The notes under the pieces: model-generated | What the model saw: only the letters and a program-made list of their open reading frames with translations | Told to the model about the DNA's origin: nothing | The model's database searches: none | Assembly (NCBI RefSeq): GCF_000718095.1 | Contig: NZ_JOEI01000019.1 | Span: 186,001 to 250,000, forward strand | Length of the DNA stretch: 64,000 nt | Reading direction: 5' to 3' | Source of the DNA: Streptomyces scopuliridis RB72 | GTDB taxonomy: Bacteria; Actinomycetota; Actinomycetes; Streptomycetales; Streptomycetaceae | Shown: positions 1-64,000 of the stretch, one piece after another | Numbering within the stretch: position 1 is the stretch's first letter | Layout of the letters: each line of letters opens with the position of its first letter | Translations under genes and position numbers: made by a program

Positions 1-141
1 GCCCAACACGCGGACCCGACGTGTGCCCCCACTGGAGCGCAAGACATTCGTCATCGCCAAGGGCGACGGAATACCCGCCGGTTCGGTCCGGCGCGCCGGT
101 CCTGCTCAAGCCGTATCGCTCCAAACTGCCGTGCGGCGGGA
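1..141. other. Window edge, no gene recognised
   Basis: This 141-base stretch precedes the hydratase stop codon. Only short open frames cross it and none resembles a family I know. It may hold the end of a gene lying outside the window. Confidence 0.3.
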
Positions 142-714
142 TCACTCACCCAGGCCGGCTGCCTTACGGGATCGTTCGTCCCAGACGGGCTCCACGGCGG
201 CGAAGGTGGGGCCATGGCCCCGGCGGTAGACCATCAGGGTCCGCTCGAACGTGATGACGATGACGCCGGTCTGGTTGTAGCCGATCGTCCGAACGGTGAT
301 GATCCCTGTTTCGGGGTGGCTCTTCGACTCCCGGGCCCCGAGGACCTCGGACTGGGAGTAGATGGTGTCGCCCTCGAACACGGGATTGGGCAGGCGTACG
401 CGGTCCCAGCCGAGGTTGGCCATCACGTGCTGAGAAACGTCGGTCACGCTCTGTCCGGTGACCAGTGCCAGTGTGAAGGTGGAGTCCACGAGTGGTCTGC
501 CCCAGTGTGTTCCGGCTGAGTAGTGCCGGTCGAAGTGCAAGGGGGCGGTGTTCTGCGTGAGAAGGGTCAGCCATGAGTTGTCGGTTTCGAGCACGGTGCG
601 CCCCAGGGGGTGCCGGTAGACGTCCCCGACGGTGAAGTCCTCGAAGTACCGGCCGGTCCAGCCCGTCACGGGCTGCGGTGCGGATGTGTCCTCTGTGCGG
701 CTCAGGGTGGTCAT
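142..714 (-). CDS. MaoC-family dehydratase, probable itaconyl-/mesaconyl-CoA hydratase
   Basis: A 190-residue hot-dog-fold protein that probably adds water across an enoyl-CoA double bond. The family core is seen as FEDFTVGDVYRHPLGRTV near residues 20-35, then NTAPLHFD followed by HWGRPLVDS, the usual hydratase active-site region in the variant form found in mesaconyl/itaconyl-CoA hydratases. A longer open frame exists upstream, but the homologous region begins just after the chosen ATG (MTTLSRTED), so I start there. No strong ribosome site is visible. It lies 56 bases downstream of the LysR gene on the same strand, and its partners (CoA-transferase, lyase, permease) run the other way. The family and the neighbours give the likely role: itaconyl-CoA or mesaconyl-CoA to citramalyl-CoA. 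The exact substrate is inferred. Confidence 0.85.
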   Translation of the reverse strand: MTTLSRTEDTSAPQPVTGWTGRYFEDFTVGDVYRHPLGRTVLETDNSWLTLLTQNTAPLHFDRHYSAGTHWGRPLVDSTFTLALVTGQSVTDVSQHVMANLGWDRVRLPNPVFEGDTIYSQSEVLGARESKSHPETGIITVRTIGYNQTGVIVITFERTLMVYRRGHGPTFAAVEPVWDERSRKAAGLGE

Positions 715-770
715 GCGTTCATTGTTCGGAGTCCTGAAGACGTCTGTGAAATAGAAAGTTTTCACCGGCA

Positions 771-1664
771 CTATGCGTGCGGCGCATGGGAAGCGGAGCA
801 GACGTAGTCGAGGAAGCGTTGGACCACGGGCGAGCGGACACCCGACACGGGAGTGATGACTCCTACTGTGCGTACGGCTTCCGCGTCGTCCAGGGCGACC
901 GCGACGACAGGGCCCCGCCGGTCCACCGGGCCGCCCGTGGTGGGCGTGATGGCAACGCCCAGGCCCACCCCGACCAGCGAGCGCAGGGTGCTCAGTTCCG
1001 TGGTTTCCAGAGTGACACGCGGGGTGAAGCCGGCAGCCGCGCAGAGCCTGTCGGTGATCTGGCGCAGACCGAAGACCGGTTGCAGCGCGACGAAGGACTC
1101 TTCGGCCAGGTCGGCCGTCTTGACCCGCCGCCGCGCGGCCAGGCGGTGGCCGGCCGGAACGAGGACGCACAGCGGCTCCTCCCTCAGCGGTATCCATACG
1201 AGGTCGTCCCCGGCCGGCCGCGGACTGGTCAAACCCATGTCCAGACGCCCGCGCCGGACACCGTCCACCACCGAGTCGGCGGCATCGCCCCGCAATTCGA
1301 ACGTCGTCCGCGGGGCGACGGAGTGGTATCCGGAGAGCAGTTCGGGCACCAGCCAGGTCCCGTAGGAGTGCAGGAATCCGAGCGCCACGGTGCCCGCGTC
1401 CGGGTCGACCAGTGTGGCGATGCGCTGCTCCGCCGTCTCGATCTCAGCGATGGCACGCAAGGCGTGAGCGCGGAAGACCTCGCCGTACTTGTTCAGCCGC
1501 AACCTGTTCTGATGCCTGTCGAAAAGTGGCACGCCGACGCGGGCCTCCAGCCGCCTGATCGCCCGGGACAGTGTCGGCTGGGAAATGTTCATCCGCTCCG
1601 AGACCAGGGTGACGTGTTCGTACTCGGCCAGCGCCGTGAACCATTGCAGCTCCCTGATCTCCAT
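771..1664 (-). CDS. LysR-family transcriptional regulator
   Basis: A 297-residue LysR regulator. The N-terminal winged helix is clear (MEIRELQWFTALAEYEHVTL, then SQPTLSRAIRRLEARVGVPLFDR), followed by a periplasmic-binding-type effector domain from about residue 90. An upstream ATG would add eight residues (MRQAYSPC), but LysR proteins normally begin as MEIRELQWF does, so that start is used. It is transcribed divergently from the CoA-transferase operon across a 112-base gap and in the same direction as the MaoC hydratase. LysR proteins usually control the divergent operon with a pathway metabolite as inducer, so this is probably the sensor for the diacid or its CoA ester. Confidence 0.9.
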   Translation of the reverse strand: MEIRELQWFTALAEYEHVTLVSERMNISQPTLSRAIRRLEARVGVPLFDRHQNRLRLNKYGEVFRAHALRAIAEIETAEQRIATLVDPDAGTVALGFLHSYGTWLVPELLSGYHSVAPRTTFELRGDAADSVVDGVRRGRLDMGLTSPRPAGDDLVWIPLREEPLCVLVPAGHRLAARRRVKTADLAEESFVALQPVFGLRQITDRLCAAAGFTPRVTLETTELSTLRSLVGVGLGVAITPTTGGPVDRRGPVVAVALDDAEAVRTVGVITPVSGVRSPVVQRFLDYVCSASHAPHA

Positions 1665-1776
1665 GCACGGACTATACGCCTGGCGCATGGACTGTGGAGA
1701 GTTTCGTCATTTCACAGCGGGCGCTCGTGGCCGGAAAGTGTCCTCACATCCATCAGGACTCCATGGGAGGGACCCC

Positions 1777-3015
1777 ATGTCCGAGCCGCATTCCCCCGAG
1801 GACGGCCTTGCGCCCGACGGCACGACCGGCCCGCTGGCCGGGCTGGTCGTCGTATCACTTGAGCAGGCCGTCGCCGCCCCGTTCGCGACACGGCAGCTCG
1901 CCGATCTGGGCGCGCGCGTCATCAAGATCGAACGACCGGGCAGTGGTGATCTGGCGCGCGGCTACGACCGTACCGTGCACGGCATGTCCAGCCATTTCGT
2001 CTGGCTCAACCGGGGCAAGGAGAGTGTGCAGATCGATGTCCGCTCGCCGGAGGGCAACCGGCAGTTGCGTGATCTGGTCGACCGGGCCGATGTCCTGGTC
2101 CAGAACCTGGCTCCCGGTGCCGCCGCGCGGCTGGGTATCGGGCACACTGCCCTCGCTCTCAGCCATCCCCGTCTGATCACCTGCGACATCTCCGGCTATG
2201 GCAGCAGCGGCAGTTACCGGGACCGCAAGGCTTACGACCTCCTGGTGCAGAGTGAGGCCGGACTGCTGTCCATCACCGGCACCCCCGACACACCGTCGAA
2301 GGTCGGCCTGTCCATCGCCGACATCTGCGCCGGGATGTACGCCTACTCCGGCATCCTCACCGCCCTGCTGAAACGGACCCGTACCGGCCGCGGGTCCCAG
2401 ATCGAGGTCTCCATGCTGGAGGCGCTGGGCGAGTGGATGGGCTATGCCGAGTACTACACCCGCTACGGGGGGACGGCGCCGGCACGAACAGGTGCCGGCC
2501 ACGCCACGATCGCTCCCTACGGTCCCTTCGTCACACGGGACGGGCAGACCATCGTGCTGGGGCTGCAGAACGAGCGGGAGTGGGCCTCGTTCTGCGAGAC
2601 CGTCCTGCGCCGTAAAGATCTGCTCGATGACAGCCGGTTCACCGGCAACGCCGACCGTGTGGCCCACCGGGCCGAACTCGACGGGCTGGTACGCGAGATG
2701 GCGGCAAGCCTCTCCGGCAAGGAGTTGGTGAACCGCTTGGAGGAGGCGCGGATCGCCTACGCACGTCAGCGCGGCATACGGGAGTTCAGTGACCACCCCC
2801 AGTTGCGCGAGCGTGGACGCTGGGCTTCTTTCGACAGCCCTGTCGGACCACTGACGGGGCTGATTCCGCCGGTCACCCTCCACGGCGAAGCGGACGGCCC
2901 TGCGCGTCTGAGGCCCGTTCCGGCGCTGGGCGAGCACACCGAGGCTGTCCTCAGCTGGCTCAGCGCCTCCCGGGCCGGCACGCGTGAGGAAGGTGCGCGA
3001 TGCCCACAGAACTGA
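1777..3015 (+). CDS. CaiB/BaiF family III CoA-transferase
   Basis: A 412-residue family III CoA-transferase, which moves CoA between organic acids through an aspartyl thioester. Family features are seen: a start region LAGLVVVSLEQAVAAPFATRQLADLGARVIKIE, then GDLARGYD, LNRGKESVQIDV, and IADICAGMYAYSGI, whose Asp (about residue 182) fits the catalytic aspartate. The ATG is preceded by GGGAGG. The open frame extends further upstream but without family similarity. The permease start overlaps its end by 16 bases, so the genes are translationally coupled. With the hydratase and lyase nearby it probably activates itaconate, mesaconate or a similar diacid using succinyl-CoA. The acid is inferred. Confidence 0.88.
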   Translation: MSEPHSPEDGLAPDGTTGPLAGLVVVSLEQAVAAPFATRQLADLGARVIKIERPGSGDLARGYDRTVHGMSSHFVWLNRGKESVQIDVRSPEGNRQLRDLVDRADVLVQNLAPGAAARLGIGHTALALSHPRLITCDISGYGSSGSYRDRKAYDLLVQSEAGLLSITGTPDTPSKVGLSIADICAGMYAYSGILTALLKRTRTGRGSQIEVSMLEALGEWMGYAEYYTRYGGTAPARTGAGHATIAPYGPFVTRDGQTIVLGLQNEREWASFCETVLRRKDLLDDSRFTGNADRVAHRAELDGLVREMAASLSGKELVNRLEEARIAYARQRGIREFSDHPQLRERGRWASFDSPVGPLTGLIPPVTLHGEADGPARLRPVPALGEHTEAVLSWLSASRAGTREEGARCPQN

Positions 3016-4256
3016 TCGGCGTGCTGGTGCTCGCAGCCGTCTTCACACTGTCCAGTCTGCGGGGACTGAACATGGGCGTACTGGCCCTGGTGGCAGCCTT
3101 CTTGCTGGGCTGTGTCTGGCTGGGCCGCACTCCCCAGCAGGTGCTGGACGGGTTTCCCGCGGAGATGTTCGTCGTCCTTGTCGCGGTGACATTCCTGTTC
3201 GGGATAGCGCGGGTCAACGGGACCGTGGAGTGGCTGGTGCATGCCGCCATGCGGCGAACCGGCGAGCGCCTGGCCATCATGCCCTGGGTCCTGTTCGGCT
3301 TGGCCGCATTGCTGTGTGCGACGGGGGCAGCGTCTCCCGCGGCCGTCGCCATCGTCGCACCCATCGGCATCACCTTCGCCGTGCGGCAGGGCGTCAACCC
3401 TCTCTTTGTCGGTCTGATGGCGGTCAATGGGGCTGCGGCCGGCAGTTTCGCGCCGACCGGCATCCTGGGCGGGATCGTCAACTCCACCCTCGACAACAAT
3501 GGTCTGCACGCGAGCAGTTGGCAGCTGTTCGCCGGCACGTTCGCCTTCAACGTCGCCGTCGGCGTCGTCACTCAGCTGGTCTTCGGGCGCCGGCGTACCC
3601 CACAGCAGGCGGGCTCCGGCCCCGGCTCCGGCTCCGGCTCCGAAGGCCCCGTAGCTTCCGCGGTCACGCTGGGAGCGGAACAGGCGACAACACTGGGTGC
3701 GATGCTCGCCTTGGTACTGGGGACCACCGTCTTCTCCCTGGACACCGGCTTTCTCGCCCTGTCGCTCGCTGCCGCGCTGGCTCTGTTGTTCCGGCGCACA
3801 GCCCGCGAGGCGTCCCAGGAGATCGCCTGGCCCGTGGTCCTGCTGGTCTGCGGGATCGTCACCTACATCGCGCTCCTGCAGAGCCTGGGCGTCGTCGACT
3901 CCCTGGGGCGGATGATCGCGGGGATCGGCGCGCCGCTGCTCGCCGCGCTGATCATCTGTTACGTGGGCGGCGTTGTCTCCGCGTTCGCCTCCACCACCGG
4001 CATTCTGGGCGCTCTCATGCCGCTGGCGGTTCCCTTCCTCGCCTCCGGGGCCATCGGGACGACCGGCATGGTGATCGCCCTGGCCACCGCGGCCACTGTG
4101 GTCGATGCCAGCCCCTTCTCCACCAACGGTGCCCTGGTCGTCGCCAACACCCCTGAGCACCAACGGGATGACGCCTACCGCGGACTGCTGCGCTGGGGAG
4201 CGGGTGTGTGCGTGCTGGCTCCCATCAGCGCCTGGCTCATCTTCGTGGTCATCTGA
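3000..4256 (+). CDS. MatC/SLC13-like dicarboxylate permease
   Basis: A 418-residue polytopic membrane protein with about eleven hydrophobic segments. It resembles the MatC N-terminal/DASS-type dicarboxylate carriers: TELIGVLVLAAVFTLSSLRGLNMGVLAL at the start, a TGAASPAAVAIVAPIGI loop and GGIVNSTLDNNGLH mid-protein. The central cytoplasmic loop carries a short Gly-Ser-Pro run (GSGPGSGSGSE). It overlaps the CoA-transferase by 16 bases and is followed 30 bases later by the CitE-type lyase, so it belongs to the same operon. The likely role is uptake of the C4/C5 diacid that the operon degrades. MatC itself is associated with malonate, so the substrate here is open. Confidence 0.8.
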   Translation: MPTELIGVLVLAAVFTLSSLRGLNMGVLALVAAFLLGCVWLGRTPQQVLDGFPAEMFVVLVAVTFLFGIARVNGTVEWLVHAAMRRTGERLAIMPWVLFGLAALLCATGAASPAAVAIVAPIGITFAVRQGVNPLFVGLMAVNGAAAGSFAPTGILGGIVNSTLDNNGLHASSWQLFAGTFAFNVAVGVVTQLVFGRRRTPQQAGSGPGSGSGSEGPVASAVTLGAEQATTLGAMLALVLGTTVFSLDTGFLALSLAAALALLFRRTAREASQEIAWPVVLLVCGIVTYIALLQSLGVVDSLGRMIAGIGAPLLAALIICYVGGVVSAFASTTGILGALMPLAVPFLASGAIGTTGMVIALATAATVVDASPFSTNGALVVANTPEHQRDDAYRGLLRWGAGVCVLAPISAWLIFVVI

Positions 4257-4286
4257 CCCCTGACCGGCCTGACAAAGGAAACCATC

Positions 4287-5111
4287 ATGCGGTTCTCAGA
4301 GCGAACCATGCTGTTTGTCCCGGGCGACCGGCCCGAACGCTTCGCCAAGGCCGCGTCCAGCGGTGCGGACGCCGTCCTGCTCGATCTGGAAGACGCGGTC
4401 CCCGAGGGCAGCAAGGCCCAGGCCCGCGAGGCGGCGGTCGCCTGGCTGGCACACAGCCCCGGGCTGGTGCGCGTCAACGCTGTCGGTACCCCCTGGCATG
4501 CTGATGATCTCGCCGCTCTTGCCGCTCTTCCCGAGGGCACGGCGCTGCGCGGTGTTGTTCTCCCCAAGAGTTCCACCGCACCGCAAGTGGCCGCCGTGAT
4601 CGAGCGGCTTCCTCACCGGATGCCCGTGCTGGCGCTGGTCGAGAACGCGATCGGCCTGCGCGAGGCCGCGGCGATCGCCGGTCTTCCGCAGGTGGCACGG
4701 ATGCTGTTCGGCAGCATCGACTACGCCCTCGACACAGGCATCACACCGTCCGAGCCGGACGAGCCGGAACTGCTCTGGGCCCGCTCCGCCCTGGTGAACG
4801 CCTCACGGGCGGCCGGCCTGCCGGCCCCGCTGGACGGGGTCTTCACCCATCTGGATGACCTGGAAGCCCTGGAATCCTCATCGAGACGAAGCCGGGCCCT
4901 GGGATTCGGCGGCCGGCTGTGTGTCCATCCGCGTCAGATCGCCACCGTGCACCGTGCATGGCAGCCCGGTGACGACGAGATCCGGTGGGCTCGACGTGTG
5001 GTGCGGGCAGGGGGTGACAGCAACGGCGCGGCGGTACGCGTGGACGGACAGATGGTCGATCTGCCGCTCCTGCGGCGAGCCCGGCACGTACTGTCCCTGG
5101 CCGGCGCATGA
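4287..5111 (+). CDS. HpcH/HpaI aldolase family, CitE-like citramalyl-CoA lyase
   Basis: A 274-residue TIM-barrel lyase. The N-terminus TMLFVPGDRPERFAKAASSGADAVLLDLEDAV is the CitE/citramalyl-CoA lyase signature. The later VLALVENAIGLREA and LFGSIDYALDTG supply the Glu and Asp expected to bind Mg2+ together with the CoA ester. It ends the five-gene set that starts with the MaoC hydratase. In bacterial itaconate degradation, a CaiB-type transferase, a MaoC-type hydratase and a CitE-type lyase together yield pyruvate and acetyl-CoA, and this trio matches. CitE-like proteins also act on malyl-CoA and related esters, so the substrate is inferred from the neighbours. Confidence 0.85.
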   Translation: MRFSERTMLFVPGDRPERFAKAASSGADAVLLDLEDAVPEGSKAQAREAAVAWLAHSPGLVRVNAVGTPWHADDLAALAALPEGTALRGVVLPKSSTAPQVAAVIERLPHRMPVLALVENAIGLREAAAIAGLPQVARMLFGSIDYALDTGITPSEPDEPELLWARSALVNASRAAGLPAPLDGVFTHLDDLEALESSSRRSRALGFGGRLCVHPRQIATVHRAWQPGDDEIRWARRVVRAGGDSNGAAVRVDGQMVDLPLLRRARHVLSLAGA

Positions 5112-5157
5112 GAAGCCTCCTGTGACTGCGGCGCCGCGTGGGGCGTGGCCGCCCTCT

Positions 5158-5862
5158 TCAGGCCGTACGCCCGGCGGGCGGGGGCGCGGTGCTGGCGCGC
5201 ACCACGAGGGCGGGCTCCACCGCCATCCGGCGCGGTCCGTCCGTCGCGCCGTCGATCTGGTCGAGCAGCAGGGCGACGCGGTGTCGTCCCACCACATCGA
5301 AGTCCGGGCGCACGGTGGTCAGGGGCGGCTGGAAGAACGCGGCCTCGGCCATGTCGTCGAACCCGGCCACGCTGATGTCGCCGGGTACGTCGCGACCGGC
5401 CTCGTGCAGCGCGCGCATCCCAGACCGTGCGGTGGCCGAGGCCGAGCAGGTGGGCGAGCACGCTATGGGCGCCATGGGCCCGGTCGAAGTCGACGTGGGG
5501 GTAGCGGTGTCCGGTGTCGCCGTCGGCGACGACCACCGGCATGGTGGGCGGCAGACGCGGGGACGGGGTGTCGAGCATCTGCGACTCGACCAGCACGATG
5601 CCGTCGACGGACTGCAGCATCAGATGCTGGAACGCCTGCCGTACGGCGGCTTCGGTCTGCGCCCGTACGCCCATGAAGTTCACGGAGAAGTCGGCCTCGC
5701 GCGCGGCGTCGGCGATCGCGGCGAGCGTCCTGGCGTTGCCGTGGGCGCCGACGTCGAAGCTGACGACACCCAGGGCGCCGAACCTGCCGGTCACCAGCGC
5801 GCGGGCCGCCGTGTCCGGGCGGTAGCCGAGGGTCTGCATCGCGGACAGCGCGTTCCTGTCCA
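5158..5862 (-). pseudogene. Broken LacI-family regulator
   Basis: A LacI regulator ruin. One frame carries LGYRPDTAARALVTGRFGALGVVSFDVG through LAHLLGLGHRTVW. The next frame continues as MRALHEAGRDVPGDISVAGFDDMAEAAFFQPPLTTVRPDFDVVG. Compared with the intact LacI at 11840-12931, about 65 residues of the effector domain are missing at the junction near position 5420 and the frame changes there. The N-terminal DNA-binding domain is absent: homology stops at the codons just before the GH43 promoter (TTGACA at 5869). It was probably once the divergent local repressor of the GH43 gene. It cannot make a working repressor now. Confidence 0.85.
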
Positions 5863-5868
5863 AAGTCC

Positions 5869-5928
5869 TTGACAGGCCCGGATACCGCTCCCAAACTCTC
5901 CCCCGAACCGCTCGTGTTAACGCGAACA
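5869..5928 (+). promoter_or_regulatory. GH43 promoter with LacI-type operator
   Basis: TTGACA at 5869-5874 is followed after 17 bases by CAAACT (5892-5897), a plausible housekeeping-sigma promoter. Just downstream, at 5915-5928, lies TGTTAACGCGAACA, an imperfect palindrome matching 11 of 14 bases of the perfect operator at 11668-11681. Its position just after the likely transcription start suits repression by a LacI protein. Confidence 0.6.
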
Positions 5929-5980
5929 TGGAAGGGCGATCCATCCGAGGTAACGCGGCGGTCGTACACCCCCCGGCAGT

Positions 5981-5999
5981 CCGGGGGCTCTGCCCCCGG
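5981..5999. repeat. GC-rich hairpin in the GH43 leader
   Basis: CCGGGGGC-TCT-GCCCCCGG forms an 8-bp stem with a 3-base loop. Similar sequences are scattered between genes in many Streptomyces genomes. Here it sits between the GH43 promoter and its start codon, so it could affect the leader RNA, but it may just be such a dispersed repeat. Confidence 0.5.
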
Positions 6000-6120
6000 G
6001 CTTCTTCTCGCTGCGCGCACTTCAGCACCGCCGTGTGCGCCGCCCCCGTCATCGGCCGGCTCCTCCTGCGCCGACGCGCGGTCCTGCCCTGTCCACCGAA
6101 CAGACATGAGGTACGCGATC

Positions 6121-7560
6121 ATGCGACGCAAGCTCCCCGGAGCGGTGATGGCTGTCGCCGTTCTGTCCGCCCTCCTTCTGTCTCTCCTCAGCGCCATGGG
6201 CACCTCCCAGGCGGCCCCGGTGCCCGTCGTCAACGCCACCCAGTTCACCGATCCGAACGGCGACCCCGTGCATGCCCACGGCGGCGGGGTCGTCAAGGTC
6301 GGCCAGTACTACTACTGGTTCGGCGAGAACCGGAACGCCGACAACTCCTTCCGGTACGTCTCCGCCTATCGCTCCACCGACCTGAAGTCGTGGGAGTTCC
6401 GCAACCACGTCCTGACCCAGGCCACCGACCCGGAGCTCCGGTCCGCCAACATCGAGCGGCCCAAGGTCATGTACAACAGCGCGACCGGCCAGTTCGTGAT
6501 GTGGATGCACAAGGAGAGCGCCACCGACTACTCCGAGGCGCGTGCCGCGGTCGCGGTCTCCTCGACCGTGGACGGTGACTACACCTGGCGGGGCAGCTTC
6601 CGTCCGCAGGGCCACATGTCCCGTGACATCACCACCTTCGTCGACACCGACGGCACCGGGTACATGATCTCGGCCGCCAACGAGAACGCCGACCTGCACG
6701 TCTACCGGCTGACGTCCGACTACACCGCGGTGGAGTCGCAGGTCCAGAAGCTCTGGGCGGGCCAGTGGCGCGAGGCGCCGGCCATGTTCAAGCGCAACGG
6801 CGTCTACTTCCTGCTGACTTCCGGTGCGACCGGCTGGTCGCCGAACCAGCAGAAGTACGGCACGGCGACCAGCGTCACGGGCACCTGGAGCGGTCTGCGG
6901 GACATCGGCGACTCCACGGCCTACGGTTCCCAGACCGCGTACGTCCTGTCTGTCCAGGGCACCTCGGGCACGTCGTACCTGTACATGGGCGACCGCTGGG
7001 GCAATTCCATGGGCGGCACGGCCAACGACTCCCAGTACGTCTGGCTGCCGCTGGAGTTCCCCACCGGGACCACGATGCGCATGGACTACTTCCCGCAGAT
7101 CAGCATCGACACCGCGGCGGGCAGGGTACAAGGCCTCGGCACGTGGGAGACGCTGACGGCCGTGCACAGCGGCAAGTGCGCCGACACCGCCGACCGATCC
7201 ACGGCGGACGGGGCCGCCCTGATCCAGTGGCCCTGCGGCACGAACGCCGTCAACCAGCAGTTCTGGCTGAAGAGCCGCGGCGCCGACACGGTGCAGATCG
7301 TGCTGCGCCACAGCGGCAAGTGCCTCGGTGTCCGCGGCGCCTCCACGAGCGACGGCGCCGCTGTGGTCCAGTACACCTGCGACGAGGGATCCGACCAGGT
7401 GTGGACCGTGCGGAAGACCGGCACGACCGTACAACTCGCCGCCCGGCACAGCGGTAAGTGTCTCGATGTCACCAACCAGTCCACCGCCGACGGCACACCG
7501 CTCGTTCAGTGGACGTGCAACACCGGTGACAACCAGAAGTGGCGACGGTCGGCCTCCTGA
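6121..7560 (+). CDS. Secreted GH43 (subfamily 24-like) exo-beta-1,3-galactanase with ricin-type lectin domain
   Basis: A 479-residue secreted glycosidase. Residues 1-33 form a signal peptide ending near SQAAPV. The catalytic five-blade propeller follows, with HAHGGGVVKVGQYYYWFGE, NIERPKVMYN, DDT-like DITTFVDTDGTGYM and DRWGNSMGGTANDSQYVWLPLEF, the last resembling subfamily 24 exo-beta-1,3-galactanases. From about residue 345 there is a ricin-type (CBM13) domain with three repeats containing HSGKC and ending in QWxC-type motifs. The ATG at 6121 has GAGG nine bases upstream; the ATG at 6106 does not. It likely trims the beta-1,3-galactan backbone of plant arabinogalactan outside the cell. Control is probably by the operator at 5915-5928. 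Confidence 0.85.
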   Translation: MRRKLPGAVMAVAVLSALLLSLLSAMGTSQAAPVPVVNATQFTDPNGDPVHAHGGGVVKVGQYYYWFGENRNADNSFRYVSAYRSTDLKSWEFRNHVLTQATDPELRSANIERPKVMYNSATGQFVMWMHKESATDYSEARAAVAVSSTVDGDYTWRGSFRPQGHMSRDITTFVDTDGTGYMISAANENADLHVYRLTSDYTAVESQVQKLWAGQWREAPAMFKRNGVYFLLTSGATGWSPNQQKYGTATSVTGTWSGLRDIGDSTAYGSQTAYVLSVQGTSGTSYLYMGDRWGNSMGGTANDSQYVWLPLEFPTGTTMRMDYFPQISIDTAAGRVQGLGTWETLTAVHSGKCADTADRSTADGAALIQWPCGTNAVNQQFWLKSRGADTVQIVLRHSGKCLGVRGASTSDGAAVVQYTCDEGSDQVWTVRKTGTTVQLAARHSGKCLDVTNQSTADGTPLVQWTCNTGDNQKWRRSAS

Positions 7561-7605
7561 CCGGCGCCGGCTTCCCCTGCCCGGAGCCCCGCGTCACCCC
7601 GTGTG

Positions 7606-7627
7606 CCCCGCGCCTCCCGGCGCGGGG
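7606..7627. terminator. Hairpin between GH43 and GH30 genes
   Basis: CCCCGCGCC and GGCGCGGGG pair around a four-base loop 46 bases after the GH43 stop codon. There is no T-run, as is common in high-GC actinomycetes. It may end or attenuate transcription before the GH30 gene. Confidence 0.5.
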
Positions 7628-7699
7628 TGCGCCTCGGCGGAGCCTCGGAGCAGGTCCCGCCGCCGCCCGGCACAGCCCCCACTGACCAGGGAGTAGTAC

Positions 7700-9751
7700 G
7701 TGTTCCCCACCCGCAAGCCATCAGCGTCCCGTCCCCGCCCTCGCCCCGGTCTCCGCCTGCCCGGTGCGGCCCTCGCCGCCGCCGGCGCCGCGGCCGCCCT
7801 CGCCGCCACCGGCCTCACCGGACCTCCAGCGACGGCCGCGAGCACGGCCGGGACGGTGACCGTCCGTCTCGACCCCAGCTACCAGCAGCCGCCGTTCCAG
7901 GGATGGGGCACCGCCCTCGCCTGGTTCGCGAATGTCACCGGCGGATGGCCCGACGCCCAGCGCAACCGGCTGGCCGATGACCTCTACGGGGCGAACGGGC
8001 TCGGGTTCACCATCGCCCGTTACAACATCGGTGGCGGCGACAGCCCCGAGACCGCCCCCTATATGCGTGCTGGAGCGGCGGTCCCCGGCTACTGGAACCG
8101 GCCCGGTCCCGAGGCACCCGACTGGTGGGACCCGGCCGACCCGGACCACTGGAACCCGGACACCGACGCCAACCAGCGCTGGTGGCTCACCGCGGCCAAG
8201 GCGCGCGGCGCCAAGACCTTCGAGGCGTTCTCCAACTCCGCCCCGTACTTCATGACCAACAGCGGGCGCGTCTCCGGTGCGGTGAACGGCCGGCAGGACA
8301 ATCTCCGTTCCGACCAGTACGAGCGGTTCGCCGCCTATCTCTCCGGCGCCCTCCAGCGCGCGCAGAACTCCACCGGCGTCACATTCGACTCCCTCTCCCC
8401 GGTCAACGAGCCCAACACCGACTACTGGCGCGCCGGCGGCCGCCAGGAGGGTTCGCACTGGGACCCCGCTTCGCAGGCGCGCATGATCTCCACACTGCGC
8501 GCCACGCTGGACGCGAAGGGCATCACCACTCCGATCGCGGCCATGGACGAGACGAACCCCGCACTGTTCCGCACCAATTGGGAGTCGTACGTCCCAGCCG
8601 TCCGCGACGCCGTCGGCCGGCTCAACACGCACACCTACGGAACGAACGGCCGGACCGGCGTGCGTGACATCGCCAAGGCCGCGGCCACCCCGCTGTGGAT
8701 GTCCGAGGTGGACGTCGGTGGCAGCGTCCCTCAGAGCTTCACCGACATGAGCCCCGCGCTCGACCTGGTCGATCGCATCAACGACGACATCAGGGAGCTG
8801 GAACCCCGGGCCTGGGTGCTGTGGCAGGCCATCGAGGACTACGAGAACATGACCCCGGCCCACGAGAACTCCAACTGGGGCCTGATCCAGACCGACTTCA
8901 CCCCGGCGGACGCCGCCACCGAGCCGCTGCGCAAGAACAAGAAGTACTGGGCGATGGCCAACTACAGCCGCTTCGTCCGTCCGGGCGCCCGCGTCATCAA
9001 CACCGACGGCGACGGCACCTTGGCCGCGCTGCGCCCGGGCGGACAAGGGGCCGTCGTCGTCCACACCAACCCCACCGGCGCGGATCAGGAACTCACCCTG
9101 AACCTCGACGGGTTCAGGAGCGTCGGCAGCGCCCCCGTCGAGCGCTACACCACCGACGCCACCAAGAACCTCCAGCGCGAGAGCGACGTCACGACGGTGG
9201 GCAAAACCCTGAAGGTCACTGTCGGCGCCGGTTCCGTCACGACCTTCGTACTGCTGGGAGTCGCCGGCGTGAACACCGCGGCCACCACGGCTCCCACCGG
9301 CGTACCCCGCCAACTGGTCAACGACAACAGCGGGATGGCGCTCGCCGTCGCCACCGTGAACGGCAGGAGCACGCCGGTGCAGCGCACTCCCGACCCCTCC
9401 GACCCCGCCCAGCGGTGGACCTTCACCAAGCTGTCCCCGGCCGACTGGAGCAGCACGGCCGCCTACCGCATCACCAACGTCAAGACGGGCGAGGCCCTCG
9501 CGACGTCGGAAGAAGTGCTCGGGTTCGCCACACCCGGATCATCGTCGGCCCGGCAGAAGTGGATGCGCTCGACCACCGGCGACGGTCACGCCACACTGAT
9601 CAACAACGCCACCGGCAAGCTCCTCGACGTCACCGGGGCCGCCACGGGCGACGGAGCGCCCGTCGGCGTCTACCAGCCCACGACGGGCAGCAATCAGTCC
9701 TGGACCCTCCCCGGCGACGGCGGCACCGACCGGCAGCCCGGGCTGGGCTGA
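7700..9751 (+). CDS. Secreted GH30 (subfamily 5-like) endo-beta-1,6-galactanase
   Basis: A 683-residue secreted enzyme starting at GTG, preceded by AGGGAG with six bases spacing. An Ala-rich signal peptide spans about residues 1-48. The (beta/alpha)8 catalytic domain has FQGWGTALAWFANVTGGW and RYNIGGG, typical of GH30 endo-beta-1,6-galactanases. SPVNEPNTDYW carries the probable acid/base Glu and WMSEVDVGG the probable nucleophile Glu. A beta-sandwich follows, then from about residue 535 a ricin-like region with a degenerate repeat (ITNVKTGEALAT, NNATGKLLDVTG, GSNQSWTL). It should cut beta-1,6-galactan side chains of arabinogalactan proteins, complementing the GH43 enzyme upstream. Confidence 0.87.
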   Translation: MFPTRKPSASRPRPRPGLRLPGAALAAAGAAAALAATGLTGPPATAASTAGTVTVRLDPSYQQPPFQGWGTALAWFANVTGGWPDAQRNRLADDLYGANGLGFTIARYNIGGGDSPETAPYMRAGAAVPGYWNRPGPEAPDWWDPADPDHWNPDTDANQRWWLTAAKARGAKTFEAFSNSAPYFMTNSGRVSGAVNGRQDNLRSDQYERFAAYLSGALQRAQNSTGVTFDSLSPVNEPNTDYWRAGGRQEGSHWDPASQARMISTLRATLDAKGITTPIAAMDETNPALFRTNWESYVPAVRDAVGRLNTHTYGTNGRTGVRDIAKAAATPLWMSEVDVGGSVPQSFTDMSPALDLVDRINDDIRELEPRAWVLWQAIEDYENMTPAHENSNWGLIQTDFTPADAATEPLRKNKKYWAMANYSRFVRPGARVINTDGDGTLAALRPGGQGAVVVHTNPTGADQELTLNLDGFRSVGSAPVERYTTDATKNLQRESDVTTVGKTLKVTVGAGSVTTFVLLGVAGVNTAATTAPTGVPRQLVNDNSGMALAVATVNGRSTPVQRTPDPSDPAQRWTFTKLSPADWSSTAAYRITNVKTGEALATSEEVLGFATPGSSSARQKWMRSTTGDGHATLINNATGKLLDVTGAATGDGAPVGVYQPTTGSNQSWTLPGDGGTDRQPGLG

Positions 9752-9762
9752 CCTGAACGGCC

Positions 9763-9788
9763 GGGCACCGACGCTGAAGTCGGTGCCC
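9763..9788. terminator. Shared convergent terminator
   Basis: GGGCACCGAC and GTCGGTGCCC form a perfect 10-bp stem with a six-base loop, placed between the stop codons of the convergent GH30 and GH35 genes. It can serve either strand. Confidence 0.75.
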
Positions 9789-9797
9789 GCGCCCGTT

Positions 9798-9825
9798 GCC
9801 GTGTGCCGTGTGCCGTGTGCCGTGC
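9798..9825. repeat. 7-bp tandem repeat
   Basis: GCCGTGT is repeated three times and followed by a fourth copy with one change, between the convergent terminator and the GH35 stop codon. It is probably replication slippage with no evident function. Confidence 0.7.
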
Positions 9826-9838
9826 CAAGACTCCGGCC

Positions 9839-11590
9839 CTACTCTTCGGTCGGGCCGAGGTCGTGCGTCGTCCGGAGGTCGACGGTACGCGCGCGGTGGG
9901 CGGAGTGCAGTTCGAGCACGACGATCTCGTTCGTGCCCGCGCGCAGCACGGGGCCGGGAACGTACAGGGACCGCTGGGGTCCACGGGACCAGTAGCGGCC
10001 CAGCGCGAAACCGTTGATCCATGCGTTGCCCTTCGTCCAGCCGTCGAGGTGGAGGAAGGTGTCCGCCACCTCGGCCAGTTCGAAGGTGCCGCGGTGGAAA
10101 TGCGGACCGCTCGGTGCGGTGGCGGTGCCGGCGAACGGAATCGCGTCCAGGGAGGTCAGCGGCAGCGGCCGGCTGGTCCAGCCGGCGAGCTCCGTACCGT
10201 CCAGCAGCACCTTGCCCGGCAGCCCCTTCCTGTCATGGATGCCGGGCCCGTAGTTGACGCGGCCCTGGTTCTCCACGAGCAGGCTCAGGACGCTGCCGGA
10301 GCGCGGCACGGTGAAGGCGAGGGCGTGCTCGTGGTTCTCCCGCTCCAGCACGCCGACGGGCTGCCCGTCGAGGAAGACCTGAGCGCGGTCGCGGACCTGC
10401 TCCAGCTCAAGGAGCACGGGCCCCGGGGCCGGCAGGACGGTCTCGTACAGGACGAATCCGAAGTCCTGCCCGAGCTGTTCCATCGTCAGCGGGTGGGAGG
10501 ACTCGACGGCGTCCCCGAGGGCCGGAGCGCAGTCCAGCAGGCCGGCGCTCTCGGTCAACGGCACCGAGGGGAGAGCGAGTTTGGCCGAGCGCGCGGGCAC
10601 GGGACCGGCGGGGACCGGCGCGTACTTGGCGATGACCTCGCGGAAGGCGGTGAACTTCTCAGTGGGGTCGCCGGCTTCGTCGAGAGGCGCGTCGTAGTCG
10701 TAGGAGGTGACGGTGGGCCGATAAGTGTGCTTGTCATTGGCGCCGTTGGTGAAGCCGAAGTTCGTGCCGCCGTGGAACATATAGAAGTTGACCGAAGCCC
10801 CGGTCGCCAGCAGTTCGTCCAGCTCCCGGGCCGCCTGGTCGGGGTCGCGGACCACGTGGTGGCCGCCCCAGCGGTCGAACCAGCCGATCCAGAACTCGGC
10901 CGACAGCAGGGGGCCGTTCGGCTGGTGTGCGCGCAGGGCGGCGAGGTTCTGGGTGGAGCGGGTGCCGAAGTTGGCCGTCGCGAGGACCCCCGGCAGCGTG
11001 CCGCGCTCCAGGTCGGCGGGCTGGTCGCAGGTGAACAGGGGTACGTCGACACCGCACCGGCGGAGTGAGCCGGCGAGGTGTTCCAGATAGGCGGTGTCGT
11101 CCCCGCAGGCCCCGTACTCGTTCTCCACCTGCATGGCGAGTACCGGCCCGCCGCGCGTGGCGAGGTAGGGCAGGAGCGGGGGGAGAAGCCGGGTGAAGTA
11201 GTCGTCGACCGCGGAGAGAAAGAGGGGGTCGCGGGTGCGCAGGCGGATACCGCGTTGAGCCAGCAGCCAGGAGGGCAGGCCGCCGCCCTCCCATTCGGCG
11301 CAGATGTAGGGCCCGGGACGGAGCAGCACATGGAGGCCCTCGGCGGCCGCGAGATCGAGGAAGGCGGGCAGATCGAGTCCGTCGTTCATGCGGAACAGGT
11401 CCGGCCGCGGCTGGTGGAGGTTCCACGGGACGTACGTCTCAACGGTGTTGAGGCCCATGAGGCGGGCCTTGTGGAGTCGGTCGGCCCACTGCGCGGGATG
11501 GACCCGGAAGTAGTGCAGCCCGCCGGACAGGAGCCGGAAGGGTTCGCTGTCGAGGCGGAATCCGCCGTCGTCGATCTGAAGAACGGGCAT
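9839..11590 (-). CDS. GH35 beta-galactosidase
   Basis: A 583-residue glycoside hydrolase family 35 enzyme without a signal peptide, so probably cytoplasmic. The family signature GGPVLAMQVENEYG is present, with Glu of NEYG as acid/base, and LLSAEFWIGWFDRWGG holds the likely nucleophile Glu. The N-terminal HYFRVHPAQWADRLHKARLMGLNTVETYVPWN is also typical. Jelly-roll domains fill the C-terminal part. I start at MPVLQIDDGG, where AGGAG lies about nine bases upstream, rather than the in-frame ATG 26 codons earlier. It should split imported beta-galactosides released by the galactanases. A perfect LacI operator overlaps its promoter. Confidence 0.92.
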   Translation of the reverse strand: MPVLQIDDGGFRLDSEPFRLLSGGLHYFRVHPAQWADRLHKARLMGLNTVETYVPWNLHQPRPDLFRMNDGLDLPAFLDLAAAEGLHVLLRPGPYICAEWEGGGLPSWLLAQRGIRLRTRDPLFLSAVDDYFTRLLPPLLPYLATRGGPVLAMQVENEYGACGDDTAYLEHLAGSLRRCGVDVPLFTCDQPADLERGTLPGVLATANFGTRSTQNLAALRAHQPNGPLLSAEFWIGWFDRWGGHHVVRDPDQAARELDELLATGASVNFYMFHGGTNFGFTNGANDKHTYRPTVTSYDYDAPLDEAGDPTEKFTAFREVIAKYAPVPAGPVPARSAKLALPSVPLTESAGLLDCAPALGDAVESSHPLTMEQLGQDFGFVLYETVLPAPGPVLLELEQVRDRAQVFLDGQPVGVLERENHEHALAFTVPRSGSVLSLLVENQGRVNYGPGIHDRKGLPGKVLLDGTELAGWTSRPLPLTSLDAIPFAGTATAPSGPHFHRGTFELAEVADTFLHLDGWTKGNAWINGFALGRYWSRGPQRSLYVPGPVLRAGTNEIVVLELHSAHRARTVDLRTTHDLGPTEE

Positions 11591-11667
11591 GTGCTGCTGC
11601 TCCTGTGCTGAAGGGGGATGCACGGTGGAGGCGTGGCGAACCGGCGGGGAGCCGTACCTCACAGGCA

Positions 11668-11696
11668 TGTTTACGTAAACACGTCAGTGATGGCAA
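11668..11696 (-). promoter_or_regulatory. GH35 promoter overlapped by a perfect LacI operator
   Basis: Read on the minus strand, TTGCCA (11691-11696) and TAAACA (11668-11673) are 17 bases apart. The -10 element lies inside a perfect 14-bp palindrome, TGTTTACGTAAACA, at 11668-11681. This is the strongest of three related operators in the galactan locus. It fits direct repression by the LacI protein encoded next door. Confidence 0.8.
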
Positions 11697-11839
11697 GCCC
11701 CTGAGCCGTAGCCCCTTCCGAGATTCCGAACATCACCATGCTCAGCGCTCCTCCGCATCTCCCCGAATACACCCGGCCGGACCCACCCCGGCACGCGAGC
11801 AGCCGGGGCACCGCCGCACCCGCGCGGCCCCAGTTCTCG

Positions 11840-12931
11840 TCACCTCTTCCCCGCGGTGTCCGGCGGGCACGCGGCCGTGCTCCGGCGGACGACCAGACGG
11901 GTCGGTACGAGCGTCGTACCGCCCTCCACCGTCTCACCGCGCAGTTCCCGCAGAACGGCGTCGACGCACAGTTCCCCGACCTTGGCGAAGTCCTGATGGA
12001 CCGTCGTCAGCGGCGGGATGAAGGAGGCGGCCTCCGCTATGTCGTCGAAACCCACGACGCTGACCTCCTCCGGCACGCGCCTGCCGCGCTCGTGCAACGC
12101 CCGCAGCACACCCAGGGCCATCTGGTCGTTCGCCACGAACACCGCCGTGCAGTCGGGCTCCTCCGCCAGCCGGAGGCCCGCCTCGTAGCCGGATTCGGGG
12201 GTCCAGTCGCCGCGCAGCAGCGGCGGCACCTCGCGCCCCTCCTCACGCAACGCCGCCTCCCAGGCGACCTCGCGACGGCCCGCCGCGAACGACTCCTCGG
12301 GTCCTGCCAGGTGCCAGACCGTGGCGTGGCCGAGCTCCAGCAGATGCCGCACGGCCGTACGCGCGCCCCCCTGCTGATCGGTGTCCACCACATGGAACCG
12401 GTCACCGGCGTCGGAGTCCACGACGACGACCTTCACATGAGGCGGCAGCGCCGGCGACGTCGTGTCGAGCAGATGCACCTCCATGATCAGGACGACCGCG
12501 TCCACCGCGAGCTCGTCGAGCCGCGTGAACGCTCCTCTGACGTTGTCCTGGGTCGGCGCGTCGAGCGGGATCAGCGTGACCGCGTACCCCGCGCGGGACG
12601 CGCAGCTCGCGATGGCCTCCAAGGTCCGCACATTGCCGGTGCTTGAGAGGCTCATCGTGATGACGCCGATGGTCCGGAAGTCGCCGCGCTTGAGGGCGCG
12701 GGCTGCGCTGTTGGGCCGGTAGCCGAGTTCCTTCATGGCGTCCAGCACCCGCTGCCGGGTGTTCTCGATGACGGCCGGGTCTCCGTTGGAGACGCGGGAG
12801 ACCGTCTGCGACGAGACGCCGGCGACCCGCGCGACGTCCGCCATCGAGACGCGGCGCTGCCGCCCTTTCGCGGCGCGCCGGTCCCCACCGTCGGCCGTCT
12901 TCGCGAGAGCGGCCGTGTCCTTCTCCGTCAT
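11840..12931 (-). CDS. LacI-family regulator of the galactan locus
   Basis: A 363-residue LacI repressor. After a charged 27-residue tail comes the helix-turn-helix SMADVARVAGVSSQTVSRVSNG and the hinge helix MKELGYRPNSAARALKR. The periplasmic-binding-like effector domain ends in VSVVGFDDIAEAASFIPPLTTVHQDF. The ATG has GGAAGGG six bases upstream. It lies between the GH35 gene and the divergent ABC importer operon, with operator palindromes flanking it at 11668 and 13004. The palindromes match the usual LacI-family symmetry centred on CG. A galacto-oligosaccharide or galactose is the likely inducer, which is inference. Confidence 0.92.
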   Translation of the reverse strand: MTEKDTAALAKTADGGDRRAAKGRQRRVSMADVARVAGVSSQTVSRVSNGDPAVIENTRQRVLDAMKELGYRPNSAARALKRGDFRTIGVITMSLSSTGNVRTLEAIASCASRAGYAVTLIPLDAPTQDNVRGAFTRLDELAVDAVVLIMEVHLLDTTSPALPPHVKVVVVDSDAGDRFHVVDTDQQGGARTAVRHLLELGHATVWHLAGPEESFAAGRREVAWEAALREEGREVPPLLRGDWTPESGYEAGLRLAEEPDCTAVFVANDQMALGVLRALHERGRRVPEEVSVVGFDDIAEAASFIPPLTTVHQDFAKVGELCVDAVLRELRGETVEGGTTLVPTRLVVRRSTAACPPDTAGKR

Positions 12932-12963
12932 CGAAATCCCTTCCGTTCACTACCGCTTCGTTC

Positions 12964-13017
12964 TTGACGCCCCCCAACGGGAGTGTCACCATCACGCTAC
13001 CGATGATTACGTAAACA
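12964..13017 (+). promoter_or_regulatory. Importer promoter with LacI operator
   Basis: TTGACG (12964-12969) and CACCAT (12987-12992) are 17 bases apart. At 13004-13017 lies TGATTACGTAAACA, matching the perfect GH35 operator at 13 of 14 bases. It sits between the divergent lacI gene and the permease operon, so it can control the importer and perhaps the repressor itself. Confidence 0.72.
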
Positions 13018-13116
13018 TTTCCCATCGGGCCAGCCTCCGCCGGGCCCTTCCCGGCCCGAAGGCCCTCTCCCTCCCTCTCTACGGACCGGTCGGCCCACCG
13101 ACACAAGGAACCAGCC

Positions 13117-14043
13117 ATGACGCTCCTGCCGACGCCCGCGAAGGCAGTATCACCACCCCGTCCACGAGCGCGATTCCACGTCCGCAAGCAGGCCCTCGCC
13201 GGCTGGGGATTCGCCGGTCCGTTCGTCGCCGTCTTCGCGCTCGTCTTCCTCGCGCCGATCGGATACGCCCTGTATCTGAGCCTATTCCGCGATCGGTTGA
13301 TCGGTGGCACGTCGTTCGTGGGCCTGGACAACTACACCCAGGCGCTGACCGATGCGCGGTTCTGGGAAGCACTGACCAGGGTCGGACTCTTCCTGGCGGT
13401 ACAGGTGCCGATCATGCTGGGGATCGCGCTGCTGGTGGCGCTCGCGATCGACAGCGGCCGGCTGTACGGCAAGGGCTTCTTCCGTATCTCGATCTTCCTG
13501 CCGTACGCCGTGCCGGCCGTGGTCGCCAGCCTCATGTGGGGCTTCATCTACGGCACCAGATTCGGCCTGGTGGGCAACATCAACGACACCTTCGGCGTCT
13601 CTCTGCCCGACCCACTCTCCCCCTCGCTCGTGCTCGCCTCCATAGGCAACATCGTGACCTGGGAGTTCGTGGGGTACAACATGCTGATCTTCTACTCCGC
13701 GCTCAAGATCGTCCCACGATCGCTGTATGAGGCGGCCGCGATCGACGGAGCCGGCGAGTGGCGGGTCGTGACCTCGGTCAAGCTGCCGGCCATCCGCGGC
13801 TCCCTGGTCATCGCCACGATCTTCTCGATCATCGGAAGCTTCCAGCTCTTCAACGAGCCGAGCATTCTGCAGAAGCTCGCCCCGAACGCGATCACGAGCG
13901 ATTTCACTCCCAACCTCTACACCTACTCGCTGTCCTTCTCCGGCCAGCAGCACAACTACGCAGCGACCGTGGCGATCGTGATGGGTGTCATCACCGCGAT
14001 CATCGCCTACGCCGTCCAGCTGCGCGGCATGCGGAAGGGCTGA
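13117..14043 (+). CDS. ABC sugar importer permease (MalF type)
   Basis: A 308-residue integral membrane protein of the binding-protein-dependent sugar importer family. It has about six transmembrane helices. The cytoplasmic EAA loop is visible as YEAAAIDGAGEWRVVTSVKLPAI near residues 203-225, which contacts the ATPase. It is the first gene of a three-gene operon, three bases before the second permease. No ATP-binding subunit is encoded here. Streptomyces sugar importers of this class commonly share the separately encoded ATPase MsiK, so that is the probable partner. The cargo is presumably galacto-oligosaccharides. Confidence 0.92.
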   Translation: MTLLPTPAKAVSPPRPRARFHVRKQALAGWGFAGPFVAVFALVFLAPIGYALYLSLFRDRLIGGTSFVGLDNYTQALTDARFWEALTRVGLFLAVQVPIMLGIALLVALAIDSGRLYGKGFFRISIFLPYAVPAVVASLMWGFIYGTRFGLVGNINDTFGVSLPDPLSPSLVLASIGNIVTWEFVGYNMLIFYSALKIVPRSLYEAAAIDGAGEWRVVTSVKLPAIRGSLVIATIFSIIGSFQLFNEPSILQKLAPNAITSDFTPNLYTYSLSFSGQQHNYAATVAIVMGVITAIIAYAVQLRGMRKG

Positions 14044-14046
14044 GCG

Positions 14047-15018
14047 ATGAGCGCGCACGTCTCCAGCATCCCCTCGAACTCCACCGACCCCACGGAACCG
14101 ACCGGCTCCCCCGGGACGGCCCACGCCGCCGGCGCCCCGGTCCCGCCCCGCCGCCGTCGCCCCCACACCCCGCTCAACCCCCGCCCCAGCGTCCCTCTCA
14201 CCCTCCTGGTCGGGCTGGTCCTCGTCTACACACTGCTCCCGCTCGCCTGGCTGGTCATCAACGCGACCAAGGACCAGAAGGGCCTGCTCGACTCCTTCGG
14301 ACTGTGGTTCGGCAAGGACTTCAACCTCTGGGACAACATCTCCCGCACGCTGACCTACGACGACGGCGTCTTCGTCCGCTGGCTGCTGAACACGTTGCTG
14401 TACGTCGCCGTGGGAGCGGGTGGCGCCACGGTCCTCGCCGTCCTCGGCGGCTACGCACTCGCCACATACGAATTCCCCGGCCGCCGCGCCGTGTTCGCGG
14501 TCGTCATCGGGGCCGTGGCCGTACCGGGCACGGCCCTGGCAGTGCCGACGTTCCTGATGTTCAGCGGTATGGGACTGACCAACACCCCCTGGGCCGTCAT
14601 CATCCCCTCACTCATCTCACCGTTCGGGCTCTACCTGATGTGGGTGTTCGCCGCCGAGGCCGTACCCGCCGAACTCCTCGAAGCGGCCCGCATCGACGGC
14701 TCCGGCGAGCTGCGTACGTTCTTCCGCATCGCACTGCCGTTGCTGATGCCGGGCACGGTCACCGTGCTGCTGTTCTCCATGGTCGCGACCTGGAACAACT
14801 ACTTTCTGCCGCTGATCATGATCAAGGACCCGGACTGGTACCCGCTCACGCTCGGGCTCAACGCCTGGAACGCCCAGGCACAGACGGCGGGCGGCGAGGC
14901 CGTCTTCGATCTCATCATCACCGGCTCCCTGCTCACGATCGTGCCGATCGTCGCGATCTTCCTCCTGCTCCAGCGTTACTGGCAGTCCGGCCTGGCCGCG
15001 GGCAGCGTCAAGGAATGA
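14047..15018 (+). CDS. ABC sugar importer permease (MalG type)
   Basis: A 323-residue permease, the second channel half of the importer. A Pro-rich N-terminal tail of about 50 residues precedes six transmembrane helices. The EAA motif reads LEAARIDGSGELRTFFRIALPLL. The start lies three bases after the first permease stop, so translation is probably coupled. The binding lipoprotein follows 82 bases later. Both permeases are needed to form the pore. Confidence 0.92.
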   Translation: MSAHVSSIPSNSTDPTEPTGSPGTAHAAGAPVPPRRRRPHTPLNPRPSVPLTLLVGLVLVYTLLPLAWLVINATKDQKGLLDSFGLWFGKDFNLWDNISRTLTYDDGVFVRWLLNTLLYVAVGAGGATVLAVLGGYALATYEFPGRRAVFAVVIGAVAVPGTALAVPTFLMFSGMGLTNTPWAVIIPSLISPFGLYLMWVFAAEAVPAELLEAARIDGSGELRTFFRIALPLLMPGTVTVLLFSMVATWNNYFLPLIMIKDPDWYPLTLGLNAWNAQAQTAGGEAVFDLIITGSLLTIVPIVAIFLLLQRYWQSGLAAGSVKE

Positions 15019-15100
15019 CCCCGCCCCCACCCGCTCTTCCCGTCCCGTTCCCCGCTTCTGTCCCCTCTCCCACCCGCATACCGAACCAGGAGCACCACCC

Positions 15101-16435
15101 ATGAGAACGAACAGCACCCGCCGGCTTCTCGGTGCCGTCGCCATGGCCTGCGTGATGGCCCTCGGCGCGACCGCCTGCGGCTCGTCCGACCCGGCCGACG
15201 GCGGCGGTGGCCCCGAGGACGTCAAGTCCGCACTGGACAAGGGCGGAAAGGTGACGGTGTGGGCTTGGGAACCCACACTGAAGAAAGTGGCGGCCGACTT
15301 CGAGAAGAAGTACCCCAAGGTCGATATCGAGCTCGTCAACGCCGGCACCGGCGACAAGCAGTACACCGCGCTGCAGAACGCCATCGCCGCCGGCTCGGGC
15401 GCCCCCGACGTGGCGCAGATCGAGTACTACGCCCTCGGCCAGTTCGCCATCGGCAAGTCCGTGGAGGACCTCGCCGGCTACGGAGCGACCGCGTACGACA
15501 AGACCTTCACCAGCGGTCCATGGAATGCGGTGAAGTACGACAAGTCCATCTACGCCCTGCCGATGGACTCGGGCCCCATGGCGCTGTTCTACAACAAGAA
15601 GGTCTTCGACAAGCACGGCGCCAAGGTCCCGACCACCTGGGACGAGTACGTCGAGGCGGCGCGCACCCTGCACAAGGCCGACCCCAAGATCTTCATCACC
15701 AACGACACGGGCGACGCGGGCGCCACCACCAGCCTCATCTGGCAGGCCGGGGGCCGCCCTTACAAGACCGACGGCACCGACGTCTCGATCGACTTCGGGG
15801 ACGCCGGCACCAAGACGTACACGAACACCTGGCAGAAGCTGCTCGATGAGGACCTGCTCGCTCCGGTCACCTCATGGAGCGACGAGTGGTACAAGGGCCT
15901 GGCCGACGGCAGCATCGCCACGCTGTCCATAGGCGCCTGGATGCCCGCCAACTTCACCTCGGGCGTCGCGTCCGCTTCCGGTGACTGGCGGGTGGCCCCC
16001 CTCCCGCAGTGGACCAAGGGCGACACGGCCGGCGCCGAGAACGGCGGCAGCTCCCTCGCCGTACCGAAGGCCGCCGAGAACAAGGAACTGGCCTACGCCT
16101 TCATCGAGTACGCGACCACAGGCGCCGGCGCCTCGGCCCGCGTCGCTCAGGGCTCGTTCCCCGCCACCAAGGCGGACCTGGGGTCGAAGACGTTCCTGGA
16201 GACCGCGTTCCCCTACTTCGGCGGCCAGCAGGCCAACAAGATCTTCGCGGACTCGGCCAACAACGTCGGCGCCGGCTGGTCGTACCTGCCGTACCAGGTC
16301 TACGCGAACTCCGTCTTCAACGACACCGTGGGCAAGGCGTACATCTCCTCGACTCCCCTGAGCAAGGGGCTGGAGGACTGGCAGCGGGCGAGTATCAAGT
16401 ACGGCACCGACCAAGGGTTCAGCGTCAACAAGTAG
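15101..16435 (+). CDS. ABC importer sugar-binding lipoprotein
   Basis: A 444-residue extracellular solute-binding protein (family 1). The signal peptide ends in a lipobox, LGATACGSS, with the Cys near residue 26, so the protein is lipid-anchored to the outer face of the membrane. The mature part shows VTVWAWEPTLKKVAADFEKKYPKVDIELVN and PMDSGPMALFYNKKVFDKHG, typical of oligosaccharide-binding proteins. It hands sugar to the two permeases upstream. Placement of the binding protein last in the operon is less common than first. A hairpin terminator follows. Confidence 0.92.
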   Translation: MRTNSTRRLLGAVAMACVMALGATACGSSDPADGGGGPEDVKSALDKGGKVTVWAWEPTLKKVAADFEKKYPKVDIELVNAGTGDKQYTALQNAIAAGSGAPDVAQIEYYALGQFAIGKSVEDLAGYGATAYDKTFTSGPWNAVKYDKSIYALPMDSGPMALFYNKKVFDKHGAKVPTTWDEYVEAARTLHKADPKIFITNDTGDAGATTSLIWQAGGRPYKTDGTDVSIDFGDAGTKTYTNTWQKLLDEDLLAPVTSWSDEWYKGLADGSIATLSIGAWMPANFTSGVASASGDWRVAPLPQWTKGDTAGAENGGSSLAVPKAAENKELAYAFIEYATTGAGASARVAQGSFPATKADLGSKTFLETAFPYFGGQQANKIFADSANNVGAGWSYLPYQVYANSVFNDTVGKAYISSTPLSKGLEDWQRASIKYGTDQGFSVNK

Positions 16436-16450
16436 CCCGTTCATGAACGA

Positions 16451-16482
16451 GCGGCCGTACCGGACCCCTCCGGCACGGCCGC
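16451..16482. terminator. Terminator after the importer operon
   Basis: GCGGCCGT and ACGGCCGC pair, with an inner CCGG/CCGG match, 16 bases downstream of the binding-protein stop codon. It probably ends the importer transcript. Confidence 0.7.
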
Positions 16483-16636
16483 CCGCTCACGCTCCGATCC
16501 GCGCAACCGGCCCCATGCCGGGGGTTCGGTGACAGTCCTGCCTTCCGGCTACGACCTCGCACGAATGGCCGGACCCAGGAGTGACGGGCCGGTAAAAGGA
16601 AGGGGCCAAGGGCCCGGGGACGACGAGTCCCGGACG

Positions 16637-16710
16637 TCAGGCGCGGATGACGTCCACACCAACGGCGCTGAACGGCTCGGTGAGTTCGGCCGGTGCGCCC
16701 TTGTCCGTGC
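16637..16710 (-). pseudogene. Possible tail of a DeoR-type regulator
   Basis: The 476-base gap 16436-16911 holds the importer terminator and, on the minus strand, a short frame ending in PAELTEPFSAVGVDVIRA and a stop. This resembles the C-terminus of DeoR-family regulators. Nothing upstream of it is recognisable, so it would be a small remnant. The match is short and the call is weak. The rest of the gap shows no gene. Confidence 0.3.
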
Positions 16711-16911
16711 ACCTACCAGGCAATCAAACCACGGGCGGACACGCATGGACCTGTCCAGTAGAGTTCATATCTTGTGCAGTTCGCACACAAATCGTCACCG
16801 TTTCGCCGGCGCGTGCGGGAAGTCCGGTCCACGGGCACCTGCGAGGCGTGGGCGGGCTCGGCACGCACAAGGTCCGTGCGGCCCTTTCCGGTGGCCGCTT
16901 AAGATCTGGTC

Positions 16912-17289
16912 GTGATCGCTGACCTGCAGTGCGTGGTACTGGACTGCCCCGATCCGGGGCAACTCGCGGAGTTCTACCAGTCTCTACTCGGCGGCGCCGT
17001 CAATCAGCAGGACCGTCGGTGGGCGCTCGACGAGGACTGGGCGACGCTGCACTCGCCCTCTGGTCTGGTGCTCGCCTTCCAGCGGGTAGCGGATTACCGG
17101 CCGCCGCGGTGGCCTGACCCGGACCGGCCTCAGCAGTTCCATCTGGACTTCGGTGTTCCGGACCTGGACCGGGCCCACGAAAAGGTTCTGGCCTTGGGCG
17201 CGACCGTGCTGGATGCCGACGCCGACGGTCGGGGCTGGTGCGTCTACGCGGATCCGGCGGGGCATCCTTTCTGCCTGGTTCGGCACTGA
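16912..17289 (+). CDS. VOC (glyoxalase/bleomycin-resistance fold) family protein
   Basis: A 125-residue vicinal-oxygen-chelate fold protein. It begins at GTG (IADLQCVVLDCPDPGQLAEFYQSLLGG), a standard opening for the Glo_EDI_BRP-like subgroup, and ends in GRGWCVYADPAGHPFCLVRH. A central QFHLDFGVPDLDRAHEKVLALGATVL gives the second beta-alpha-beta-beta-beta unit. Such proteins range from lyases and dioxygenases to drug-binding proteins, and nothing here fixes the function. It stands alone. Confidence 0.85.
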   Translation: MIADLQCVVLDCPDPGQLAEFYQSLLGGAVNQQDRRWALDEDWATLHSPSGLVLAFQRVADYRPPRWPDPDRPQQFHLDFGVPDLDRAHEKVLALGATVLDADADGRGWCVYADPAGHPFCLVRH

Positions 17290-17307
17290 GGGCGCTGGAG
17301 GTATTTC

Positions 17308-17517
17308 TTGCTCCGGCTCGCCACCGGCGTGGCCTGCGGCGCCCTGATCGGAGTGGAGCGGCGGTGGCGCGCCCGGATGGCGGGCCTGCGCGCCACCGTG
17401 CACCTGCGGTGCGAGCGCCCCACCGGGAGCCACATCCGCGCCCAGCTTCTCCAGGCCCTGACGACCTGCGGGCTGGAGGACGATCCCCCGCCCATGGAGC
17501 ATCAGGCAGCGGCCTGA
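17308..17517 (+). pseudogene. MgtC/SapB-family remnant
   Basis: A 69-residue frame starting at TTG behind GGAGG. The first part, LRLATGVACGALIGVERRWRARMAGLR, matches the start of MgtC/SapB membrane proteins. It then jumps to a soluble C-terminal-like piece (SHIRAQLLQALTTCGLE). Full-length relatives have about 150-240 residues, so the middle helices are missing. It sits beside the Mg2+-related pair, but it cannot form a normal MgtC protein. Confidence 0.6.
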
Positions 17518-17628
17518 TCCGTGACACCGCCCTGCCGCGGGCGCGCGCCGTTCGGCGGGAAGGTGAGGAGGGGGCTGGATGGCCGCGTCTTCGATTGCGG
17601 TTCCGGCCGCTGCGCCTACGTTGGGCTT

Positions 17629-18915
17629 GTGGGTCGCGACTTGTATCTGGCGGAGCTGCTGCGTCGGCCGCTGTTGGGTAAAGGCGGTGAGACGGTGGGC
17701 CGTCTCTCCGATGTCATCGTGCGTCTGCGGGGCCGGAATTACCCACTGGTCACGGGTCTTGTCGCGCGGCTGGGCGGGCGGGAGGTCTTCCTCCCCGGGG
17801 AGCAGGTGGCGAGCTGGGAGGCCGAAGGGATCACACTGACCAGCCGGAGGGTGAACCTGGGCGGCTTCGAGCGGCGTGAGGGGGAGGTGCTGCTGCGTGC
17901 GGATGTTCTGGGCCATCGGGTGATCGATGTGCCGGCGGCCGAGTTCGTCCGGGCCTACGACCTCGTCCTGGAGCGGACGTCCGAGGGCCTGGTGGTCACC
18001 GGATTGAACACACATCGGCCGCGGCGACTCGCGCGTCTGTTCGGCGGTGGTGACGGCGAGCACGACCGGAGGGACTGGAGGGACTGGAAGTCTTTCGAGC
18101 CTCTCATCGGTCACGCGCGTTCCGCCCGGGTCAGGAGTGTGTTCGGGCGGCTGGGCCGGCTGAAGCCGGCGGACATCGCCGATCTCCTCGAAGAGGCCAG
18201 TCGTACCGAGTCCCACGAGATTCTCCAGACGGTCCACAGCGACCCGGAGCTCGAAGCCGATGTGTTCGAGGAACTGGAGCCTGATTCGCAGATCCGCCTG
18301 CTCCGTGAGCGGTCCGACGCCGAGATCGCGAAGGTGATCGCCCGGATGCGCGCCGACGACGCCACGGACGCTGTGAACGAGTTGCCGCAGGCCCGGCGGC
18401 AGCCCGTGCTCGACGCGTTGCCGGCCAGACAGCGCGTCAAAGTGCTGACACTGATGGGCTTCAATCCCTCCAGTGCCGGGGGTCTGATGGCCCTGGACGT
18501 ACTCACCGCGGCGCCCGGCATCACGGCCGCCGAGGCGCTGCGGGAGGCGGGCGGATCACGTGCCCTGCAGCCCGAGGTGCTGACCACCGTGTACCTGATC
18601 GGCGACGGAGATCGGCTGACGGGGGCGGTCACGCTGGTGGATCTCCTGCAAGCGGATCCGGCGGCACGGCTGGAACAACTGGCGGACGCCGACCCGGTGC
18701 GCGTCGTACCGGACACCGACATCGAGGACGTTGCCCTCCTGATGACGGACTACAACCTGCTGACCGTTCCGGTCGTCGATGACGAGGAGCGGATCCTGGG
18801 TGTGATCACCGTCGATGACGTTCTGGAAGTGATCATTCCGTCGGACTGGCGCCGACGTGGCCACGCACCGCGTCCGCCGGGCCGTCCCGAGCGCGAGAGT
18901 CCCGCTTCCCCGTGA
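17629..18915 (+). CDS. Soluble MgtE-N/CBS-domain protein, probable regulator of the linked transporter
   Basis: A cytoplasmic protein of 428 residues from this GTG. In order: a PRC-barrel-like N-terminal part (about 1-120), an MgtE N-terminal superhelical domain (RLGRLKPADIADLLEEASRTESHEIL onward), and a pair of CBS domains ending VPVVDDEERILGVITVDDVLEVI. The magnesium-channel membrane domain of true MgtE is absent. The start is uncertain because the open frame runs back to 17521; GTG 17629 is chosen because homology begins at GRDLYLAELLRRPLL. Its stop overlaps the next gene's GTG by four bases, so the two are translated together. In MgtE these domains sense Mg2+ and gate the pore. Here they may do so for the NRAMP-like partner. 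Confidence 0.85.
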   Translation: MGRDLYLAELLRRPLLGKGGETVGRLSDVIVRLRGRNYPLVTGLVARLGGREVFLPGEQVASWEAEGITLTSRRVNLGGFERREGEVLLRADVLGHRVIDVPAAEFVRAYDLVLERTSEGLVVTGLNTHRPRRLARLFGGGDGEHDRRDWRDWKSFEPLIGHARSARVRSVFGRLGRLKPADIADLLEEASRTESHEILQTVHSDPELEADVFEELEPDSQIRLLRERSDAEIAKVIARMRADDATDAVNELPQARRQPVLDALPARQRVKVLTLMGFNPSSAGGLMALDVLTAAPGITAAEALREAGGSRALQPEVLTTVYLIGDGDRLTGAVTLVDLLQADPAARLEQLADADPVRVVPDTDIEDVALLMTDYNLLTVPVVDDEERILGVITVDDVLEVIIPSDWRRRGHAPRPPGRPERESPASP

Positions 18916-20903
18916 GCGAGGACGAAGCGCCCGAAGGTGACGATCACCGTCCGGAGCGGCCCCCGCCACCGAAGCCTCCTCCCTCCCCCAAGCCCCCTCC
19001 GTCTCCGAAGCCTCCTCCGTCTCCGAAGCTCCCCGACCACGCAGGTCCGCTCGACGGCGCTCATCCGGCGCCGGGACCCGCCACCCCAGCCGCACCGGAG
19101 CGCCCGGCCGCCGCCGAAAGCCCTCCGGAGAGACAAGGAGGACCCCACCCTCCGGAGGAACCGGGGCAGCCCCACGCCCCGGAGCAGCCCCACGCCCCGG
19201 AGCGGTCCCGTCCGCCGGGCCGGCCGGGGCACCGTGCCGAGACCGGGCAGGAGAAAGCCGCCCCTCGTCCTCTGCCGCCTGCCGCTGAGGGGAGACGGCC
19301 CGGCACGGTACGGGGCCCGGCCCCTCCGGACGAGATCCGCGGAGCTCTCGGCCGCGTCCCGAACACAGCCGGTGAGGGCGGCCGTCCCGGTGTGAAAACG
19401 CGCATGCTGACGCTGCTGGCGATTGTCGGGCCCGGGCTCATCGTCATGATCGGTGACAACGACGCGGGCGGCGTGTCCACGTATGCCCAGGCCGGCCAGG
19501 ACTACGGATACTCGCTGCTGTGGGTGCTGCTCCTGCTCATCCCGGTTCTGGTGGTGAACCAGGAGATGGTGGTACGGCTGGGCGCGGTCACCGGCGTGGG
19601 CCACGCTCGGCTGATCATGGAACGGTTCGGCCGGTTCTGGGGCTGGTTCAGCGCCGGTGATCTCTTCCTGCTGAACTTTCTGACGATCGTCACCGAGTTC
19701 ATCGGTGTCTCACTGGCCGCCGGTTACCTGGGCCTGTCGCGGTACGTCGCCGTACCGGCCGCCGCCATCATCCTGATCGCGGTGGTGGCCAGCGGTTCCT
19801 TCCGCCGCTGGGAACGGGCGATGTTCGTCTTCATGGCGCTGAGCCTGCTGCTCGTCCCGCTGACGCTGCTGTCCGAGCCCCGGTGGGGACAGGCCGCACA
19901 CGACTTCGTCGTCCCCGGCGTCGAGGGGGGCATGAGCAGCAACTCCGTACTGCTGATCATCGCGGTCGTCGGCACCACGGTCGCGCCCTGGCAACTGTTC
20001 TTCCAGCAGTCCAACGTGATCGACAAACGCATCACCCCCCGCTTCATCGGATACGAACGCGCCGACACCGCCATCGGCGCCCTCGTGGTCGTGGCCGGGG
20101 CGGCGGCCTTGATGATGGTCGCCGACTTCGCTGTCCGGGGCACCGGCGCACAGGGCCACTTCACCGACGCCGCCGGAATCGCGCACGCACTGGGTCGGCA
20201 CGAGCACGCCTTGGGGGCGATGTTCGCCGTCATCCTCCTGGACGCCAGCATCATCGGCGCGGCGGCGGTCACCCTGGCCACCAGCTACGCCTTCGGAGAT
20301 GTCTTCAATCTCCGCCACTCCCTGCACCGCGGTTTCCGCGAGGCCAAGCAGTTCTACACCTCGTACAGCCTGCTGGTCCTGGTCGCCGCCGCCATCGTCC
20401 TCATCCCCGGAGCGCCGCTGGGGCTCATCACGGAAGCCGTGCAGGCGCTGGCGGGGCTGCTGCTGCCCTCGGCGAGCGTGTTCCTTCTGCTGCTGTGCAA
20501 CGATTCCGAGGTCCTGGGTCCCTGGGTCAACCCTCGGTGGCTGAACGCACTCGCCACCGTCATCATCGCCGTACTGCTGCTGCTGTCCGGCACCCTGATG
20601 GCCACCACGCTCTTCCCGGCCCTTGACGTCGCCCGTCTCGTCACATGGCTCGCGATCGCGCTGGTCATCGGCCTGGCCACCGCGGCGGCGACCATGTTCA
20701 CCGCCCGGCGCCGCTCGCCCCGGCCCCGGACCCCGGTCATGACGCACGCCGACAAACTCGCCTGGCGCATGCCACCCGTCACACTGCTCAAACCCGTGCG
20801 ATGGTCACCGGGCACGAGGCTGGGGATGACGGTGCTGCGCGGCTACCTGATCCTCAGCGTCCTGCTCCTGCTCTTCAAGGCGGTCCGCCTCGGGGGCGCC
20901 TGA
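18912..20903 (+). CDS. NRAMP-related transporter, NRMT-like (possible Mg2+ carrier)
   Basis: A 663-residue membrane protein with about eleven helices behind a disordered N-terminal tail of some 155 residues, rich in Pro and holding three PPPSPK repeats. The transporter core matches SLC11/NRAMP. However, the helix-1 motif DPGN of metal-ion NRAMPs reads DAGG (about 184-187), and the helix-6 motif MPH reads APW (about 358-360). Loss of the Asn and of the metal-binding Met is, as I recall, what marks NRAMP-related magnesium transporters. A four-base overlap couples it to the MgtE-N/CBS protein. The substrate is inferred, not shown. The tail is unusually long for the family. Confidence 0.85.
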   Translation: MSEDEAPEGDDHRPERPPPPKPPPSPKPPPSPKPPPSPKLPDHAGPLDGAHPAPGPATPAAPERPAAAESPPERQGGPHPPEEPGQPHAPEQPHAPERSRPPGRPGHRAETGQEKAAPRPLPPAAEGRRPGTVRGPAPPDEIRGALGRVPNTAGEGGRPGVKTRMLTLLAIVGPGLIVMIGDNDAGGVSTYAQAGQDYGYSLLWVLLLLIPVLVVNQEMVVRLGAVTGVGHARLIMERFGRFWGWFSAGDLFLLNFLTIVTEFIGVSLAAGYLGLSRYVAVPAAAIILIAVVASGSFRRWERAMFVFMALSLLLVPLTLLSEPRWGQAAHDFVVPGVEGGMSSNSVLLIIAVVGTTVAPWQLFFQQSNVIDKRITPRFIGYERADTAIGALVVVAGAAALMMVADFAVRGTGAQGHFTDAAGIAHALGRHEHALGAMFAVILLDASIIGAAAVTLATSYAFGDVFNLRHSLHRGFREAKQFYTSYSLLVLVAAAIVLIPGAPLGLITEAVQALAGLLLPSASVFLLLLCNDSEVLGPWVNPRWLNALATVIIAVLLLLSGTLMATTLFPALDVARLVTWLAIALVIGLATAAATMFTARRRSPRPRTPVMTHADKLAWRMPPVTLLKPVRWSPGTRLGMTVLRGYLILSVLLLLFKAVRLGGA

Positions 20904-21380
20904 GGAGGTCCGCAGCCTCCTGTTCGCGGCTCCCACCAGGACCTCGGCGACATCAAGGGGTACGTCCAGACAGCGGACGATCCATTCCGCGTCATGACCA
21001 TGGCTCGCGAGGACCCAGGAGGAGTACACGCGGTTCATCCGGGCTGTGTCGCACTGTCCCAGCCGCTCGCTGACCTCGGCGAACGGGAAACCCGCCAGAG
21101 CCTCGTCGGTGAAGCGCACGTCCTCGTCCCCGCCGCCCCGCTCCGGCCGAGAACGGTGCCGCGCCACGTACCACCAGTGGCCGCACAGCCAACCGATGCC
21201 GATCACAAGCACCACAGCCAGCAGACCGGAAACAGCCACCCCCACCAGCGGCCGGTCGGACGCGGGCCCCACGCTCACGGCGACCTCCGCCAGCACGGCC
21301 AGCACCAGCACCGCCAAAAGGGCGATGCCCTCCCGATGCCGACCGAGCCGCGAGACACCCCGGTGCCGTTCCTCCGCCAC
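20805..21380 (-). CDS. Small two-helix membrane protein of unknown function
   Basis: A frame of about 191 residues with two hydrophobic segments (IALLAVLVLAVLAEVAVSV and VGVAVSGLLAVVLVIGIGWLCG), then a soluble tail (FTDEALAGFPFAEVSERLGQCDTARMNRVYSSWVLASHGHDAEWIVRCLDVPLDVAEVLV). I do not recognise a family. The start is a guess (GTG, VAEERHRG). The last 99 bases overlap the 3' end of the convergent NRAMP-like gene. Coding signal looks good up to about 20900 and poorer beyond. Confidence 0.5.
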   Translation of the reverse strand: MAEERHRGVSRLGRHREGIALLAVLVLAVLAEVAVSVGPASDRPLVGVAVSGLLAVVLVIGIGWLCGHWWYVARHRSRPERGGGDEDVRFTDEALAGFPFAEVSERLGQCDTARMNRVYSSWVLASHGHDAEWIVRCLDVPLDVAEVLVGAANRRLRTSSGAPEADRLEEQEQDAEDQVAAQHRHPQPRAR

Positions 21381-21504
21381 TCCCCCATTGTCCCGCAGTC
21401 CCGACTCAAGCGTTTTATCCCGGCAGGGGCGTTTGGTATTGAGGGTGCTGTCCGCGAGGTCGGAGCTGACGCGGACCGTCGGTACGGTCAGCACGAGCCC
21501 CTGC

Positions 21505-22143
21505 TCAGCCGGACGGGCGGGCGGTCCCGATGATCGAGGGGGACGCCAGGCCGGCCCGGCCGTTGATGAGGAAGTCGAAGCGGCGGATGTCCTTGACCGT
21601 GAACCCGGCCCCGGTGATCGCCTGTTCGGTGTCGCGGGTGAGGTTGCAGCCGCCACCGGCCAGTCGCCACAGCGGGTTGACGGTCCGCTGGACCCGGAAC
21701 TGCCGGAGCCGCGGGGACCTCACATGCTCGTAGAAGCGCAGCTCTCCGGTCGGTTTGACGACGCGTAGCACCTCGTCGAGCGCGGCCGACACGTCCGCGA
21801 TGGTGCACAGCACCAACGACATGATCGCCACATCGAAGTGGTGGTCCGCCGCCGGCAGGTGCTCGGCCCGGCCGTCCACCACGTCAACGGGCAGGGTGAC
21901 CTCTGCGGCCGCACGCTCGGCCAGTGCGCGCAGCCTGGGCTCCGGCTCCACCGCGACGACCTGTTCCACCTCGGACGGATAGTGCCGGAAGTTCGCGCCG
22001 GTACCCGCCCCGATCTCGATCACCCGGCCGCGTACGCCTGCGAGGAGTTCCCGGCGGTGATCGATGGAACCGTGCGCCTCGGCGAAGGCGTTGATGCGCG
22101 GATAGATACGGGCGAACAGCGGGTGCGAGATCGCTCGGGCCAT
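21505..22143 (-). CDS. Class I SAM-dependent methyltransferase
   Basis: A 212-residue methyltransferase of the Methyltransf_11 type. Motif I is VIEIGAGTGANFRHYP, followed by VVAVEPEP (acidic loop), DVAIMSLVLCTI and LRVVKPTGELRFYEHVRS. The chosen ATG (MARAISHPLFARIYPRI) has GAGGAGAG upstream. An in-frame start 16 codons earlier is less convincing. It is close to the UbiE/methyltransferase-like 7 group, but the substrate is unknown. It lies 147 bases downstream of the copper ATPase gene on the same strand, with no evident functional link. Confidence 0.85.
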   Translation of the reverse strand: MARAISHPLFARIYPRINAFAEAHGSIDHRRELLAGVRGRVIEIGAGTGANFRHYPSEVEQVVAVEPEPRLRALAERAAAEVTLPVDVVDGRAEHLPAADHHFDVAIMSLVLCTIADVSAALDEVLRVVKPTGELRFYEHVRSPRLRQFRVQRTVNPLWRLAGGGCNLTRDTEQAITGAGFTVKDIRRFDFLINGRAGLASPSIIGTARPSG

Positions 22144-22290
22144 GGCGCGCTCTCCTCGTTCTGCGGCGGAAGGGGCCTCCGCCCGTTTCACCCGACAAAC
22201 TTAGGAGTCGCCTCACGGGGCGTCCAGTGCGGCGCGCGAACACCGCTCCGCCCGGGGCTCTGTCCGTACCGGCGTTGTGAGGACGCGGCC

Positions 22291-24555
22291 TCACTGACGA
22301 GTCAGGGCGCAGGCCGTGCGGCTCTGGTCGGGGCGTTCGAGCGGGCCGGCTACCAGGGGCTGGAAGCCGCGCAGCCGCAGGCTGTTGGAGACGACGAAGA
22401 CCGACGAGAACGCCATCGCCCCTCCGGCGATCATCGGGTTGAGGAAGCCGAGGGCGGCCAGTGGCAGCGCGGCGATGTTGTAGGCGAACGCCCAGAACAG
22501 GTTGGCCTTGATCGTACGAAGGGTGCGGCGGGCAAGGCGGATGGCGTCTGCCGCCGCCCGCAAGTCGCCCCGTACCAGCGTCAGATCGGACGCGGCGATC
22601 GCCGCGTCGGTGCCGGTACCCATCGCCAGGCCCAGGTCGGCCTGGGCCAGCGCCGCGGCGTCGTTGATGCCGTCGCCGACCATCGCCACCACCCGGCCCT
22701 CGCTCTGAAGTCGCTGGACCTCGGCGACCTTGTCCTCGGGGTGGACCTCGGCGAGCACCGTGTCGATACCGACCTCGGCCGCCACAGCGCGGGCCGCCGC
22801 CGTGTTGTCACCCGTCAGCAGGATGGGCGTGAGCCCGAGCCGCTTCAGGTCGGCCACCGCCTCGGCGCTGGTCGCCTTCACGGTGTCGGCGACCACGAGT
22901 GCGCCACGTATCTGCCTGTCCCAGGCGGCGAAGACGACGGTACGACCTTCCGCCTCCGCCCTGTCGCGTGCGCCGGCCAGTTCCGCGGGCAAGGGCTTCG
23001 CCTGCTCGTCCAGCCAGGAAGCGCGCCCCGCCAAGACGGTGCGGCCCTCGACCTGGCCGGTCACGCCACGGCCCTGGGTGTTCGCGAAGCCGGTCACCGG
23101 CGGGAGATCGCCCAGCCGTTCGCGGGCGGCGGCGGAGATCGCGGCGGCGATGGGGTGCTCGCCGGCGTCCTCCAGCGCACCGGCCAGCCGCAGGACCTCG
23201 TCCGCTTGCTCGCCCTCGGCGGATACGACGTCGACCAGACGCATCCTGCCCTCGGTGACGGTGCCGGTCTTGTCCAGGACGACGGTGTCGATGCTCCGGG
23301 TGGACTCCAGTACCTCAGGGCCGCGGATGAGCAGCCCGAGCTGGGCGCCGCGCCCGGTGCCGACCATCAGCGCGGTGGGCGTGGCCAGCCCCAGCGCGCA
23401 GGGACAGGCGATGATCACCACGGCGATGGCGGCGGTCAGCGCGGTGGCGGCGGAGGCCCCGATCAGCAGCCAGACGGCGAACGTGCCGACGGCCAGGGCG
23501 ATGACGACCGGCACGAAGACCGCCGAGATCCGGTCGGCCAGTCGCTGGACCGCGGCCTTGCCGGTCTGCGCCCGCTCCACCAGTGCGGCGATCTGCGCCA
23601 GCTTGGTGTCCGCCCCCACCCGTGTCGCCCGTACGACCAGTCGGCCGTGGCTGTTGAGGGTGGCTCCGGTGACGGCCGCGCCCGGCTCGACCTCCACCGG
23701 CACGCTCTCCCCGGTCAGCAGCGACTCGTCCACCGCCGAGGCGCCCTCGACGACCTCCCCGTCGGTGGCGATCTTCTCCCCGGGACGTACGACGAAGAGA
23801 TCGCCGACGGCCAACTCCTCGACCGGGATACGTACTTCACCGCCGTCACGGAGCACCGCGACGTCCTTGGCACCCAGGTCCATCAGCGCCCGGATCGCGT
23901 CCCCGGCCCGCCGCTTGGCCCGCGCCTCGAAGAACCGGCCGGCCAGCAGGAAGACGGTCAGGACAACGGCGACCTCCAGATACAGCTGCGCGCCGCCCGC
24001 GATCAGGGTGCCCGCGCTCCACAGGTAGGCGGCCAGCACCCCGAGCGAGACCAGGGTGTCCATCGTCGCCGACCCGTGGCGCAGGTTCAGCGCCGCTGCC
24101 CGGTGGAACGGCCAGGCACCCCATGCGACGACCGGAGTCGCCAGGGCCAGCGCGCCCCACTCCCAGCCCGCGAAGTGCAGCGCGGAGATCATCGACACGA
24201 CGACCACGGGCAGCCCCAGGAGGGCCGAGGCGATCAGCCGACGACGCAGTCCGGCTATGTGCGCGCTCTCCGTGTCGACCGCCACGCTCTCCGTGTCAGC
24301 CGCCGCGGCCTCCTCCTCGGCCCCGGCCACTTCCGCCCCATAGCCGATGGCCTGGACGGCGGCCACCAACTCCGCCACCCCGACGTCAGGGCTCTCCCGT
24401 GTGACATGCGCGGTCGCGGTCGCGAGGTTCACCGTGGCACTGACCCCGGGCAGCTTGCCGAGCTTCCGCTCGACGCGCGCCACGCATGAGGCGCAGGTCA
24501 TACCGGTGATCGCCAGCTTTACGGGGTGGCCTGTGCCGGTCTCCGTCGTCGCCAT
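22291..24555 (-). CDS. copA: Copper-exporting P1B-type ATPase
   Basis: A 754-residue heavy-metal P-type ATPase. An N-terminal metal-binding domain carries GMTCASC. The membrane metal site is CPC ([13 protein letters not shown]). Then come the phosphorylation motif DKTGTVTEG, the HP locus EHPIAAAIS, and GDGIND in the hinge. The last helices hold YN and [15 protein letters not shown], the P1B-1 signature for Cu+. ATG 24555 has AGGAAGGAG eight bases upstream. It should pump Cu+ out of the cytoplasm. No chaperone CopZ or repressor CsoR is adjacent. Confidence 0.92.
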
Positions 24556-24645
24556 GGTGGGGGCTCCTTCCTGTTCCATTCTCGGCCCGCGGGGGCGACG
24601 ACCGCGAGGCCCTGCCCGCCGGCGGGGCGCCACAGCCGTCGCCCT

Positions 24646-24663
24646 GGTCCTGTCCGGCCGATC
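24646..24663. repeat. GGTCCTGTCCGG repeat, copy 1
   Basis: GGTCCTGTCCGGCCGATC occurs here between copA and the riboswitch. It is nearly repeated at 36370-36387 and as part of a perfect palindrome at 52974-53003. It resembles insertion-sequence end sequences and may be a scar. Confidence 0.5.
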
Positions 24664-24803
24664 TCCGCGTGCTACCGCGTCTCCACGGACGAACCGGTTC
24701 CGGTGCTCGGCTTCATCCGCCTCGTAGCCTTCACGAGTCCCGTACCGGCCACGCAGGGCCGGCAGACCTTCGTTCCGGCTCGAAGGCGTGGTGGGCTACA
24801 GTG

Positions 24804-24919
24804 GGCCGCTGCGAAGGGGAGTAGCCCCGCGAACCGGTCGTCGACACACTGGAACCCCCGGGTTCCCGGTGGCCGGGCCCGTATCCGTGAGGATGCGGGC
24901 GGGCGAGACCTTCGGCCCT
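24804..24919 (+). promoter_or_regulatory. yybP-ykoY (Mn2+-sensing) riboswitch
   Basis: The conserved opening GAAGGGGAGTAGC is at 24814-24826 and the closing GCGAGACCTTCGG at 24903-24915. The P1 helix forms from CGAAGG (24812-24817) with CCTTCG (24909-24914), extended by GGCCG/CGGCC outside. Between them are GC-rich arms, including ACCCCCGGGTTCCCGGT-like and GCCCGTATCC/GGATGCGGGC pairings. This is the standard architecture of the yybP-ykoY class, known to bind Mn2+. It lies about 110 bases upstream of the cation antiporter start and on the same strand. Confidence 0.85.
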
Positions 24920-24941
24920 TTGTCGACGACATTAAGTGCGC

Positions 24942-24982
24942 GTCGGCGGGGTCGAAGCCGTTCCGCCGCTCCCCGCGCCGAC
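24942..24982 (+). promoter_or_regulatory. Candidate expression-platform hairpin
   Basis: GTCGGCGGGG (24942-24951) can pair with CCCCGCGCCGAC (24971-24982), leaving a two-base bulge. It lies between the riboswitch aptamer and the antiporter start. It could be a terminator that Mn2+ binding prevents, or a structure affecting translation. Confidence 0.45.
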
Positions 24983-25026
24983 CGTCCTCGAAGCCCCCGC
25001 CGGTGCGGGGAAGCCGGACGGTACCT

Positions 25027-26088
25027 GTGATCCATTTCGTACTGCTCATTGTGTGTGCGGTGGCGATCTATCTCTCCTGCGAGTGGTTCGTCAACGCGGT
25101 GGAGTGGCTGGGCGCGCGCCTCAACGTCGGGAAGATGGCGGTCGGCACGATCCTCGCCGCCTTCGGCACCGCGCTGCCCGAATCGGTGGTCACCCTGGTC
25201 GCGGTGACCACGGGCGCCACCGAAGAAGCCAAGAACATCGGTGTCGGAGCGGCGATGGGCGGCCCCCTCGCGCTGGCCACCGTCGCCTACGGCGTCACCG
25301 GCGGAATGCTGCTCCTCAAGCGCCGCAGGGAACGCGTGCAGGTCCTGGCCGGCACCGGCATGCCCGAAGCCGGCAGGCCGGTGAGCGGCCCGGACGACGA
25401 GGCACTGGGCGATGCGAAGGACATGAAGCGGCTGGCCAAGGACCAGAAGTGGTTCCTGCCGATCTTCATCGTGAAGGTCGCGCTCGGTCTGGTCGCCTTC
25501 GCCTTCAAGCCGGTCCTGGGCATTGTGTTCTTCGCCGCCTACGCGGCGTACTTCTGGCGGGAGATGCGCGGCGGACGGGAGGCGGACGGAGAGGACGAGG
25601 AGCTGGAGCCGCTGAAGTTCCAGCCCAAGGCCGCTTCCCCGGCCACGTGGGCGGTGGTGGCCCAGACCCTGGCCACGCTCGCCGTGATCTTCTTCGCGTC
25701 GCAGCTGTTCGTGAAGCAGCTGGACGCCATCGGCCCGATGCTCGGGCTGTCGTCCGCGGTGACCGCGCTCCTGCTCTCCCCCATCGCCACGGAGCTCCCG
25801 GAGATCATGAACGCGGTCATCTGGGTACGGCAGGGCAAGACTCAGCTCGCGCTGGCCAATATCTCGGGCGCCATGATGATCCAGGCGACGGTGCCGAGCG
25901 GCCTGGGCCTGCTGTTCACCACCTGGAAGTTCGACGGTGCGCTGTTGTGGTCCGGTCTGATCACCATGGCCGCGATCGTCTATCTCCTGCTGACCATGCG
26001 CGCTCACAGGCTCACGCCCGCGCGCCTCGCCGTCGCGGCGGGCTTCTACCTCGTCTTCGCCGTCGGACTCATCCCGATCCTGTCCTGA
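25027..26088 (+). CDS. Sodium/calcium-exchanger-family cation antiporter, probably Mn2+-responsive
   Basis: A 353-residue protein of the Ca2+/cation antiporter superfamily. Two alpha-repeats are seen: GTILAAFGTALPESVVTLVAV near residues 40-60 and LLLSPIATELPEIMNAVIW near 250-270, each with the conserved LPE glutamate. About ten transmembrane helices are interrupted by a charged cytoplasmic loop (residues about 100-140 and 185-200). The start is GTG (IHFVLLIVCAVAIYLS). The family exports Ca2+ or other divalent cations. The Mn2+ riboswitch upstream suggests Mn2+ efflux, which is inference. Confidence 0.85.
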   Translation: MIHFVLLIVCAVAIYLSCEWFVNAVEWLGARLNVGKMAVGTILAAFGTALPESVVTLVAVTTGATEEAKNIGVGAAMGGPLALATVAYGVTGGMLLLKRRRERVQVLAGTGMPEAGRPVSGPDDEALGDAKDMKRLAKDQKWFLPIFIVKVALGLVAFAFKPVLGIVFFAAYAAYFWREMRGGREADGEDEELEPLKFQPKAASPATWAVVAQTLATLAVIFFASQLFVKQLDAIGPMLGLSSAVTALLLSPIATELPEIMNAVIWVRQGKTQLALANISGAMMIQATVPSGLGLLFTTWKFDGALLWSGLITMAAIVYLLLTMRAHRLTPARLAVAAGFYLVFAVGLIPILS

Positions 26089-26228
26089 ACGAGCAACGAG
26101 CAACGAGCAACGTATACCTGCCCTGCACGGCGCTCCGCCTACGGTCGTAACCGCCGAGCCGTGACGATCGTTCACGCGGTGGCGGACTGGGCACGGTCCC
26201 CGTTGGTATCCGTGATCAGGGAGTCGGC

Positions 26229-27461
26229 ATGCGTGAGATCGCGATCGTCGGGGCGGGGCAGGCCGGGCTCCAGCTCGCGCTCGGCCTGCTCGCGCGAGGC
26301 TATGACGTGACCGTGATCACGGCCCGTGACGCACGGCGGATCCGGGCGGGGCGGGTGATGTCGACCCAGGCCATGTTCGGGCCCGCGCTGCGGATCGAAC
26401 GTGAGGCCGGGCTGAACCTCTGGCAGCGGCAGGCACCGGTGGTCCGGGCCATCCGGGCGACCGTCACGGATGGCCCGGGCGCCGAAGCACTGGCGTTCAC
26501 CGGACCGCTGGACGAGCCACAGCAGTCCGTCGACCAACGGGTCAAGATGGCCGGCTGGCTGGAGTTGTTCGAGGCCAGGGGTGGCCGGGTCATCCATCGG
26601 GCGATCGATGCGACAGAGCTCGAACGGATCGCATCGGAAAGGGACTTGACGCTGGTCGCGGCGGGTCGGGGCGAGCTGGCGGAGATCTTCGCGCGCGACA
26701 GCCGGCGGCCCCGCTTCGGCCGGCCGCTGCGCACGCTCTCGTGCGTGTATCTGCACGGGGTGCGGACGCCCGGCAGCCCGGCGCGGACCGAGGTGCGCAT
26801 TCACGTCGTGCCGGGTGTGGGCGAGGTTTTCCTCCAGCCGGCTCTGACCACCAGCGGCCCATGCACCACCCTGTTGTGGGAAGCCGTGCCCGGCGGCCCG
26901 CTGGACTGCTGGCAGGACCGTCCATCACCGCAGGACCACCTCACCCGGTCCCTCGACCTGCTGCGCGCCTTCCTTCCGCAGGAGTACGAGCTCTGCGCCG
27001 CGGCCGAGCCGACCGACTCCAACGCCACTCTGTACGGAGCGGTCACTCCCGCGGTCCGGCACCCGGTCGCCCGCCTCTCCCCGGACACCCATGTGCTCGG
27101 CATGGCGGACGTCGTCGTCGTCAACGACCCGGTCACCGGACAAGGCGCCAACAACGCGGCACGCTGTGCGGACATCTACCTCGACGCGATCCTCGAACAG
27201 GGCGAGGGGCCCTTCGACCCGGCATGGATGCGGCGCACGTTCGACGTGTTCTGGGACCACGCCCGGCACACCACCGCCTTCACCAGCATGATGCTGGAAC
27301 CCCTGCCCGAGCACATGCTGCGAGTCCTGTCCGCGGCGGTCACCCACGAGGCGGTCGCCCGCCGGTTCGCGAACGTCTACGCCGACCCGTCCGACTTCGC
27401 GAACTGGCTCGCGGACCCGGCCGCGACCGACGCCTACCTCGCATCGGCCACCGGCAGCTGA
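26229..27461 (+). CDS. Styrene monooxygenase StyA-like FAD-dependent oxygenase
   Basis: A 410-residue flavoprotein. The Rossmann motif IAIVGAGQAGLQLALGLLARGYDVTVIT is at the N-terminus. The later GMADVVVVNDPVTGQGANNAARCADIYLDAIL matches the flavin-binding C-terminal part of StyA-type monooxygenases. These two-component enzymes epoxidise styrene or indole using FADH2 from a separate reductase (StyB). No reductase gene is adjacent. The start is ATG, MREIAIVGAG. The natural substrate is unknown. Confidence 0.82.
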   Translation: MREIAIVGAGQAGLQLALGLLARGYDVTVITARDARRIRAGRVMSTQAMFGPALRIEREAGLNLWQRQAPVVRAIRATVTDGPGAEALAFTGPLDEPQQSVDQRVKMAGWLELFEARGGRVIHRAIDATELERIASERDLTLVAAGRGELAEIFARDSRRPRFGRPLRTLSCVYLHGVRTPGSPARTEVRIHVVPGVGEVFLQPALTTSGPCTTLLWEAVPGGPLDCWQDRPSPQDHLTRSLDLLRAFLPQEYELCAAAEPTDSNATLYGAVTPAVRHPVARLSPDTHVLGMADVVVVNDPVTGQGANNAARCADIYLDAILEQGEGPFDPAWMRRTFDVFWDHARHTTAFTSMMLEPLPEHMLRVLSAAVTHEAVARRFANVYADPSDFANWLADPAATDAYLASATGS

Positions 27462-27591
27462 CCGCCACCGACAGCGGATGGTGCCTGATCGCCGTCGCCG
27501 CCTCCGGCATCATCAACGCCCTCGTCCGCATCGCTCACCCTTACCGCAGATCACGCTTACCGCAGACCATTGATTCACTCTGTGCTTAATT

Positions 27592-27603
27592 CAGCAACTG
27601 CTG
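27592..27603. promoter_or_regulatory. Palindrome upstream of the CmtR-like gene
   Basis: CAGCA-AC-TGCTG sits 13 bases before the regulator ATG, next to an AT-richer patch (TGATTCACTCTGTGCTTAATTC). It is a plausible operator for the ArsR-type protein. An 11-bp direct repeat, CTTACCGCAGA, also lies at 27540 and 27556. Confidence 0.4.
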
Positions 27604-27616
27604 TACCGTCATCTCC

Positions 27617-28024
27617 ATGGAGATGAGTCATACGAGCGGCCCCGCCGTCGCGGTGAACGCGGCCGCGCTGGCCCGGGTGGGCACGGCGCTGGCGGATGAG
27701 AACCGGCGTCGGCTGCTGCTGGCTCTGCTGGAAGCGCCGGCGTATCCGTCGGATCTGGCCGAGCGTCTGAGCATGACCCGCGGCAATGTTTCCAACCACC
27801 TGTCCTGCTTGCGAGGCTGCGGCCTGGTACGCACCGTGGCGGTGGGGCGCCGGGTGCGCTACGAACTGGCCGACCCCAAGCTCGCGCACGCGCTGGCAGA
27901 CCTGGCCGCGCTGGTGCTGCTGGTCGACCCCCAGGACACGTCCGAGCAGACGTGCGCGCCGGACGATTACTCCTGCGCGGCTGACGAGGCCCTCACCGAG
28001 GATCCGGAGATACGTCATGGCTGA
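27617..28024 (+). CDS. cmtR: CmtR-like ArsR-family metal sensor
   Basis: A 135-residue ArsR/SmtB repressor closely resembling mycobacterial CmtR. The recognition region TRGNVSNHLSCLRGCGLV carries the two Cys (LSCLRGC) that bind Cd2+/Pb2+ in CmtR. A third Cys lies in the C-terminal segment (EQTCAPDDYSC). Metal binding releases DNA. Its stop overlaps the ATPase start by eight bases, so the pair forms an autoregulated efflux operon. Confidence 0.85.
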   Translation: MEMSHTSGPAVAVNAAALARVGTALADENRRRLLLALLEAPAYPSDLAERLSMTRGNVSNHLSCLRGCGLVRTVAVGRRVRYELADPKLAHALADLAALVLLVDPQDTSEQTCAPDDYSCAADEALTEDPEIRHG

Positions 28025-30146
28025 AGCCTGCTGCGGAACCGACAGCCGCAGCCGCACCACGGCGCACACCACCGGCGCGCGCGACGAGAACGCCACCGGG
28101 ACCCCCGGCGCACCCGCCGCGGTGTGGCAGGTCGGGGAACTGCGGGCGGCCGCCCTCGCCGGCGTGCTGCTTCTGGTCTCTCTGTTCCTGTCCGGTGTCT
28201 GGGCCACAAGCCTGGAGCTGGCAGCCCTGGCTGTCGGCGCGGCCACTTTCGTGCCGGGTACGCTGCGCGCGCTGCTGCGTGGTCGGCTGGGCGTCGGACT
28301 GCTGATGACGATCGCCGCCGTCGGCGCGGTGGCGCTCGGCGAGTTCGGTGAGGCCGCCACGCTGGCGTTCCTGTTCTCGATCGCCGAGGGCCTGGAAGGC
28401 TACGCCGTGGCCCGTACCCAGCACGGGCTGCGCGCCCTGCTGGACCTGGTGCCGCCCACCGCGACCGTGCTGCGTGACGGTGCCGAGACCGAGGTTGCCC
28501 CCGCCGATCTGCGCGTCGGAGATGCCCTGCTGGTACGCCCCGGCGAGAAGATCGCCACCGACGGTGTGGTGGTGTCCGGGCGCAGCGCGTTGGACACCTC
28601 GGTGGTGACCGGCGAGTCGGTGCCGGTCGAAGTCGGGCCCGGCTCCGAGGTGTTCGCCGGCACCGTCAACGGCGCGGGCGTACTGGAGATCACGGTCACC
28701 GCCGGCGCCGAGGACAACTCCCTCGCCCGCCTGGTGCACATCGTGCACGAGGCGCAGGAACGCAAGGGCTCCAGCCAGCGCCTTGCCGAGAGGTTCGCCC
28801 GTCCGCTGGTACCCGGCGTCCTCGTGCTCGCCGCCCTCGTGGCCGCGCTGGGCAGCCTGTTCGGTGACCCCGGCGTGTGGCTCGAACGGGCCCTGGTGGT
28901 GCTGGTGGCCGCCGCACCGTGCGCTTTCGCACTGTCCGTGCCGGTCGCGGTCGTCGCCGCGATAGGCGCCGCCTCCAAGGCCGGCGTACTGATCAAGGGG
29001 GGCGCCGCCGTCGAGGCCCTGGGCAAGGTCAAGGTCGTCGCCATCGACAAGACCGGCACCCTCACCCGCAACGAACCCACCGTGATCGAGGTGACCGCCG
29101 CGCCGGGCGTCGCCCGAGGCCGGGTACTGGCCGTGGCCGCCGCGCTGGAGGCCCGCAGTGAGCACCCGCTCGCCTCAGCCGTCCTCGCCGCCGTCGGCAC
29201 CACAGCGGTGACGGCCGGGAGTGACGTGGAAGCGATCCCCGGCAACGGGCTGCGTGGCACGGTCAACGGGCGCAAGGCCCGGCTGGGCAAGCCCGGTTTC
29301 ATCGACTCGGGCGTTCTCGCGGGCGAGGCGACCCGACTCCAGGACGCCGGAGCCACCGTGGTCCTTGTCGAGCACGACAGCGAACTGCTCGGTGCCATCG
29401 CCGTACGCGACGAAGTCCGCCCCGAGGCAGCCGAAGCGGTCGCCATGCTCAAGCGTCAGGGCGTGGCGGTGGTCATGCTCACCGGCGACAACTCCCGCAC
29501 CGCCGCCGCGATAGCCGCCGCTGCCGGGATCACCGACGTCCGCGCCGAACTGCTCCCCCAGGACAAGGCACGGATCGTCAGCGAGTTGAAGGCCCTTGGC
29601 CCGGTGGCCATGGTCGGCGACGGCATCAACGACGCCCCCGCACTCGCCACGGCCGAAGCCGGTGTGGCCATGGGCGCCATGGGCAGCGATGTCGCCATCG
29701 AAGCCGCGGACATCGCGCTCATGGGCGAGGACCTGCGCCGCCTCCCGGACGCGATCGCCCACACCCGTGCCGCGCGCCTCATCTTCACGCAGAACCTTCT
29801 GATGTCCGGCGCCATCCTGGCCGCCCTGGTGCCACTGGCCGCCACCGGGGTCCTGGGCCTGGCCGCCGTGGTCGCCACCCACGAGCTGGCCGAGGTCCTG
29901 GTCATCGGCAACGGCATCCGCGCCGGACGCAAGAACCGCCTGCCGCGTCATGCCCCACTGCGCACCCCGCACCAGGCGACGGCCACCGCCCGTGTCCCCG
30001 CCCGTGTCCCCGCCCAAGTACCGGCGCCGGACAGCGGCGGGAAGGCACTGCTGCCCCTGAGTGTCAGTGTCGCCACGCCGTCGACCGCGGGCGGCTGCTG
30101 CGGTGATTCCTGCGATTCCCACCCTTGGGCGGTGGACAACTCGTGA
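28017..30146 (+). CDS. P1B-type metal-efflux ATPase (Cd/Zn/Pb type) with APC motif
   Basis: A 709-residue P-type ATPase without an N-terminal metal-binding domain. It has [22 protein letters not shown], the SEHPLASAV His-Pro locus and GDGINDAPA. The intramembrane motif is APC (VAAAPCAFALSVPVA) instead of CPC, with the following Ser-x-Pro as in Zn/Cd pumps. The two ends are Cys-rich: ACCGT at the start, and GGCCGDSCDSHPW near the stop after a Pro/Ala linker. It probably exports Cd2+, Zn2+ or Pb2+ under the CmtR-like sensor. Confidence 0.88.
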   Translation: MAEACCGTDSRSRTTAHTTGARDENATGTPGAPAAVWQVGELRAAALAGVLLLVSLFLSGVWATSLELAALAVGAATFVPGTLRALLRGRLGVGLLMTIAAVGAVALGEFGEAATLAFLFSIAEGLEGYAVARTQHGLRALLDLVPPTATVLRDGAETEVAPADLRVGDALLVRPGEKIATDGVVVSGRSALDTSVVTGESVPVEVGPGSEVFAGTVNGAGVLEITVTAGAEDNSLARLVHIVHEAQERKGSSQRLAERFARPLVPGVLVLAALVAALGSLFGDPGVWLERALVVLVAAAPCAFALSVPVAVVAAIGAASKAGVLIKGGAAVEALGKVKVVAIDKTGTLTRNEPTVIEVTAAPGVARGRVLAVAAALEARSEHPLASAVLAAVGTTAVTAGSDVEAIPGNGLRGTVNGRKARLGKPGFIDSGVLAGEATRLQDAGATVVLVEHDSELLGAIAVRDEVRPEAAEAVAMLKRQGVAVVMLTGDNSRTAAAIAAAAGITDVRAELLPQDKARIVSELKALGPVAMVGDGINDAPALATAEAGVAMGAMGSDVAIEAADIALMGEDLRRLPDAIAHTRAARLIFTQNLLMSGAILAALVPLAATGVLGLAAVVATHELAEVLVIGNGIRAGRKNRLPRHAPLRTPHQATATARVPARVPAQVPAPDSGGKALLPLSVSVATPSTAGGCCGDSCDSHPWAVDNS

Positions 30147-30204
30147 ACCGACGACGCCTATCATGGCCGTTGACGCGGAGGCGGTTGCGGAGAGGACACG
30201 GGGT

Positions 30205-30570
30205 ATGCGGTGGCTGGGGGATCTTGAGGCCGAGATCTTGGACTGCCTGTGGAAGTGGGGCAGACCCGCCACAGTCCGTGAAGTCGTCGACGACATCAAC
30301 ACACGTCGGCCGTCGGCTTATTCGACCGTGATGACCGTGGCCACCATCCTCTACAACAAGGGCTGGCTGACCCGGGAGAAGCAGGGCCGTGCCTGGCTCT
30401 ACACACCGGTGCGCAGCCGGGAGGCGTACTCGGCGGCTCTGATGGAAGACGCGCTGGGAGCCAGCGAGGACCGGCCGGCCGCTCTGGCGTACTTCGTCGA
30501 GCGGATGACCGACGAGGAAGTGGCCGCGTTGCGCGAGGCGCTCAGGACCGCCGACCGTACGGCCGAATGA
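30205..30570 (+). CDS. BlaI/MecI-family repressor
   Basis: A 121-residue winged-helix repressor (RWLGDLEAEILDCLWKWGRPATVREVVDDIN, then YSTVMTVATILYNKGWLTREKQGRAWLY). The ATG at 30205 has GGAGAGG nine bases upstream; an earlier ATG at 30163 has none. Its stop overlaps the M56 peptidase gene (ATGA). BlaI-type repressors are cut when their membrane peptidase partner is triggered, or respond otherwise to cell-wall stress. In Streptomyces many such pairs have no beta-lactamase nearby, as here. Confidence 0.9.
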   Translation: MRWLGDLEAEILDCLWKWGRPATVREVVDDINTRRPSAYSTVMTVATILYNKGWLTREKQGRAWLYTPVRSREAYSAALMEDALGASEDRPAALAYFVERMTDEEVAALREALRTADRTAE

Positions 30571-31472
30571 ACGCCGCTCCCGCGCTCCTGGGTTACGCGG
30601 CCGCCGTTGGCTGGGTCGCACCGCGTGTGATGCTGCGGAGCAGCTGGCCGCACCGCTCCCCCGCGCTCGCCGCGACTGTGTGGATCGCGTTCGCGGCCTC
30701 CTTCTCCCTGTGCGTCGCCCTTGCCGCGCTTCATCTCGCCACCCCTCAGGCGCACTTGCACGGCATCCTTTACTCGTGCCAGGTGGCGTTGGGGATCGGG
30801 CCCACCACCGGCGCGGGAGCGGTGGAGCGTGTCGGCATCGCCGCCTCGGCGGTCGTGGTGGCCGCCCACGTGGTGAGTTTCGCCTTCCACGCGTTGCGCG
30901 CACGCGGGGCGCGCAACGGTCACCGCAGGATCCTGGACAAGGTCGGCCGTCCGTCGGCGGGACTGCGTGCCACGGTGATCGACCACGGGGTACCGGCCGC
31001 CTACTGTCTCCCGGGCCGCCGTCCCAGGATCGTCCTCAGTACAGGGGCGGTTGAGCTGCTCTCCAGAGCGGAACTCGGCGCTGTGGTCGAACATGAGCGG
31101 GCGCATATCGCCTGCCGTCACCACCTGGTACTCGTCGCCGCCCAATCGTTCGCCACCGTCTTTCGCCGGCTGCCGTTGGCCCGGCACCTCCGTGAGCAGA
31201 TTCCGCTTCTGCTGGAGATGGCCGCCGACGACCGGGCTCTGCGCAGTTATCCGCACGGGGTGCTGGCCACAGCCATGGTCGAGATGGCGTCAGGAGGCGC
31301 GGCACCTCGCGGCACGTTGTCCGCCGGAGGCCCTACGGCGCTCGTCCGGCTCCGGCGGATCCTGGGGCCGGCGCGGTGTGCGCACCCAGCTCTCCGCGGG
31401 GTCATGGCCGCTACCGCCGTCATGACGCCCCTGCTCCCCCTGCTCCTCGCGTGCCCTCCCGGGCTGGGCTGA
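30567..31472 (+). CDS. M56-family membrane metallopeptidase
   Basis: A 301-residue protein with N-terminal membrane helices and a Zn protease motif HERAH (VVEHERAHIACRHHLVL) near residue 172, then two to three further helices including the C-terminal one. It is coupled by a four-base overlap to the BlaI-type repressor, the usual arrangement for BlaR/BlaI-like signalling. It lacks the extracellular penicillin-binding sensor domain of BlaR1, so the signal is unknown. Confidence 0.88.
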   Translation: MNAAPALLGYAAAVGWVAPRVMLRSSWPHRSPALAATVWIAFAASFSLCVALAALHLATPQAHLHGILYSCQVALGIGPTTGAGAVERVGIAASAVVVAAHVVSFAFHALRARGARNGHRRILDKVGRPSAGLRATVIDHGVPAAYCLPGRRPRIVLSTGAVELLSRAELGAVVEHERAHIACRHHLVLVAAQSFATVFRRLPLARHLREQIPLLLEMAADDRALRSYPHGVLATAMVEMASGGAAPRGTLSAGGPTALVRLRRILGPARCAHPALRGVMAATAVMTPLLPLLLACPPGLG

Positions 31473-31676
31473 CAGACCGAACACACTCAGCCGTCCGCCG
31501 GCTCCACCCGGGCCCGGCGGATCCGGCGGTGCCTCCGCCGCACCGGCGCGGTGCCCCAACCCGCGTACGTGGCAGCCTCCCGCCCCTTCGCACCCCTCAT
31601 CGGATGAACAGTTGGCCGTGCCCGCCCGTACCCCGTGGCACGCCCCGAACTCACCCCACGAAACGAGGGACGACCG

Positions 31677-32129
31677 GTGACGACCGCTCGTACACACCGC
31701 GCACACACCGCGGCCCTGCTCCTGCCTGCGCTCATCGTGGGCTGCTCAACAGCCCCTGCCGACACCCAGGGCGCCACCCGTCCCAGCACGCGCGCCGACA
31801 GCCCTCCCGCCGCCGCACCCGCGGACATTGAGAAGATCGCCTCCCTTACCGGCTGCGACGCCGATATACGGATGGAGGCCGATGAACTGCGCGAAGGGGT
31901 ATGCACCACCGCACAAGGCAGCTGGATCGTGACGACGTTCCCGGCCGAGAAGTTCCAACGGTCGTGGCTGGACGCCGCGAGCATGTACGGCGGCACCTAT
32001 CTCGTCGGCCCGAGATGGACCATCGGAGCCGAGCCGGAGCTCCTCAAGCGGCTCCGTGCGAAGGTCGGCGGTGACCTCCGGCAACTGCGCGGCATGAACT
32101 CGCCCGCGGCCTCAAGTCCCAGTGGCTGA
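31677..32129 (+). CDS. Small lipoprotein of unknown function
   Basis: A 150-residue predicted lipoprotein. The signal peptide ends in LIVGCS (Cys about residue 23), followed by a Thr/Ala/Pro-rich linker. The domain that follows contains two Cys (TGCDADI and EGVCTT), which may form a disulphide, and FPAEKFQRSWLDAASMYGGTYLVGPRW. GTG 31677 is preceded by GAGGGA. The family is not known to me. It follows the BlaI/M56 pair by about 200 bases. Confidence 0.7.
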   Translation: MTTARTHRAHTAALLLPALIVGCSTAPADTQGATRPSTRADSPPAAAPADIEKIASLTGCDADIRMEADELREGVCTTAQGSWIVTTFPAEKFQRSWLDAASMYGGTYLVGPRWTIGAEPELLKRLRAKVGGDLRQLRGMNSPAASSPSG

Positions 32130-32344
32130 AGGCAATCAGCCCGTGCGCGCATGTGGCCGGTGCGGCCCGTGGGCCATCGTCGGGCAGAGGCGCACGCCTC
32201 TGGGGCAACGTGAGGTCGCGCGCGTTTCAGGAGTGCTGGAGACGGCTGTTTTCCATGCTCCCGGCCTCTGTTCACACAGCGTTCGGTTTGTTGTCCCAGG
32301 CTCGGTGATCGCCCCCCTTGAGCTGTTGAACGAGAGGTTCCATC

Positions 32345-33847
32345 GTGAAGGACAGGAACAGCGAAGATCCTGAGTACGCGGCGCTCTCGCGGCGCCGGCT
32401 GGTCAAATTCGCGGGCGTCGGGGCGACGTTGGCGGCCGCGAGCCCGCTGGTGGGCGGTGGCCCCGCGTGGGCCGCCGACGCCGAGGACCGCGAGCGCGGG
32501 AAGTCCGACGACTCCCGCAACCGGGTGTGGCGGGCCGGCGATCACCATGTGCACTCGGAGTACAGTGGCGCGTTCGACACGTCGACGAACCCTCCGACGT
32601 TCCGTAAGGGTGCCGACGCCGTCTACCCGATCGTCACCAACGCGATCATGGCCAAGCACTTCGGCCTCAGCTGGGTGATGTGCACCGACCACGGCGGGCC
32701 GACGCACTCGAAGGTCAACCTGGAGCAGGCCTACCCCGACCTGCTGCGCTCGCGCGTACTCGTGCCCGGGGTCCTCCAGTTCTGGGGGATGGAGTTCGAC
32801 GCTCCGGCTCTGGACCACCACACGCTGATGATTCCTCACCACAGCGACGAGGCACAGCAGTTGTTCGAGCTGGAGAGCCGCTTCGCCAAATACGACGCGT
32901 TCCCCACCGACAGTGGCCGTGACACCGAGTCCAAGATGATCGAGTTCCTCAAGGCCGCGAAGGACATGAGGCGCAAGCCGCTGGTGATCGCCCACCACGC
33001 CTCACGCTCGGCGCCCGGTCTCGGTGTGTACGGGCAGGACACACCGCGGGAGTTCCGCAACGGCAACAACGCCGCACCGGAGATCTACGTCGGCTTCGAG
33101 GGCGCTCCCGGCCACCAGGCCGGCCCGCTCAACGACGGCGCGCGCGGCGGCTACGGCAACTACCCCACCCACGGCGGCTTCGACCAGATGACGGCGCGCG
33201 TCGGCGGACTCTGGGACGCGCTGCTCGGTGAGGGCCGGCGCTGGTGGATCACCGCGACATCGGACTCGCATGTGCACTGGACGCGCGGCGGTTCGGACTT
33301 CTGGCCGGGCGAGTACAGCAAGACGCATGTGCTGGCCAGGCAGGACTACGCCGACATCATGGACGGGCTCCGCAACGGCCGGATCTGGGTCGGGACCGGG
33401 GATCTGATCACCAGTCTCGATCTGACCGCGAGCAACCGCGGTAGCGACGCCGCCATGGGCGAGACTCTCACCGTAAGCCGCCGCAACCGTACCGACGTTG
33501 AGATCGAGATCAAGTTCCGGCCGCTGGAGGGCAAGAACGCCAACGGTGACCGTCCGGAGGTCCGGCGCGTCGACCTGATCGTGGGTCAGATCACCGGGCC
33601 GAGCGCCAGCCTCGACACAGACACCAACCCGACCACGAAGGTGGTGGCCCGGTTCGGCCCGAGCGACTGGCGCAAGCAGGGGAAGGAGTACGTCATCCGG
33701 CACACCCTGCGCAATGTGGAGAGCGACCTCTACGCGCGCGTGCGCGGCACGAGTACGGACGAGGCCGAACCGCTCGCGGACGGTCAGGAGAGCCCCTGGG
33801 ACGACCTGTGGTTCTACTCGAACCCCGTCTTCATCCAGGTCCGCTGA
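32345..33847 (+). CDS. Tat-exported PHP-domain metallohydrolase-like protein
   Basis: A 500-residue protein beginning at GTG behind GAGAGG. A Tat signal is visible (SRRRLVKFAGVGATLAAASPL) with cleavage likely near AWAAD. The mature part carries PHP-type metal motifs: GDHHVHSEYSG, CTDHGGPTH, MIPHH, IAHHAS and TATSDSHVHW, supplying His and Asp ligands for two or three metals. It may be an exported phosphoesterase, cofactor-loaded before export, as Tat use suggests. The substrate is unknown. No operon partner is evident. Confidence 0.8.
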   Translation: MKDRNSEDPEYAALSRRRLVKFAGVGATLAAASPLVGGGPAWAADAEDRERGKSDDSRNRVWRAGDHHVHSEYSGAFDTSTNPPTFRKGADAVYPIVTNAIMAKHFGLSWVMCTDHGGPTHSKVNLEQAYPDLLRSRVLVPGVLQFWGMEFDAPALDHHTLMIPHHSDEAQQLFELESRFAKYDAFPTDSGRDTESKMIEFLKAAKDMRRKPLVIAHHASRSAPGLGVYGQDTPREFRNGNNAAPEIYVGFEGAPGHQAGPLNDGARGGYGNYPTHGGFDQMTARVGGLWDALLGEGRRWWITATSDSHVHWTRGGSDFWPGEYSKTHVLARQDYADIMDGLRNGRIWVGTGDLITSLDLTASNRGSDAAMGETLTVSRRNRTDVEIEIKFRPLEGKNANGDRPEVRRVDLIVGQITGPSASLDTDTNPTTKVVARFGPSDWRKQGKEYVIRHTLRNVESDLYARVRGTSTDEAEPLADGQESPWDDLWFYSNPVFIQVR

Positions 33848-34058
33848 GGAGCGCGCGAGCGATCAGGCGCGTAACCGGATGACGGTGGCCGCGGCGGTAG
33901 TCGTTCCGGGGACGACGTAGCCACGGCCGTTTCCACCCGGCGGGTGGCCCGGCCCGCCGGTCGGAAATCTCCACGCCGAGGTCGGCGGAGAGGGCTTCGG
34001 CCGGCGGGACTTCCGCGACGTGCTGATCCGCGCCCGTATCCGGCTGTACCCGCAGTGG

Positions 34059-34220
34059 TCAGTCTGCTGCGCGGGGGACCTGGCTCGGTGTGACCCCGGC
34101 CTGGTGCGACCTGGCTTGGTGTGCGGCAACGGCCATGACGATGACGGAGGTCAGGAGGATACCGGCGCCGACGTAGAGCGGCGCGGTGTAGCCGAAGCCC
34201 GCGGTGATGGCCAGCCTCAC
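34059..34220 (-). pseudogene. C-terminal scrap of an MFS transporter
   Basis: The 442-base gap 33848-34289 has no intact gene. On the minus strand, LAITAGFGYTAPLYVGAGILLTSVIVMAV followed by a hydrophilic tail and stop resembles the last helix of a major facilitator transporter. The rest of the transporter is missing. Nothing else is recognised in the gap. Confidence 0.5.
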
Positions 34221-34289
34221 GGAACTGCGGAACTGCGGAACCGTTGCAGGCAGCCTGAGTCGGCAGCGGTCTTCCGGTTCAGCCGTCGC

Positions 34290-34856
34290 TCAGGTGCGAT
34301 GGGGGCGCCACTTCGGCCCGACTTCCCGCCATTCGCGGTCCCATTGCGACTCGCGGCGCCTGGCCAGGCGGACATGAACGAGTACGAAGCCGGCCGTGGC
34401 CAGGGCCGCCGTTCCCGTGGCGGCCAGGGTGCCGAAGGCCAGGGCACGCATCTGTAGTCCCCGGTGAGGGCTGTCCCGGATCCTGTCCGTGCCGTCCAGC
34501 CAGACGATGGTATGACGGCCGGCGGGAGTGTTGGGCATCACCCAGGCGAGTCCGCGGCGCCGGCTTCCGTCCGCGGTGCGCCACTCCACCGTAGCCCGCA
34601 CCTGGTCGGAGCGGCTCACTTCGTCCGCAGGCGCAGGCGCCGGCGCTTTCTGCGTGAGAACGGCGGAGACGCTGTACCAGTCCGCGGGGAGGCGGGGGCC
34701 CGATGCCGCCACGCTCATGCCTGTGGCCACACCGGCGAGGGGCGCACCGACCACCAGCAAGAGACCTGAGATGAGCACGGCCCATGCCTCGGCCCGGTCG
34801 GTACCGCGCTTGAGAGGGTTTCGGCGCCAGCGCCAGAACTTCCGGCTGGTCCTCAT
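34290..34856 (-). CDS. Rv1733c-family membrane protein
   Basis: A 188-residue protein with two transmembrane segments (AWAVLISGLLLVVGAPLAGVATG and ALAFGTLAATGTAALATAGFVLV) flanking an extracytoplasmic domain. The start MRTSRKFWRWRRNPLKRGTDRAEAW is typical of actinobacterial Rv1733c-like proteins. AAGGAG lies seven bases before the ATG. The family's function is unknown; the M. tuberculosis member belongs to the dormancy regulon, which need not hold here. Confidence 0.82.
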   Translation of the reverse strand: MRTSRKFWRWRRNPLKRGTDRAEAWAVLISGLLLVVGAPLAGVATGMSVAASGPRLPADWYSVSAVLTQKAPAPAPADEVSRSDQVRATVEWRTADGSRRRGLAWVMPNTPAGRHTIVWLDGTDRIRDSPHRGLQMRALAFGTLAATGTAALATAGFVLVHVRLARRRESQWDREWREVGPKWRPHRT

Positions 34857-34968
34857 GACCGGACTCCTTCTCGCGGAGACTGACGTGATGTGCCGCGCGT
34901 CGTGCGTACGTTCGGCGGCGGGGGCAGGCAGGCGGGCGGGCGGGCGAAGGGATGCTCTCGCGCAGGCG

Positions 34969-35421
34969 TCAGTGGGCGTGGGAGGGTGCTCCATCCTCGG
35001 ACGGTCGGATCTGTATGCCGGGACGGCGTCGGTGGACGGTGAGGTAGGAAAGCCCCTCGGCGTGTGCGGTGATACCGCGGACGCTTCCCCGTGGCAACCA
35101 GATCAGGGTGCCCCCGGCGAGGGGCTCGGTTCCTTCGGCGGTTCCGAGTACGCCGGTGCCGGCGACGACCAGGAGAAGGACATCCAATTCCGTTTCGGCA
35201 TGGGCCTCGACGCCTTGGTGGGACGGAAGGTGCACAAGGTTGGCGTCCAGTTGCCTTCCGCCTTCGGCGAGTTTCCACAGGGCGCCGGCCGGAGCGGGGA
35301 GGAGAGCGGCCAACTCTCGGACGTCACACAGCACGCTGGGGGTGGGCTCCGCGATTCGCTCGGCCAGGGGCGGCTCGTCTGCGTCCGCGTCGGATGCCGG
35401 CGTCACAGCGTCCCCTCTCAT
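34969..35421 (-). CDS. Cupin-fold protein
   Basis: A 150-residue single-domain cupin. The barrel is seen in NLVHLPSHQGVEAHAETELDVLLLVVAGTGVLGTAEGTEPLAGGTLIWLPRGSVRGITA. Few metal-ligand His are left, so it may bind without catalysis. It is divergent from the helix-turn-helix regulator at 35693. A shorter relative of its second half is decayed at 37392-37575. The function is unknown. Confidence 0.75.
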   Translation of the reverse strand: MRGDAVTPASDADADEPPLAERIAEPTPSVLCDVRELAALLPAPAGALWKLAEGGRQLDANLVHLPSHQGVEAHAETELDVLLLVVAGTGVLGTAEGTEPLAGGTLIWLPRGSVRGITAHAEGLSYLTVHRRRPGIQIRPSEDGAPSHAH

Positions 35422-35692
35422 GCCGTTCAGATTCGCACCATTATTACATGTGCGATTAGTAAAAATGTATAGTGGGGATCGCTGAGCACGCCGCGACCTG
35501 GGCGATCATCGTCCAACAGCCTGCCGACGACAGAGGATTACCATCAGGTCCACAGCGAGTTCTTGACCCTCTCGGCTCGCCCGACGGCGCAACGCCGGGA
35601 CACACCGGGCGGGACCATCCGTTCGTCTCGTTCATCCGGTTTTCGTCCGGTTCATCGCCGAACTGCCGCAAGAAAGGTAAGTGGGGACAGAC
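35422..35692. promoter_or_regulatory. Intergenic region between cupin and regulator
   Basis: An AT-richer patch (TTATTACATGTGCGATTAGTAAAAATG, about 35440-35468) stands out from the high-GC surroundings, next to the cupin start. ACATGT and TTA/TAA elements could form an operator for the regulator. I cannot define it further. Confidence 0.35.
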
Positions 35693-36370
35693 ATGGCTCG
35701 TGAGCCCGAGCGCGATCGGGAAACCCCGCGCCGCCGTGCGTTGCTCGACGCGTTGCGCGATGCCGGCACTCCACTGGGCGTCACCGAGATCGCCGAGCGG
35801 GTCGGGATACATCCCAACACGGCCCGCTTCCACCTGGACGCACTGGTGACCCAAGGAGCGGTGGAGCGGGAGCGGGAGGAATCCTCCGGACCGGGACGTC
35901 CTCGCACCGTCTACGCTCCCCGCCGCGGGATGGATCGTGGCGGGAAGCGCGGCTACCAGCTGCTGGCACGGATCCTGCTGAGCCAGCTCGCGTCGACAGG
36001 ACCGGACGCCGGGCCCGCGGCCATGGAGACGGGCCGTCTTTGGGGGCGGCACCTGATCGACCCGGCCCCACCGTTCCATCAGGTGAGCCACAGTGAAGCG
36101 GTGGAGCGGGTCTCCGGACTGCTCGCGGAGCTGGGCTTCGACCCGGCCGTCGACGGCGGCGACGGTGAGACACCCCCCAGCATCCGTCTGCGCCACTGCC
36201 CGTTCCTGGAGCTCGCCGAGGAATTCCAGGAGATCCTGTGCCCACTCCACCTGGGCATGCTGCAAGGCGCGTTGGCGGAGCTACGCGCCCCCGTCGCCGC
36301 CACCCGGCTCGAACCGTTCGCCCAACCCGAGGTCTGCCTGGCCCACTTGACCTCCGTTCCTGTCGCTTAG
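35693..36370 (+). CDS. Helix-turn-helix regulator with C-terminal Cys cluster
   Basis: A 225-residue regulator. The winged helix (RRALLDALRDAGTPLGVTEIAERVGIHPNTARFHLDALVTQGAVERE) is followed by a domain holding RLRHCPFLELAEEF, ILCPLHLGM and PEVCLAHL. The three spaced Cys recall SufR-like regulators that carry an Fe-S cluster (COG2345 group), but this is not proven. ATG 35693 has GGGGA six bases upstream. It may control the divergent cupin gene. Confidence 0.75.
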   Translation: MAREPERDRETPRRRALLDALRDAGTPLGVTEIAERVGIHPNTARFHLDALVTQGAVEREREESSGPGRPRTVYAPRRGMDRGGKRGYQLLARILLSQLASTGPDAGPAAMETGRLWGRHLIDPAPPFHQVSHSEAVERVSGLLAELGFDPAVDGGDGETPPSIRLRHCPFLELAEEFQEILCPLHLGMLQGALAELRAPVAATRLEPFAQPEVCLAHLTSVPVA

Positions 36371-36387
36371 GTCCTGTCCGGTCGATC
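36370..36387. repeat. GGTCCTGTCCGG repeat, copy 2
   Basis: GGTCCTGTCCGGTCGATC differs from the copy at 24646 by one base. It begins within the TAG stop codon of the regulator, a position that could mean the end of that gene was set by an insertion or deletion event. Confidence 0.5.
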
Positions 36388-36446
36388 GGGGGTGGCACCG
36401 CTGATCATGGTCGTACTCCTCACCGCCGGACAGTGCGCCGGAGCTG

Positions 36447-36827
36447 TCAGGCGGGGTCTGACTCCGGCGTCGGCGACAGGACGGAGCGGATGGCCGCGTC
36501 GGTCCGGGCGACCACGGCGGTGCCGTCGTCGGCGGTGATGATCGGCCGTTGGATCAGTGACGGGTGCTCGGCCAGGGCGGTGATCCACCGCGTGCGGTCG
36601 GAGGCCTCACGGCTCCACGTGTGAAGGCCGAGATCCGTCGCGGCGATCTCGCCGGTACGGGCGATGTCCCACGGTTCCAGCCCGAGCCGGGTGAGGAGCT
36701 CTTCCAGTTCCGCGACGGTGGGCGGGTCCTGGAGGTAGCGCCGCACCGTGTACTCGGCGCCCTCCGCGTCCAGCACGGACAGTGCCGACGTGCACTTCGA
36801 GCAGGCGGGGTTGATCCAGATTTCCAC
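36447..36827 (-). CDS. ArsC/Spx-family thioredoxin-fold reductase
   Basis: A 126-residue arsenate-reductase-family protein. EIWINPACSKCTSALSVLDAEG gives a CxxC-type site at the N-terminus, and RRYLQDPPTVAELEELLTRLGLEPW and LIQRPIITADDGTAVVAR complete the fold. GTG 36827 has AAGGA eight bases upstream. No arsenic genes are nearby, so arsenate reduction is not implied. Confidence 0.82.
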   Translation of the reverse strand: MEIWINPACSKCTSALSVLDAEGAEYTVRRYLQDPPTVAELEELLTRLGLEPWDIARTGEIAATDLGLHTWSREASDRTRWITALAEHPSLIQRPIITADDGTAVVARTDAAIRSVLSPTPESDPA

Positions 36828-36856
36828 GGGGCCGGTCCTTGGGGTCGCGGTGACGG

Positions 36857-37255
36857 TCAGTGGCTGACGCCGCCCAGGGCGAGGAACTCCGCCCGGGAGC
36901 CGAGGTCGTGGCGCAGCCGTCCGACCAGGGTAGAGGTGATGGTGGAGGAGCCGCCGGCCTGGACGCCGCGCAGGGTCATGCGGGTGTGTTCGACCTCGAT
37001 GATGACACCGACACCCTTGGGGTCGAGTTGGGATCACAGCCAGTCGGCGATCCGTTTGGTCAGGCGTTCCCGGACGTGCGGGCGGCATCGGACCGGAATG
37101 GCGCGGGCCAGGACGAGTTCGGCGTGGGCGCGGACCATCCGCCCGGGGGCGCCCTGCATGCTCTCGCTGTCCGTGGAGGCGCCGAGGGCATTGAGGAAGT
37201 CGCGTGCGGCGTCCTCGGCGGCGGCGAGGTCGATGCCGGCGGTCTCGTGAACCAC
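36857..37255 (-). pseudogene. folE: Decayed GTP cyclohydrolase I
   Basis: A folE ruin. Homology runs from GIDLAAAEDAARDFLNALGAS through ELVLARAIPVRC, then jumps straight to RPHVRERLTKRIADWL, so the catalytic Cys/His zinc region between them is deleted. A TGA stop then interrupts the frame, after which DPKGVGVIIEVEHTRMTLRGVQ and the end SRAEFLALGGVSH still read in frame. It cannot be an active cyclohydrolase. It lies 29 bases before the ArsC-like start. Confidence 0.88.
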
Positions 37256-37391
37256 GTGCAGGGGCGTGGGGGCGGGAGTCGGCCGGGCCGGTGGCTGCCG
37301 CCGGTGCGAACGGGTGTCCGTACGGTCCGGCCGGCAGAGCGCCGATCGGGTGCCGAAGCCGACGGAGACGTCGGTGTGCAGGCGGTCGCCG

Positions 37392-37575
37392 TTATTGACG
37401 CCGTTGATACACGGTGAGGCAGACCAGCCCGTCAGGTCCGGCCGTCAGAGCCCGCGGCGCGACGCGGGGCAGCCACACCACCGACCGGGCCCCCATCGGC
37501 CGGCGGCTCGCACCAGTGCCGAGCCACCCGGTTCCCTCGATCACGAGCAACAGGACATCAAGGTCCGAAGGGTCC
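37392..37575 (-). pseudogene. Truncated cupin paralogue
   Basis: DVLLLVIEGTGWLGTG and VVWLPRVAPRALTAGPDGLVCLTVYQRR parallel the second half of the cupin at 34969-35421 (DVLLLVVAGTGVLGT, LIWLPRGSVRGITA, LTVHRRR). The N-terminal half of the barrel is missing. It looks like a decayed duplicate. Confidence 0.65.
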
Positions 37576-37674
37576 ATCGCATCGGTCCGCAGCGGCGAAG
37601 TCTCCCGGAAGCCGGCGATATCATCCGGGTCCGCCGCACACGCCGCTGCGGCCGCCGAGGTTGATGCCCGATGG

Positions 37675-38937
<1,263 letters not shown>

Positions 38938-39185
38938 TCACCTTCGTACGTAGGTTTTGCGGTTATGCCTGGTGTGAAGACGCAGATGCCGAATGGGCGT
39001 GGCCCCTTTGAGGCGGGATGCCAGTTGGCACAGCCGTGGCCGACGCTTCGTAGACGACGCGGGCGTGCGCAGCCGAGGTGACATCACCCGGCCGGGCGGT
39101 CTCGGTATTCGTCGTACGGTCCTTCGCCTCGTCGCCGCACGGGTGTAGGGCCCGGCTGGGTAACCATCACTGAACCTCAGATGCC

Positions 39186-39230
39186 GTGTCGTCCGTGTCG
39201 TCCGTGTCGTCCGTGTCGTCCGTGTCCCCC
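39186..39230. repeat. 9-bp tandem repeat in regulator upstream region
   Basis: GTGTCGTCC is repeated four times without change (39186-39221), with a fifth partial copy. The surrounding 478-base gap (38857-39334) holds the aldo/keto reductase promoter side and the Xre class-2 box, with no gene recognised. Confidence 0.8.
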
Positions 39231-39266
39231 GGTGCAGACCATGCAACCGGCCGCCGGGAGCGTGAA

Positions 39267-39328
39267 GAAGTCACTGCTGGAACGTGTACTGACAGCCCAC
39301 CCCACGTCCCTGGAATCCCGCCTAGCTT
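39267..39328 (+). promoter_or_regulatory. Class-2 Xre promoter element, copy 1
   Basis: GAAGTCACTGCTG (39267-39279) and GTGTACTGACAGC (39284-39296) are followed, 26 bases on, by a -10-like TAGCTT (39323-39328). Six bases later comes the GTG start, so the transcript is probably leaderless. The same parts with the same spacing lie at 42149-42210. Confidence 0.7.
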
Positions 39329-39334
39329 TGAGTG

Positions 39335-40228
39335 GTGGACAACCGTGACGAGGCCAAGGCCTTCCTCAGCTCGCGCCGGGCCAGGGTCACCCCTGAGCAG
39401 GCCGGCCTGCAGCACTACAGCCGCAACCGGCGGGTGCCCGGACTGCGCCGCAACGAGGTCGCCGACCTGGCCGGGATCAGCGTCGAGTACTACGCCCAAC
39501 TCGAACGGGGCAACCTCAGCGGCGTCTCCGGCAGCGTCCTCGACGCCCTCGCCCGAGCACTGCGGCTCGACGAGGCCGAACGGGCACACCTGGCTGACCT
39601 CGCCCGCGCAGCCGGCCCCGCACCCCGTGCCCGTCGCAAGCCCTCCACGCAGCAGGTCCGGCCCGGCGTGGCGCGCATCCTTGAGCTGATGACCGAGGTG
39701 CCGGCCTTCGTGAACAACGCGCGCCTCGACGTCCTCGCCGCGAACCCCCTCGCCCAAGCGCTGTACGCACCGTTCTTCGCAGACCCCGCCCGCCCGGCCA
39801 ACCACGCCCGGTTCGCTTTCCTCGACCCTCGTGCCCGCGACTTCTGGCTCGACTGGGAACAGGTCGCCAACGACACCGTGGCCGTGCTGCGGACCGAAGC
39901 CGGCCGCGACCCGTACGACAGGGCGATGACCGACCTCATCGGGGAACTGTCGACCCGCAGCGACGAGTTCCGTGTCCGTTGGGCCGCGCACGACGTGCGC
40001 CTGCACCGCACCGGACTCAAACACTTCCATCACCCTGTTGTCGGTGACCTGCACCTGAACTTCGAGACCATGGAACTGTGCGCCGACCCCGGTCTGACCT
40101 TGACCGCCCTGAGCGCCGAAGCCGGGTCGTCCCACGACGACGCCCTTCGGGTCCTCGCCAGTTGGGTCGCCACCCACCAGCCCACCGACGCTCTGGCCGA
40201 GCCGCGTGCGGACCGCAGGCGCCGCTGA
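39335..40228 (+). CDS. Xre-family regulator with MmyB-like ligand domain
   Basis: A 297-residue regulator. The N-terminal helix-turn-helix is VPGLRRNEVADLAGISVEYYAQLERGNLSGVSGSVLDALARAL. The C-terminal MmyB-like domain, PAS-like in fold and known to bind fatty acids in some members, includes ARLDVLAANPLAQALY and LHRTGLKHFHHPVVGDLHLNFETMEL. GTG 39335 is chosen by comparison with its close paralogue at 42217. It is divergent from the exported aldo/keto reductase. Confidence 0.9.
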   Translation: MDNRDEAKAFLSSRRARVTPEQAGLQHYSRNRRVPGLRRNEVADLAGISVEYYAQLERGNLSGVSGSVLDALARALRLDEAERAHLADLARAAGPAPRARRKPSTQQVRPGVARILELMTEVPAFVNNARLDVLAANPLAQALYAPFFADPARPANHARFAFLDPRARDFWLDWEQVANDTVAVLRTEAGRDPYDRAMTDLIGELSTRSDEFRVRWAAHDVRLHRTGLKHFHHPVVGDLHLNFETMELCADPGLTLTALSAEAGSSHDDALRVLASWVATHQPTDALAEPRADRRRR

Positions 40229-40371
40229 CGTCCGGACTGTCCTGTCGGAAATCTGACGGTGCTTCCGCGCGCTGGTTTCTGGTCATTGCGCGGACGCGTT
40301 CCCGCAGAGGGCCTCGATCGTGTCGGCTTGCGACAGCGTCGGCAGATGTGTGGGAAGACGAGAAGGTTGAT

Positions 40372-41333
40372 CCCAACCCATGGCTCGGCGCCTGAGAAGT
40401 ACTCGTGGTTCCCGGTGACGAAGTACGTACCGTGTCGAGCCCGCAGCCCGGCGAGCGGCTCGACGGCCGGGCTGAGGTCTTCGACACTGCCGTCGACCAG
40501 GTCACCGACGACGGCGATCAGGTCGGGCTGGGTCGCGTTGATGGTGTCGACGACCCGCTGGGCGAAACCGCGGCCCGGAATCGGGCCCAGGTGGATGTCG
40601 CTACCACAGCGATCCGGAACCCGTGTGCGCTACGAGGCAGTTTGGCCAGCGGGATGGTGAGGCGTTTCACCTGGGGACCGCGCAGCACACTGGCGGTCCC
40701 GTAGCCGACGGTGCCGACGGCAACGGCCGTTGCCGTACCGCCCACGACGCGCGAGACGAAGAGGCGGCGGGACAGGCCCGACGGGCCGGGTAGCGAAGGC
40801 GCGGACGCCGGTGCACGCCGGTGCTCGGCCACCGCGACGGGCTCCGGCGTGTCCCCCGCGGTACCGGACCCGCCGTGCGCTACCGCCAGGGACCGACGCG
40901 GGCCGACGGCGGCGAGTTCCTCGCCCCGCTGTGCCCCGGACTCACCGGGCCGTCCCGCCACAGGGGGCCGTATGGACCGGCGCGCCCGCTCCTTCGCAGC
41001 TGCTCCAGCGTCCCGTCGTGCGAGCCACCGTCGCAGCAAAGGCCGGACTGCCTCGCCCGCCAGCAGCGTGAGCAGCAAGTACAGGAATACAACCATCCAC
41101 AGATATCCGGGCCAGGCCAGGATCTGTTCGAGAAGGAAGGGGACCCAGGGTCTCTCGGCCACCAGCGTGCCGCCCGTCAGCAGAGGCCCGGCCACGAAAA
41201 CGACGCTCCCGGCACGCCGCTGGAGCGAGCCCCGGGGCATCGTGTCGCGCACCAGGCGACGCCACGCGTACCAGTGGAGCGCACCGAACGCCGCCAGCAC
41301 GACGAGTCTGACGAGCATCAAGACGAAAATCAC
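40372..41333 (-). pseudogene. Metallophosphoesterase, frameshifted and truncated
   Basis: The N-terminal 200 residues are intact: four membrane helices, then a Tat-like linker SRRLFVSRVVGGTATAVAVG and KRLTIPLAKLPRSAHGFRIAVV. A single missing base near 40602 then shifts frame. In the next frame SDIHLGP, VGDLVDG and TGNHEYF, three of the metal-binding motifs, continue correctly. Homology stops after SGAEPWV near 40372, so the C-terminal His motifs are lost. Two independent lesions make an active enzyme very unlikely. Confidence 0.85.
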
Positions 41334-41600
41334 GGCCGAGCAGGCCCTTTCCTGGAGACGTCCTCGGGACGATGAGTCCCACTACGGCCTGATAACAGCC
41401 GTGTCCCATGGGCCACGACGCAGTGCGCGCCCAGCCCGCAGAACCCCGCATCCGAGCGGGGCACAGCGTCGTACGTAGCTTGGCACTGGACACACGCCGC
41501 GTGGGAGGGAGAGTTCTCTACCTGGTTGCTCGGTTCGCGATGACGGCATCACGGCCGATGGACCCGCATGAGCGGCCGTGGCGCGTGGACAAGTGGAGCG

Positions 41601-42116
41601 TCACCCGGCCTCGATCCGCATGTCTACGTTCGCGGGAAGGTCTTCGAAGACGCTCACGTCAGATGTGATCTCGCCCATCTTCGTGAGGGTCGGGACTGAG
41701 CTGGTCGGCTCGTAGATGATGGTCACGCTGTCACGTGGATTGTAGTAAACAATGTCACCGGGCTGGACATCGGTATAGAAAGGCCCCGTCTCGGTCAGCG
41801 GGTCGGACAGCTCGGAGATGTACTCGATATCCAGGTTCCGGAACCACGGCAAAGTGACCGGCAGCATTTCCTCGAAATCCCGGGCGGCATCACTGTTATT
41901 GAGCCTGGCCCTGATGGTGCGGTCTCCGACCGTGAACGTGATGGGCGTGCCCTCGTTCACCGACGCGTCAGCGCCTGCGGACGAGCGGGACCCGGGCGAG
42001 GAGACCTCGGTGGTCGCTGAGGGTGATCCGGTGGAGTCGGCGACTGTGTTGGAGGAGCACGCGGCGAGGGCGACCGCAGTCGCCGCCCCGGTCACGGAGG
42101 CGAGAGCTTTCTTCAT
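41601..42116 (-). CDS. Cyclophilin-like-fold lipoprotein
   Basis: A 171-residue lipoprotein. The signal ends in ALAACSS (Cys about residue 20), then a Ser/Thr-rich linker. The domain (PITFTVGDRTIRARLNNSDAARDFEEMLPVTLPWFRNLDIEYIS, GDIVYYNPRDSVTIIYEP) matches the cyclophilin-like family (PF18050 type) often found next to aldo/keto reductases. True isomerase residues are absent. It is divergent from the Xre regulator at 42217, with only 100 bases between. Confidence 0.82.
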   Translation of the reverse strand: MKKALASVTGAATAVALAACSSNTVADSTGSPSATTEVSSPGSRSSAGADASVNEGTPITFTVGDRTIRARLNNSDAARDFEEMLPVTLPWFRNLDIEYISELSDPLTETGPFYTDVQPGDIVYYNPRDSVTIIYEPTSSVPTLTKMGEITSDVSVFEDLPANVDMRIEAG

Positions 42117-42148
42117 GGTCCCAGTCGATCTCAGGCCGGCTCGGCGAG

Positions 42149-42210
42149 GAAGTCACTGCTGAGAGGTGTACTGACAGCACACCTCTGCGCGGACCGGCTT
42201 CTTCTAGGCT
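42149..42210 (+). promoter_or_regulatory. Class-2 Xre promoter element, copy 2
   Basis: GAAGTCACTGCTG (42149-42161) and GTGTACTGACAGC (42166-42178) keep the 17-base offset seen in copy 1. A -10-like TAGGCT (42205-42210) lies 26 bases after the second part and six bases before GTG. The element lies between the cyclophilin-like and Xre genes. Confidence 0.72.
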
Positions 42211-42216
42211 GAAGGC

Positions 42217-43098
42217 GTGGACAACCGCGAAGAGGTCAAAGCCTTCCTTAACTCCCGACGCGCAAGGATCACCCCTGAAGACGCCGGCCTGACGCCCCAC
42301 GGCCGCACCAGGCGCGTGCCGGGCCTCCGCCGCAGCGAGGTCGCCGAGCTCGCAGGTGTCAGCGTCGAGTACTACGCGAAGCTTGAGCGCGGCGACCTCA
42401 GCGGCGTCTCCGAGAGCGTGCTGCATGCCCTCGGCCGAGCGTTGCGGCTTGATGACGCTGAGCGATCGCACCTGGCCGATCTCGCCCGCGCCGCGGGTGC
42501 CCCGCGCCGTGCCCGCCGTCAGCCTTCCGCCCAGAAGGTCCGGCCCGGCGTGGCACGCGTCCTCGACGGGATGGGCGAGTTGCCGGCCTTCGTTCACAAC
42601 GGACGTCTGGATGTCCTCGCGGCGAACCCCCTCACGGAGGCGTTGTTCGCACCTGTGTTCGCAGAACCGGCCCGGCCGGTCAACCATGCCCGGTTCAACT
42701 TCCTCAACCCGCGCGCCCGCGACTTCTGGGTCGACTGGGAGCGGGCTGCCGACAACAGCGTGGCCCTGCTGCGCACCGAAGCCGGACGCGACCCCTACAA
42801 CAGGGCACTGACCGATCTCGTGGGGGAGTTGTCCACCCGCAGCGAAGCTTTCCGGGTCCGCTGGGCCTCACACGACGTACACCTGCACCGCACCGGACTC
42901 AAGCACATCCACCACCCCGTCGTCGGCGTCCTGCACCTGTCCTACGAGGTCTTCGACCTGGCCGCCGACCCGGGGCTTGCCCTGGTCGTCTTCAGCGCCG
43001 AGGCGGGCTCACCCAACGACGACGCGCTGCGGTTGCTCGCCGGCTGGGCCGCTACCCACGATCCGGCCGACGCCCTGGCGAGACCCGACCAGGCGTGA
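42217..43098 (+). CDS. Xre-family regulator with MmyB-like ligand domain, paralogue
   Basis: A 293-residue paralogue of the regulator at 39335. The helix-turn-helix is VPGLRRSEVAELAGVSVEYYAKLERGDLSGVSESVLHALGRAL, and the C-terminal domain shows NGRLDVLAANPLTEALF and LHRTGLKHIHHPVVGVLHLSYEVFDL. The GTG start is six bases after TAGGCT and has no ribosome site, which suits a leaderless message. It is divergent from the cyclophilin-like lipoprotein gene. Confidence 0.9.
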   Translation: MDNREEVKAFLNSRRARITPEDAGLTPHGRTRRVPGLRRSEVAELAGVSVEYYAKLERGDLSGVSESVLHALGRALRLDDAERSHLADLARAAGAPRRARRQPSAQKVRPGVARVLDGMGELPAFVHNGRLDVLAANPLTEALFAPVFAEPARPVNHARFNFLNPRARDFWVDWERAADNSVALLRTEAGRDPYNRALTDLVGELSTRSEAFRVRWASHDVHLHRTGLKHIHHPVVGVLHLSYEVFDLAADPGLALVVFSAEAGSPNDDALRLLAGWAATHDPADALARPDQA

Positions 43099-43536
43099 GA
43101 CCAGGGACTACCGGCGGGCAGGAGTCGCCCGGTTTTCCGCCCGACGGGTCCCGTCGAGGCGTACGTTCGGTGACGGCGGTCCCGTTCAGCGCGTAGGCCA
43201 GGTAGCGCGCGGTACCGGCCGACCGGGCCAATACCAAGCCTCGACGCTGGGCTGGGGCAACCGCCGGTGGAGGACATCTCCGTGTGCTTCGTCGAGGTTC
43301 GTTCGCCGGTGTAGTTCCGGAATATCTTTCCTCACCTACGGTCCAGAACCCCGCGAATAACGTCGAGCGGCCCTGCACAGCTCGCGCCTGGCCGGAGCCG
43401 GGCTCGGAGTTCTCGTCGAGCGGATGCGAACAGGTAGGTGCGGAGCATTCCGCCGGCGGAAAGCTCCCCGGAAAGCCCGCGCGGGTGCTCGTGCCACAGA
43501 GAGATTGGCCAAGGATTCCACCCTGGTGTTCAGACA

Positions 43537-43668
43537 TCCAGGCAGAAAACTCTCCCCCCCACGAGAGGGCCAGGTGATGGCAAACTGCCGGTCATGACCA
43601 GCCACGCGCATCTCTGTCAGCTGGGCGAATTTCCCGAGGCCTGGCGCCGCGTCCTGCGAGGCATCTGA
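43537..43668 (+). pseudogene. Stub of an Xre regulator (class-1 promoter plus first codons)
   Basis: The 675-base gap 43099-43773 has no intact gene. A degraded class-1 box (TCCAGGCAGAAAACTCTCCC, 43537-43556) is followed 34 bases later by an ATG at 43594. The frame reads MTSHAHLCQLGEFPEAWRRV and stops after 24 codons. This parallels the intact starts MSRDAHLSELGEFLKARRAE and MTRNAHLNELGEFLKTRRAE. The rest of the regulator is gone. Confidence 0.7.
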
Positions 43669-43773
43669 CAAACAGGGCCGGATACGCGCCGGCAATGACA
43701 ACGAAGCGGGTTCTGCCTCCGGGCACGCCGACGAATAAGGCTAACGACCTTCCGCCGACCCGAAAGCGTACGC

Positions 43774-44424
43774 ATGTCAACTGAACTTACCGAGTCAGAT
43801 GTTCCTTCCCCCACCGGGCCCGCCTCGGCGCCGTCACGGCGCACGTTCATCGCGACGACCACCGCGGTCGGCGGCATCGCCGTGGCCGGCGGCCTGGTCG
43901 CGGGGCCGCCCCCGCTGGGCGTCGAGGAAGCGGCTGCCGCCGAAGCAACCCCCAGCGGCCGTGTCTCGCTGACGGTCAACGGGAAGCGGCACACCATCAC
44001 GGTCGACAACCGGACCTCGCTGCTCGACCTGCTGCGCGAACACCTCGGCCTGACCGGCTCGAAGAAGGGCTGCAACGCCGGTGCGTGCGGCGCCTGCACC
44101 GTGCTGGTCGACGGCCGCCGGGTCAACTCCTGTCTGACGCTGGCAGTGCGCCTGGAAGGCGCCGAGGTCACCACCGTCGAAGGGCTCGCTCCGGGCGGCG
44201 AGGACGGTGAACTGCACCCGCTCCAGGCGGCGTTCGTCGAGCAGGACGCCTTCCAGTGCGGCTACTGCACCCCGGGGCAGATCATGTCCGGCGTCGGCTG
44301 CATCCAGGAGGGCCACACCGGCTCGGCGGAAGAGATCCGGGAGTGGATGAGCGGGAACATCTGCCGCTGCGGCTGCTACGTGAAGATCGTGCGCGCGGTC
44401 GAGCAGACCGCCCGCGGGAAATGA
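43774..44424 (+). CDS. Tat-exported [2Fe-2S] subunit of a molybdenum hydroxylase
   Basis: A 216-residue iron-sulfur subunit like PaoA/YagT. A Tat signal (SRRTFIATTTAVGGIAVAGG) precedes the ferredoxin domain, whose cluster motif is CNAGACGACTVLVDGRRVNSC. The second cluster motifs are CGYCTPGQIM and CRCGCYVKI, in the four-helix domain. It starts the three-gene oxidase operon; only this subunit carries an export signal, so the complex is probably carried out as a folded unit. Confidence 0.92.
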   Translation: MSTELTESDVPSPTGPASAPSRRTFIATTTAVGGIAVAGGLVAGPPPLGVEEAAAAEATPSGRVSLTVNGKRHTITVDNRTSLLDLLREHLGLTGSKKGCNAGACGACTVLVDGRRVNSCLTLAVRLEGAEVTTVEGLAPGGEDGELHPLQAAFVEQDAFQCGYCTPGQIMSGVGCIQEGHTGSAEEIREWMSGNICRCGCYVKIVRAVEQTARGK

Positions 44425-44436
44425 GGCCAGGTCCCC

Positions 44437-45417
44437 GTGTATCCCTTCACCTTCACCAAGGTCTCCGACACCCGCGAGGCCCTCAACGCAGGCCGCCGCG
44501 GCGGGCGTTACATCGCCGGCGGCACCACCCTCGTCGACCTGATGCGTGAGACCGTCGAACGCCCCGAAAGCCTCGTCGACATCAGTGATCTGCCGCTGCG
44601 CGAGGTCACCGTCACCGAACGCGGCGGTCTGCGTATCGGCGCGCTGGTGCGGATGGCCGAGGCCGCCGCCCACACCAAGGTCCGCACCACCTATCCGGTC
44701 GTCTCAGAGGCGCTGGAGCTGAGCGCGTCGGCCCAGTTGCGGAACATGGCCACCATCGGCGGAAACATCATGCAGCGCACCCGCTGTACCTACTTCCGCG
44801 ATGTGACGGCCGCCTGCAACAAGCGTGAGCCAGGATCGGGTTGCGCGGCACGGGAGGGCTACAACCGCACTCACGCCATCCTCGGCACGTCCGACGCCTG
44901 CGTGGCCACCCACCCCTCCGACGCCGCCGTCGCCTTCGCCGCCCTGGAGGCGACCGTCAACCTGATGGGCCCGGACGGCGAACGCAGCCTCCCCTTCGCG
45001 GACTTCCTGCTGCGTCCGGGCAGCACCCCCGACCGCGAACAGGCGCTCCGCCGGGGCGAGCTGATCACTTCCGTGGAGATCCCGGCTCACCCGCGTCCTC
45101 TCAAGTCCGGCTACCTGAAGGTCCGCGACCGGCAGTCCTACGAGTTCGCCCTGACCTCGGCGGCCGTCGCCCTGCACATCCGTGGTGGAGTGATCCGGGA
45201 AGCGAAGATCGCCACCGGTGGCGTGGGCACCGTGCCCTGGAAGCTCCCCACCGTCGAGCAGCACCTCGTCGGCGAGCGGCCCTCGGCCCGGCTCTGGGCC
45301 CAAGCGGCCGAGCGGGCGGCGGACGGCGCCCGCCCGCTGGCCCACAACCGCTTCAAGATCGCACTCCTCAAACGCACCGTCGAACGCCAGCTGCGCACCG
45401 TAGGAGGTACGAAGTGA
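44437..45417 (+). CDS. FAD-binding subunit of the molybdenum hydroxylase
   Basis: A 326-residue subunit like PaoB/YagS. It starts at GTG (YPFTFTKVSDTREALNAG). RYIAGGTTLVDLMRE gives the FAD pyrophosphate loop, and QLRNMATIGGNIMQRTRC is the second flavin motif. CTYFRDVTAACNKREPGSGCAAREG carries Cys spacing that in E. coli PaoB binds an extra [4Fe-4S] cluster. It lies 12 bases after the iron-sulfur gene and overlaps the next by four bases. Confidence 0.92.
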   Translation: MYPFTFTKVSDTREALNAGRRGGRYIAGGTTLVDLMRETVERPESLVDISDLPLREVTVTERGGLRIGALVRMAEAAAHTKVRTTYPVVSEALELSASAQLRNMATIGGNIMQRTRCTYFRDVTAACNKREPGSGCAAREGYNRTHAILGTSDACVATHPSDAAVAFAALEATVNLMGPDGERSLPFADFLLRPGSTPDREQALRRGELITSVEIPAHPRPLKSGYLKVRDRQSYEFALTSAAVALHIRGGVIREAKIATGGVGTVPWKLPTVEQHLVGERPSARLWAQAAERAADGARPLAHNRFKIALLKRTVERQLRTVGGTK

Positions 45418-47606
45418 GCCCGCAGCCCCAGGCAGCCGTCGGCGCTCCGCTGTCCCGGGTGGACGGACGCCTGAAGGTGACCGGGAGAGCGACGTACGCC
45501 GCCGACCACGACATCAAGGGTGCCGTCCACGCGGTCGTCGTCGACAGCACCATCGCCCGCGGGCGCGTCACCGGCATCGACACCCGGGCAGCACTCGCCC
45601 TGCCCGGCGTACTGAAGGTCATCAGCCACCTCAACGCACCCAGGCTCGCCTACCGTGACGACCCGAACCTGAACAACCCGCCGGGCCGGCGGCTGCGGGT
45701 CTTCCAGGACGACAAGGTCCTCTTCCACGGCCAGCCGGTCGCCGTCGTCGTGGCCACGGCTTTGGAGACCGCGCAGCACGCAGCGAGCCTGGTCAAGATC
45801 GGCTACGACGCGCAGAGCCCGTCGACCGATATGAGCGGCAGCGACCGTACGAACGAACCCGCGACCTATGCCCGTGGCGACGCGGACGGGGCGATCGGAT
45901 CCGCCGCCGTACGGCTGGAGATGGCCTACCGGACGGCTCGCAACCATCACAACGCGATGGAGCCGCAGGCCACCGTCGCCCGCTGGGACGGCGACCGGCT
46001 CACCCTGTGGGACAAGACCCAGTGGGTGCTCGGCACCCAGAACGAACTCGCCTCCGTATTCGGACTTCCTCCGGAGTCGGTGCGCGTCATCTCGCCGTTC
46101 GTCGGCGGCGGGTTCGGCACCGGTGTGCGGACGTGGCCGAACGTCACGGTAGCGGCCCTCGCCGCACGCGAGGTGGGCCGCCCCGTCAAGCTCGTACTGA
46201 CGCGCAAACAGCTGTACTTCGCCGTGGGGTACCGGCCCGTGTACGAGTACGGCGTGCGCCTGGGCAGCGACCGTCGCGGGCGCCTGACCGCGATGACCCA
46301 CGATGTGAGAGCAGAGACCTCGACCTACGAGGATTTCACGGAGGCCATCCTGGTCGCGGGGCGGATGCTCTACAGCATGCCCCACGTCAGCCAGACGTAC
46401 CGCAGAGTGCCGCTGGACGTGAACACGCCGACCTGGATGCGCGGTCCCGGTTACGCCAACGCCTCCTTCGCCATCGAGTCGGCGCTGGACGAACTCGCCC
46501 ACGAAATAGGCGTCGACCCCATCGAACTGCGCCGGCGCAACGAGCCCGACGACGACGAGTCCAGCGGGCTGCCGTTTTCCACCCGGCGGCTGCGCGACTG
46601 CTACACCACCGGCGCCCGCGAGTTCGGATGGCACCGCCGCAACCCGAAACCCCGCTCCACCCGCGACGGTGACTGGCTGATCGGCACCGGCATGGCCACC
46701 GGCGTGTACGACGTCCTGCGGAGTCCGGCGCAGGCCCGGGTCAGGCTCGACGCCGACGGCACCGCGCTGATCGAGTCCGGGACCAGCGACATGGGCCCGG
46801 GCACCTACACCTCCATGACCCAGGTCGCCGCGGACGCCCTCGGACTGACGATGCGCAACGTGACCTTCCGGCTCGGCGACTCCCGCATGCCGCCGACCCC
46901 TCCACACGGCGGTTCACAGACCATGGGCACGGTCGGATCCGCCGTCCAGGACGGCTGCGACACGGTGCGACGGCAGGCGATCCGGCTCGCCGTCGAAGAC
47001 CGGGAATCACCGCTGTACGGCGTGGATCCCGACGGCATCGTCGTCCGCGCGGGCCGACTGCACGTGAAGGACAACCCGGTGCGCGGGGAGACCTACCAGC
47101 GGCTGCTGGCACGCAATGAGCGCACCCACCTCGAAACGCTCGGGTCCTTCCAACCCGGCGAGTCCCGGTTTTCGATGTACGCCTACAGCGCGACGTTCGC
47201 CGAAGTCGCCGTCGACGCGAGCCTGGGCCTGGTACGGGTCCGGCGGATGCTCGGTGTCTGCGACGCGGGCCGCATCATCAGCCCCAAGCTCGCCGACAGC
47301 CAGGCGCTCGGCGGCATGGTCGGCGGCATCGGCACAGCCCTGCTGGAACACACCGTCACCGACCACCGCGACGGCCGTATCGTCAACGCCAACCTCGCCG
47401 ACTACCTCGTCCCCGTCAACGCCGACATCCCCGACCTGCGGGCGATCTTCATCGACGGCGAGGACCTCGAAGCCGCCCCCATCGGAGTCAAAGGACTCGG
47501 GGAAGTCGTCCATATCGGCGTGGCACCCGCCATCGCCAACGCCGTCTTCCACGCCACCGGCCGCCGCGTCCGCGAGCTGCCCATCACCGCCGAAGCCCTG
47601 CTCTGA
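45414..47606 (+). CDS. Molybdopterin-binding catalytic subunit of the hydroxylase
   Basis: A 730-residue subunit like PaoC/YagR. It starts at GTG inside the previous stop, with TAGGAGG upstream. Family motifs include SRVDGRLKVTGRATYAAD, the cofactor segment GGGFGTG, and RGPGYANASFAIE. The catalytic Glu lies in the last segment (GVKGLGEVVHIGVAPAIANAVF). Such enzymes oxidise aldehydes or hydroxylate N-heterocycles. With the Tat-signalled partner it is probably an exported aldehyde oxidase; the substrate is unknown. Confidence 0.92.
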   Translation: MSPQPQAAVGAPLSRVDGRLKVTGRATYAADHDIKGAVHAVVVDSTIARGRVTGIDTRAALALPGVLKVISHLNAPRLAYRDDPNLNNPPGRRLRVFQDDKVLFHGQPVAVVVATALETAQHAASLVKIGYDAQSPSTDMSGSDRTNEPATYARGDADGAIGSAAVRLEMAYRTARNHHNAMEPQATVARWDGDRLTLWDKTQWVLGTQNELASVFGLPPESVRVISPFVGGGFGTGVRTWPNVTVAALAAREVGRPVKLVLTRKQLYFAVGYRPVYEYGVRLGSDRRGRLTAMTHDVRAETSTYEDFTEAILVAGRMLYSMPHVSQTYRRVPLDVNTPTWMRGPGYANASFAIESALDELAHEIGVDPIELRRRNEPDDDESSGLPFSTRRLRDCYTTGAREFGWHRRNPKPRSTRDGDWLIGTGMATGVYDVLRSPAQARVRLDADGTALIESGTSDMGPGTYTSMTQVAADALGLTMRNVTFRLGDSRMPPTPPHGGSQTMGTVGSAVQDGCDTVRRQAIRLAVEDRESPLYGVDPDGIVVRAGRLHVKDNPVRGETYQRLLARNERTHLETLGSFQPGESRFSMYAYSATFAEVAVDASLGLVRVRRMLGVCDAGRIISPKLADSQALGGMVGGIGTALLEHTVTDHRDGRIVNANLADYLVPVNADIPDLRAIFIDGEDLEAAPIGVKGLGEVVHIGVAPAIANAVFHATGRRVRELPITAEALL

Positions 47607-47803
47607 ACAAAGGCCCGACAGAGCACCCGGGTGGCCGGCTCATGGAGAGACGGCCATCAGGGTGCCCCACGACCGCCCGGCGGCTTACCGCGGTCCGCCG
47701 CCGGGCTTCTGGGGCCGCCGCCGTGTCACTTTCACCCCCGACGACTCGGTGGCGGCCCGCCCCAACCGATCTCTCACGTCGCCCGCCACATGGAGACCCG
47801 CCC

Positions 47804-48940
47804 ATGCTGAACATCGCGGACACGCTCTACGAATGGTGCCGCGAGGCCCGCTCCTTCGCCCTCGCCACCGTCGTCCAGGTCCGCGGGAGCGCGCCTCTGC
47901 CACCCGGCACCTCCCTCGCCGTTGACACCGACGGCCACGTAGTCGGCAGCGTCTCCGGCGGCTGCGTCGAGAGCGCCGTCTACGACCTGTGCCAACAGGT
48001 GCTGGCGGACCGCGGTACCCCGACACGAGCCCGGTTCGGCTACTCCGACGACGACGCCTTCGCCATCGGCCTCACCTGCGGCGGCGAAATCGAAGTCCTG
48101 GTGCATCGCGTGACCCCCGCGGACCGGTCCCATCTCACCGCATCGCTCGAAGCAGTCGTACGCGGCCGGCCCGCCGCCGTCGCCCAGATCGTGGACGGCC
48201 CCGAGCATCTCCTCGGCCGTGGCCTTTCCCTCCTCGGTGACGTCAGCACGTACCACGGAACCCTCGACAGCGAGACCGTGAACCGGGCAGTGGCGGCACA
48301 GGCGCGCGCACTGTTGCGGGCCGGCCGCACTGCCTGTACCGAGGTCGGCGGCGACACCGACGCCTGCCCCGAGAAGCTGTCCGTGCTCGTCCACACCCGC
48401 GTGCCCCGTCCCCGCATGCTGATCTTCGGCGCCGTCGACTTCGCCGACGCCTTGAGCCAGGCCGGTCGTTTCCTCGGCTACCGAGTGACGGTGTGCGATG
48501 CCCGCCCCGTCTTCGCCACCCCCGCCCGCTTCCCCCACGCCGACGATGTCGTCGTCGACTGGCCGCATCGCTATCTGGAGCAGACCGAGGTGGACGCCCG
48601 CACCGCGATCTGCGTCCTGACCCACGATGCCAAGTTCGACATTCCCCTGCTGCGCCTGGCCCTCCGCCTCCCGGTCGGCTACGTCGGCGCCATGGGCTCC
48701 CGGCGCACGCACGACCACCGGCTGAAGGCGTTGCGAGAAGCCGGCGTAACCGTCGATGAACTGGCCCGCCTGCGCTCCCCGATCGGGCTTGACCTCGGCG
48801 CCCACACCCCCGAGGAGACAGCGACCTCCATCACCGCCGAGATCATCGCCCACACCCACCTCGGCACCGGCCTGCCCCTGTCCCGCAGCACCGGACCCAT
48901 CCACCACCCTGCGCCGGGAGCTCTTTCCCCGGCCGCATAA
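47804..48940 (+). CDS. XdhC-family molybdenum-cofactor maturation protein
   Basis: A 378-residue XdhC/CoxI protein. The XdhC_CoxI segment reads SFALATVVQVRGSAPLPPGTSLAV and GSVSGGCVESAVYD. A Rossmann-fold C-terminal domain follows (RMLIFGAVDFADALSQAGRFLGYRVTVCDAR, then YVGAMGSRRTHDHRLKALREAG). Such proteins bind and load the sulfurated cofactor into hydroxylases. It follows the oxidase genes by about 200 bases and should serve them. Confidence 0.9.
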   Translation: MLNIADTLYEWCREARSFALATVVQVRGSAPLPPGTSLAVDTDGHVVGSVSGGCVESAVYDLCQQVLADRGTPTRARFGYSDDDAFAIGLTCGGEIEVLVHRVTPADRSHLTASLEAVVRGRPAAVAQIVDGPEHLLGRGLSLLGDVSTYHGTLDSETVNRAVAAQARALLRAGRTACTEVGGDTDACPEKLSVLVHTRVPRPRMLIFGAVDFADALSQAGRFLGYRVTVCDARPVFATPARFPHADDVVVDWPHRYLEQTEVDARTAICVLTHDAKFDIPLLRLALRLPVGYVGAMGSRRTHDHRLKALREAGVTVDELARLRSPIGLDLGAHTPEETATSITAEIIAHTHLGTGLPLSRSTGPIHHPAPGALSPAA

Positions 48941-49068
48941 CGCGCGACCTGCCCACCGCAAAGCAGGGAATGCCCATCGCGTAGAAGGAAGTTCTCCCCT
49001 CGCACAGAATTCGCGCCGAACTTCGTACAACAGGTGGCAGGGTGATCCTTGACCGGATGACGTCACGA

Positions 49069-49935
49069 TCAGCTTGCGGCGTCAGCACTCGGCTCGTGGT
49101 TGGCGGCCCAGGAGGCGAGGAAACGCAGCCCCTCGTGGGAGGGAGTGCCCGGCTCCGCGGTCAAGATGACGAGTTGCTGGTCGGGATCCGTGGGACAGGC
49201 GAGGGCCTCCCAGTCGAGGGTGAGGTCGCCGGCCACGGGATGGCGGAAGATCTTCGTCCCCGTCGAGTGGTGGGCCACGTGGCGGGCGGCCCACCACTCC
49301 CGGAACTGAGGATCCCGTTCGGACAACTCATCGACGAGTGCGGTCATGCGCGGATCGCCCGGGTTATCCGCTGCTTCCATCCTCAGAAATGCCACGGTGT
49401 TACGCGCGGAGCTTTCCCAGTCCGCATACAATTCCCTGAAAGCGGGATCGGTGAAGACCAGTCGCACAGAATTGCGATGCTCCTCCGGAATCTGGGAGAA
49501 ATCCGTCATCAGGGCGGCGGCGAGGGAATTCCAGGCGAGAATGTCCATACGGCGGCCGAGAACGAGGGCGGGGGTGTCGGTGAGATTGTCGAGGAGTCGC
49601 CGCGTCGGGGGCCGGACCTTCTGCGCCGCCTGCCGACGTGGCCGCGCGTTCTCCTTCCCGGCCAGTTGGAGCATGTAATCGCGCTGGTCCTCATCCAGAC
49701 GCAGCACCCGGGCCAGGGCTAGCAGGACCGGAGTGGAGGCCTCGATCCGGCCCTGCTCCAGGCGCGTGTAGTACACGGTGCTGATCGCGGCCAGTTGCGC
49801 CACCTCCTCCCGGCGCAGGCCCGGGACCCGCCGCAGGGCGCCGCTCTCGGGCAGACCCATCGCACGAGGGCTCAACTCGGCGCGCCGGGCCTTGAGGAAT
49901 TCACCCAGCTCACTGAGGTGTGCGTCCCTGCTCAT
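49069..49935 (-). CDS. Xre-family regulator with MmyB-like ligand domain, class-1 promoter
   Basis: A 288-residue regulator. The helix-turn-helix is VPGLRREEVAQLAAISTVYYTRLEQGRIEASTPVLLALARVL. The MmyB-like domain has RRMDILAWNSLAAALMTDF and TKIFRHPVAGDLTLDWEALAC. It is close to the gene at 58745-59614. It is divergent from the dehydrogenase at 50805, although a regulator stub lies between. The class-1 box is 45 bases upstream of its ATG. Confidence 0.9.
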   Translation of the reverse strand: MSRDAHLSELGEFLKARRAELSPRAMGLPESGALRRVPGLRREEVAQLAAISTVYYTRLEQGRIEASTPVLLALARVLRLDEDQRDYMLQLAGKENARPRRQAAQKVRPPTRRLLDNLTDTPALVLGRRMDILAWNSLAAALMTDFSQIPEEHRNSVRLVFTDPAFRELYADWESSARNTVAFLRMEAADNPGDPRMTALVDELSERDPQFREWWAARHVAHHSTGTKIFRHPVAGDLTLDWEALACPTDPDQQLVILTAEPGTPSHEGLRFLASWAANHEPSADAAS

Positions 49936-49980
49936 GCTGGTCACGGTACTGCGGAAGCCGCTCCTGCACAGCTCGGCTGG

Positions 49981-50004
49981 GGGGTAGAGATCTATACCTG
50001 GAAC
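49981..50004 (-). promoter_or_regulatory. Class-1 Xre box, copy 1
   Basis: On the minus strand the box starts GTTCCAGGTATAGATCTC and ends TACCCC. It matches the box at 59649-59672 at 21 of 24 positions. TATAGAT could be a -10 element. It lies 45 bases before the regulator start codon. Confidence 0.75.
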
Positions 50005-50299
50005 ATGCGTCTCCAGTACGTGATCGGTGTCCATTTTTCCGGTCGTGGTAATCAGGGAAACGGGGAAATCCGAGGGGACGCGATACCTTCTGCATTCTCG
50101 TAGCCACCGACATGCGGGTCGAATAATCTGCCCCCTGCACCCGTGCGGATTCATTTGGGGTTGACTGAACTCTCGCGTTGGACAGCCGGGGCGGTCGGAG
50201 GATTGCGACGGATGCCGGCGGCACAGTTCACGAGGGCTTGTAGCGATCCTGCGTTCTCGATTGCACGGACTGTGTACAGGCGCACGGGCCCGGGACTCG

Positions 50300-50418
50300 A
50301 CTCGACATGCTGAGCCGTAAGATCCCGGCCGCTCGATCGAGATGCGGAGCCGCGTTCATGACAGCCAAGCCCCCTTCTTCGGGTAATTCGCTGGGGGGCA
50401 GGGTTTTATACCCGGAAA
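50300..50418 (-). pseudogene. Second Xre stub with class-1 box
   Basis: The 869-base gap 49936-50804 holds no intact gene besides promoter elements. At 50395-50418 a class-1 box reads, on the minus strand, TTTCCGGGTATAAAACCCTG then CCCC (19 of 24 positions). An ATG follows 35 bases later (50359), opening MNAAPHLDRAAGILRLS, a faint echo of MTRNAHLNELGEFLK. Beyond that no homology is visible. Confidence 0.55.
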
Positions 50419-50804
50419 GATCTCTCCCATTGTCGCGTCCGGGAGGCGATGGCACCGTTACATGTGTGCCCATCGCAGATCGGAAAGACGGTTGCCGGCC
50501 CGGCGTTCTTCTCCCCGGGAGTCATAACCCCGCCGGATCAGACAGGCAACGGTCCGTGCACAACGAATGAGCACGCGCGACGCAGACCCGATCTGCCCCG
50601 GTGGCCGACCGGGGAGCATCCGCGTCGGGAGGCGCTGCCGCGGCGGCCCCGGTAAGGACGAGACGGCTCGGCGCTGCCTTCCCGTCGGAACGGCCGCGAC
50701 TGCCCCGCCCAGATGCCTACGCCAATCGCGGTCGGCCGGGGTGACTGCCGTGATGCCCCGCCGCTCACTCCTTCATTTCATATGTTCAGAAAAGAGAAGC
50801 ACCC

Positions 50805-51572
50805 ATGGCAACGAATCTGACCGGTACCGTCGCTCTCATCACCGGCGCGAGCAGCGGAATTGGCGCCGCCACCGCCCGCCGGCTCGCCGAGCGAGGCGCC
50901 TCTGTGGCGCTCGTGGCCCGTCGCAAGGCCCGTCTCGAAGAGCTGGCCGCCGAGATCGAGAAGGCCGGCGGCACCGCCCTGGTCGTAGAGGCGGACATCA
51001 CCGACCGCACCCAGGCCGAGGCCGCCGTGCGGCAGACCGTCGAGCGCTTCGGACGGCTGGACATTCTGGTCAACAACGCCGGTCTCATGCTCCTCGGGCC
51101 CGTCGTCGGCGCTGACGTCGAGGAGTGGGAGCGGATGCTCGCCATCAACGTCCAGGGCCTGCTCTACACCACCCGCGCCGCCCTGCCCCACCTGCTTGAG
51201 GCCGCTGAGGACGGACCGCGCCGGGTCGCCGACATCGTCAACATCAGCTCCATTGCCGGACGCGTCGCCTGGAACGGCTACGGCGTCTACAACCTCACCA
51301 AGTTCGGCGTGAACGGCTTCACCGAGTCCCTGCGACAGGAAGTCACCCAGCGGCACGTCCGCGTCAGTGTCCTGGAGCCGGGCGGCGTCGACACCGAACT
51401 CGGTTCCCACAACGACCACAAGCCCGAGGTCCGCGAAGCGATCGGCACCTTCTACGAGCAGACCGAGGTCCTCGTCCCCGATGACATCGCCGACGGCGTC
51501 GCCTACATCGTGACCCGGCCTCGGCGCGCCTCGATCGCCGAGCTCTGGGTCATGCCCACCGACCAGGCCTGA
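50805..51572 (+). CDS. Short-chain dehydrogenase/reductase
   Basis: A 255-residue SDR. The cofactor motif is TGASSGIG, followed by NNAG, the catalytic Ser in ISSIAG, and the YNLTK version of YxxxK. An Arg in VALVARRKARLEEL suggests NADP(H). A longer than usual leader separates it from the divergent Xre gene. The family reduces carbonyls on varied small molecules; the substrate is unknown. Confidence 0.9.
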   Translation: MATNLTGTVALITGASSGIGAATARRLAERGASVALVARRKARLEELAAEIEKAGGTALVVEADITDRTQAEAAVRQTVERFGRLDILVNNAGLMLLGPVVGADVEEWERMLAINVQGLLYTTRAALPHLLEAAEDGPRRVADIVNISSIAGRVAWNGYGVYNLTKFGVNGFTESLRQEVTQRHVRVSVLEPGGVDTELGSHNDHKPEVREAIGTFYEQTEVLVPDDIADGVAYIVTRPRRASIAELWVMPTDQA

Positions 51573-51597
51573 GGACCACGACGACAAGGAGAACGCG

Positions 51598-51959
51598 ATG
51601 AAGCACGTATCACTGGGCGGGCTCGATGTCTCGCGCATCGGCCTGGGCGCCATGACCATGGCCGGCACCTACACGAGGGGCGGTGGCCTCGACGACGACG
51701 AGTCGATCCGTACCATCCACCGGGCACTGGACCTCGGGGTCACCCACATCGACACCGCCGAGATCTACGGCCCCTTCCACAGCGAGGAATCGTCGGCAAG
51801 GCCATCGAAGGTCGGCGTGACGGCGTCGTCGTGGCGACGAAGTTCGGTCTCGTCTCCCACTCCGGTGGCGGCCCCGGCGTGACGGACAGCAGCGCCGGCA
51901 ACGCCCCGGCCTCGGGCGAGCGCCACGACGAGGCGAACATGGCCAGCATCGACCGCTGA
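51598..51959 (+). pseudogene. Aldo/keto reductase, frameshifted and truncated
   Basis: The first 60 codons read as a normal aldo/keto reductase (KHVSLGGLDVSRIGLGAMTMAG, THIDTAEIYGPFHSEE). One base is then missing near 51790. In the next frame IVGKAIEGRRDGVVVATKFGLVSH continues correctly, and the frame stops after MASIDR. The last two thirds of the barrel are absent. It lies 25 bases after the dehydrogenase and 40 bases before an intact reductase. Confidence 0.85.
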
Positions 51960-51999
51960 CCCCTCACCGCCGACGCCGTACCCCTCGAAGGAGGAGGCA

Positions 52000-52977
52000 A
52001 TGAAACACACGCGTCTGGGGTCTTCGGGCCTCACCATCAGCCGTATCGCCCTGGGAACCATGGGGTTCGGCGACGGATCCCGGGAGAAGTGGGCCCTCGG
52101 CTACGAGGCTGCCGCACCGTTCTTCCAGCAGGCACTCGACCTGGGGATCACCTTCTGGGACACCGCCAACATCTACAGTTTCGGCGCCTCCGAAGAGATC
52201 GTCGGCCGGGCGGTCAAACAGTTCGCGCGGCGCGACGACATCGTGCTGGCGACCAAGGTCCACCAGCACATGCACGACGGCCCCGGAGGCTCCGGGCTGT
52301 CCCGTAAAGCGATCATGGAGCAGGTCGACGCGTCGCTCACCCGCCTCGGCACCGACTACGTCGACCTGTACCAGATCCATCGCTTCGACCCGCAGACTCC
52401 GGTCGAAGAGACGATGGAGGCGCTGCACGACGTGGTCAAGGCGGGCAAGGCCCGCTACCTCGGCGCATCGAGCATGTTCGCGTGGCAGTTCGCCAAGATG
52501 CAGCACGCTGCCGAGCTGAACGGGTGGACGACGTTCGTCTCCATGCAGGACCAGTACAACCTGGTGCAGCGCGGGGAAGAGCAGGAGATGTTTCCCCTGC
52601 TGGCCGACCAGGGTGTCGGGAGCCTGCCGTGGAGTCCGCTGGCCGCGGGCGTCGTCGCACGGCCGTGGGGCGTGAACGACACCCAGCGAGGCAAGGACAA
52701 CCCGAGCACCGACTTCGACGGGCGCCCGCTGTGGCAGGACAGCGACAAGCCGACGATCGACGCGGTTGAGCGCATCGCGAAGGACCGAGGAGTGTCGATG
52801 GCCACGATCGCGCTGGCCTGGGTGCTCAAGAACCCGGTGGTCGACGCCCCGATCGTGGGCGCGACCAAGGACCACCACCTGCCCGCCGCCGTGGCGGCGC
52901 TCGACATCACCCTCACCGACGACGAGGTGACCGCGCTTGAGGAGCACTACGTGCTGCGCGAGCCCACCTACTTCTAG
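52000..52977 (+). CDS. Aldo/keto reductase
   Basis: A 325-residue cytoplasmic aldo/keto reductase. ATG follows GGAGGAGG. The catalytic residues are in DTANIYSFG (Asp, Tyr), LATKVHQ (Lys) and YQIHRFD (His). The C-terminal AIVGATK-like PIVGATKDHHL binds the cofactor phosphate side. It forms a run with the dehydrogenase and the broken reductase upstream. The family is that of YajO/YeaE-like reductases; the substrate is unknown. Confidence 0.9.
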   Translation: MKHTRLGSSGLTISRIALGTMGFGDGSREKWALGYEAAAPFFQQALDLGITFWDTANIYSFGASEEIVGRAVKQFARRDDIVLATKVHQHMHDGPGGSGLSRKAIMEQVDASLTRLGTDYVDLYQIHRFDPQTPVEETMEALHDVVKAGKARYLGASSMFAWQFAKMQHAAELNGWTTFVSMQDQYNLVQRGEEQEMFPLLADQGVGSLPWSPLAAGVVARPWGVNDTQRGKDNPSTDFDGRPLWQDSDKPTIDAVERIAKDRGVSMATIALAWVLKNPVVDAPIVGATKDHHLPAAVAALDITLTDDEVTALEEHYVLREPTYF

Positions 52978-53003
52978 GTCCTGTCCGGCCGGACAGGACC
53001 TAG
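52974..53003. terminator. Perfect 30-bp palindrome at a stop codon (GGTCCTGTCCGG repeat, copy 3)
   Basis: CTAGGTCCTGTCCGG is followed directly by its reverse complement, with no spacer. It contains the TAG stop codon of the aldo/keto reductase. It can act as a terminator. The arm shares GGTCCTGTCCGG with the repeats at 24646 and 36370, suggesting two insertion-sequence ends joined. Confidence 0.75.
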
Positions 53004-53046
53004 TCGGCCCGAAGAGCAGACCCGCACCCCTGAGAGAAGAACCAGC

Positions 53047-53418
53047 ATGAGTTCCTGGAGCCGGACACAGCTTCGTGCGATCGCCGAGAACGCGGATCTC
53101 TTCGTTTCCCCGTTCCGTGAGGACGGCGCCACCTACGGCACCCCGACCCAGACCTGGGCACTCGTCGTCGAGGGCGATGTCTACGTGCGTGCCGCCAACG
53201 GACAGCGGTCGACGTGGTATCAGGCGGCCGTCAGCCAGAAGGCCGGTCGCGTACGCGTTGCCGGTAAGGACTACGAGGTCACCTTCGAACCCGTCGGCAG
53301 CGACGTCGACACCGCTGTCGACGCCGCCTACGAGGAAAAGTACCCGGGCAGCCCAGCCGTGCCGATCATGCGGGGTGACGGACCGAAATCGGCGACAGTC
53401 CGCATCTCACCCCGCTGA
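53047..53418 (+). CDS. DUF2255-family protein
   Basis: A 123-residue protein of the DUF2255 family (WSRTQLRAIAENADLFVSPFREDG, TWALVVEGDVYVRAANGQRSTWYQAAV, AYEEKYPGS). It has a compact beta-rich fold and no known activity. It is often found beside oxidoreductases, as here. Confidence 0.85.
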   Translation: MSSWSRTQLRAIAENADLFVSPFREDGATYGTPTQTWALVVEGDVYVRAANGQRSTWYQAAVSQKAGRVRVAGKDYEVTFEPVGSDVDTAVDAAYEEKYPGSPAVPIMRGDGPKSATVRISPR

Positions 53419-53446
53419 ATCCCGCCACTGCCCCGCGGCACATGAA

Positions 53447-53905
53447 CACGGTGTGCTGCCCGCCTCGCTGGACGAGACCCTGTCCCGCAGCCGCTTCGTG
53501 TTCGTGCTGGCCACCGTCACGGACGAAAACCGCCATCTGATCGGAGAACGCGAACTCGAACTGCTGCCGGACAGCGCACGCCTCGTCCTGGTCAGCCGCG
53601 CACCGGTCGTCGACTACCCGGCGCTGCTCGCCCATGTCGCGCGCGGGCGCCTGCTCGCCGGCATCGACGTATGGCCGGAGGAACCGGTCGCCGCTGACGA
53701 CCCTGTCCGCGATCTCGACGGTCTGGTGCTCTCCGCACATCGTGCGGGCGGCATGCCGGAGGCCTTCCAGGCCATCGGCGACATGGTCCTCGATGACCTG
53801 ACACTCCTCGCCCAGGGGCTTCCACCCGTCCGTATGCAGAGCGCCGCCCGTGAACTGGTCGGCCGCTATCGCAATCGGCCCGTGACCTGCCTCCGGAGCA
53901 GGTGA
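53447..53905 (+). pseudogene. C-terminal remnant of a D-2-hydroxyacid dehydrogenase
   Basis: HGVLPASLDETLSRSRFVFVLATVTDENRHLIGERELELLPDSARLVLVSRAPVVDY and GIDVWPEEPVAADDPVRDLDGLVLSAHRAGG match the C-terminal half of a hydroxyacid dehydrogenase of the phosphoglycerate-dehydrogenase family. The catalytic His lies in SAHRAGG. The N-terminal half and the NAD motif are missing and there is no convincing start, so it is a remnant. Confidence 0.75.
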
Positions 53906-53910
53906 CCGCC

Positions 53911-54115
53911 ATGGGGCACGGCCGCCGATCGGCCGACACTGTTGCGCTCCTGGTGAGCGACCCGGAGGAACGACCGGCCGCGCTCGCCGCGATCGACCGC
54001 CTGGAGGTCGAGGCCGCGGCCGCCACCACCGCGCTCCCCGGCGCCCTCGAATTCCTGGAGAGCCTGCCGCGCGGCCGGTGGGCGCCGACGCCCTCCGGCA
54101 CACGAGGGACCGCGG
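53911..54115 (+). pseudogene. Fragment of a HAD-family phosphatase
   Basis: HGRRSADTVALLV, ALAAIDRLEVEAA and ALPGALEFLESLPRGRWA resemble the cap and motif II region of sugar-phosphatase-type HAD enzymes. The DxDGT nucleophile region and the last third are missing. It follows the hydroxyacid dehydrogenase remnant without a gap. Confidence 0.55.
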
Positions 54116-54236
54116 ATGCCGAGCCGCACTCCACCCCGGCAGTGGCGGCGACGCCGGCGTGCAGGCGTGGTGCCTGCCCGGAGGCCTGGGGGCGCCACGC
54201 GTGCCTTCCCGGTCGGCGTTCACCTCACGGTTGCCG

Positions 54237-55301
54237 TCAGCCGACGATGACCACCGGCTTGACGACGGTCTGGTCGCGGCTGCGCATCAGTTCGAGGCTC
54301 TGCCCGACCGCGTCCCAGCCGTGCAGCACATGAGTCGCGAGGGGCTGGGTGTCGAGCTTGCCGTTGGCGATGAGGAGCAGGAGGCGCTCCATGTAGTCCC
54401 TGCCCTGGTTGGCCTGAGCCGCGGTGAGGAACTTCTCCATCACTCCGTAGTTCCAGACGTTCATCGGGATGGTCACGGTCTCGTCGTCGAAGAATCCCGA
54501 GACCACCGATACGTGGCCGCCGAACTTCGTGAGTCTCATGGCCGTGCCGATCTGGTCACTCGCGTTGCCGCCGCTGGCGACGAGCACGCTGTCGACCTGC
54601 GTGCCGCCGGTCAGCGTCATGATCTGCTCGTAAACGTCACCCTTCTTGTAGTCGACGAGGTCGGTCGCCCCGTACCGCGTGGCGAGGGTCATCGTGTTCG
54701 GGCGCGAGCCGACGGCGATGATGCGGCCGGCCCCTCGGAGCGCCGCGGCAGCCACTCCCATCAGCCCCACGGGCCCGACGCCCAGTACGACGACGACCTC
54801 ACCGAACTGGATCTCCATCCGCTCGACGCCGGTGAATCCGGTGGCTGCCATGTCGTCGACGGACACGGCCTGGACATCGGTGACTCCGTCGGGGATGTGC
54901 GCCAGGTTGGAGTCGGCGTCGAAGCACTTCACCAGCTCGGAGAACCACCCGCCGTTGGTCGGGTCGTCGGAGAAGTAGGGGCTCTTGCTCTGGTGGAACT
55001 TGCCCTCTCCTCGCTGCGCCCGAGGGTGGCGCCAGTCGGCCAGCCCGGCGGGAAGAACGACACGGTCTCCGGGGGCGAAGTCGGTGACCAGGTCGCCGAC
55101 GCGTTCGACGACCCCGACCGCTTCGTGGCCGATGACCTTGCCCAGCGCGTTCGGGAGCGAGAGCGAGTCGATGAGATGCACGTCCGTCGTGCAGGTCGCC
55201 ACCGCGGTCGGGCGGACCAGGGCGTCGTACGGTCCGATCTCCGGTACGGGGACCTCCTGCCAGTCGGCGCGGCCCTTCTCTTGGATGACGTAGCCCTTCA
55301 T
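54237..55301 (-). CDS. Secondary alcohol dehydrogenase, zinc-dependent (TBADH type)
   Basis: A 354-residue medium-chain dehydrogenase. It follows the Thermoanaerobacter/Clostridium secondary alcohol dehydrogenases closely. The catalytic zinc ligands are Cys in CTTDVH, His-Glu in GHEAVG, and Asp in DDMAATGF. The four-Cys structural zinc loop is absent, as in that group. GVGPVGL and AVGSRPNT form the cofactor site, with GSRP favouring NADP(H). It likely interconverts secondary alcohols and ketones. Confidence 0.9.
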   Translation of the reverse strand: MKGYVIQEKGRADWQEVPVPEIGPYDALVRPTAVATCTTDVHLIDSLSLPNALGKVIGHEAVGVVERVGDLVTDFAPGDRVVLPAGLADWRHPRAQRGEGKFHQSKSPYFSDDPTNGGWFSELVKCFDADSNLAHIPDGVTDVQAVSVDDMAATGFTGVERMEIQFGEVVVVLGVGPVGLMGVAAAALRGAGRIIAVGSRPNTMTLATRYGATDLVDYKKGDVYEQIMTLTGGTQVDSVLVASGGNASDQIGTAMRLTKFGGHVSVVSGFFDDETVTIPMNVWNYGVMEKFLTAAQANQGRDYMERLLLLIANGKLDTQPLATHVLHGWDAVGQSLELMRSRDQTVVKPVVIVG

Positions 55302-55375
55302 GGCTCACTTCCTTTCGTGTGGTCTTCACGGGGTCCGGCCGGCCCGGCGTAGCGCCGTCGGCCACCGGCCACCGG

Positions 55376-56098
55376 TCAGGCGGGGTTGGGGGATGGGTGG
55401 TTGTCGAACAGGCCAGGGGTGTCGTGGGTGATGACGTTCTCCTGGGGCGGGACCCTGTCGAGGCGGTAGCTGTTGTCCGGGGACGCGTGGTCTTCGTGTC
55501 CGAACGAGATGCCGAAGAACAGCTTCAGGTCGTCGGGAACGTCCAGGACATCGCGGACGGTGTCGGCGTAGAGGCCCAGCACGGTCTGAGGGATTCCGCC
55601 CAGTCCCCGGGCGGCGAGGGAGAGCAGGAAGGTCTGGGCGTAGATGCCGATGTCGCCGCCCACGCGCACGCCGTCACCGAAGGCGGGAGCGAAGAGCATG
55701 GCCACGTGGGGAGCGCCGAAGAACGCGAAGTTGCGCCGGTCCGCCACGCGGCGTGCTTCGCGGTCCGACCGGGCGATACCCAGGGCGTCGTTGCGGGTCT
55801 TGGCCTGGTGCCCGGAGCGCTGTGCGTACGGGCCGAAGTACTCGTTCTGGTCGAAGGTGAAGTCGCCGGACACTTCACCGGCGGCTTCGGCCCGCAGAAG
55901 CTCCTTGCTCAGCAGATCACGCTGCCGGCCGGAGACGATGTGGATCTGCCATGGCTGGGTGTTGCAGTTGGAGGGGGCCATCCGGGCGTCCTCCAGCACG
56001 CCGCGGATCTGCGCGGCGGGCAACGGATCCGGCAGGAACGCGCGAACGGCGTGACGGGCCCGGACGGCCTCGGCGAAGGAAAGGGTGTCGCCAGACAC
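55376..56098 (-). CDS. Nitroreductase-family flavoprotein
   Basis: A 240-residue FMN-dependent nitroreductase. ARHAVRAFLPDPLP, APSNCNTQPWQIHIVSG and GGIPQTVLGLYADTVRDVL match the family, with ISFGHED in the C-terminal part. It reduces nitroaromatics, quinones or related acceptors with NAD(P)H. It is one of three linked reductases on this strand. Confidence 0.9.
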   Translation of the reverse strand: MSGDTLSFAEAVRARHAVRAFLPDPLPAAQIRGVLEDARMAPSNCNTQPWQIHIVSGRQRDLLSKELLRAEAAGEVSGDFTFDQNEYFGPYAQRSGHQAKTRNDALGIARSDREARRVADRRNFAFFGAPHVAMLFAPAFGDGVRVGGDIGIYAQTFLLSLAARGLGGIPQTVLGLYADTVRDVLDVPDDLKLFFGISFGHEDHASPDNSYRLDRVPPQENVITHDTPGLFDNHPSPNPA

Positions 56099-56233
56099 AA
56101 TGCTCCTCTTGCGGACGGGGTGGACGGGGTGGCAGCACGGCGATGCCCGTGCCTCGATGGGACGTACGCACGTGTTGCCGTGCGGCAGGCGCCTTCCGGC
56201 TGACGTTCGGTCTCTGGACTCCCGCGATGCCTT

Positions 56234-57220
56234 TCACATGGCTACTGCGGGCGGGAATTCGAGGATGAGCCGCCCCCGCAGGCCGCCCTTCCCAAGCAGC
56301 CGATGAGCCTCGGGAGCCCGGTCGGCGGGCAGAGTCGCCGCGACTCGGAGGGTGAGCTCCCTCGATTCGGCCTGTTCGCGCAGCCGGGTGATGGCCGGCT
56401 GGTCGGTTGCGCGCGAGCGGACGTTCACGGGGTGCACGGTGATGCCGCGGCCGGGATCGCCGTCCCAGAAACGCAGGACCGCGATCTGGCCGTTGTCGCG
56501 GATCGCGGGCGCGATCCGGTCGTGCAGCATGGCGCCGTCCGCGACCGCGTCGGCTCCACCGGGCACAACGTCCAGTACGCGCTGCGCGATGTCGTCGCCG
56601 CGCGCGACGAAGATGTCGGCGCCGTGGGAACGCAGCCACTCCTCGTCGTGCGCCGAAGCCACCGCGACGACGCGCAGGTCCTCTGCGGCGGCGAGCTGGA
56701 CGACGTAGCCGCCGACGGCGCCGCCGGCTCCGGTGACGACCAGCGTCGAGCCGGGCACGAGGGCGAGGGCGTCCAGGACGCTCCGGGCGGTCAGCGCATT
56801 CATCAGGAACGACGCCGCCTCGGGGAACGTCGTGCCGGCCGGCTGACGTGTGACGGACGCGGCCGGAAGGACGACGTACTCGCTGTAGCCGCCGTGACGG
56901 CCGTGATTGTCGACGATGCCGATCACCGGCTCGCCTTCGGACAGCCCGTACGTGGCCTTGACGTCGTCCGCGATCTCGTCGATCGTTCCCGCCACGTCCA
57001 TGCCGGGAATGAACGGAGGTTCGAGATCCCGGTACCACTCGGCAAGGGAGCCGTCGCGGAGCATGGCGTCGGCCGGATTCACCCCGGCGGCACGTACCCG
57101 TACCCGCACCTCGCCGGGGCCGGCGTGCGGTTCGGGAAGCTCGACGGTGTGCAGCACTTCCGGGCCGCCGTAAGTGTGGAGGCCGATCGCTTTCATGGAG
57201 GGGGACTGCCTTGTGCTCAT
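56234..57220 (-). CDS. NADPH:quinone reductase-like medium-chain oxidoreductase
   Basis: A 328-residue zinc-free quinone-reductase-type protein (MKAIGLHTYGGPEVLHTVELPEP, AAGVNPADAMLRDG, FIPGMDVAGTI). The cofactor motif is TGAGGAVGGYVVQLA. ATG 57220 has GGAAGGA upstream; a second ATG eight codons on has none. It reduces quinones or enones. It is read in the same direction as the nitroreductase and the Old Yellow Enzyme. Confidence 0.9.
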   Translation of the reverse strand: MSTRQSPSMKAIGLHTYGGPEVLHTVELPEPHAGPGEVRVRVRAAGVNPADAMLRDGSLAEWYRDLEPPFIPGMDVAGTIDEIADDVKATYGLSEGEPVIGIVDNHGRHGGYSEYVVLPAASVTRQPAGTTFPEAASFLMNALTARSVLDALALVPGSTLVVTGAGGAVGGYVVQLAAAEDLRVVAVASAHDEEWLRSHGADIFVARGDDIAQRVLDVVPGGADAVADGAMLHDRIAPAIRDNGQIAVLRFWDGDPGRGITVHPVNVRSRATDQPAITRLREQAESRELTLRVAATLPADRAPEAHRLLGKGGLRGRLILEFPPAVAM

Positions 57221-57394
57221 GAGGAGGTGTTCCTTCCGTGGGTGCCGACGGCCGGCTCACCCGGCGCCCCTTGGCTAGTGCCGCGACCGGCAATGTTTGC
57301 CCGGTCGGAGCGGCGTCCGGTGCGTGTGATCGCAAGGCGGCCGGGAGCCCTTGTAGCGGAGCTACCTGGGCTTGCACGGGAGCCGGCCCACCTC

Positions 57395-58507
57395 TCAGCG
57401 CTTGCCGCGCCGTCGGACGGCGTAGCCGTACTGCTCGGGCCAGCGGGGCTCGGCGCCGAGTTCGAGTGCGGCGTGCTGGGGCCAGTAGGGGTTGCGCAGC
57501 AGTTCGCGGCCGAGCAGGACGGCGTCGGCCTGTCCGGTGGCCACGATGTCCTCGGCCTGGCCGGGCTCCAGGATCAGGCCGACGGCGCCGGTGGGGAGCC
57601 CGGTCGCCGCACGCGTCCGGGCGGCGAAGGGCACCTGATAGCCGGGACCGACGGGGATCGTCGCGTCGGGGACCATGCCGCCGGTGGACACGTCCAGCAG
57701 GTCGACGCCGTGGGACTGGAGTTCTTTGGCGAGGCGGACGGTGTCGTCGCCGGTCCAGCCCTCGCGCTCGTCCTGCGGATTCTCGGTCAGCCAGTCCGTG
57801 GCCGACGTGCGGAAGAAGACCGGCAGGTCCTCGGGCCACACCTGGCGTACGGCGTCGACCACCTGAAGGGGAAAGCGCAGGCGGTTCTCGAAGCTGCCGC
57901 CGTAGGAGTCGGTGCGGTGGTTGGAGGCCGGAGAGAGGAAGGAGTTGATCAGGAAGCCGTGGGCGCCGTGCAACTCGACCACCTGGAAGCCAGCGGCCAG
58001 CGCGCGCTTGGCCGATTCGGCGAAGTCGCGTACCAGCTGCTGGATCTCGTCCACCGTGAGCTCGTGCGGCACCGACCGTCCGGTAAACGGCGCCGGGCTG
58101 GGCGCGACCGTCTGCCAGCCGCCCTCGGCCTCGGGTATGTACCCGCCCGTGAGCCAGGGCTTGTCGACGGATGCCTTGCGGCCGGCATGACCGAGCTGGA
58201 TGGCCGGGACCGACCCGTGGGAGCGGATGGCTGCGGTGATGCGGGCGAACGCTTGCTGCTGGCGGTCGTTCCACAGGCCCAGGTCCCAGGGGGTGATGCG
58301 CCCGTCGGGCCGTATCCCGGTCGCCTCTGCCATCACCAGCCCGGCGCCGCCGGCGGCCCGGCCGGCCAGGTGGGTGAGGTGGAAGTCGGTCGGCACCCCG
58401 GTCTCCGGCCCGTCCGAGGCGGCGGAGTACATGCACATCGGGGACGTCCAGATGCGGTTGGGGATCTCAAGTGACCGCAGGGCCAGGGAGGTGAACAGGG
58501 TACTCAC
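57395..58507 (-). CDS. Old Yellow Enzyme-family NADPH:flavin oxidoreductase (YqjM-like)
   Basis: A 370-residue FMN ene-reductase. TSPMCMYSA has the Cys typical of the YqjM class, AIQLGHAGRKAS follows, and ELHGAHGFLINSFLSPASNHRTDSYGGSFENR carries the active-site His and flavin contacts. GTG 58507 is preceded by GAGGAA. It reduces activated C=C bonds of enones or nitroalkenes. It heads the run of three reductases on this strand. Confidence 0.92.
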   Translation of the reverse strand: MSTLFTSLALRSLEIPNRIWTSPMCMYSAASDGPETGVPTDFHLTHLAGRAAGGAGLVMAEATGIRPDGRITPWDLGLWNDRQQQAFARITAAIRSHGSVPAIQLGHAGRKASVDKPWLTGGYIPEAEGGWQTVAPSPAPFTGRSVPHELTVDEIQQLVRDFAESAKRALAAGFQVVELHGAHGFLINSFLSPASNHRTDSYGGSFENRLRFPLQVVDAVRQVWPEDLPVFFRTSATDWLTENPQDEREGWTGDDTVRLAKELQSHGVDLLDVSTGGMVPDATIPVGPGYQVPFAARTRAATGLPTGAVGLILEPGQAEDIVATGQADAVLLGRELLRNPYWPQHAALELGAEPRWPEQYGYAVRRRGKR

Positions 58508-58744
58508 GGGTGGTTCCTCATCGATGTGGGATGTACTGGCCCAGGGGCGGGCAACGGCTTGGGGGGTACGGGGGGCTGCGTACGGTCCGGCAGCCCGCGC
58601 GCGGGCGAGCCGCCAGAGGTGTCAGTGACGCGACGGTGCGCCACGACACGGCCTTCGCGCAGGACAGACCACGTGGTTATGGATCGCCGATGGCGGGTGC
58701 GCCGCATTCCCTCGACGGTCGCGGGCTGGGCCATACGGGTGTGG

Positions 58745-59614
58745 TCAGGTGGTGGTGTCGGGTACGGGCTGCTGTTGGTTTGTGGCCCAGGAGGCGAGGA
58801 TGCGCAGCGCGTCGTGGGAAGGGGTGCCGGGCTCGGCGGTCAGCACGACGAGTTGCTGCTCGGCGTCGATGCCGGCGGTGAGGGTGTCCCAGTCGAGGGT
58901 GAGTTCGCCGGCCACAGGGTGGTGGAAGATTTTGGTGCCCATCGTGCGGGCGGCGACATGGTGGTCGCCCCACCAACGGCGGAAATCCGGGTCCTGCACC
59001 GACAACTCTCCGACGAGGGCGGCCAGCCGGGGGTCGTCGGGATACTTGGCGGCCTGCATCCGCAGCTGCGCCACGGTGGTGTGAGCGACCTCCTCCCAGT
59101 CCGCGTACAACGTCCTCATCGCGGGATCGGTGAAAAGAATCCGTGTGTGGTTTCTTTTCTTCTCCGGGATTTCCGCGTAATCGGACATCAAGGCGGCGGC
59201 CAGAGAATTCCAGGCGAGGATGTCCGTACGACGGCCCAGAACAATGGCCGGCGTGTCGATCAGGTTGTCCAAAAGGCGCTGCAGCGTGGGCTGCACCTTC
59301 TGCACGGCACGACGGCGAGGCCGGGCCTGGTCCTTGCCGGCGAGTTCGAAGAGATAGTCCCGTTGGTCGTCGTCCAGCCGCAGTACCTGCGCCAGAGCGG
59401 CCAGCACCGGCCCCGAGGCCTGGATGCGGCCCTGCTCAAGGCGGGTGTAGTACTCGGTGCTGATGGCGGCGAGCTGAGCGACTTCCTCACGGCGCAGTCC
59501 CTTGACCCGCCGCAGGCCGCCCGTCTCGGGCAGGCCCACCGCGCGGGGGCTCAGTTCGGCCCGGCGTGTCTTGAGGAACTCGCCCAGCTCGTTGAGATGC
59601 GCGTTGCGAGTCAT
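58745..59614 (-). CDS. Xre-family regulator with MmyB-like ligand domain, class-1 promoter
   Basis: A 289-residue paralogue of the gene at 49069. The helix-turn-helix is VKGLRREEVAQLAAISTEYYTRLEQGRIQASGPVLAALAQVL. The MmyB-like part holds RRTDILAWNSLAAALMSDY and TKIFHHPVAGELTLDWDTL. It is divergent from the dehydrogenase at 59885, with the class-1 box 34 bases upstream of its ATG. The obvious targets are that dehydrogenase and the reductases. Confidence 0.92.
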   Translation of the reverse strand: MTRNAHLNELGEFLKTRRAELSPRAVGLPETGGLRRVKGLRREEVAQLAAISTEYYTRLEQGRIQASGPVLAALAQVLRLDDDQRDYLFELAGKDQARPRRRAVQKVQPTLQRLLDNLIDTPAIVLGRRTDILAWNSLAAALMSDYAEIPEKKRNHTRILFTDPAMRTLYADWEEVAHTTVAQLRMQAAKYPDDPRLAALVGELSVQDPDFRRWWGDHHVAARTMGTKIFHHPVAGELTLDWDTLTAGIDAEQQLVVLTAEPGTPSHDALRILASWATNQQQPVPDTTT

Positions 59615-59648
59615 ATCGCCAGTGTGACACCGAATCGACCGGCAATGA

Positions 59649-59672
59649 GGGGTAGGAATTTATACCTGGAAC
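59649..59672 (-). promoter_or_regulatory. Class-1 Xre box, copy 2
   Basis: On the minus strand the box starts GTTCCAGGTATAAATTCC and ends TACCCC, 34 bases before the regulator ATG. A weaker inverted match (CCGGGTAAGGAATTCTCCCC, 59680-59699) faces the divergent dehydrogenase gene and could be a second site. Confidence 0.75.
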
Positions 59673-59884
59673 CTTTCCTCCGGGTAAGGAATTCTCCCCT
59701 TTGCGAATGTCGGTGAAGGTGCGAAAGTCGATGAGGCGGGCGGAGGAACCGGCCAGGGCATCGGAAACCCCCGCTGCGCCCCTGATCGCCCCGCCGATGG
59801 CCGGACACATGGCCTCGTTGGCTGCGCCACGCATCGTCACCGCACCACACCGGGTGTCGGATACGGCATCTGAAAGGAACACTC

Positions 59885-60730
59885 ATGAGCAAGGTCATTC
59901 TCGTCACGGGCGCCGGACGTGGTCTGGGCACCGACATCGTCCGCGAGGCCCTGGCGGCCGGCCACCAGGTCGTCGCCACCGGTCGCCGCCCCGAAGAGGT
60001 CGAGAAGACTCTCGGCGGTCCCCAGGACAACCTGCTGGTCACCAAGCTGGACGTCACCAGCCTGGAAGACGCCGAGGCCGCAGTGCGGGCCGCCGTCTAC
60101 CGCTTCGGCCGCATCGACGTCCTGGTCAACAACGCCGGCAACTTCTTCGCCGGTTACTTCGAGGAGATCACGCCCGCGCAGATGCGCCAGCAGATCGAGA
60201 CCAACCTCTTCGGTCCGATGAATGTCACCCGCGCCGTCCTGCCCATCCTGCGCAAGCAGCGCGCCGGCCACATCATCACCCTCTCCTCCTCCGCCGGTCT
60301 GATCGGCCAGGAGTTCTGCGTCGCGTACGCCGCCTCCAAGTTCGGTGTCGAGGGCTGGATGGAATCCCTGCGCTACGACGTCGAGCCCTACAACATCCAC
60401 ACCACGGTCGTGGAGCCCGGCTTCTTCCGCACCGAACTCCTTGTGGACGGCTCCACCATCTGGCCCGAGCCGACCATCGACGACTACGCCGAGCGCACCA
60501 CGGCCACCGTCGCGGCCTGGAAGAGCATGAACGGCCAGCAGACCGGCGACCCCGCCAAGCTCGCCCGCGCCCTGCTCACCATCGCCGGCCAGAGCAAGCC
60601 CCTGCTGCGCTTCGTCGCAGGCGCCGACGCCATCGAAGGCGTGACGGCCAAGGCCCAGGAACTCCTCGCCCAGGCCGAAGCCTCCCGCGAACTCGGCGGC
60701 GACCTGGGCTACGACGACACCCACGCCTGA
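59885..60730 (+). CDS. Short-chain dehydrogenase/reductase
   Basis: A 281-residue SDR. VTGAGRGLGTDIV gives the cofactor motif, then NNAG, the catalytic Ser in LSSSAG and YAASK. ATGRRPEEV favours NADP(H). ATG follows AAAGGA. It is divergent from the class-1 regulator and probably under its control. The substrate is unknown. Confidence 0.9.
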   Translation: MSKVILVTGAGRGLGTDIVREALAAGHQVVATGRRPEEVEKTLGGPQDNLLVTKLDVTSLEDAEAAVRAAVYRFGRIDVLVNNAGNFFAGYFEEITPAQMRQQIETNLFGPMNVTRAVLPILRKQRAGHIITLSSSAGLIGQEFCVAYAASKFGVEGWMESLRYDVEPYNIHTTVVEPGFFRTELLVDGSTIWPEPTIDDYAERTTATVAAWKSMNGQQTGDPAKLARALLTIAGQSKPLLRFVAGADAIEGVTAKAQELLAQAEASRELGGDLGYDDTHA

Positions 60731-60797
60731 ACGCCCCGAGCGGCCGCCTGCCTCGCTGCCGCGTGAAGCGGCGGCCGCACTCTTCGAAGAAGGCACG

Positions 60798-61001
60798 ATG
60801 GAGTTCCTCGAAGCTCACCCCGGCGACATCATCCACACGCCCCCGGGCGAGGCTCACTGGCACGGCGCCGCCCCCGGCCAGTTCATGACCCACTTCGCCC
60901 TGTGGGAGAACCCCGGCCCCGACGCGGGACCGGAAAGCAGCTGGTTCGAGCACGTGGCCGACGACGAGTACAGCGGCCCGCGCCGCAGCACCCGCCGCTG
61001 A
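60798..61001 (+). pseudogene. C-terminal cupin fragment
   Basis: HPGDIIHTPPGEAHWHGAAPGQFMTHFALWE and WFEHVADDEYSGP match the end of small cupins (metal ligands in the HWHG region), often linked to oxidoreductases. The first half of the barrel is missing from this frame. An AGAAGG site precedes its ATG, so a short 67-residue product is possible. Confidence 0.55.
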
Positions 61002-61107
61002 TCCAGGGGCTCGGACCCCGGCCCGAGCTGCGCGGCGGCATGTCACACCACGCCCCTTCTCTGACTGGTCGACACCAAGCCGGCCGGCGTTTGGAGCTAC
61101 GCACACC

Positions 61108-61875
61108 ATGAACCCGACCTACAACTTCGAGAACAAGGTGGCGCTCGTCACCGGCGCGGCGTCCGGTATGGGGCTCGCGACAGCCCAGGCCTTCGCCGAG
61201 GCCGGCGCCGCTGTCGTGCTGGCGGATGTCGATGACGGCGCAGTCCGGGCCGCGGCCGAGGAACTGGCGTCATACGGCCACCGGGCGATCGGTGTCACCT
61301 GCGACGTCACCGACGAAAGCCAGACGGCCGCGATGGTGGAACGCGCGGTCACGACGTTCGGCCGCCTGGACATGGCGTTCAACAACGCCGGTGTGCAAGT
61401 GCCACCGATGGACGCGGCCGACGAGCCGGCCGAGAACTTCGACTTCGTGAACGCGGTCAACCTGCGCGGCGTCTGGGCCGGCATGAAGCACGAGCTCCGC
61501 CAGATGCGGGAACAAGGCAGCGGCGTCATCGTCAACTGCTCTTCGCTGGGCGGGCTGCTGGGCATGCCGCAGCGCGCTGCCTATCACGCGTCCAAGCACG
61601 GCGTGATCGGCCTGACCAAGAGCGCCGCAGTCGAATACGCACCCAAGGGAATCCGGATCAACGCCGTATGCCCCGGAGTGATCGACACTCCCATGGCCGC
61701 GGACATGGTCGAGAACCAGGCCGAAGCCATGGCGGAGATCATGAAAGAGCAGTCGATCGGAAGGCTGGGGCGCGCGGACGAGATCGCCGCGGCCGTTCTC
61801 TGGCTGTGCAGCCCGGGCGCCAGTCTCGTGGTCGGCGTAGCTCTGCCGGTCGACGGCGGCTTCACCGCTCACTGA
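61108..61875 (+). CDS. Short-chain dehydrogenase/reductase
   Basis: A 255-residue SDR. TGAASGMGLATA, LADVDDG (acidic residue, so NAD(H) preferred), NNAGVQ, catalytic Ser in NCSSLGG, and YHASK. The end, VVGVALPVDGGFTAH, is typical of glucose-1-dehydrogenase-like members. GGAG lies ahead of the ATG. It is separate from the Xre-linked dehydrogenases in sequence. Confidence 0.9.
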   Translation: MNPTYNFENKVALVTGAASGMGLATAQAFAEAGAAVVLADVDDGAVRAAAEELASYGHRAIGVTCDVTDESQTAAMVERAVTTFGRLDMAFNNAGVQVPPMDAADEPAENFDFVNAVNLRGVWAGMKHELRQMREQGSGVIVNCSSLGGLLGMPQRAAYHASKHGVIGLTKSAAVEYAPKGIRINAVCPGVIDTPMAADMVENQAEAMAEIMKEQSIGRLGRADEIAAAVLWLCSPGASLVVGVALPVDGGFTAH

Positions 61876-62052
61876 CCAACGGATGAGGTCCGCAACAGCC
61901 GGCCGACGATCAGTACGTCGGCCGGCAACTGCGGCTGCTCGACGACGTGTTGCCGGATCTGCGAACAGCTGGCGCTCGATGACCGCACTCGGACGCAGAA
62001 GAACGGTCCAACCCCTTGACGCACTGCGGGGAAAGCCCTCAGGATCCTGACC

Positions 62053-62078
62053 GGAATCGTTTCCACGGAATCGTTTCC
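62053..62078 (+). promoter_or_regulatory. Tandem LacI-type operator
   Basis: GGAATCGTTTCC occurs twice, at 62053-62064 and 62067-62078, 14 bases apart. It is close to the LacI-family half-site pattern centred on CG. It lies 43 bases ahead of the LacI gene, suggesting autoregulation by a dimer pair. Confidence 0.7.
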
Positions 62079-62121
62079 GGACAGCAGGTGCCACACAACC
62101 CTCGTCGCGATCGAGAGGCCC

Positions 62122-63132
62122 ATGGACAGCACCGTGACCATCAAGGACGTCGCCGCGCGCGCCGGCGTGTCCGTCGCTACGACTTCACGAGTGCTCTCCG
62201 GCAACCCTTCCACGTCCGCCAAGTCCCGCGAGCGCGTCCGGGCCGCTGTCGAAGATCTCGGCTACCGGCCCGACGCCCGCGCCCGTTCCCTGCGCTCCGC
62301 CCGTTCTCAGACGGTCGGACTGCTCATCTCCGATGTGCGCAACCCGTTCTTCGCCGACGTCGCGCACGGGGCCGAACAGGCCGCGCTGCGCTCGTCGTAC
62401 GTCACCCTGCTCGCCAACGCCAACGAGGACCCCCGGCAGCAGGACACCTATCTGGAGAGCTTTCTGACCCAGCGGGTCGACGGCATCATCATCGCTCCGC
62501 AGGGCGAGGGAAGCGCCAATCTGCGCGCCCTTGCCACGAAGGTGCCCCTCGTCTTCGTCGACCGGACCGTCGAAGGATTCGAGGTGCCCAGTGTTACCAC
62601 CGACAACGCCGGCGGCATCGACCAGGCTGTCGCCCACCTCGCCGACCGCGGACACACCCGCATCGGATACATCGGTGGTCCCTTCTCCATCTCCACCGGC
62701 CGTGCCCGCCACGATGCCTTCGTGGACGCCGTCCGGCGTTACGGACTCGACAGCGATCCCGAGCTGATCACCTCCGGGGACTTCCGTTCCGCGAGCGGCT
62801 ACACGGCCGCGGAAAGACTGCTGTCCGGCGGGCGACCGCCGACCGCGCTGCTCGCCGCGGACAGCCTCATGGCAGTGGGGGCGCTCGGCACGCTGCGCCG
62901 CCGGGGGCTGCGGATCGGCGTGGACGTCGACCTGGTGGCCTTCGACGACATCGAGTGGTTCTCCGAACTCGACCCGCCACTCACCGTCGTGTCGCACGAC
63001 GCCGAGGCCATGGGGTCGACGGCGATGCGGTTGCTCCTCGACGTCGTCGAGGGCGGCGCGCCTTCCTCGGTGGTCCTGCCGGCACGTCTCGTCGTACGCG
63101 CGTCGTCGGGTGGGACGTGCGGGGAAGCGTAA
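62122..63132 (+). CDS. LacI-family transcriptional regulator
   Basis: A 336-residue LacI regulator. Helix-turn-helix TIKDVAARAGVSVATTSRVLSG, hinge VEDLGYRPDARARSLRS, effector domain from TVGLLISDVRNPFF to VDLVAFDDIEWFSELDPPLTVV. GAGAGG precedes the ATG. It is not close to the galactan LacI. A sugar or sugar-phosphate inducer is likely given the isomerase gene downstream, but that link is inference. Confidence 0.92.
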   Translation: MDSTVTIKDVAARAGVSVATTSRVLSGNPSTSAKSRERVRAAVEDLGYRPDARARSLRSARSQTVGLLISDVRNPFFADVAHGAEQAALRSSYVTLLANANEDPRQQDTYLESFLTQRVDGIIIAPQGEGSANLRALATKVPLVFVDRTVEGFEVPSVTTDNAGGIDQAVAHLADRGHTRIGYIGGPFSISTGRARHDAFVDAVRRYGLDSDPELITSGDFRSASGYTAAERLLSGGRPPTALLAADSLMAVGALGTLRRRGLRIGVDVDLVAFDDIEWFSELDPPLTVVSHDAEAMGSTAMRLLLDVVEGGAPSSVVLPARLVVRASSGGTCGEA

Positions 63133-63168
63133 GCGGCCCTCGTCGGCAGGACTGAGCAGCTCGCCCGC

Positions 63169-63189
63169 CAGGGCAGCGAACCTGCCCTG
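63169..63189. terminator. Terminator after the LacI gene
   Basis: CAGGGCAG and CTGCCCTG pair around a five-base loop, 36 bases after the LacI stop. The gap 63133-63471 holds no other feature I recognise. Confidence 0.65.
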
Positions 63190-63471
63190 CCCCAGCCCTC
63201 CTCCTGCCTGCCTCCACACCACAACTGTTCTTCTGTACGCATCAGGGAGCAGGCATCCCCGGGGGTGTTCGCCGTCCCGTATCGCTTCATGCCGTCCGCG
63301 TCATGAGCGGGGGATACCCATGCCCCCTGTCTTCGCCGCCAGCAGCCCGATGCCGAAGGACTCCGGCATGACGGAGCCCTTCGGCCGGCCTCCTGTCGTT
63401 GGAGTCGCCTTCCTGGCTCCTCCAGCTCCGCCAACCCATCTGTCCCGCCAATCTCTCCCGAGGACTGACCT

Positions 63472-63936
63472 ATGCGAATCGCTCTGGGTAACGATCACGC
63501 CGGATACGCGCTCAAGGAGCACGTACGCGGAATCCTGGAGGGCCTCGGTCACCAGGTGCTCGACCGCGGCACCGACAGCGACGCTCCGGTCGATTTCCCC
63601 GACATCACCTTCGCCACCTGCGACGCCGTGCGTACCGGTGAGGCCGACCGTGCTGTGCTCGTGTGCGGTACGGGCGCTGGTGCCCTCATGGCGGCGAACA
63701 AGATCGCCGGGATCCGCTGCGGTCTCGGACACGACGTGTACTCGGCCCACCAGGCCGTCGAGCACGACGACGCCAACGCCATCGCGATGGGCGCCTGGCT
63801 GATCGGTCCCGCGATGGCGGGCGCGGTCATCGAGGCGTTCCTCGGCGCGAGGTTCGACAACGACGTGGACACCGTCCGCCGGGTCGCCAAGCTCCGTGAA
63901 CTGGAACTGAGGTCGGCCCGCGAACTCGACCAGTGA
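63472..63936 (+). CDS. RpiB/LacA/LacB-family sugar-phosphate isomerase
   Basis: A 154-residue isomerase. RIALGNDHAGYALKEHVRGILEGLGHQVLDRGT has the phosphate-binding His/Asp region. VLVCGTGAGALMAANKIAGIRCGLGHDVYSAHQAVEHDDANAIAMGAW holds the family's active-site CGTG loop. GAGGA precedes the ATG. The family interconverts aldose and ketose phosphates, such as ribose-5-phosphate and ribulose-5-phosphate. Variants act on other sugar phosphates. Confidence 0.9.
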   Translation: MRIALGNDHAGYALKEHVRGILEGLGHQVLDRGTDSDAPVDFPDITFATCDAVRTGEADRAVLVCGTGAGALMAANKIAGIRCGLGHDVYSAHQAVEHDDANAIAMGAWLIGPAMAGAVIEAFLGARFDNDVDTVRRVAKLRELELRSARELDQ

Positions 63937-64000
63937 AACGGAGTCGGCACGCCGGTTCTGACAGTGCGTCTTCCCGGGTACCTGAGCTCGGGCCGGTACC

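Follow-up and report, generated by a model that had tools for sequence, protein, structure and literature searches.

A putative operator of MmyB/MltR-type XRE regulators in Streptomyces scopuliridis RB72, probably kept as a promoter element where the regulator itself has been lost

In the 64,000-nucleotide stretch of DNA analysed here (the window; contig NZ_JOEI01000019.1, positions 186,001 to 250,000), a sequence box stands upstream of two intact regulator genes, P0001 and P0002, and again at two short frames, stub 1 and stub 2, which a first-pass annotation had taken for the starts of decayed regulators. The question raised by this locus is what the box does, and why it is found where no regulator follows. 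All four boxes and both stubs of that annotation are present in the sequence. P0001 and P0002 both carry an N-terminal XRE-type helix-turn-helix (HTH_31 and HTH_3) and a C-terminal MLTR_LBD domain (PF17765; 216.2 and 214.2 bits, respectively, against a cut-off of 26.3), and SDR genes lie near them at 50805 and 59885, as in the MmyB/MltR family.

49069..49935, minus strand: P0001, intact MmyB/MltR-type regulator (HTH_31 and MLTR_LBD)
49943..49948, minus strand: likely -10 of P0001, TACCGT, 7 nt before the ATG (alignment with five orthologs)
58745..59614, minus strand: P0002, intact MmyB/MltR-type regulator (HTH_31 and MLTR_LBD)
59621..59629, minus strand: extended -10 of P0002, TGTCACACT (matrix scan and -10 search)
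59720..59728, plus strand: extended -10 toward the SDR at 59885, TGCGAAAGT (matrix scan and -10 search)
59885..60730, plus strand: SDR divergent from P0002 (adh_short)

The box is a 16-bp pseudo-palindrome with half-sites GGGAnnnn and nnnnTCCC, present at both intact regulators of the window in the variant form GGTA...TACC. The boxes of 99 regulators, with P0001 and P0002 among them and the stubs excluded, went into a 24-column matrix, many of the 99 regulators being closely related to each other; L072, L124, L125 and L130, which lack a convincing box, and L067, whose start is uncovered, were left out before model R1. Six sites in the window score above 20 and the next best 12.9, while the best sites in five mononucleotide-shuffled windows score 6.2-11.5. 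The four boxes of the first-pass annotation are among the sites listed below, but two clear boxes had been missed, at 41503 (minus strand) and 59679 (plus strand), together with a weak one at 50409-50432, and the site at 43537, described as a weaker box, is instead the top family match.

43537-43560, plus strand: stub 1 box (matrix 30.8; R1 E 6.9e-7; identity 0.93 in five species)
59647-59670, minus strand: P0002 box (matrix 30.1)
49979-50002, minus strand: P0001 box, no inverted partner (matrix 29.6; best inverted site -17.1)
41503-41526, minus strand: further box with -10 TGCCAAGCT (4/4) and no regulator-like start (matrix 25.0; R1 E 7.6e-6)
50393-50416, minus strand: stub 2 box, leftward, with a degenerate -10 (2/4) (matrix 23.0; kept in L161-L164)
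59679-59702, plus strand: inverted partner, 32 bp from the P0002 box, toward the SDR at 59885 (matrix 21.4)
50409-50432, plus strand: weak box adjoining that of stub 2, with 16 bp between the two centres, toward the SDR at 50805 (matrix 2.9; -10 4/4)

Genome-wide, the plain box pattern with up to two mismatches returned noise (25 matches versus 22 for a reversed control), whereas the box combined with the -10 and at most one mismatch gave 10 matches versus none. Nine R1 matches in this genome have E below 0.06, all at regulators, stubs, partners or the 41503 site, and the next has E 0.35. When regulators are grouped by their identity to P0002, a box scoring at least 7 stands upstream of 63/66 in the group at 70% or more, 26/36 at 60-70%, 11/30 at 50-60% and 0/3 at 45-50%. 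The box is best described as a putative operator that belongs to a single subfamily of the MmyB/MltR-type XRE regulators. One long-pattern match in the genome, C16:123721, was set aside as chance (matrix -6.8). Another long-pattern match lies at C9:84178.

A complete extended -10, TGNNANNNT, is found at +30 to +38 bp from the box centre in 77/99 regulator genes. In leaderless Streptomyces promoters the -10 precedes the start codon by some 7-12 nt and there is no leader; an element occupies that place in the 77 genes, and the regulator mRNA is probably leaderless. An inverted partner box accompanies 36 of the 99 regulators, always at a distance of 32 bp (30 cases) or 33 bp (6 cases), compared with 1/1980 in shuffles and 0/99 for a second box in the same orientation; for the remaining 63, no partner passes the threshold of the matrix. 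On the partner side a -10 is found solely at the same offset as on the regulator side, facing outward, and the pair with its outward -10 elements is a predicted symmetric bidirectional promoter. The partner-side genes elsewhere include SDR, zinc ADH, AKR and others. P0001 departs from this layout in having neither a partner box nor the usual family -10. The distance from palindrome centre to ATG is 55 for P0001 (49935), 44 for P0002 (59614) and 45 at each stub, so that the P0001 box is about one helical turn further away. A GTG start at 49944 was considered because it would give the common distance, and was rejected in favour of the ATG at 49935 because TA[CG]CGT stands 7 nt before that ATG in 6/6 sequences (the window and five orthologs); in the box-distance tally, two of the four entries of 46 (P0001 and its L106 ortholog) were measured from the GTG.

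The explanation we favour, and hold to be probable, is that the box is the subfamily's operator within a compact promoter whose complete form consists of back-to-back modules, and that such promoters outlive lost regulators and are then probably served in trans by paralogs. Box, spacing, inverted pairs, -10 elements, orphan-box conservation and the neutral codons of stub 1 were computed directly. A regulator dimer would bind the pseudo-palindrome, whose centre would lie some 45 bp ahead of the point where transcription starts (55 at P0001), and the bound dimer would adjoin the extended -10, replacing a clear -35 and most likely activating transcription. A full promoter would pair two of these modules, 32-33 bp apart, one for the regulator and the other for an oxidoreductase gene on the divergent side. 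The same operators and orphan promoters would be expected if the regulators were repressors released by a ligand: dimers seated near -45 and on the divergent site would then hinder RNA polymerase until MLTR_LBD binds a fatty-acid-like compound. Boxes do adjoin both promoters, and XRE regulators are mostly autoregulatory according to the part of PMC12565409 available to us, but the box stops shortly before the -35 position, where no TGAC is seen by eye in alignment A1, which fits an activator-dependent promoter, and the accessible part of PMC3406030 presents MmyB itself as an activator; we regard repression as a rather unlikely alternative.

The two stubs provide the case in which the regulator is missing.

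43578..43586, plus strand: extended -10 of stub 1, TGGCAAACT (matrix scan; zone identity 0.91)
43594..43668, plus strand: stub 1 frame, MTSHAHLCQLGEFPEAWRRVLRGI (codon comparison across species)
43774..47606, plus strand: Mo-oxidase operon ([2Fe-2S] subunit 43774-44424, FAD subunit 44437-45417, MoCo subunit to 47606)
47642..48940, plus strand: XdhC-type protein after the oxidase genes (protein search)
50228..50359, minus strand: stub 2 frame, MNAAPHLD..., 43 codons (open frame; start region not conserved)
50450..50458, plus strand: extended -10 toward the SDR at 50805, TGGCACCGT (-10 search; zone 0.70, not above neutral)
50805..51572, plus strand: SDR beside stub 2 (adh_short)

The two differ in how well they read as regulator starts, as the first-pass annotation had taken both to be: the stub 1 start, MTSHAHLCQLGEF, is clearly regulator-like, and the likeness of MNAAPHLD at stub 2 is weak, resting on its position and on a homolog, MSTAPNLNRAAGM, before a P0001 ortholog in G204. 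A DNA search with the stub 1 region in 295 genomes of the genus found 14 with any match, this genome included and the rest partial, and the four relatives informative for stub conservation were drawn from a set of ten genomes. Both stub boxes are present in these four other species. At stub 1, identity across the five species is 0.93 in the box and 0.91 in the -10 zone, versus 0.72 at fourfold sites, and the spacer below the stub is also conserved (0.82), suggesting that constraint extends past box and -10; at stub 2 the double box reaches 0.88 versus 0.68. The excess over fourfold identity was matched in 1 (stub 1) and 0 (stub 2) of 20000 resamples. The codons of stub 1 stand at the neutral, fourfold level, and the start region of stub 2 falls below it and is not alignable. 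With boxes above fourfold identity and starts at or below it, the boxes appear to have been kept and the starts to be relics, clear at stub 1 and weak at stub 2. Of the first-pass proposal that box and start were both retained for regulation, the part about the boxes is therefore upheld at each stub, and the part about the starts is not.

It is very unlikely that stubs and boxes alike are functionless decay: the neutral stub 1 codons, the unalignable stub 2 start and other decayed regulators in the data would all suit such a reading, but the conservation of both boxes and the 4/4 -10 retained toward the enzyme gene at each stub argue against it. That the oxidase operon has a functional short leader peptide in stub 1 we consider scarcely credible; the ATG of the stub is kept at the predicted transcript start in 5/5 species, with frames of 23-24 codons in 3/5, yet codon identity is that of fourfold sites, the frame is shifted in L164, and L163 has no stop at the corresponding place. 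Most likely the stub boxes persist as promoters of the SDR and of the Mo-oxidase operon, whose first subunit is predicted from its N-terminus to be exported, and a decoy function is not needed to explain orphan boxes. Where the regulator copy was lost, the enzyme-gene promoter would have been retained, and the paralogs that remain, P0001, P0002 and the copy at C19:160.6k, presumably act in trans on these left-over promoters, at stub 1 for the oxidase operon and at stub 2 for the SDR. Oxidase paralogs in other genomes also have a box without a regulator-like start, at low scores (5.4 and 12.4), and two further paralogs, L166 and L171, gave no match.

The origin of the orphan boxes bears on the first-pass suggestion of a regulator-promoter unit copied repeatedly, which holds in part. 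The regulators are paralogous, and a third stub in the same genome, at C1:263012, keeps both boxes, at C1:262971 and C1:263030, beside a CMD-cupin operon. In the relative G335, 60-76 bp of the stub 1 promoter recur at two more sites (78.9 and 86.7% identity), one of them adjoining a DDE transposase gene. The box forms one side of an inverted arrangement for divergent genes, which the first-pass annotation had not noticed, so an orphan box need not mean a decayed regulator; the box at 41503 has no regulator-like start. The G335 copies could also indicate that a cassette of box, -10 and start spreads alone, by recombination or mobile elements, without having been left by a lost regulator. This is improbable, as stub 1 and stub 3 run on into regulator codons and further remnants, L181, L229 and L290, retain both regulator ends.

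The variation within the box may relate to the regulator protein. At positions 3 and 14 of the 99 boxes, 79 have G/C, 14 T/A and 6 are mixed; all 14 GGTA boxes go with E or V at one recognition-helix residue, the x of IST[x]YY, and none of the 79 regulators with D there has a GGTA box. This covariation makes the residue a candidate specificity residue. E is insufficient, as GGTA...TACC boxes are missing from one subclade that carries it (L201, L211, L253, L259, L290). A tree in which the trait column was kept in the alignment favours two origins of the GGTA/E-V combination, a single origin not being rejected (AU p 0.277). More tentatively, the regulon might grow by birth and death of autoregulated regulators, a duplicate carrying its two-way promoter to a new neighbourhood, the regulator then being lost and the promoter targeted by the remaining paralogs, with P0001 and P0002 both having moved to GGT half-sites via D to E/V, apart from the sites of the third paralog. 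The locus would then illustrate plainly how a regulon may expand by regulator loss with promoter retention; a literature search for regulator loss with retained operators found nothing.

The family and its divergent dehydrogenase context are already known, and the promoter layout and orphan sites were not found in the searchable literature. As far as the accessible text of Xu et al. 2012 (PMC3406030) goes, the MmyB/MltR XRE family (MLTR_LBD, PF17765) has several paralogs per genome with divergent SDR/MDR neighbours; the window regulators share its domain layout, paralogs and SDR/MDR neighbours, and in both a dimer is expected on a pseudo-palindrome. For the SDR-linked members, that portion contains neither an operator sequence nor a -10 rule, and mentions no paired or orphan boxes. 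Pseudo-palindromic B-boxes have been suggested for MmyB (O'Rourke et al. 2009, as cited in the available parts of PMC3406030 and PMC10717218), and the present box shares their pseudo-palindromic form. The accessible part of PMC10717218 also describes SLCG_7083 of S. lincolnensis, a Streptomyces PAS-type protein related to pfam17765, and the text of that paper, as searched, does not contain 'binding site', 'footprint' or 'palindrom'. A similar approach to palindromic motifs upstream of XRE genes yielded 223 clusters, with 9/10 tested interactions positive (PMC12565409, available in part), and the present motif may already be among them. For one portion of this large actinomycete family, whose regulators are poorly characterised, there is now an operator that can be tested, a rule for its spacing and a residue that may set specificity, which together would allow targets to be predicted in genomes where, as proposed in the part of Xu et al. 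available to us (PMC3406030), the family genes serve as beacons for antibiotic genes.

The 16-bp pseudo-palindromic box, putative operator of one MmyB/MltR subfamily, occurs at a near-constant position upstream of regulator orthologs; among the first 46 regulators the start codon lies 45 bp from the palindrome centre in 31, 44 in 7, 46 in 4, 43 in 2, 48 in 1 and 40 in 1. In a wider set (n=135, box counted as present at a score of at least 7), presence falls with identity to P0002, from 63/66 at 70% or more, through 26/36 at 60-70% and 11/30 at 50-60%, to 0/3 below that, and the box is therefore assigned to a subfamily. The consensus of 99 regulator-side boxes is TCCTGGGAGAAAATTCTCCCCCTT; the 16-bp core has G/C at positions 3 and 14 in 79 boxes, T/A in 14 and a mixed combination in 6. 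We infer both binding to the box and the sign of regulation. Regulators of the window include the following:

49069-49935, minus strand: P0001, HTH_31 plus MLTR_LBD, MmyB/MltR layout
58745-59614, minus strand: P0002, HTH_31 plus MLTR_LBD, MmyB/MltR layout
39332-40228, plus strand: MmyB-type regulator of another subclass
42217-43098, plus strand: MmyB-type regulator of another subclass

The matrix scan of the window gave no site above 12.9 near the latter two genes; another stretch, GAAGTCACTGCTG...GTGTACTGACAGC, is common to the sequences upstream of both and may be a second operator class. An isolated site at 17776-17799 (minus strand; matrix score 12.9) has no -10 element and probably reflects chance. 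The Streptomyces-like genome (8.24 Mb; window on contig C19) has 20 matches to PF17765 (MLTR_LBD), partial ones among them; those at C5:156723-157104, C10:105109-105321 and C8:172488-172745 are partial and may be decayed MmyB genes belonging to other subclasses.

The box can be one half of a predicted two-way promoter. An inverted partner lies upstream of 36/99 boxes at a score of at least 8 and 42/99 at 6 or above, compared with 1/1980 and 3/1980 in shuffles, and a partner in the same orientation was found at 0/99. The two centres of a pair are 32 bp apart at 30 of the 36 loci and 33 bp apart at the other 6. On the regulator side, a complete extended -10, TGNNANNNT, falls exactly at +30..+38 in 77/99 cases (81/99 allowing one base of play), and the predicted transcript start is therefore the regulator's own ATG. 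In S. lividans about 20% of genes are leaderless and the -10 is TANNNT (PMC6742748). Over the 36 paired loci, many of them closely related, the partner-side -10 at the same offset has a mean score of +3.0, versus -6 to -21 at other offsets from -12 to +12.

P0002 has a complete pair (boxes 59647 and 59679, 32 bp apart, both -10 elements 4/4). P0001 has a single box, set back from the ATG by roughly one additional helical turn, with TACCGT as its likely -10, and no partner box was found there. At the P0001 locus of the relative uw30 (L165, L285), a box pair faces an AKR gene that shares just 37% identity with the window AKR at 52000; beyond it lies a DUF2255 gene 84% identical to that at 53047. 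Set against the double box of stub 2 and the SDR gene at 50805 beside P0001, this arrangement indicates that the window locus has been rearranged.

Two boxes of the window stand before short regulator-like starts, stub 1 (box 43537) preceding a Mo-oxidase operon and stub 2 (box 50393), with weaker resemblance to a regulator, near SDR 50805. Stub 1 and its box lie upstream of the same oxidase operon in 4 of 10 relatives searched (G335-G338, loci L161-L164). Mean pairwise identity across the window and these loci, referred to fourfold sites of two operon genes (0.72; 20,000 resamples), is 0.93 for the box (reached by 1 resample) and 0.91 for the -10 zone (56), with 0.78 for the gap between them (4,589), 0.74 for codons 1-13 (5,884), 0.73 for codons 14-25 (8,970) and 0.43 for the flank above. 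The spacer between stub and oxidase reaches 0.82 (1 resample), so constraint extends beyond the box and -10. L164 has a frameshift in the stub, and L163 lacks a stop at the corresponding place. At stub 2 (window, L161 and L163), the double box is at 0.88 versus 0.68 neutral (0/20,000), the start region at 0.54, and the plus -10 zone not above neutral (0.70 versus 0.68; 8,568/20,000). Of the two -10 elements here, the minus one is degenerate (2/4) and the one accompanying the weak plus box, TGGCACCGT, is 4/4 and points toward SDR 50805; the direction retained is probably that toward the enzyme gene. The first-pass annotation had proposed, as one of two readings, that remnants of box and start are kept for a regulatory role, which is supported for the boxes of both stubs and not for their starts.

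A third stub in the window's genome, at C1:263012, reads MTRHASLNELGEFLKQC before homology ends, with boxes (C1:262971-263050) scoring 30.9 and 24.7 and 32 bp apart. Its -10 elements match at 3/4 and 4/4, and the partner-side genes encode CMD-family and cupin proteins. Box 41503 (minus) lies upstream of a frame-damaged gene at about 40200-41318 (minus), whose relative in G336 has an open frame with a Metallophos domain (box E 2.6e-7). Weak boxes (5.4 and 12.4) with 4/4 -10 elements and no regulator-like start precede the paralogous oxidase operons at L167 and L206; those at L166 and L171 gave no match. At L199 (G337:C1:77453) a box with a 4/4 -10 precedes a gene that Pfam assigns to the MFS transporters; L267 similarly has a box before a putative MFS transporter gene. 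In G335 two further sites repeat 60-76 bp of the stub 1 promoter, one before an SDR gene (L209) and the other next to a gene for a transposase (L210). Remnants at L181, L229 and L290 retain 12-44 regulator residues from the N-terminus together with some from the C-terminus, the middle being absent.

Frequency was estimated in 199 strictly filtered Streptomyces genomes, the window's own included, with R1, a model of upstream regions built from 42 regulators (four of the first 46, without a convincing box, were left out). At E 1e-6 or better, R1 gave 56 matches in 37 genomes, followed by an intact regulator in 46, a partial match in 7 (two at contig ends, one of 212 residues that may be intact) and none in 3, two of which belong to the window's genome. 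All loci collected comprise 121 distinct modules (84 intact, 8 partial, 29 none), counts that are not a frequency because the set was gathered around matches; the searches being box-based, regulator remnants without a box go uncounted. In the window's genome R1 gave 13 matches at E 1 or better; the 9 below 0.06 are all sites named in this analysis. P0001, P0002 and the C19:160.6k paralog, the only intact regulators among the matches, are there by construction. The pattern CCNGGNAN8TNCCCY-N19-TGNNANNNT, with at most one mismatch, matched there 10 times, 8 at named sites, versus 0 for the reversed control, and misses P0001 and stub 2. Eight genomes gave 51 versus 17, and in G334 the control exceeded the matches (5 versus 3).

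Box variants pair with a residue of the recognition helix. At IST[x]YY, all 14 regulators with GGTA...TACC boxes carry E or V (9 and 5, respectively), and those with D have this box in 0/79, counts that are not independent. In one subclade of five regulators E occurs without GGTA...TACC, and the box of L245 (V) is mixed, GGCA...TACC. The clades of P0001 and P0002 are not sisters in the tree, and a single origin is not rejected (p 0.277). By hand alignment, we take residue x to match the base-contacting Gln29 of 434 repressor; a PDB search returned DdrO and ClgR and not 434.

In the literature searched, with the PMC12565409 supplement and the B-box paper outside its scope, we found neither the promoter layout, nor operators kept after regulator loss, nor the residue-operator pairing. 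The regulator family and its dehydrogenase neighbours are already known, and linkage of these regulators to SDR/MDR genes is reported by Xu et al. (PMC3406030). The partner-side families agree with that linkage: among 36 ORFs picked mechanically, the 12 scanned comprise 6 zinc ADH, 1 SDR, 1 AKR, 1 NAD(P)-binding, 1 DUF899 and 2 without a family.
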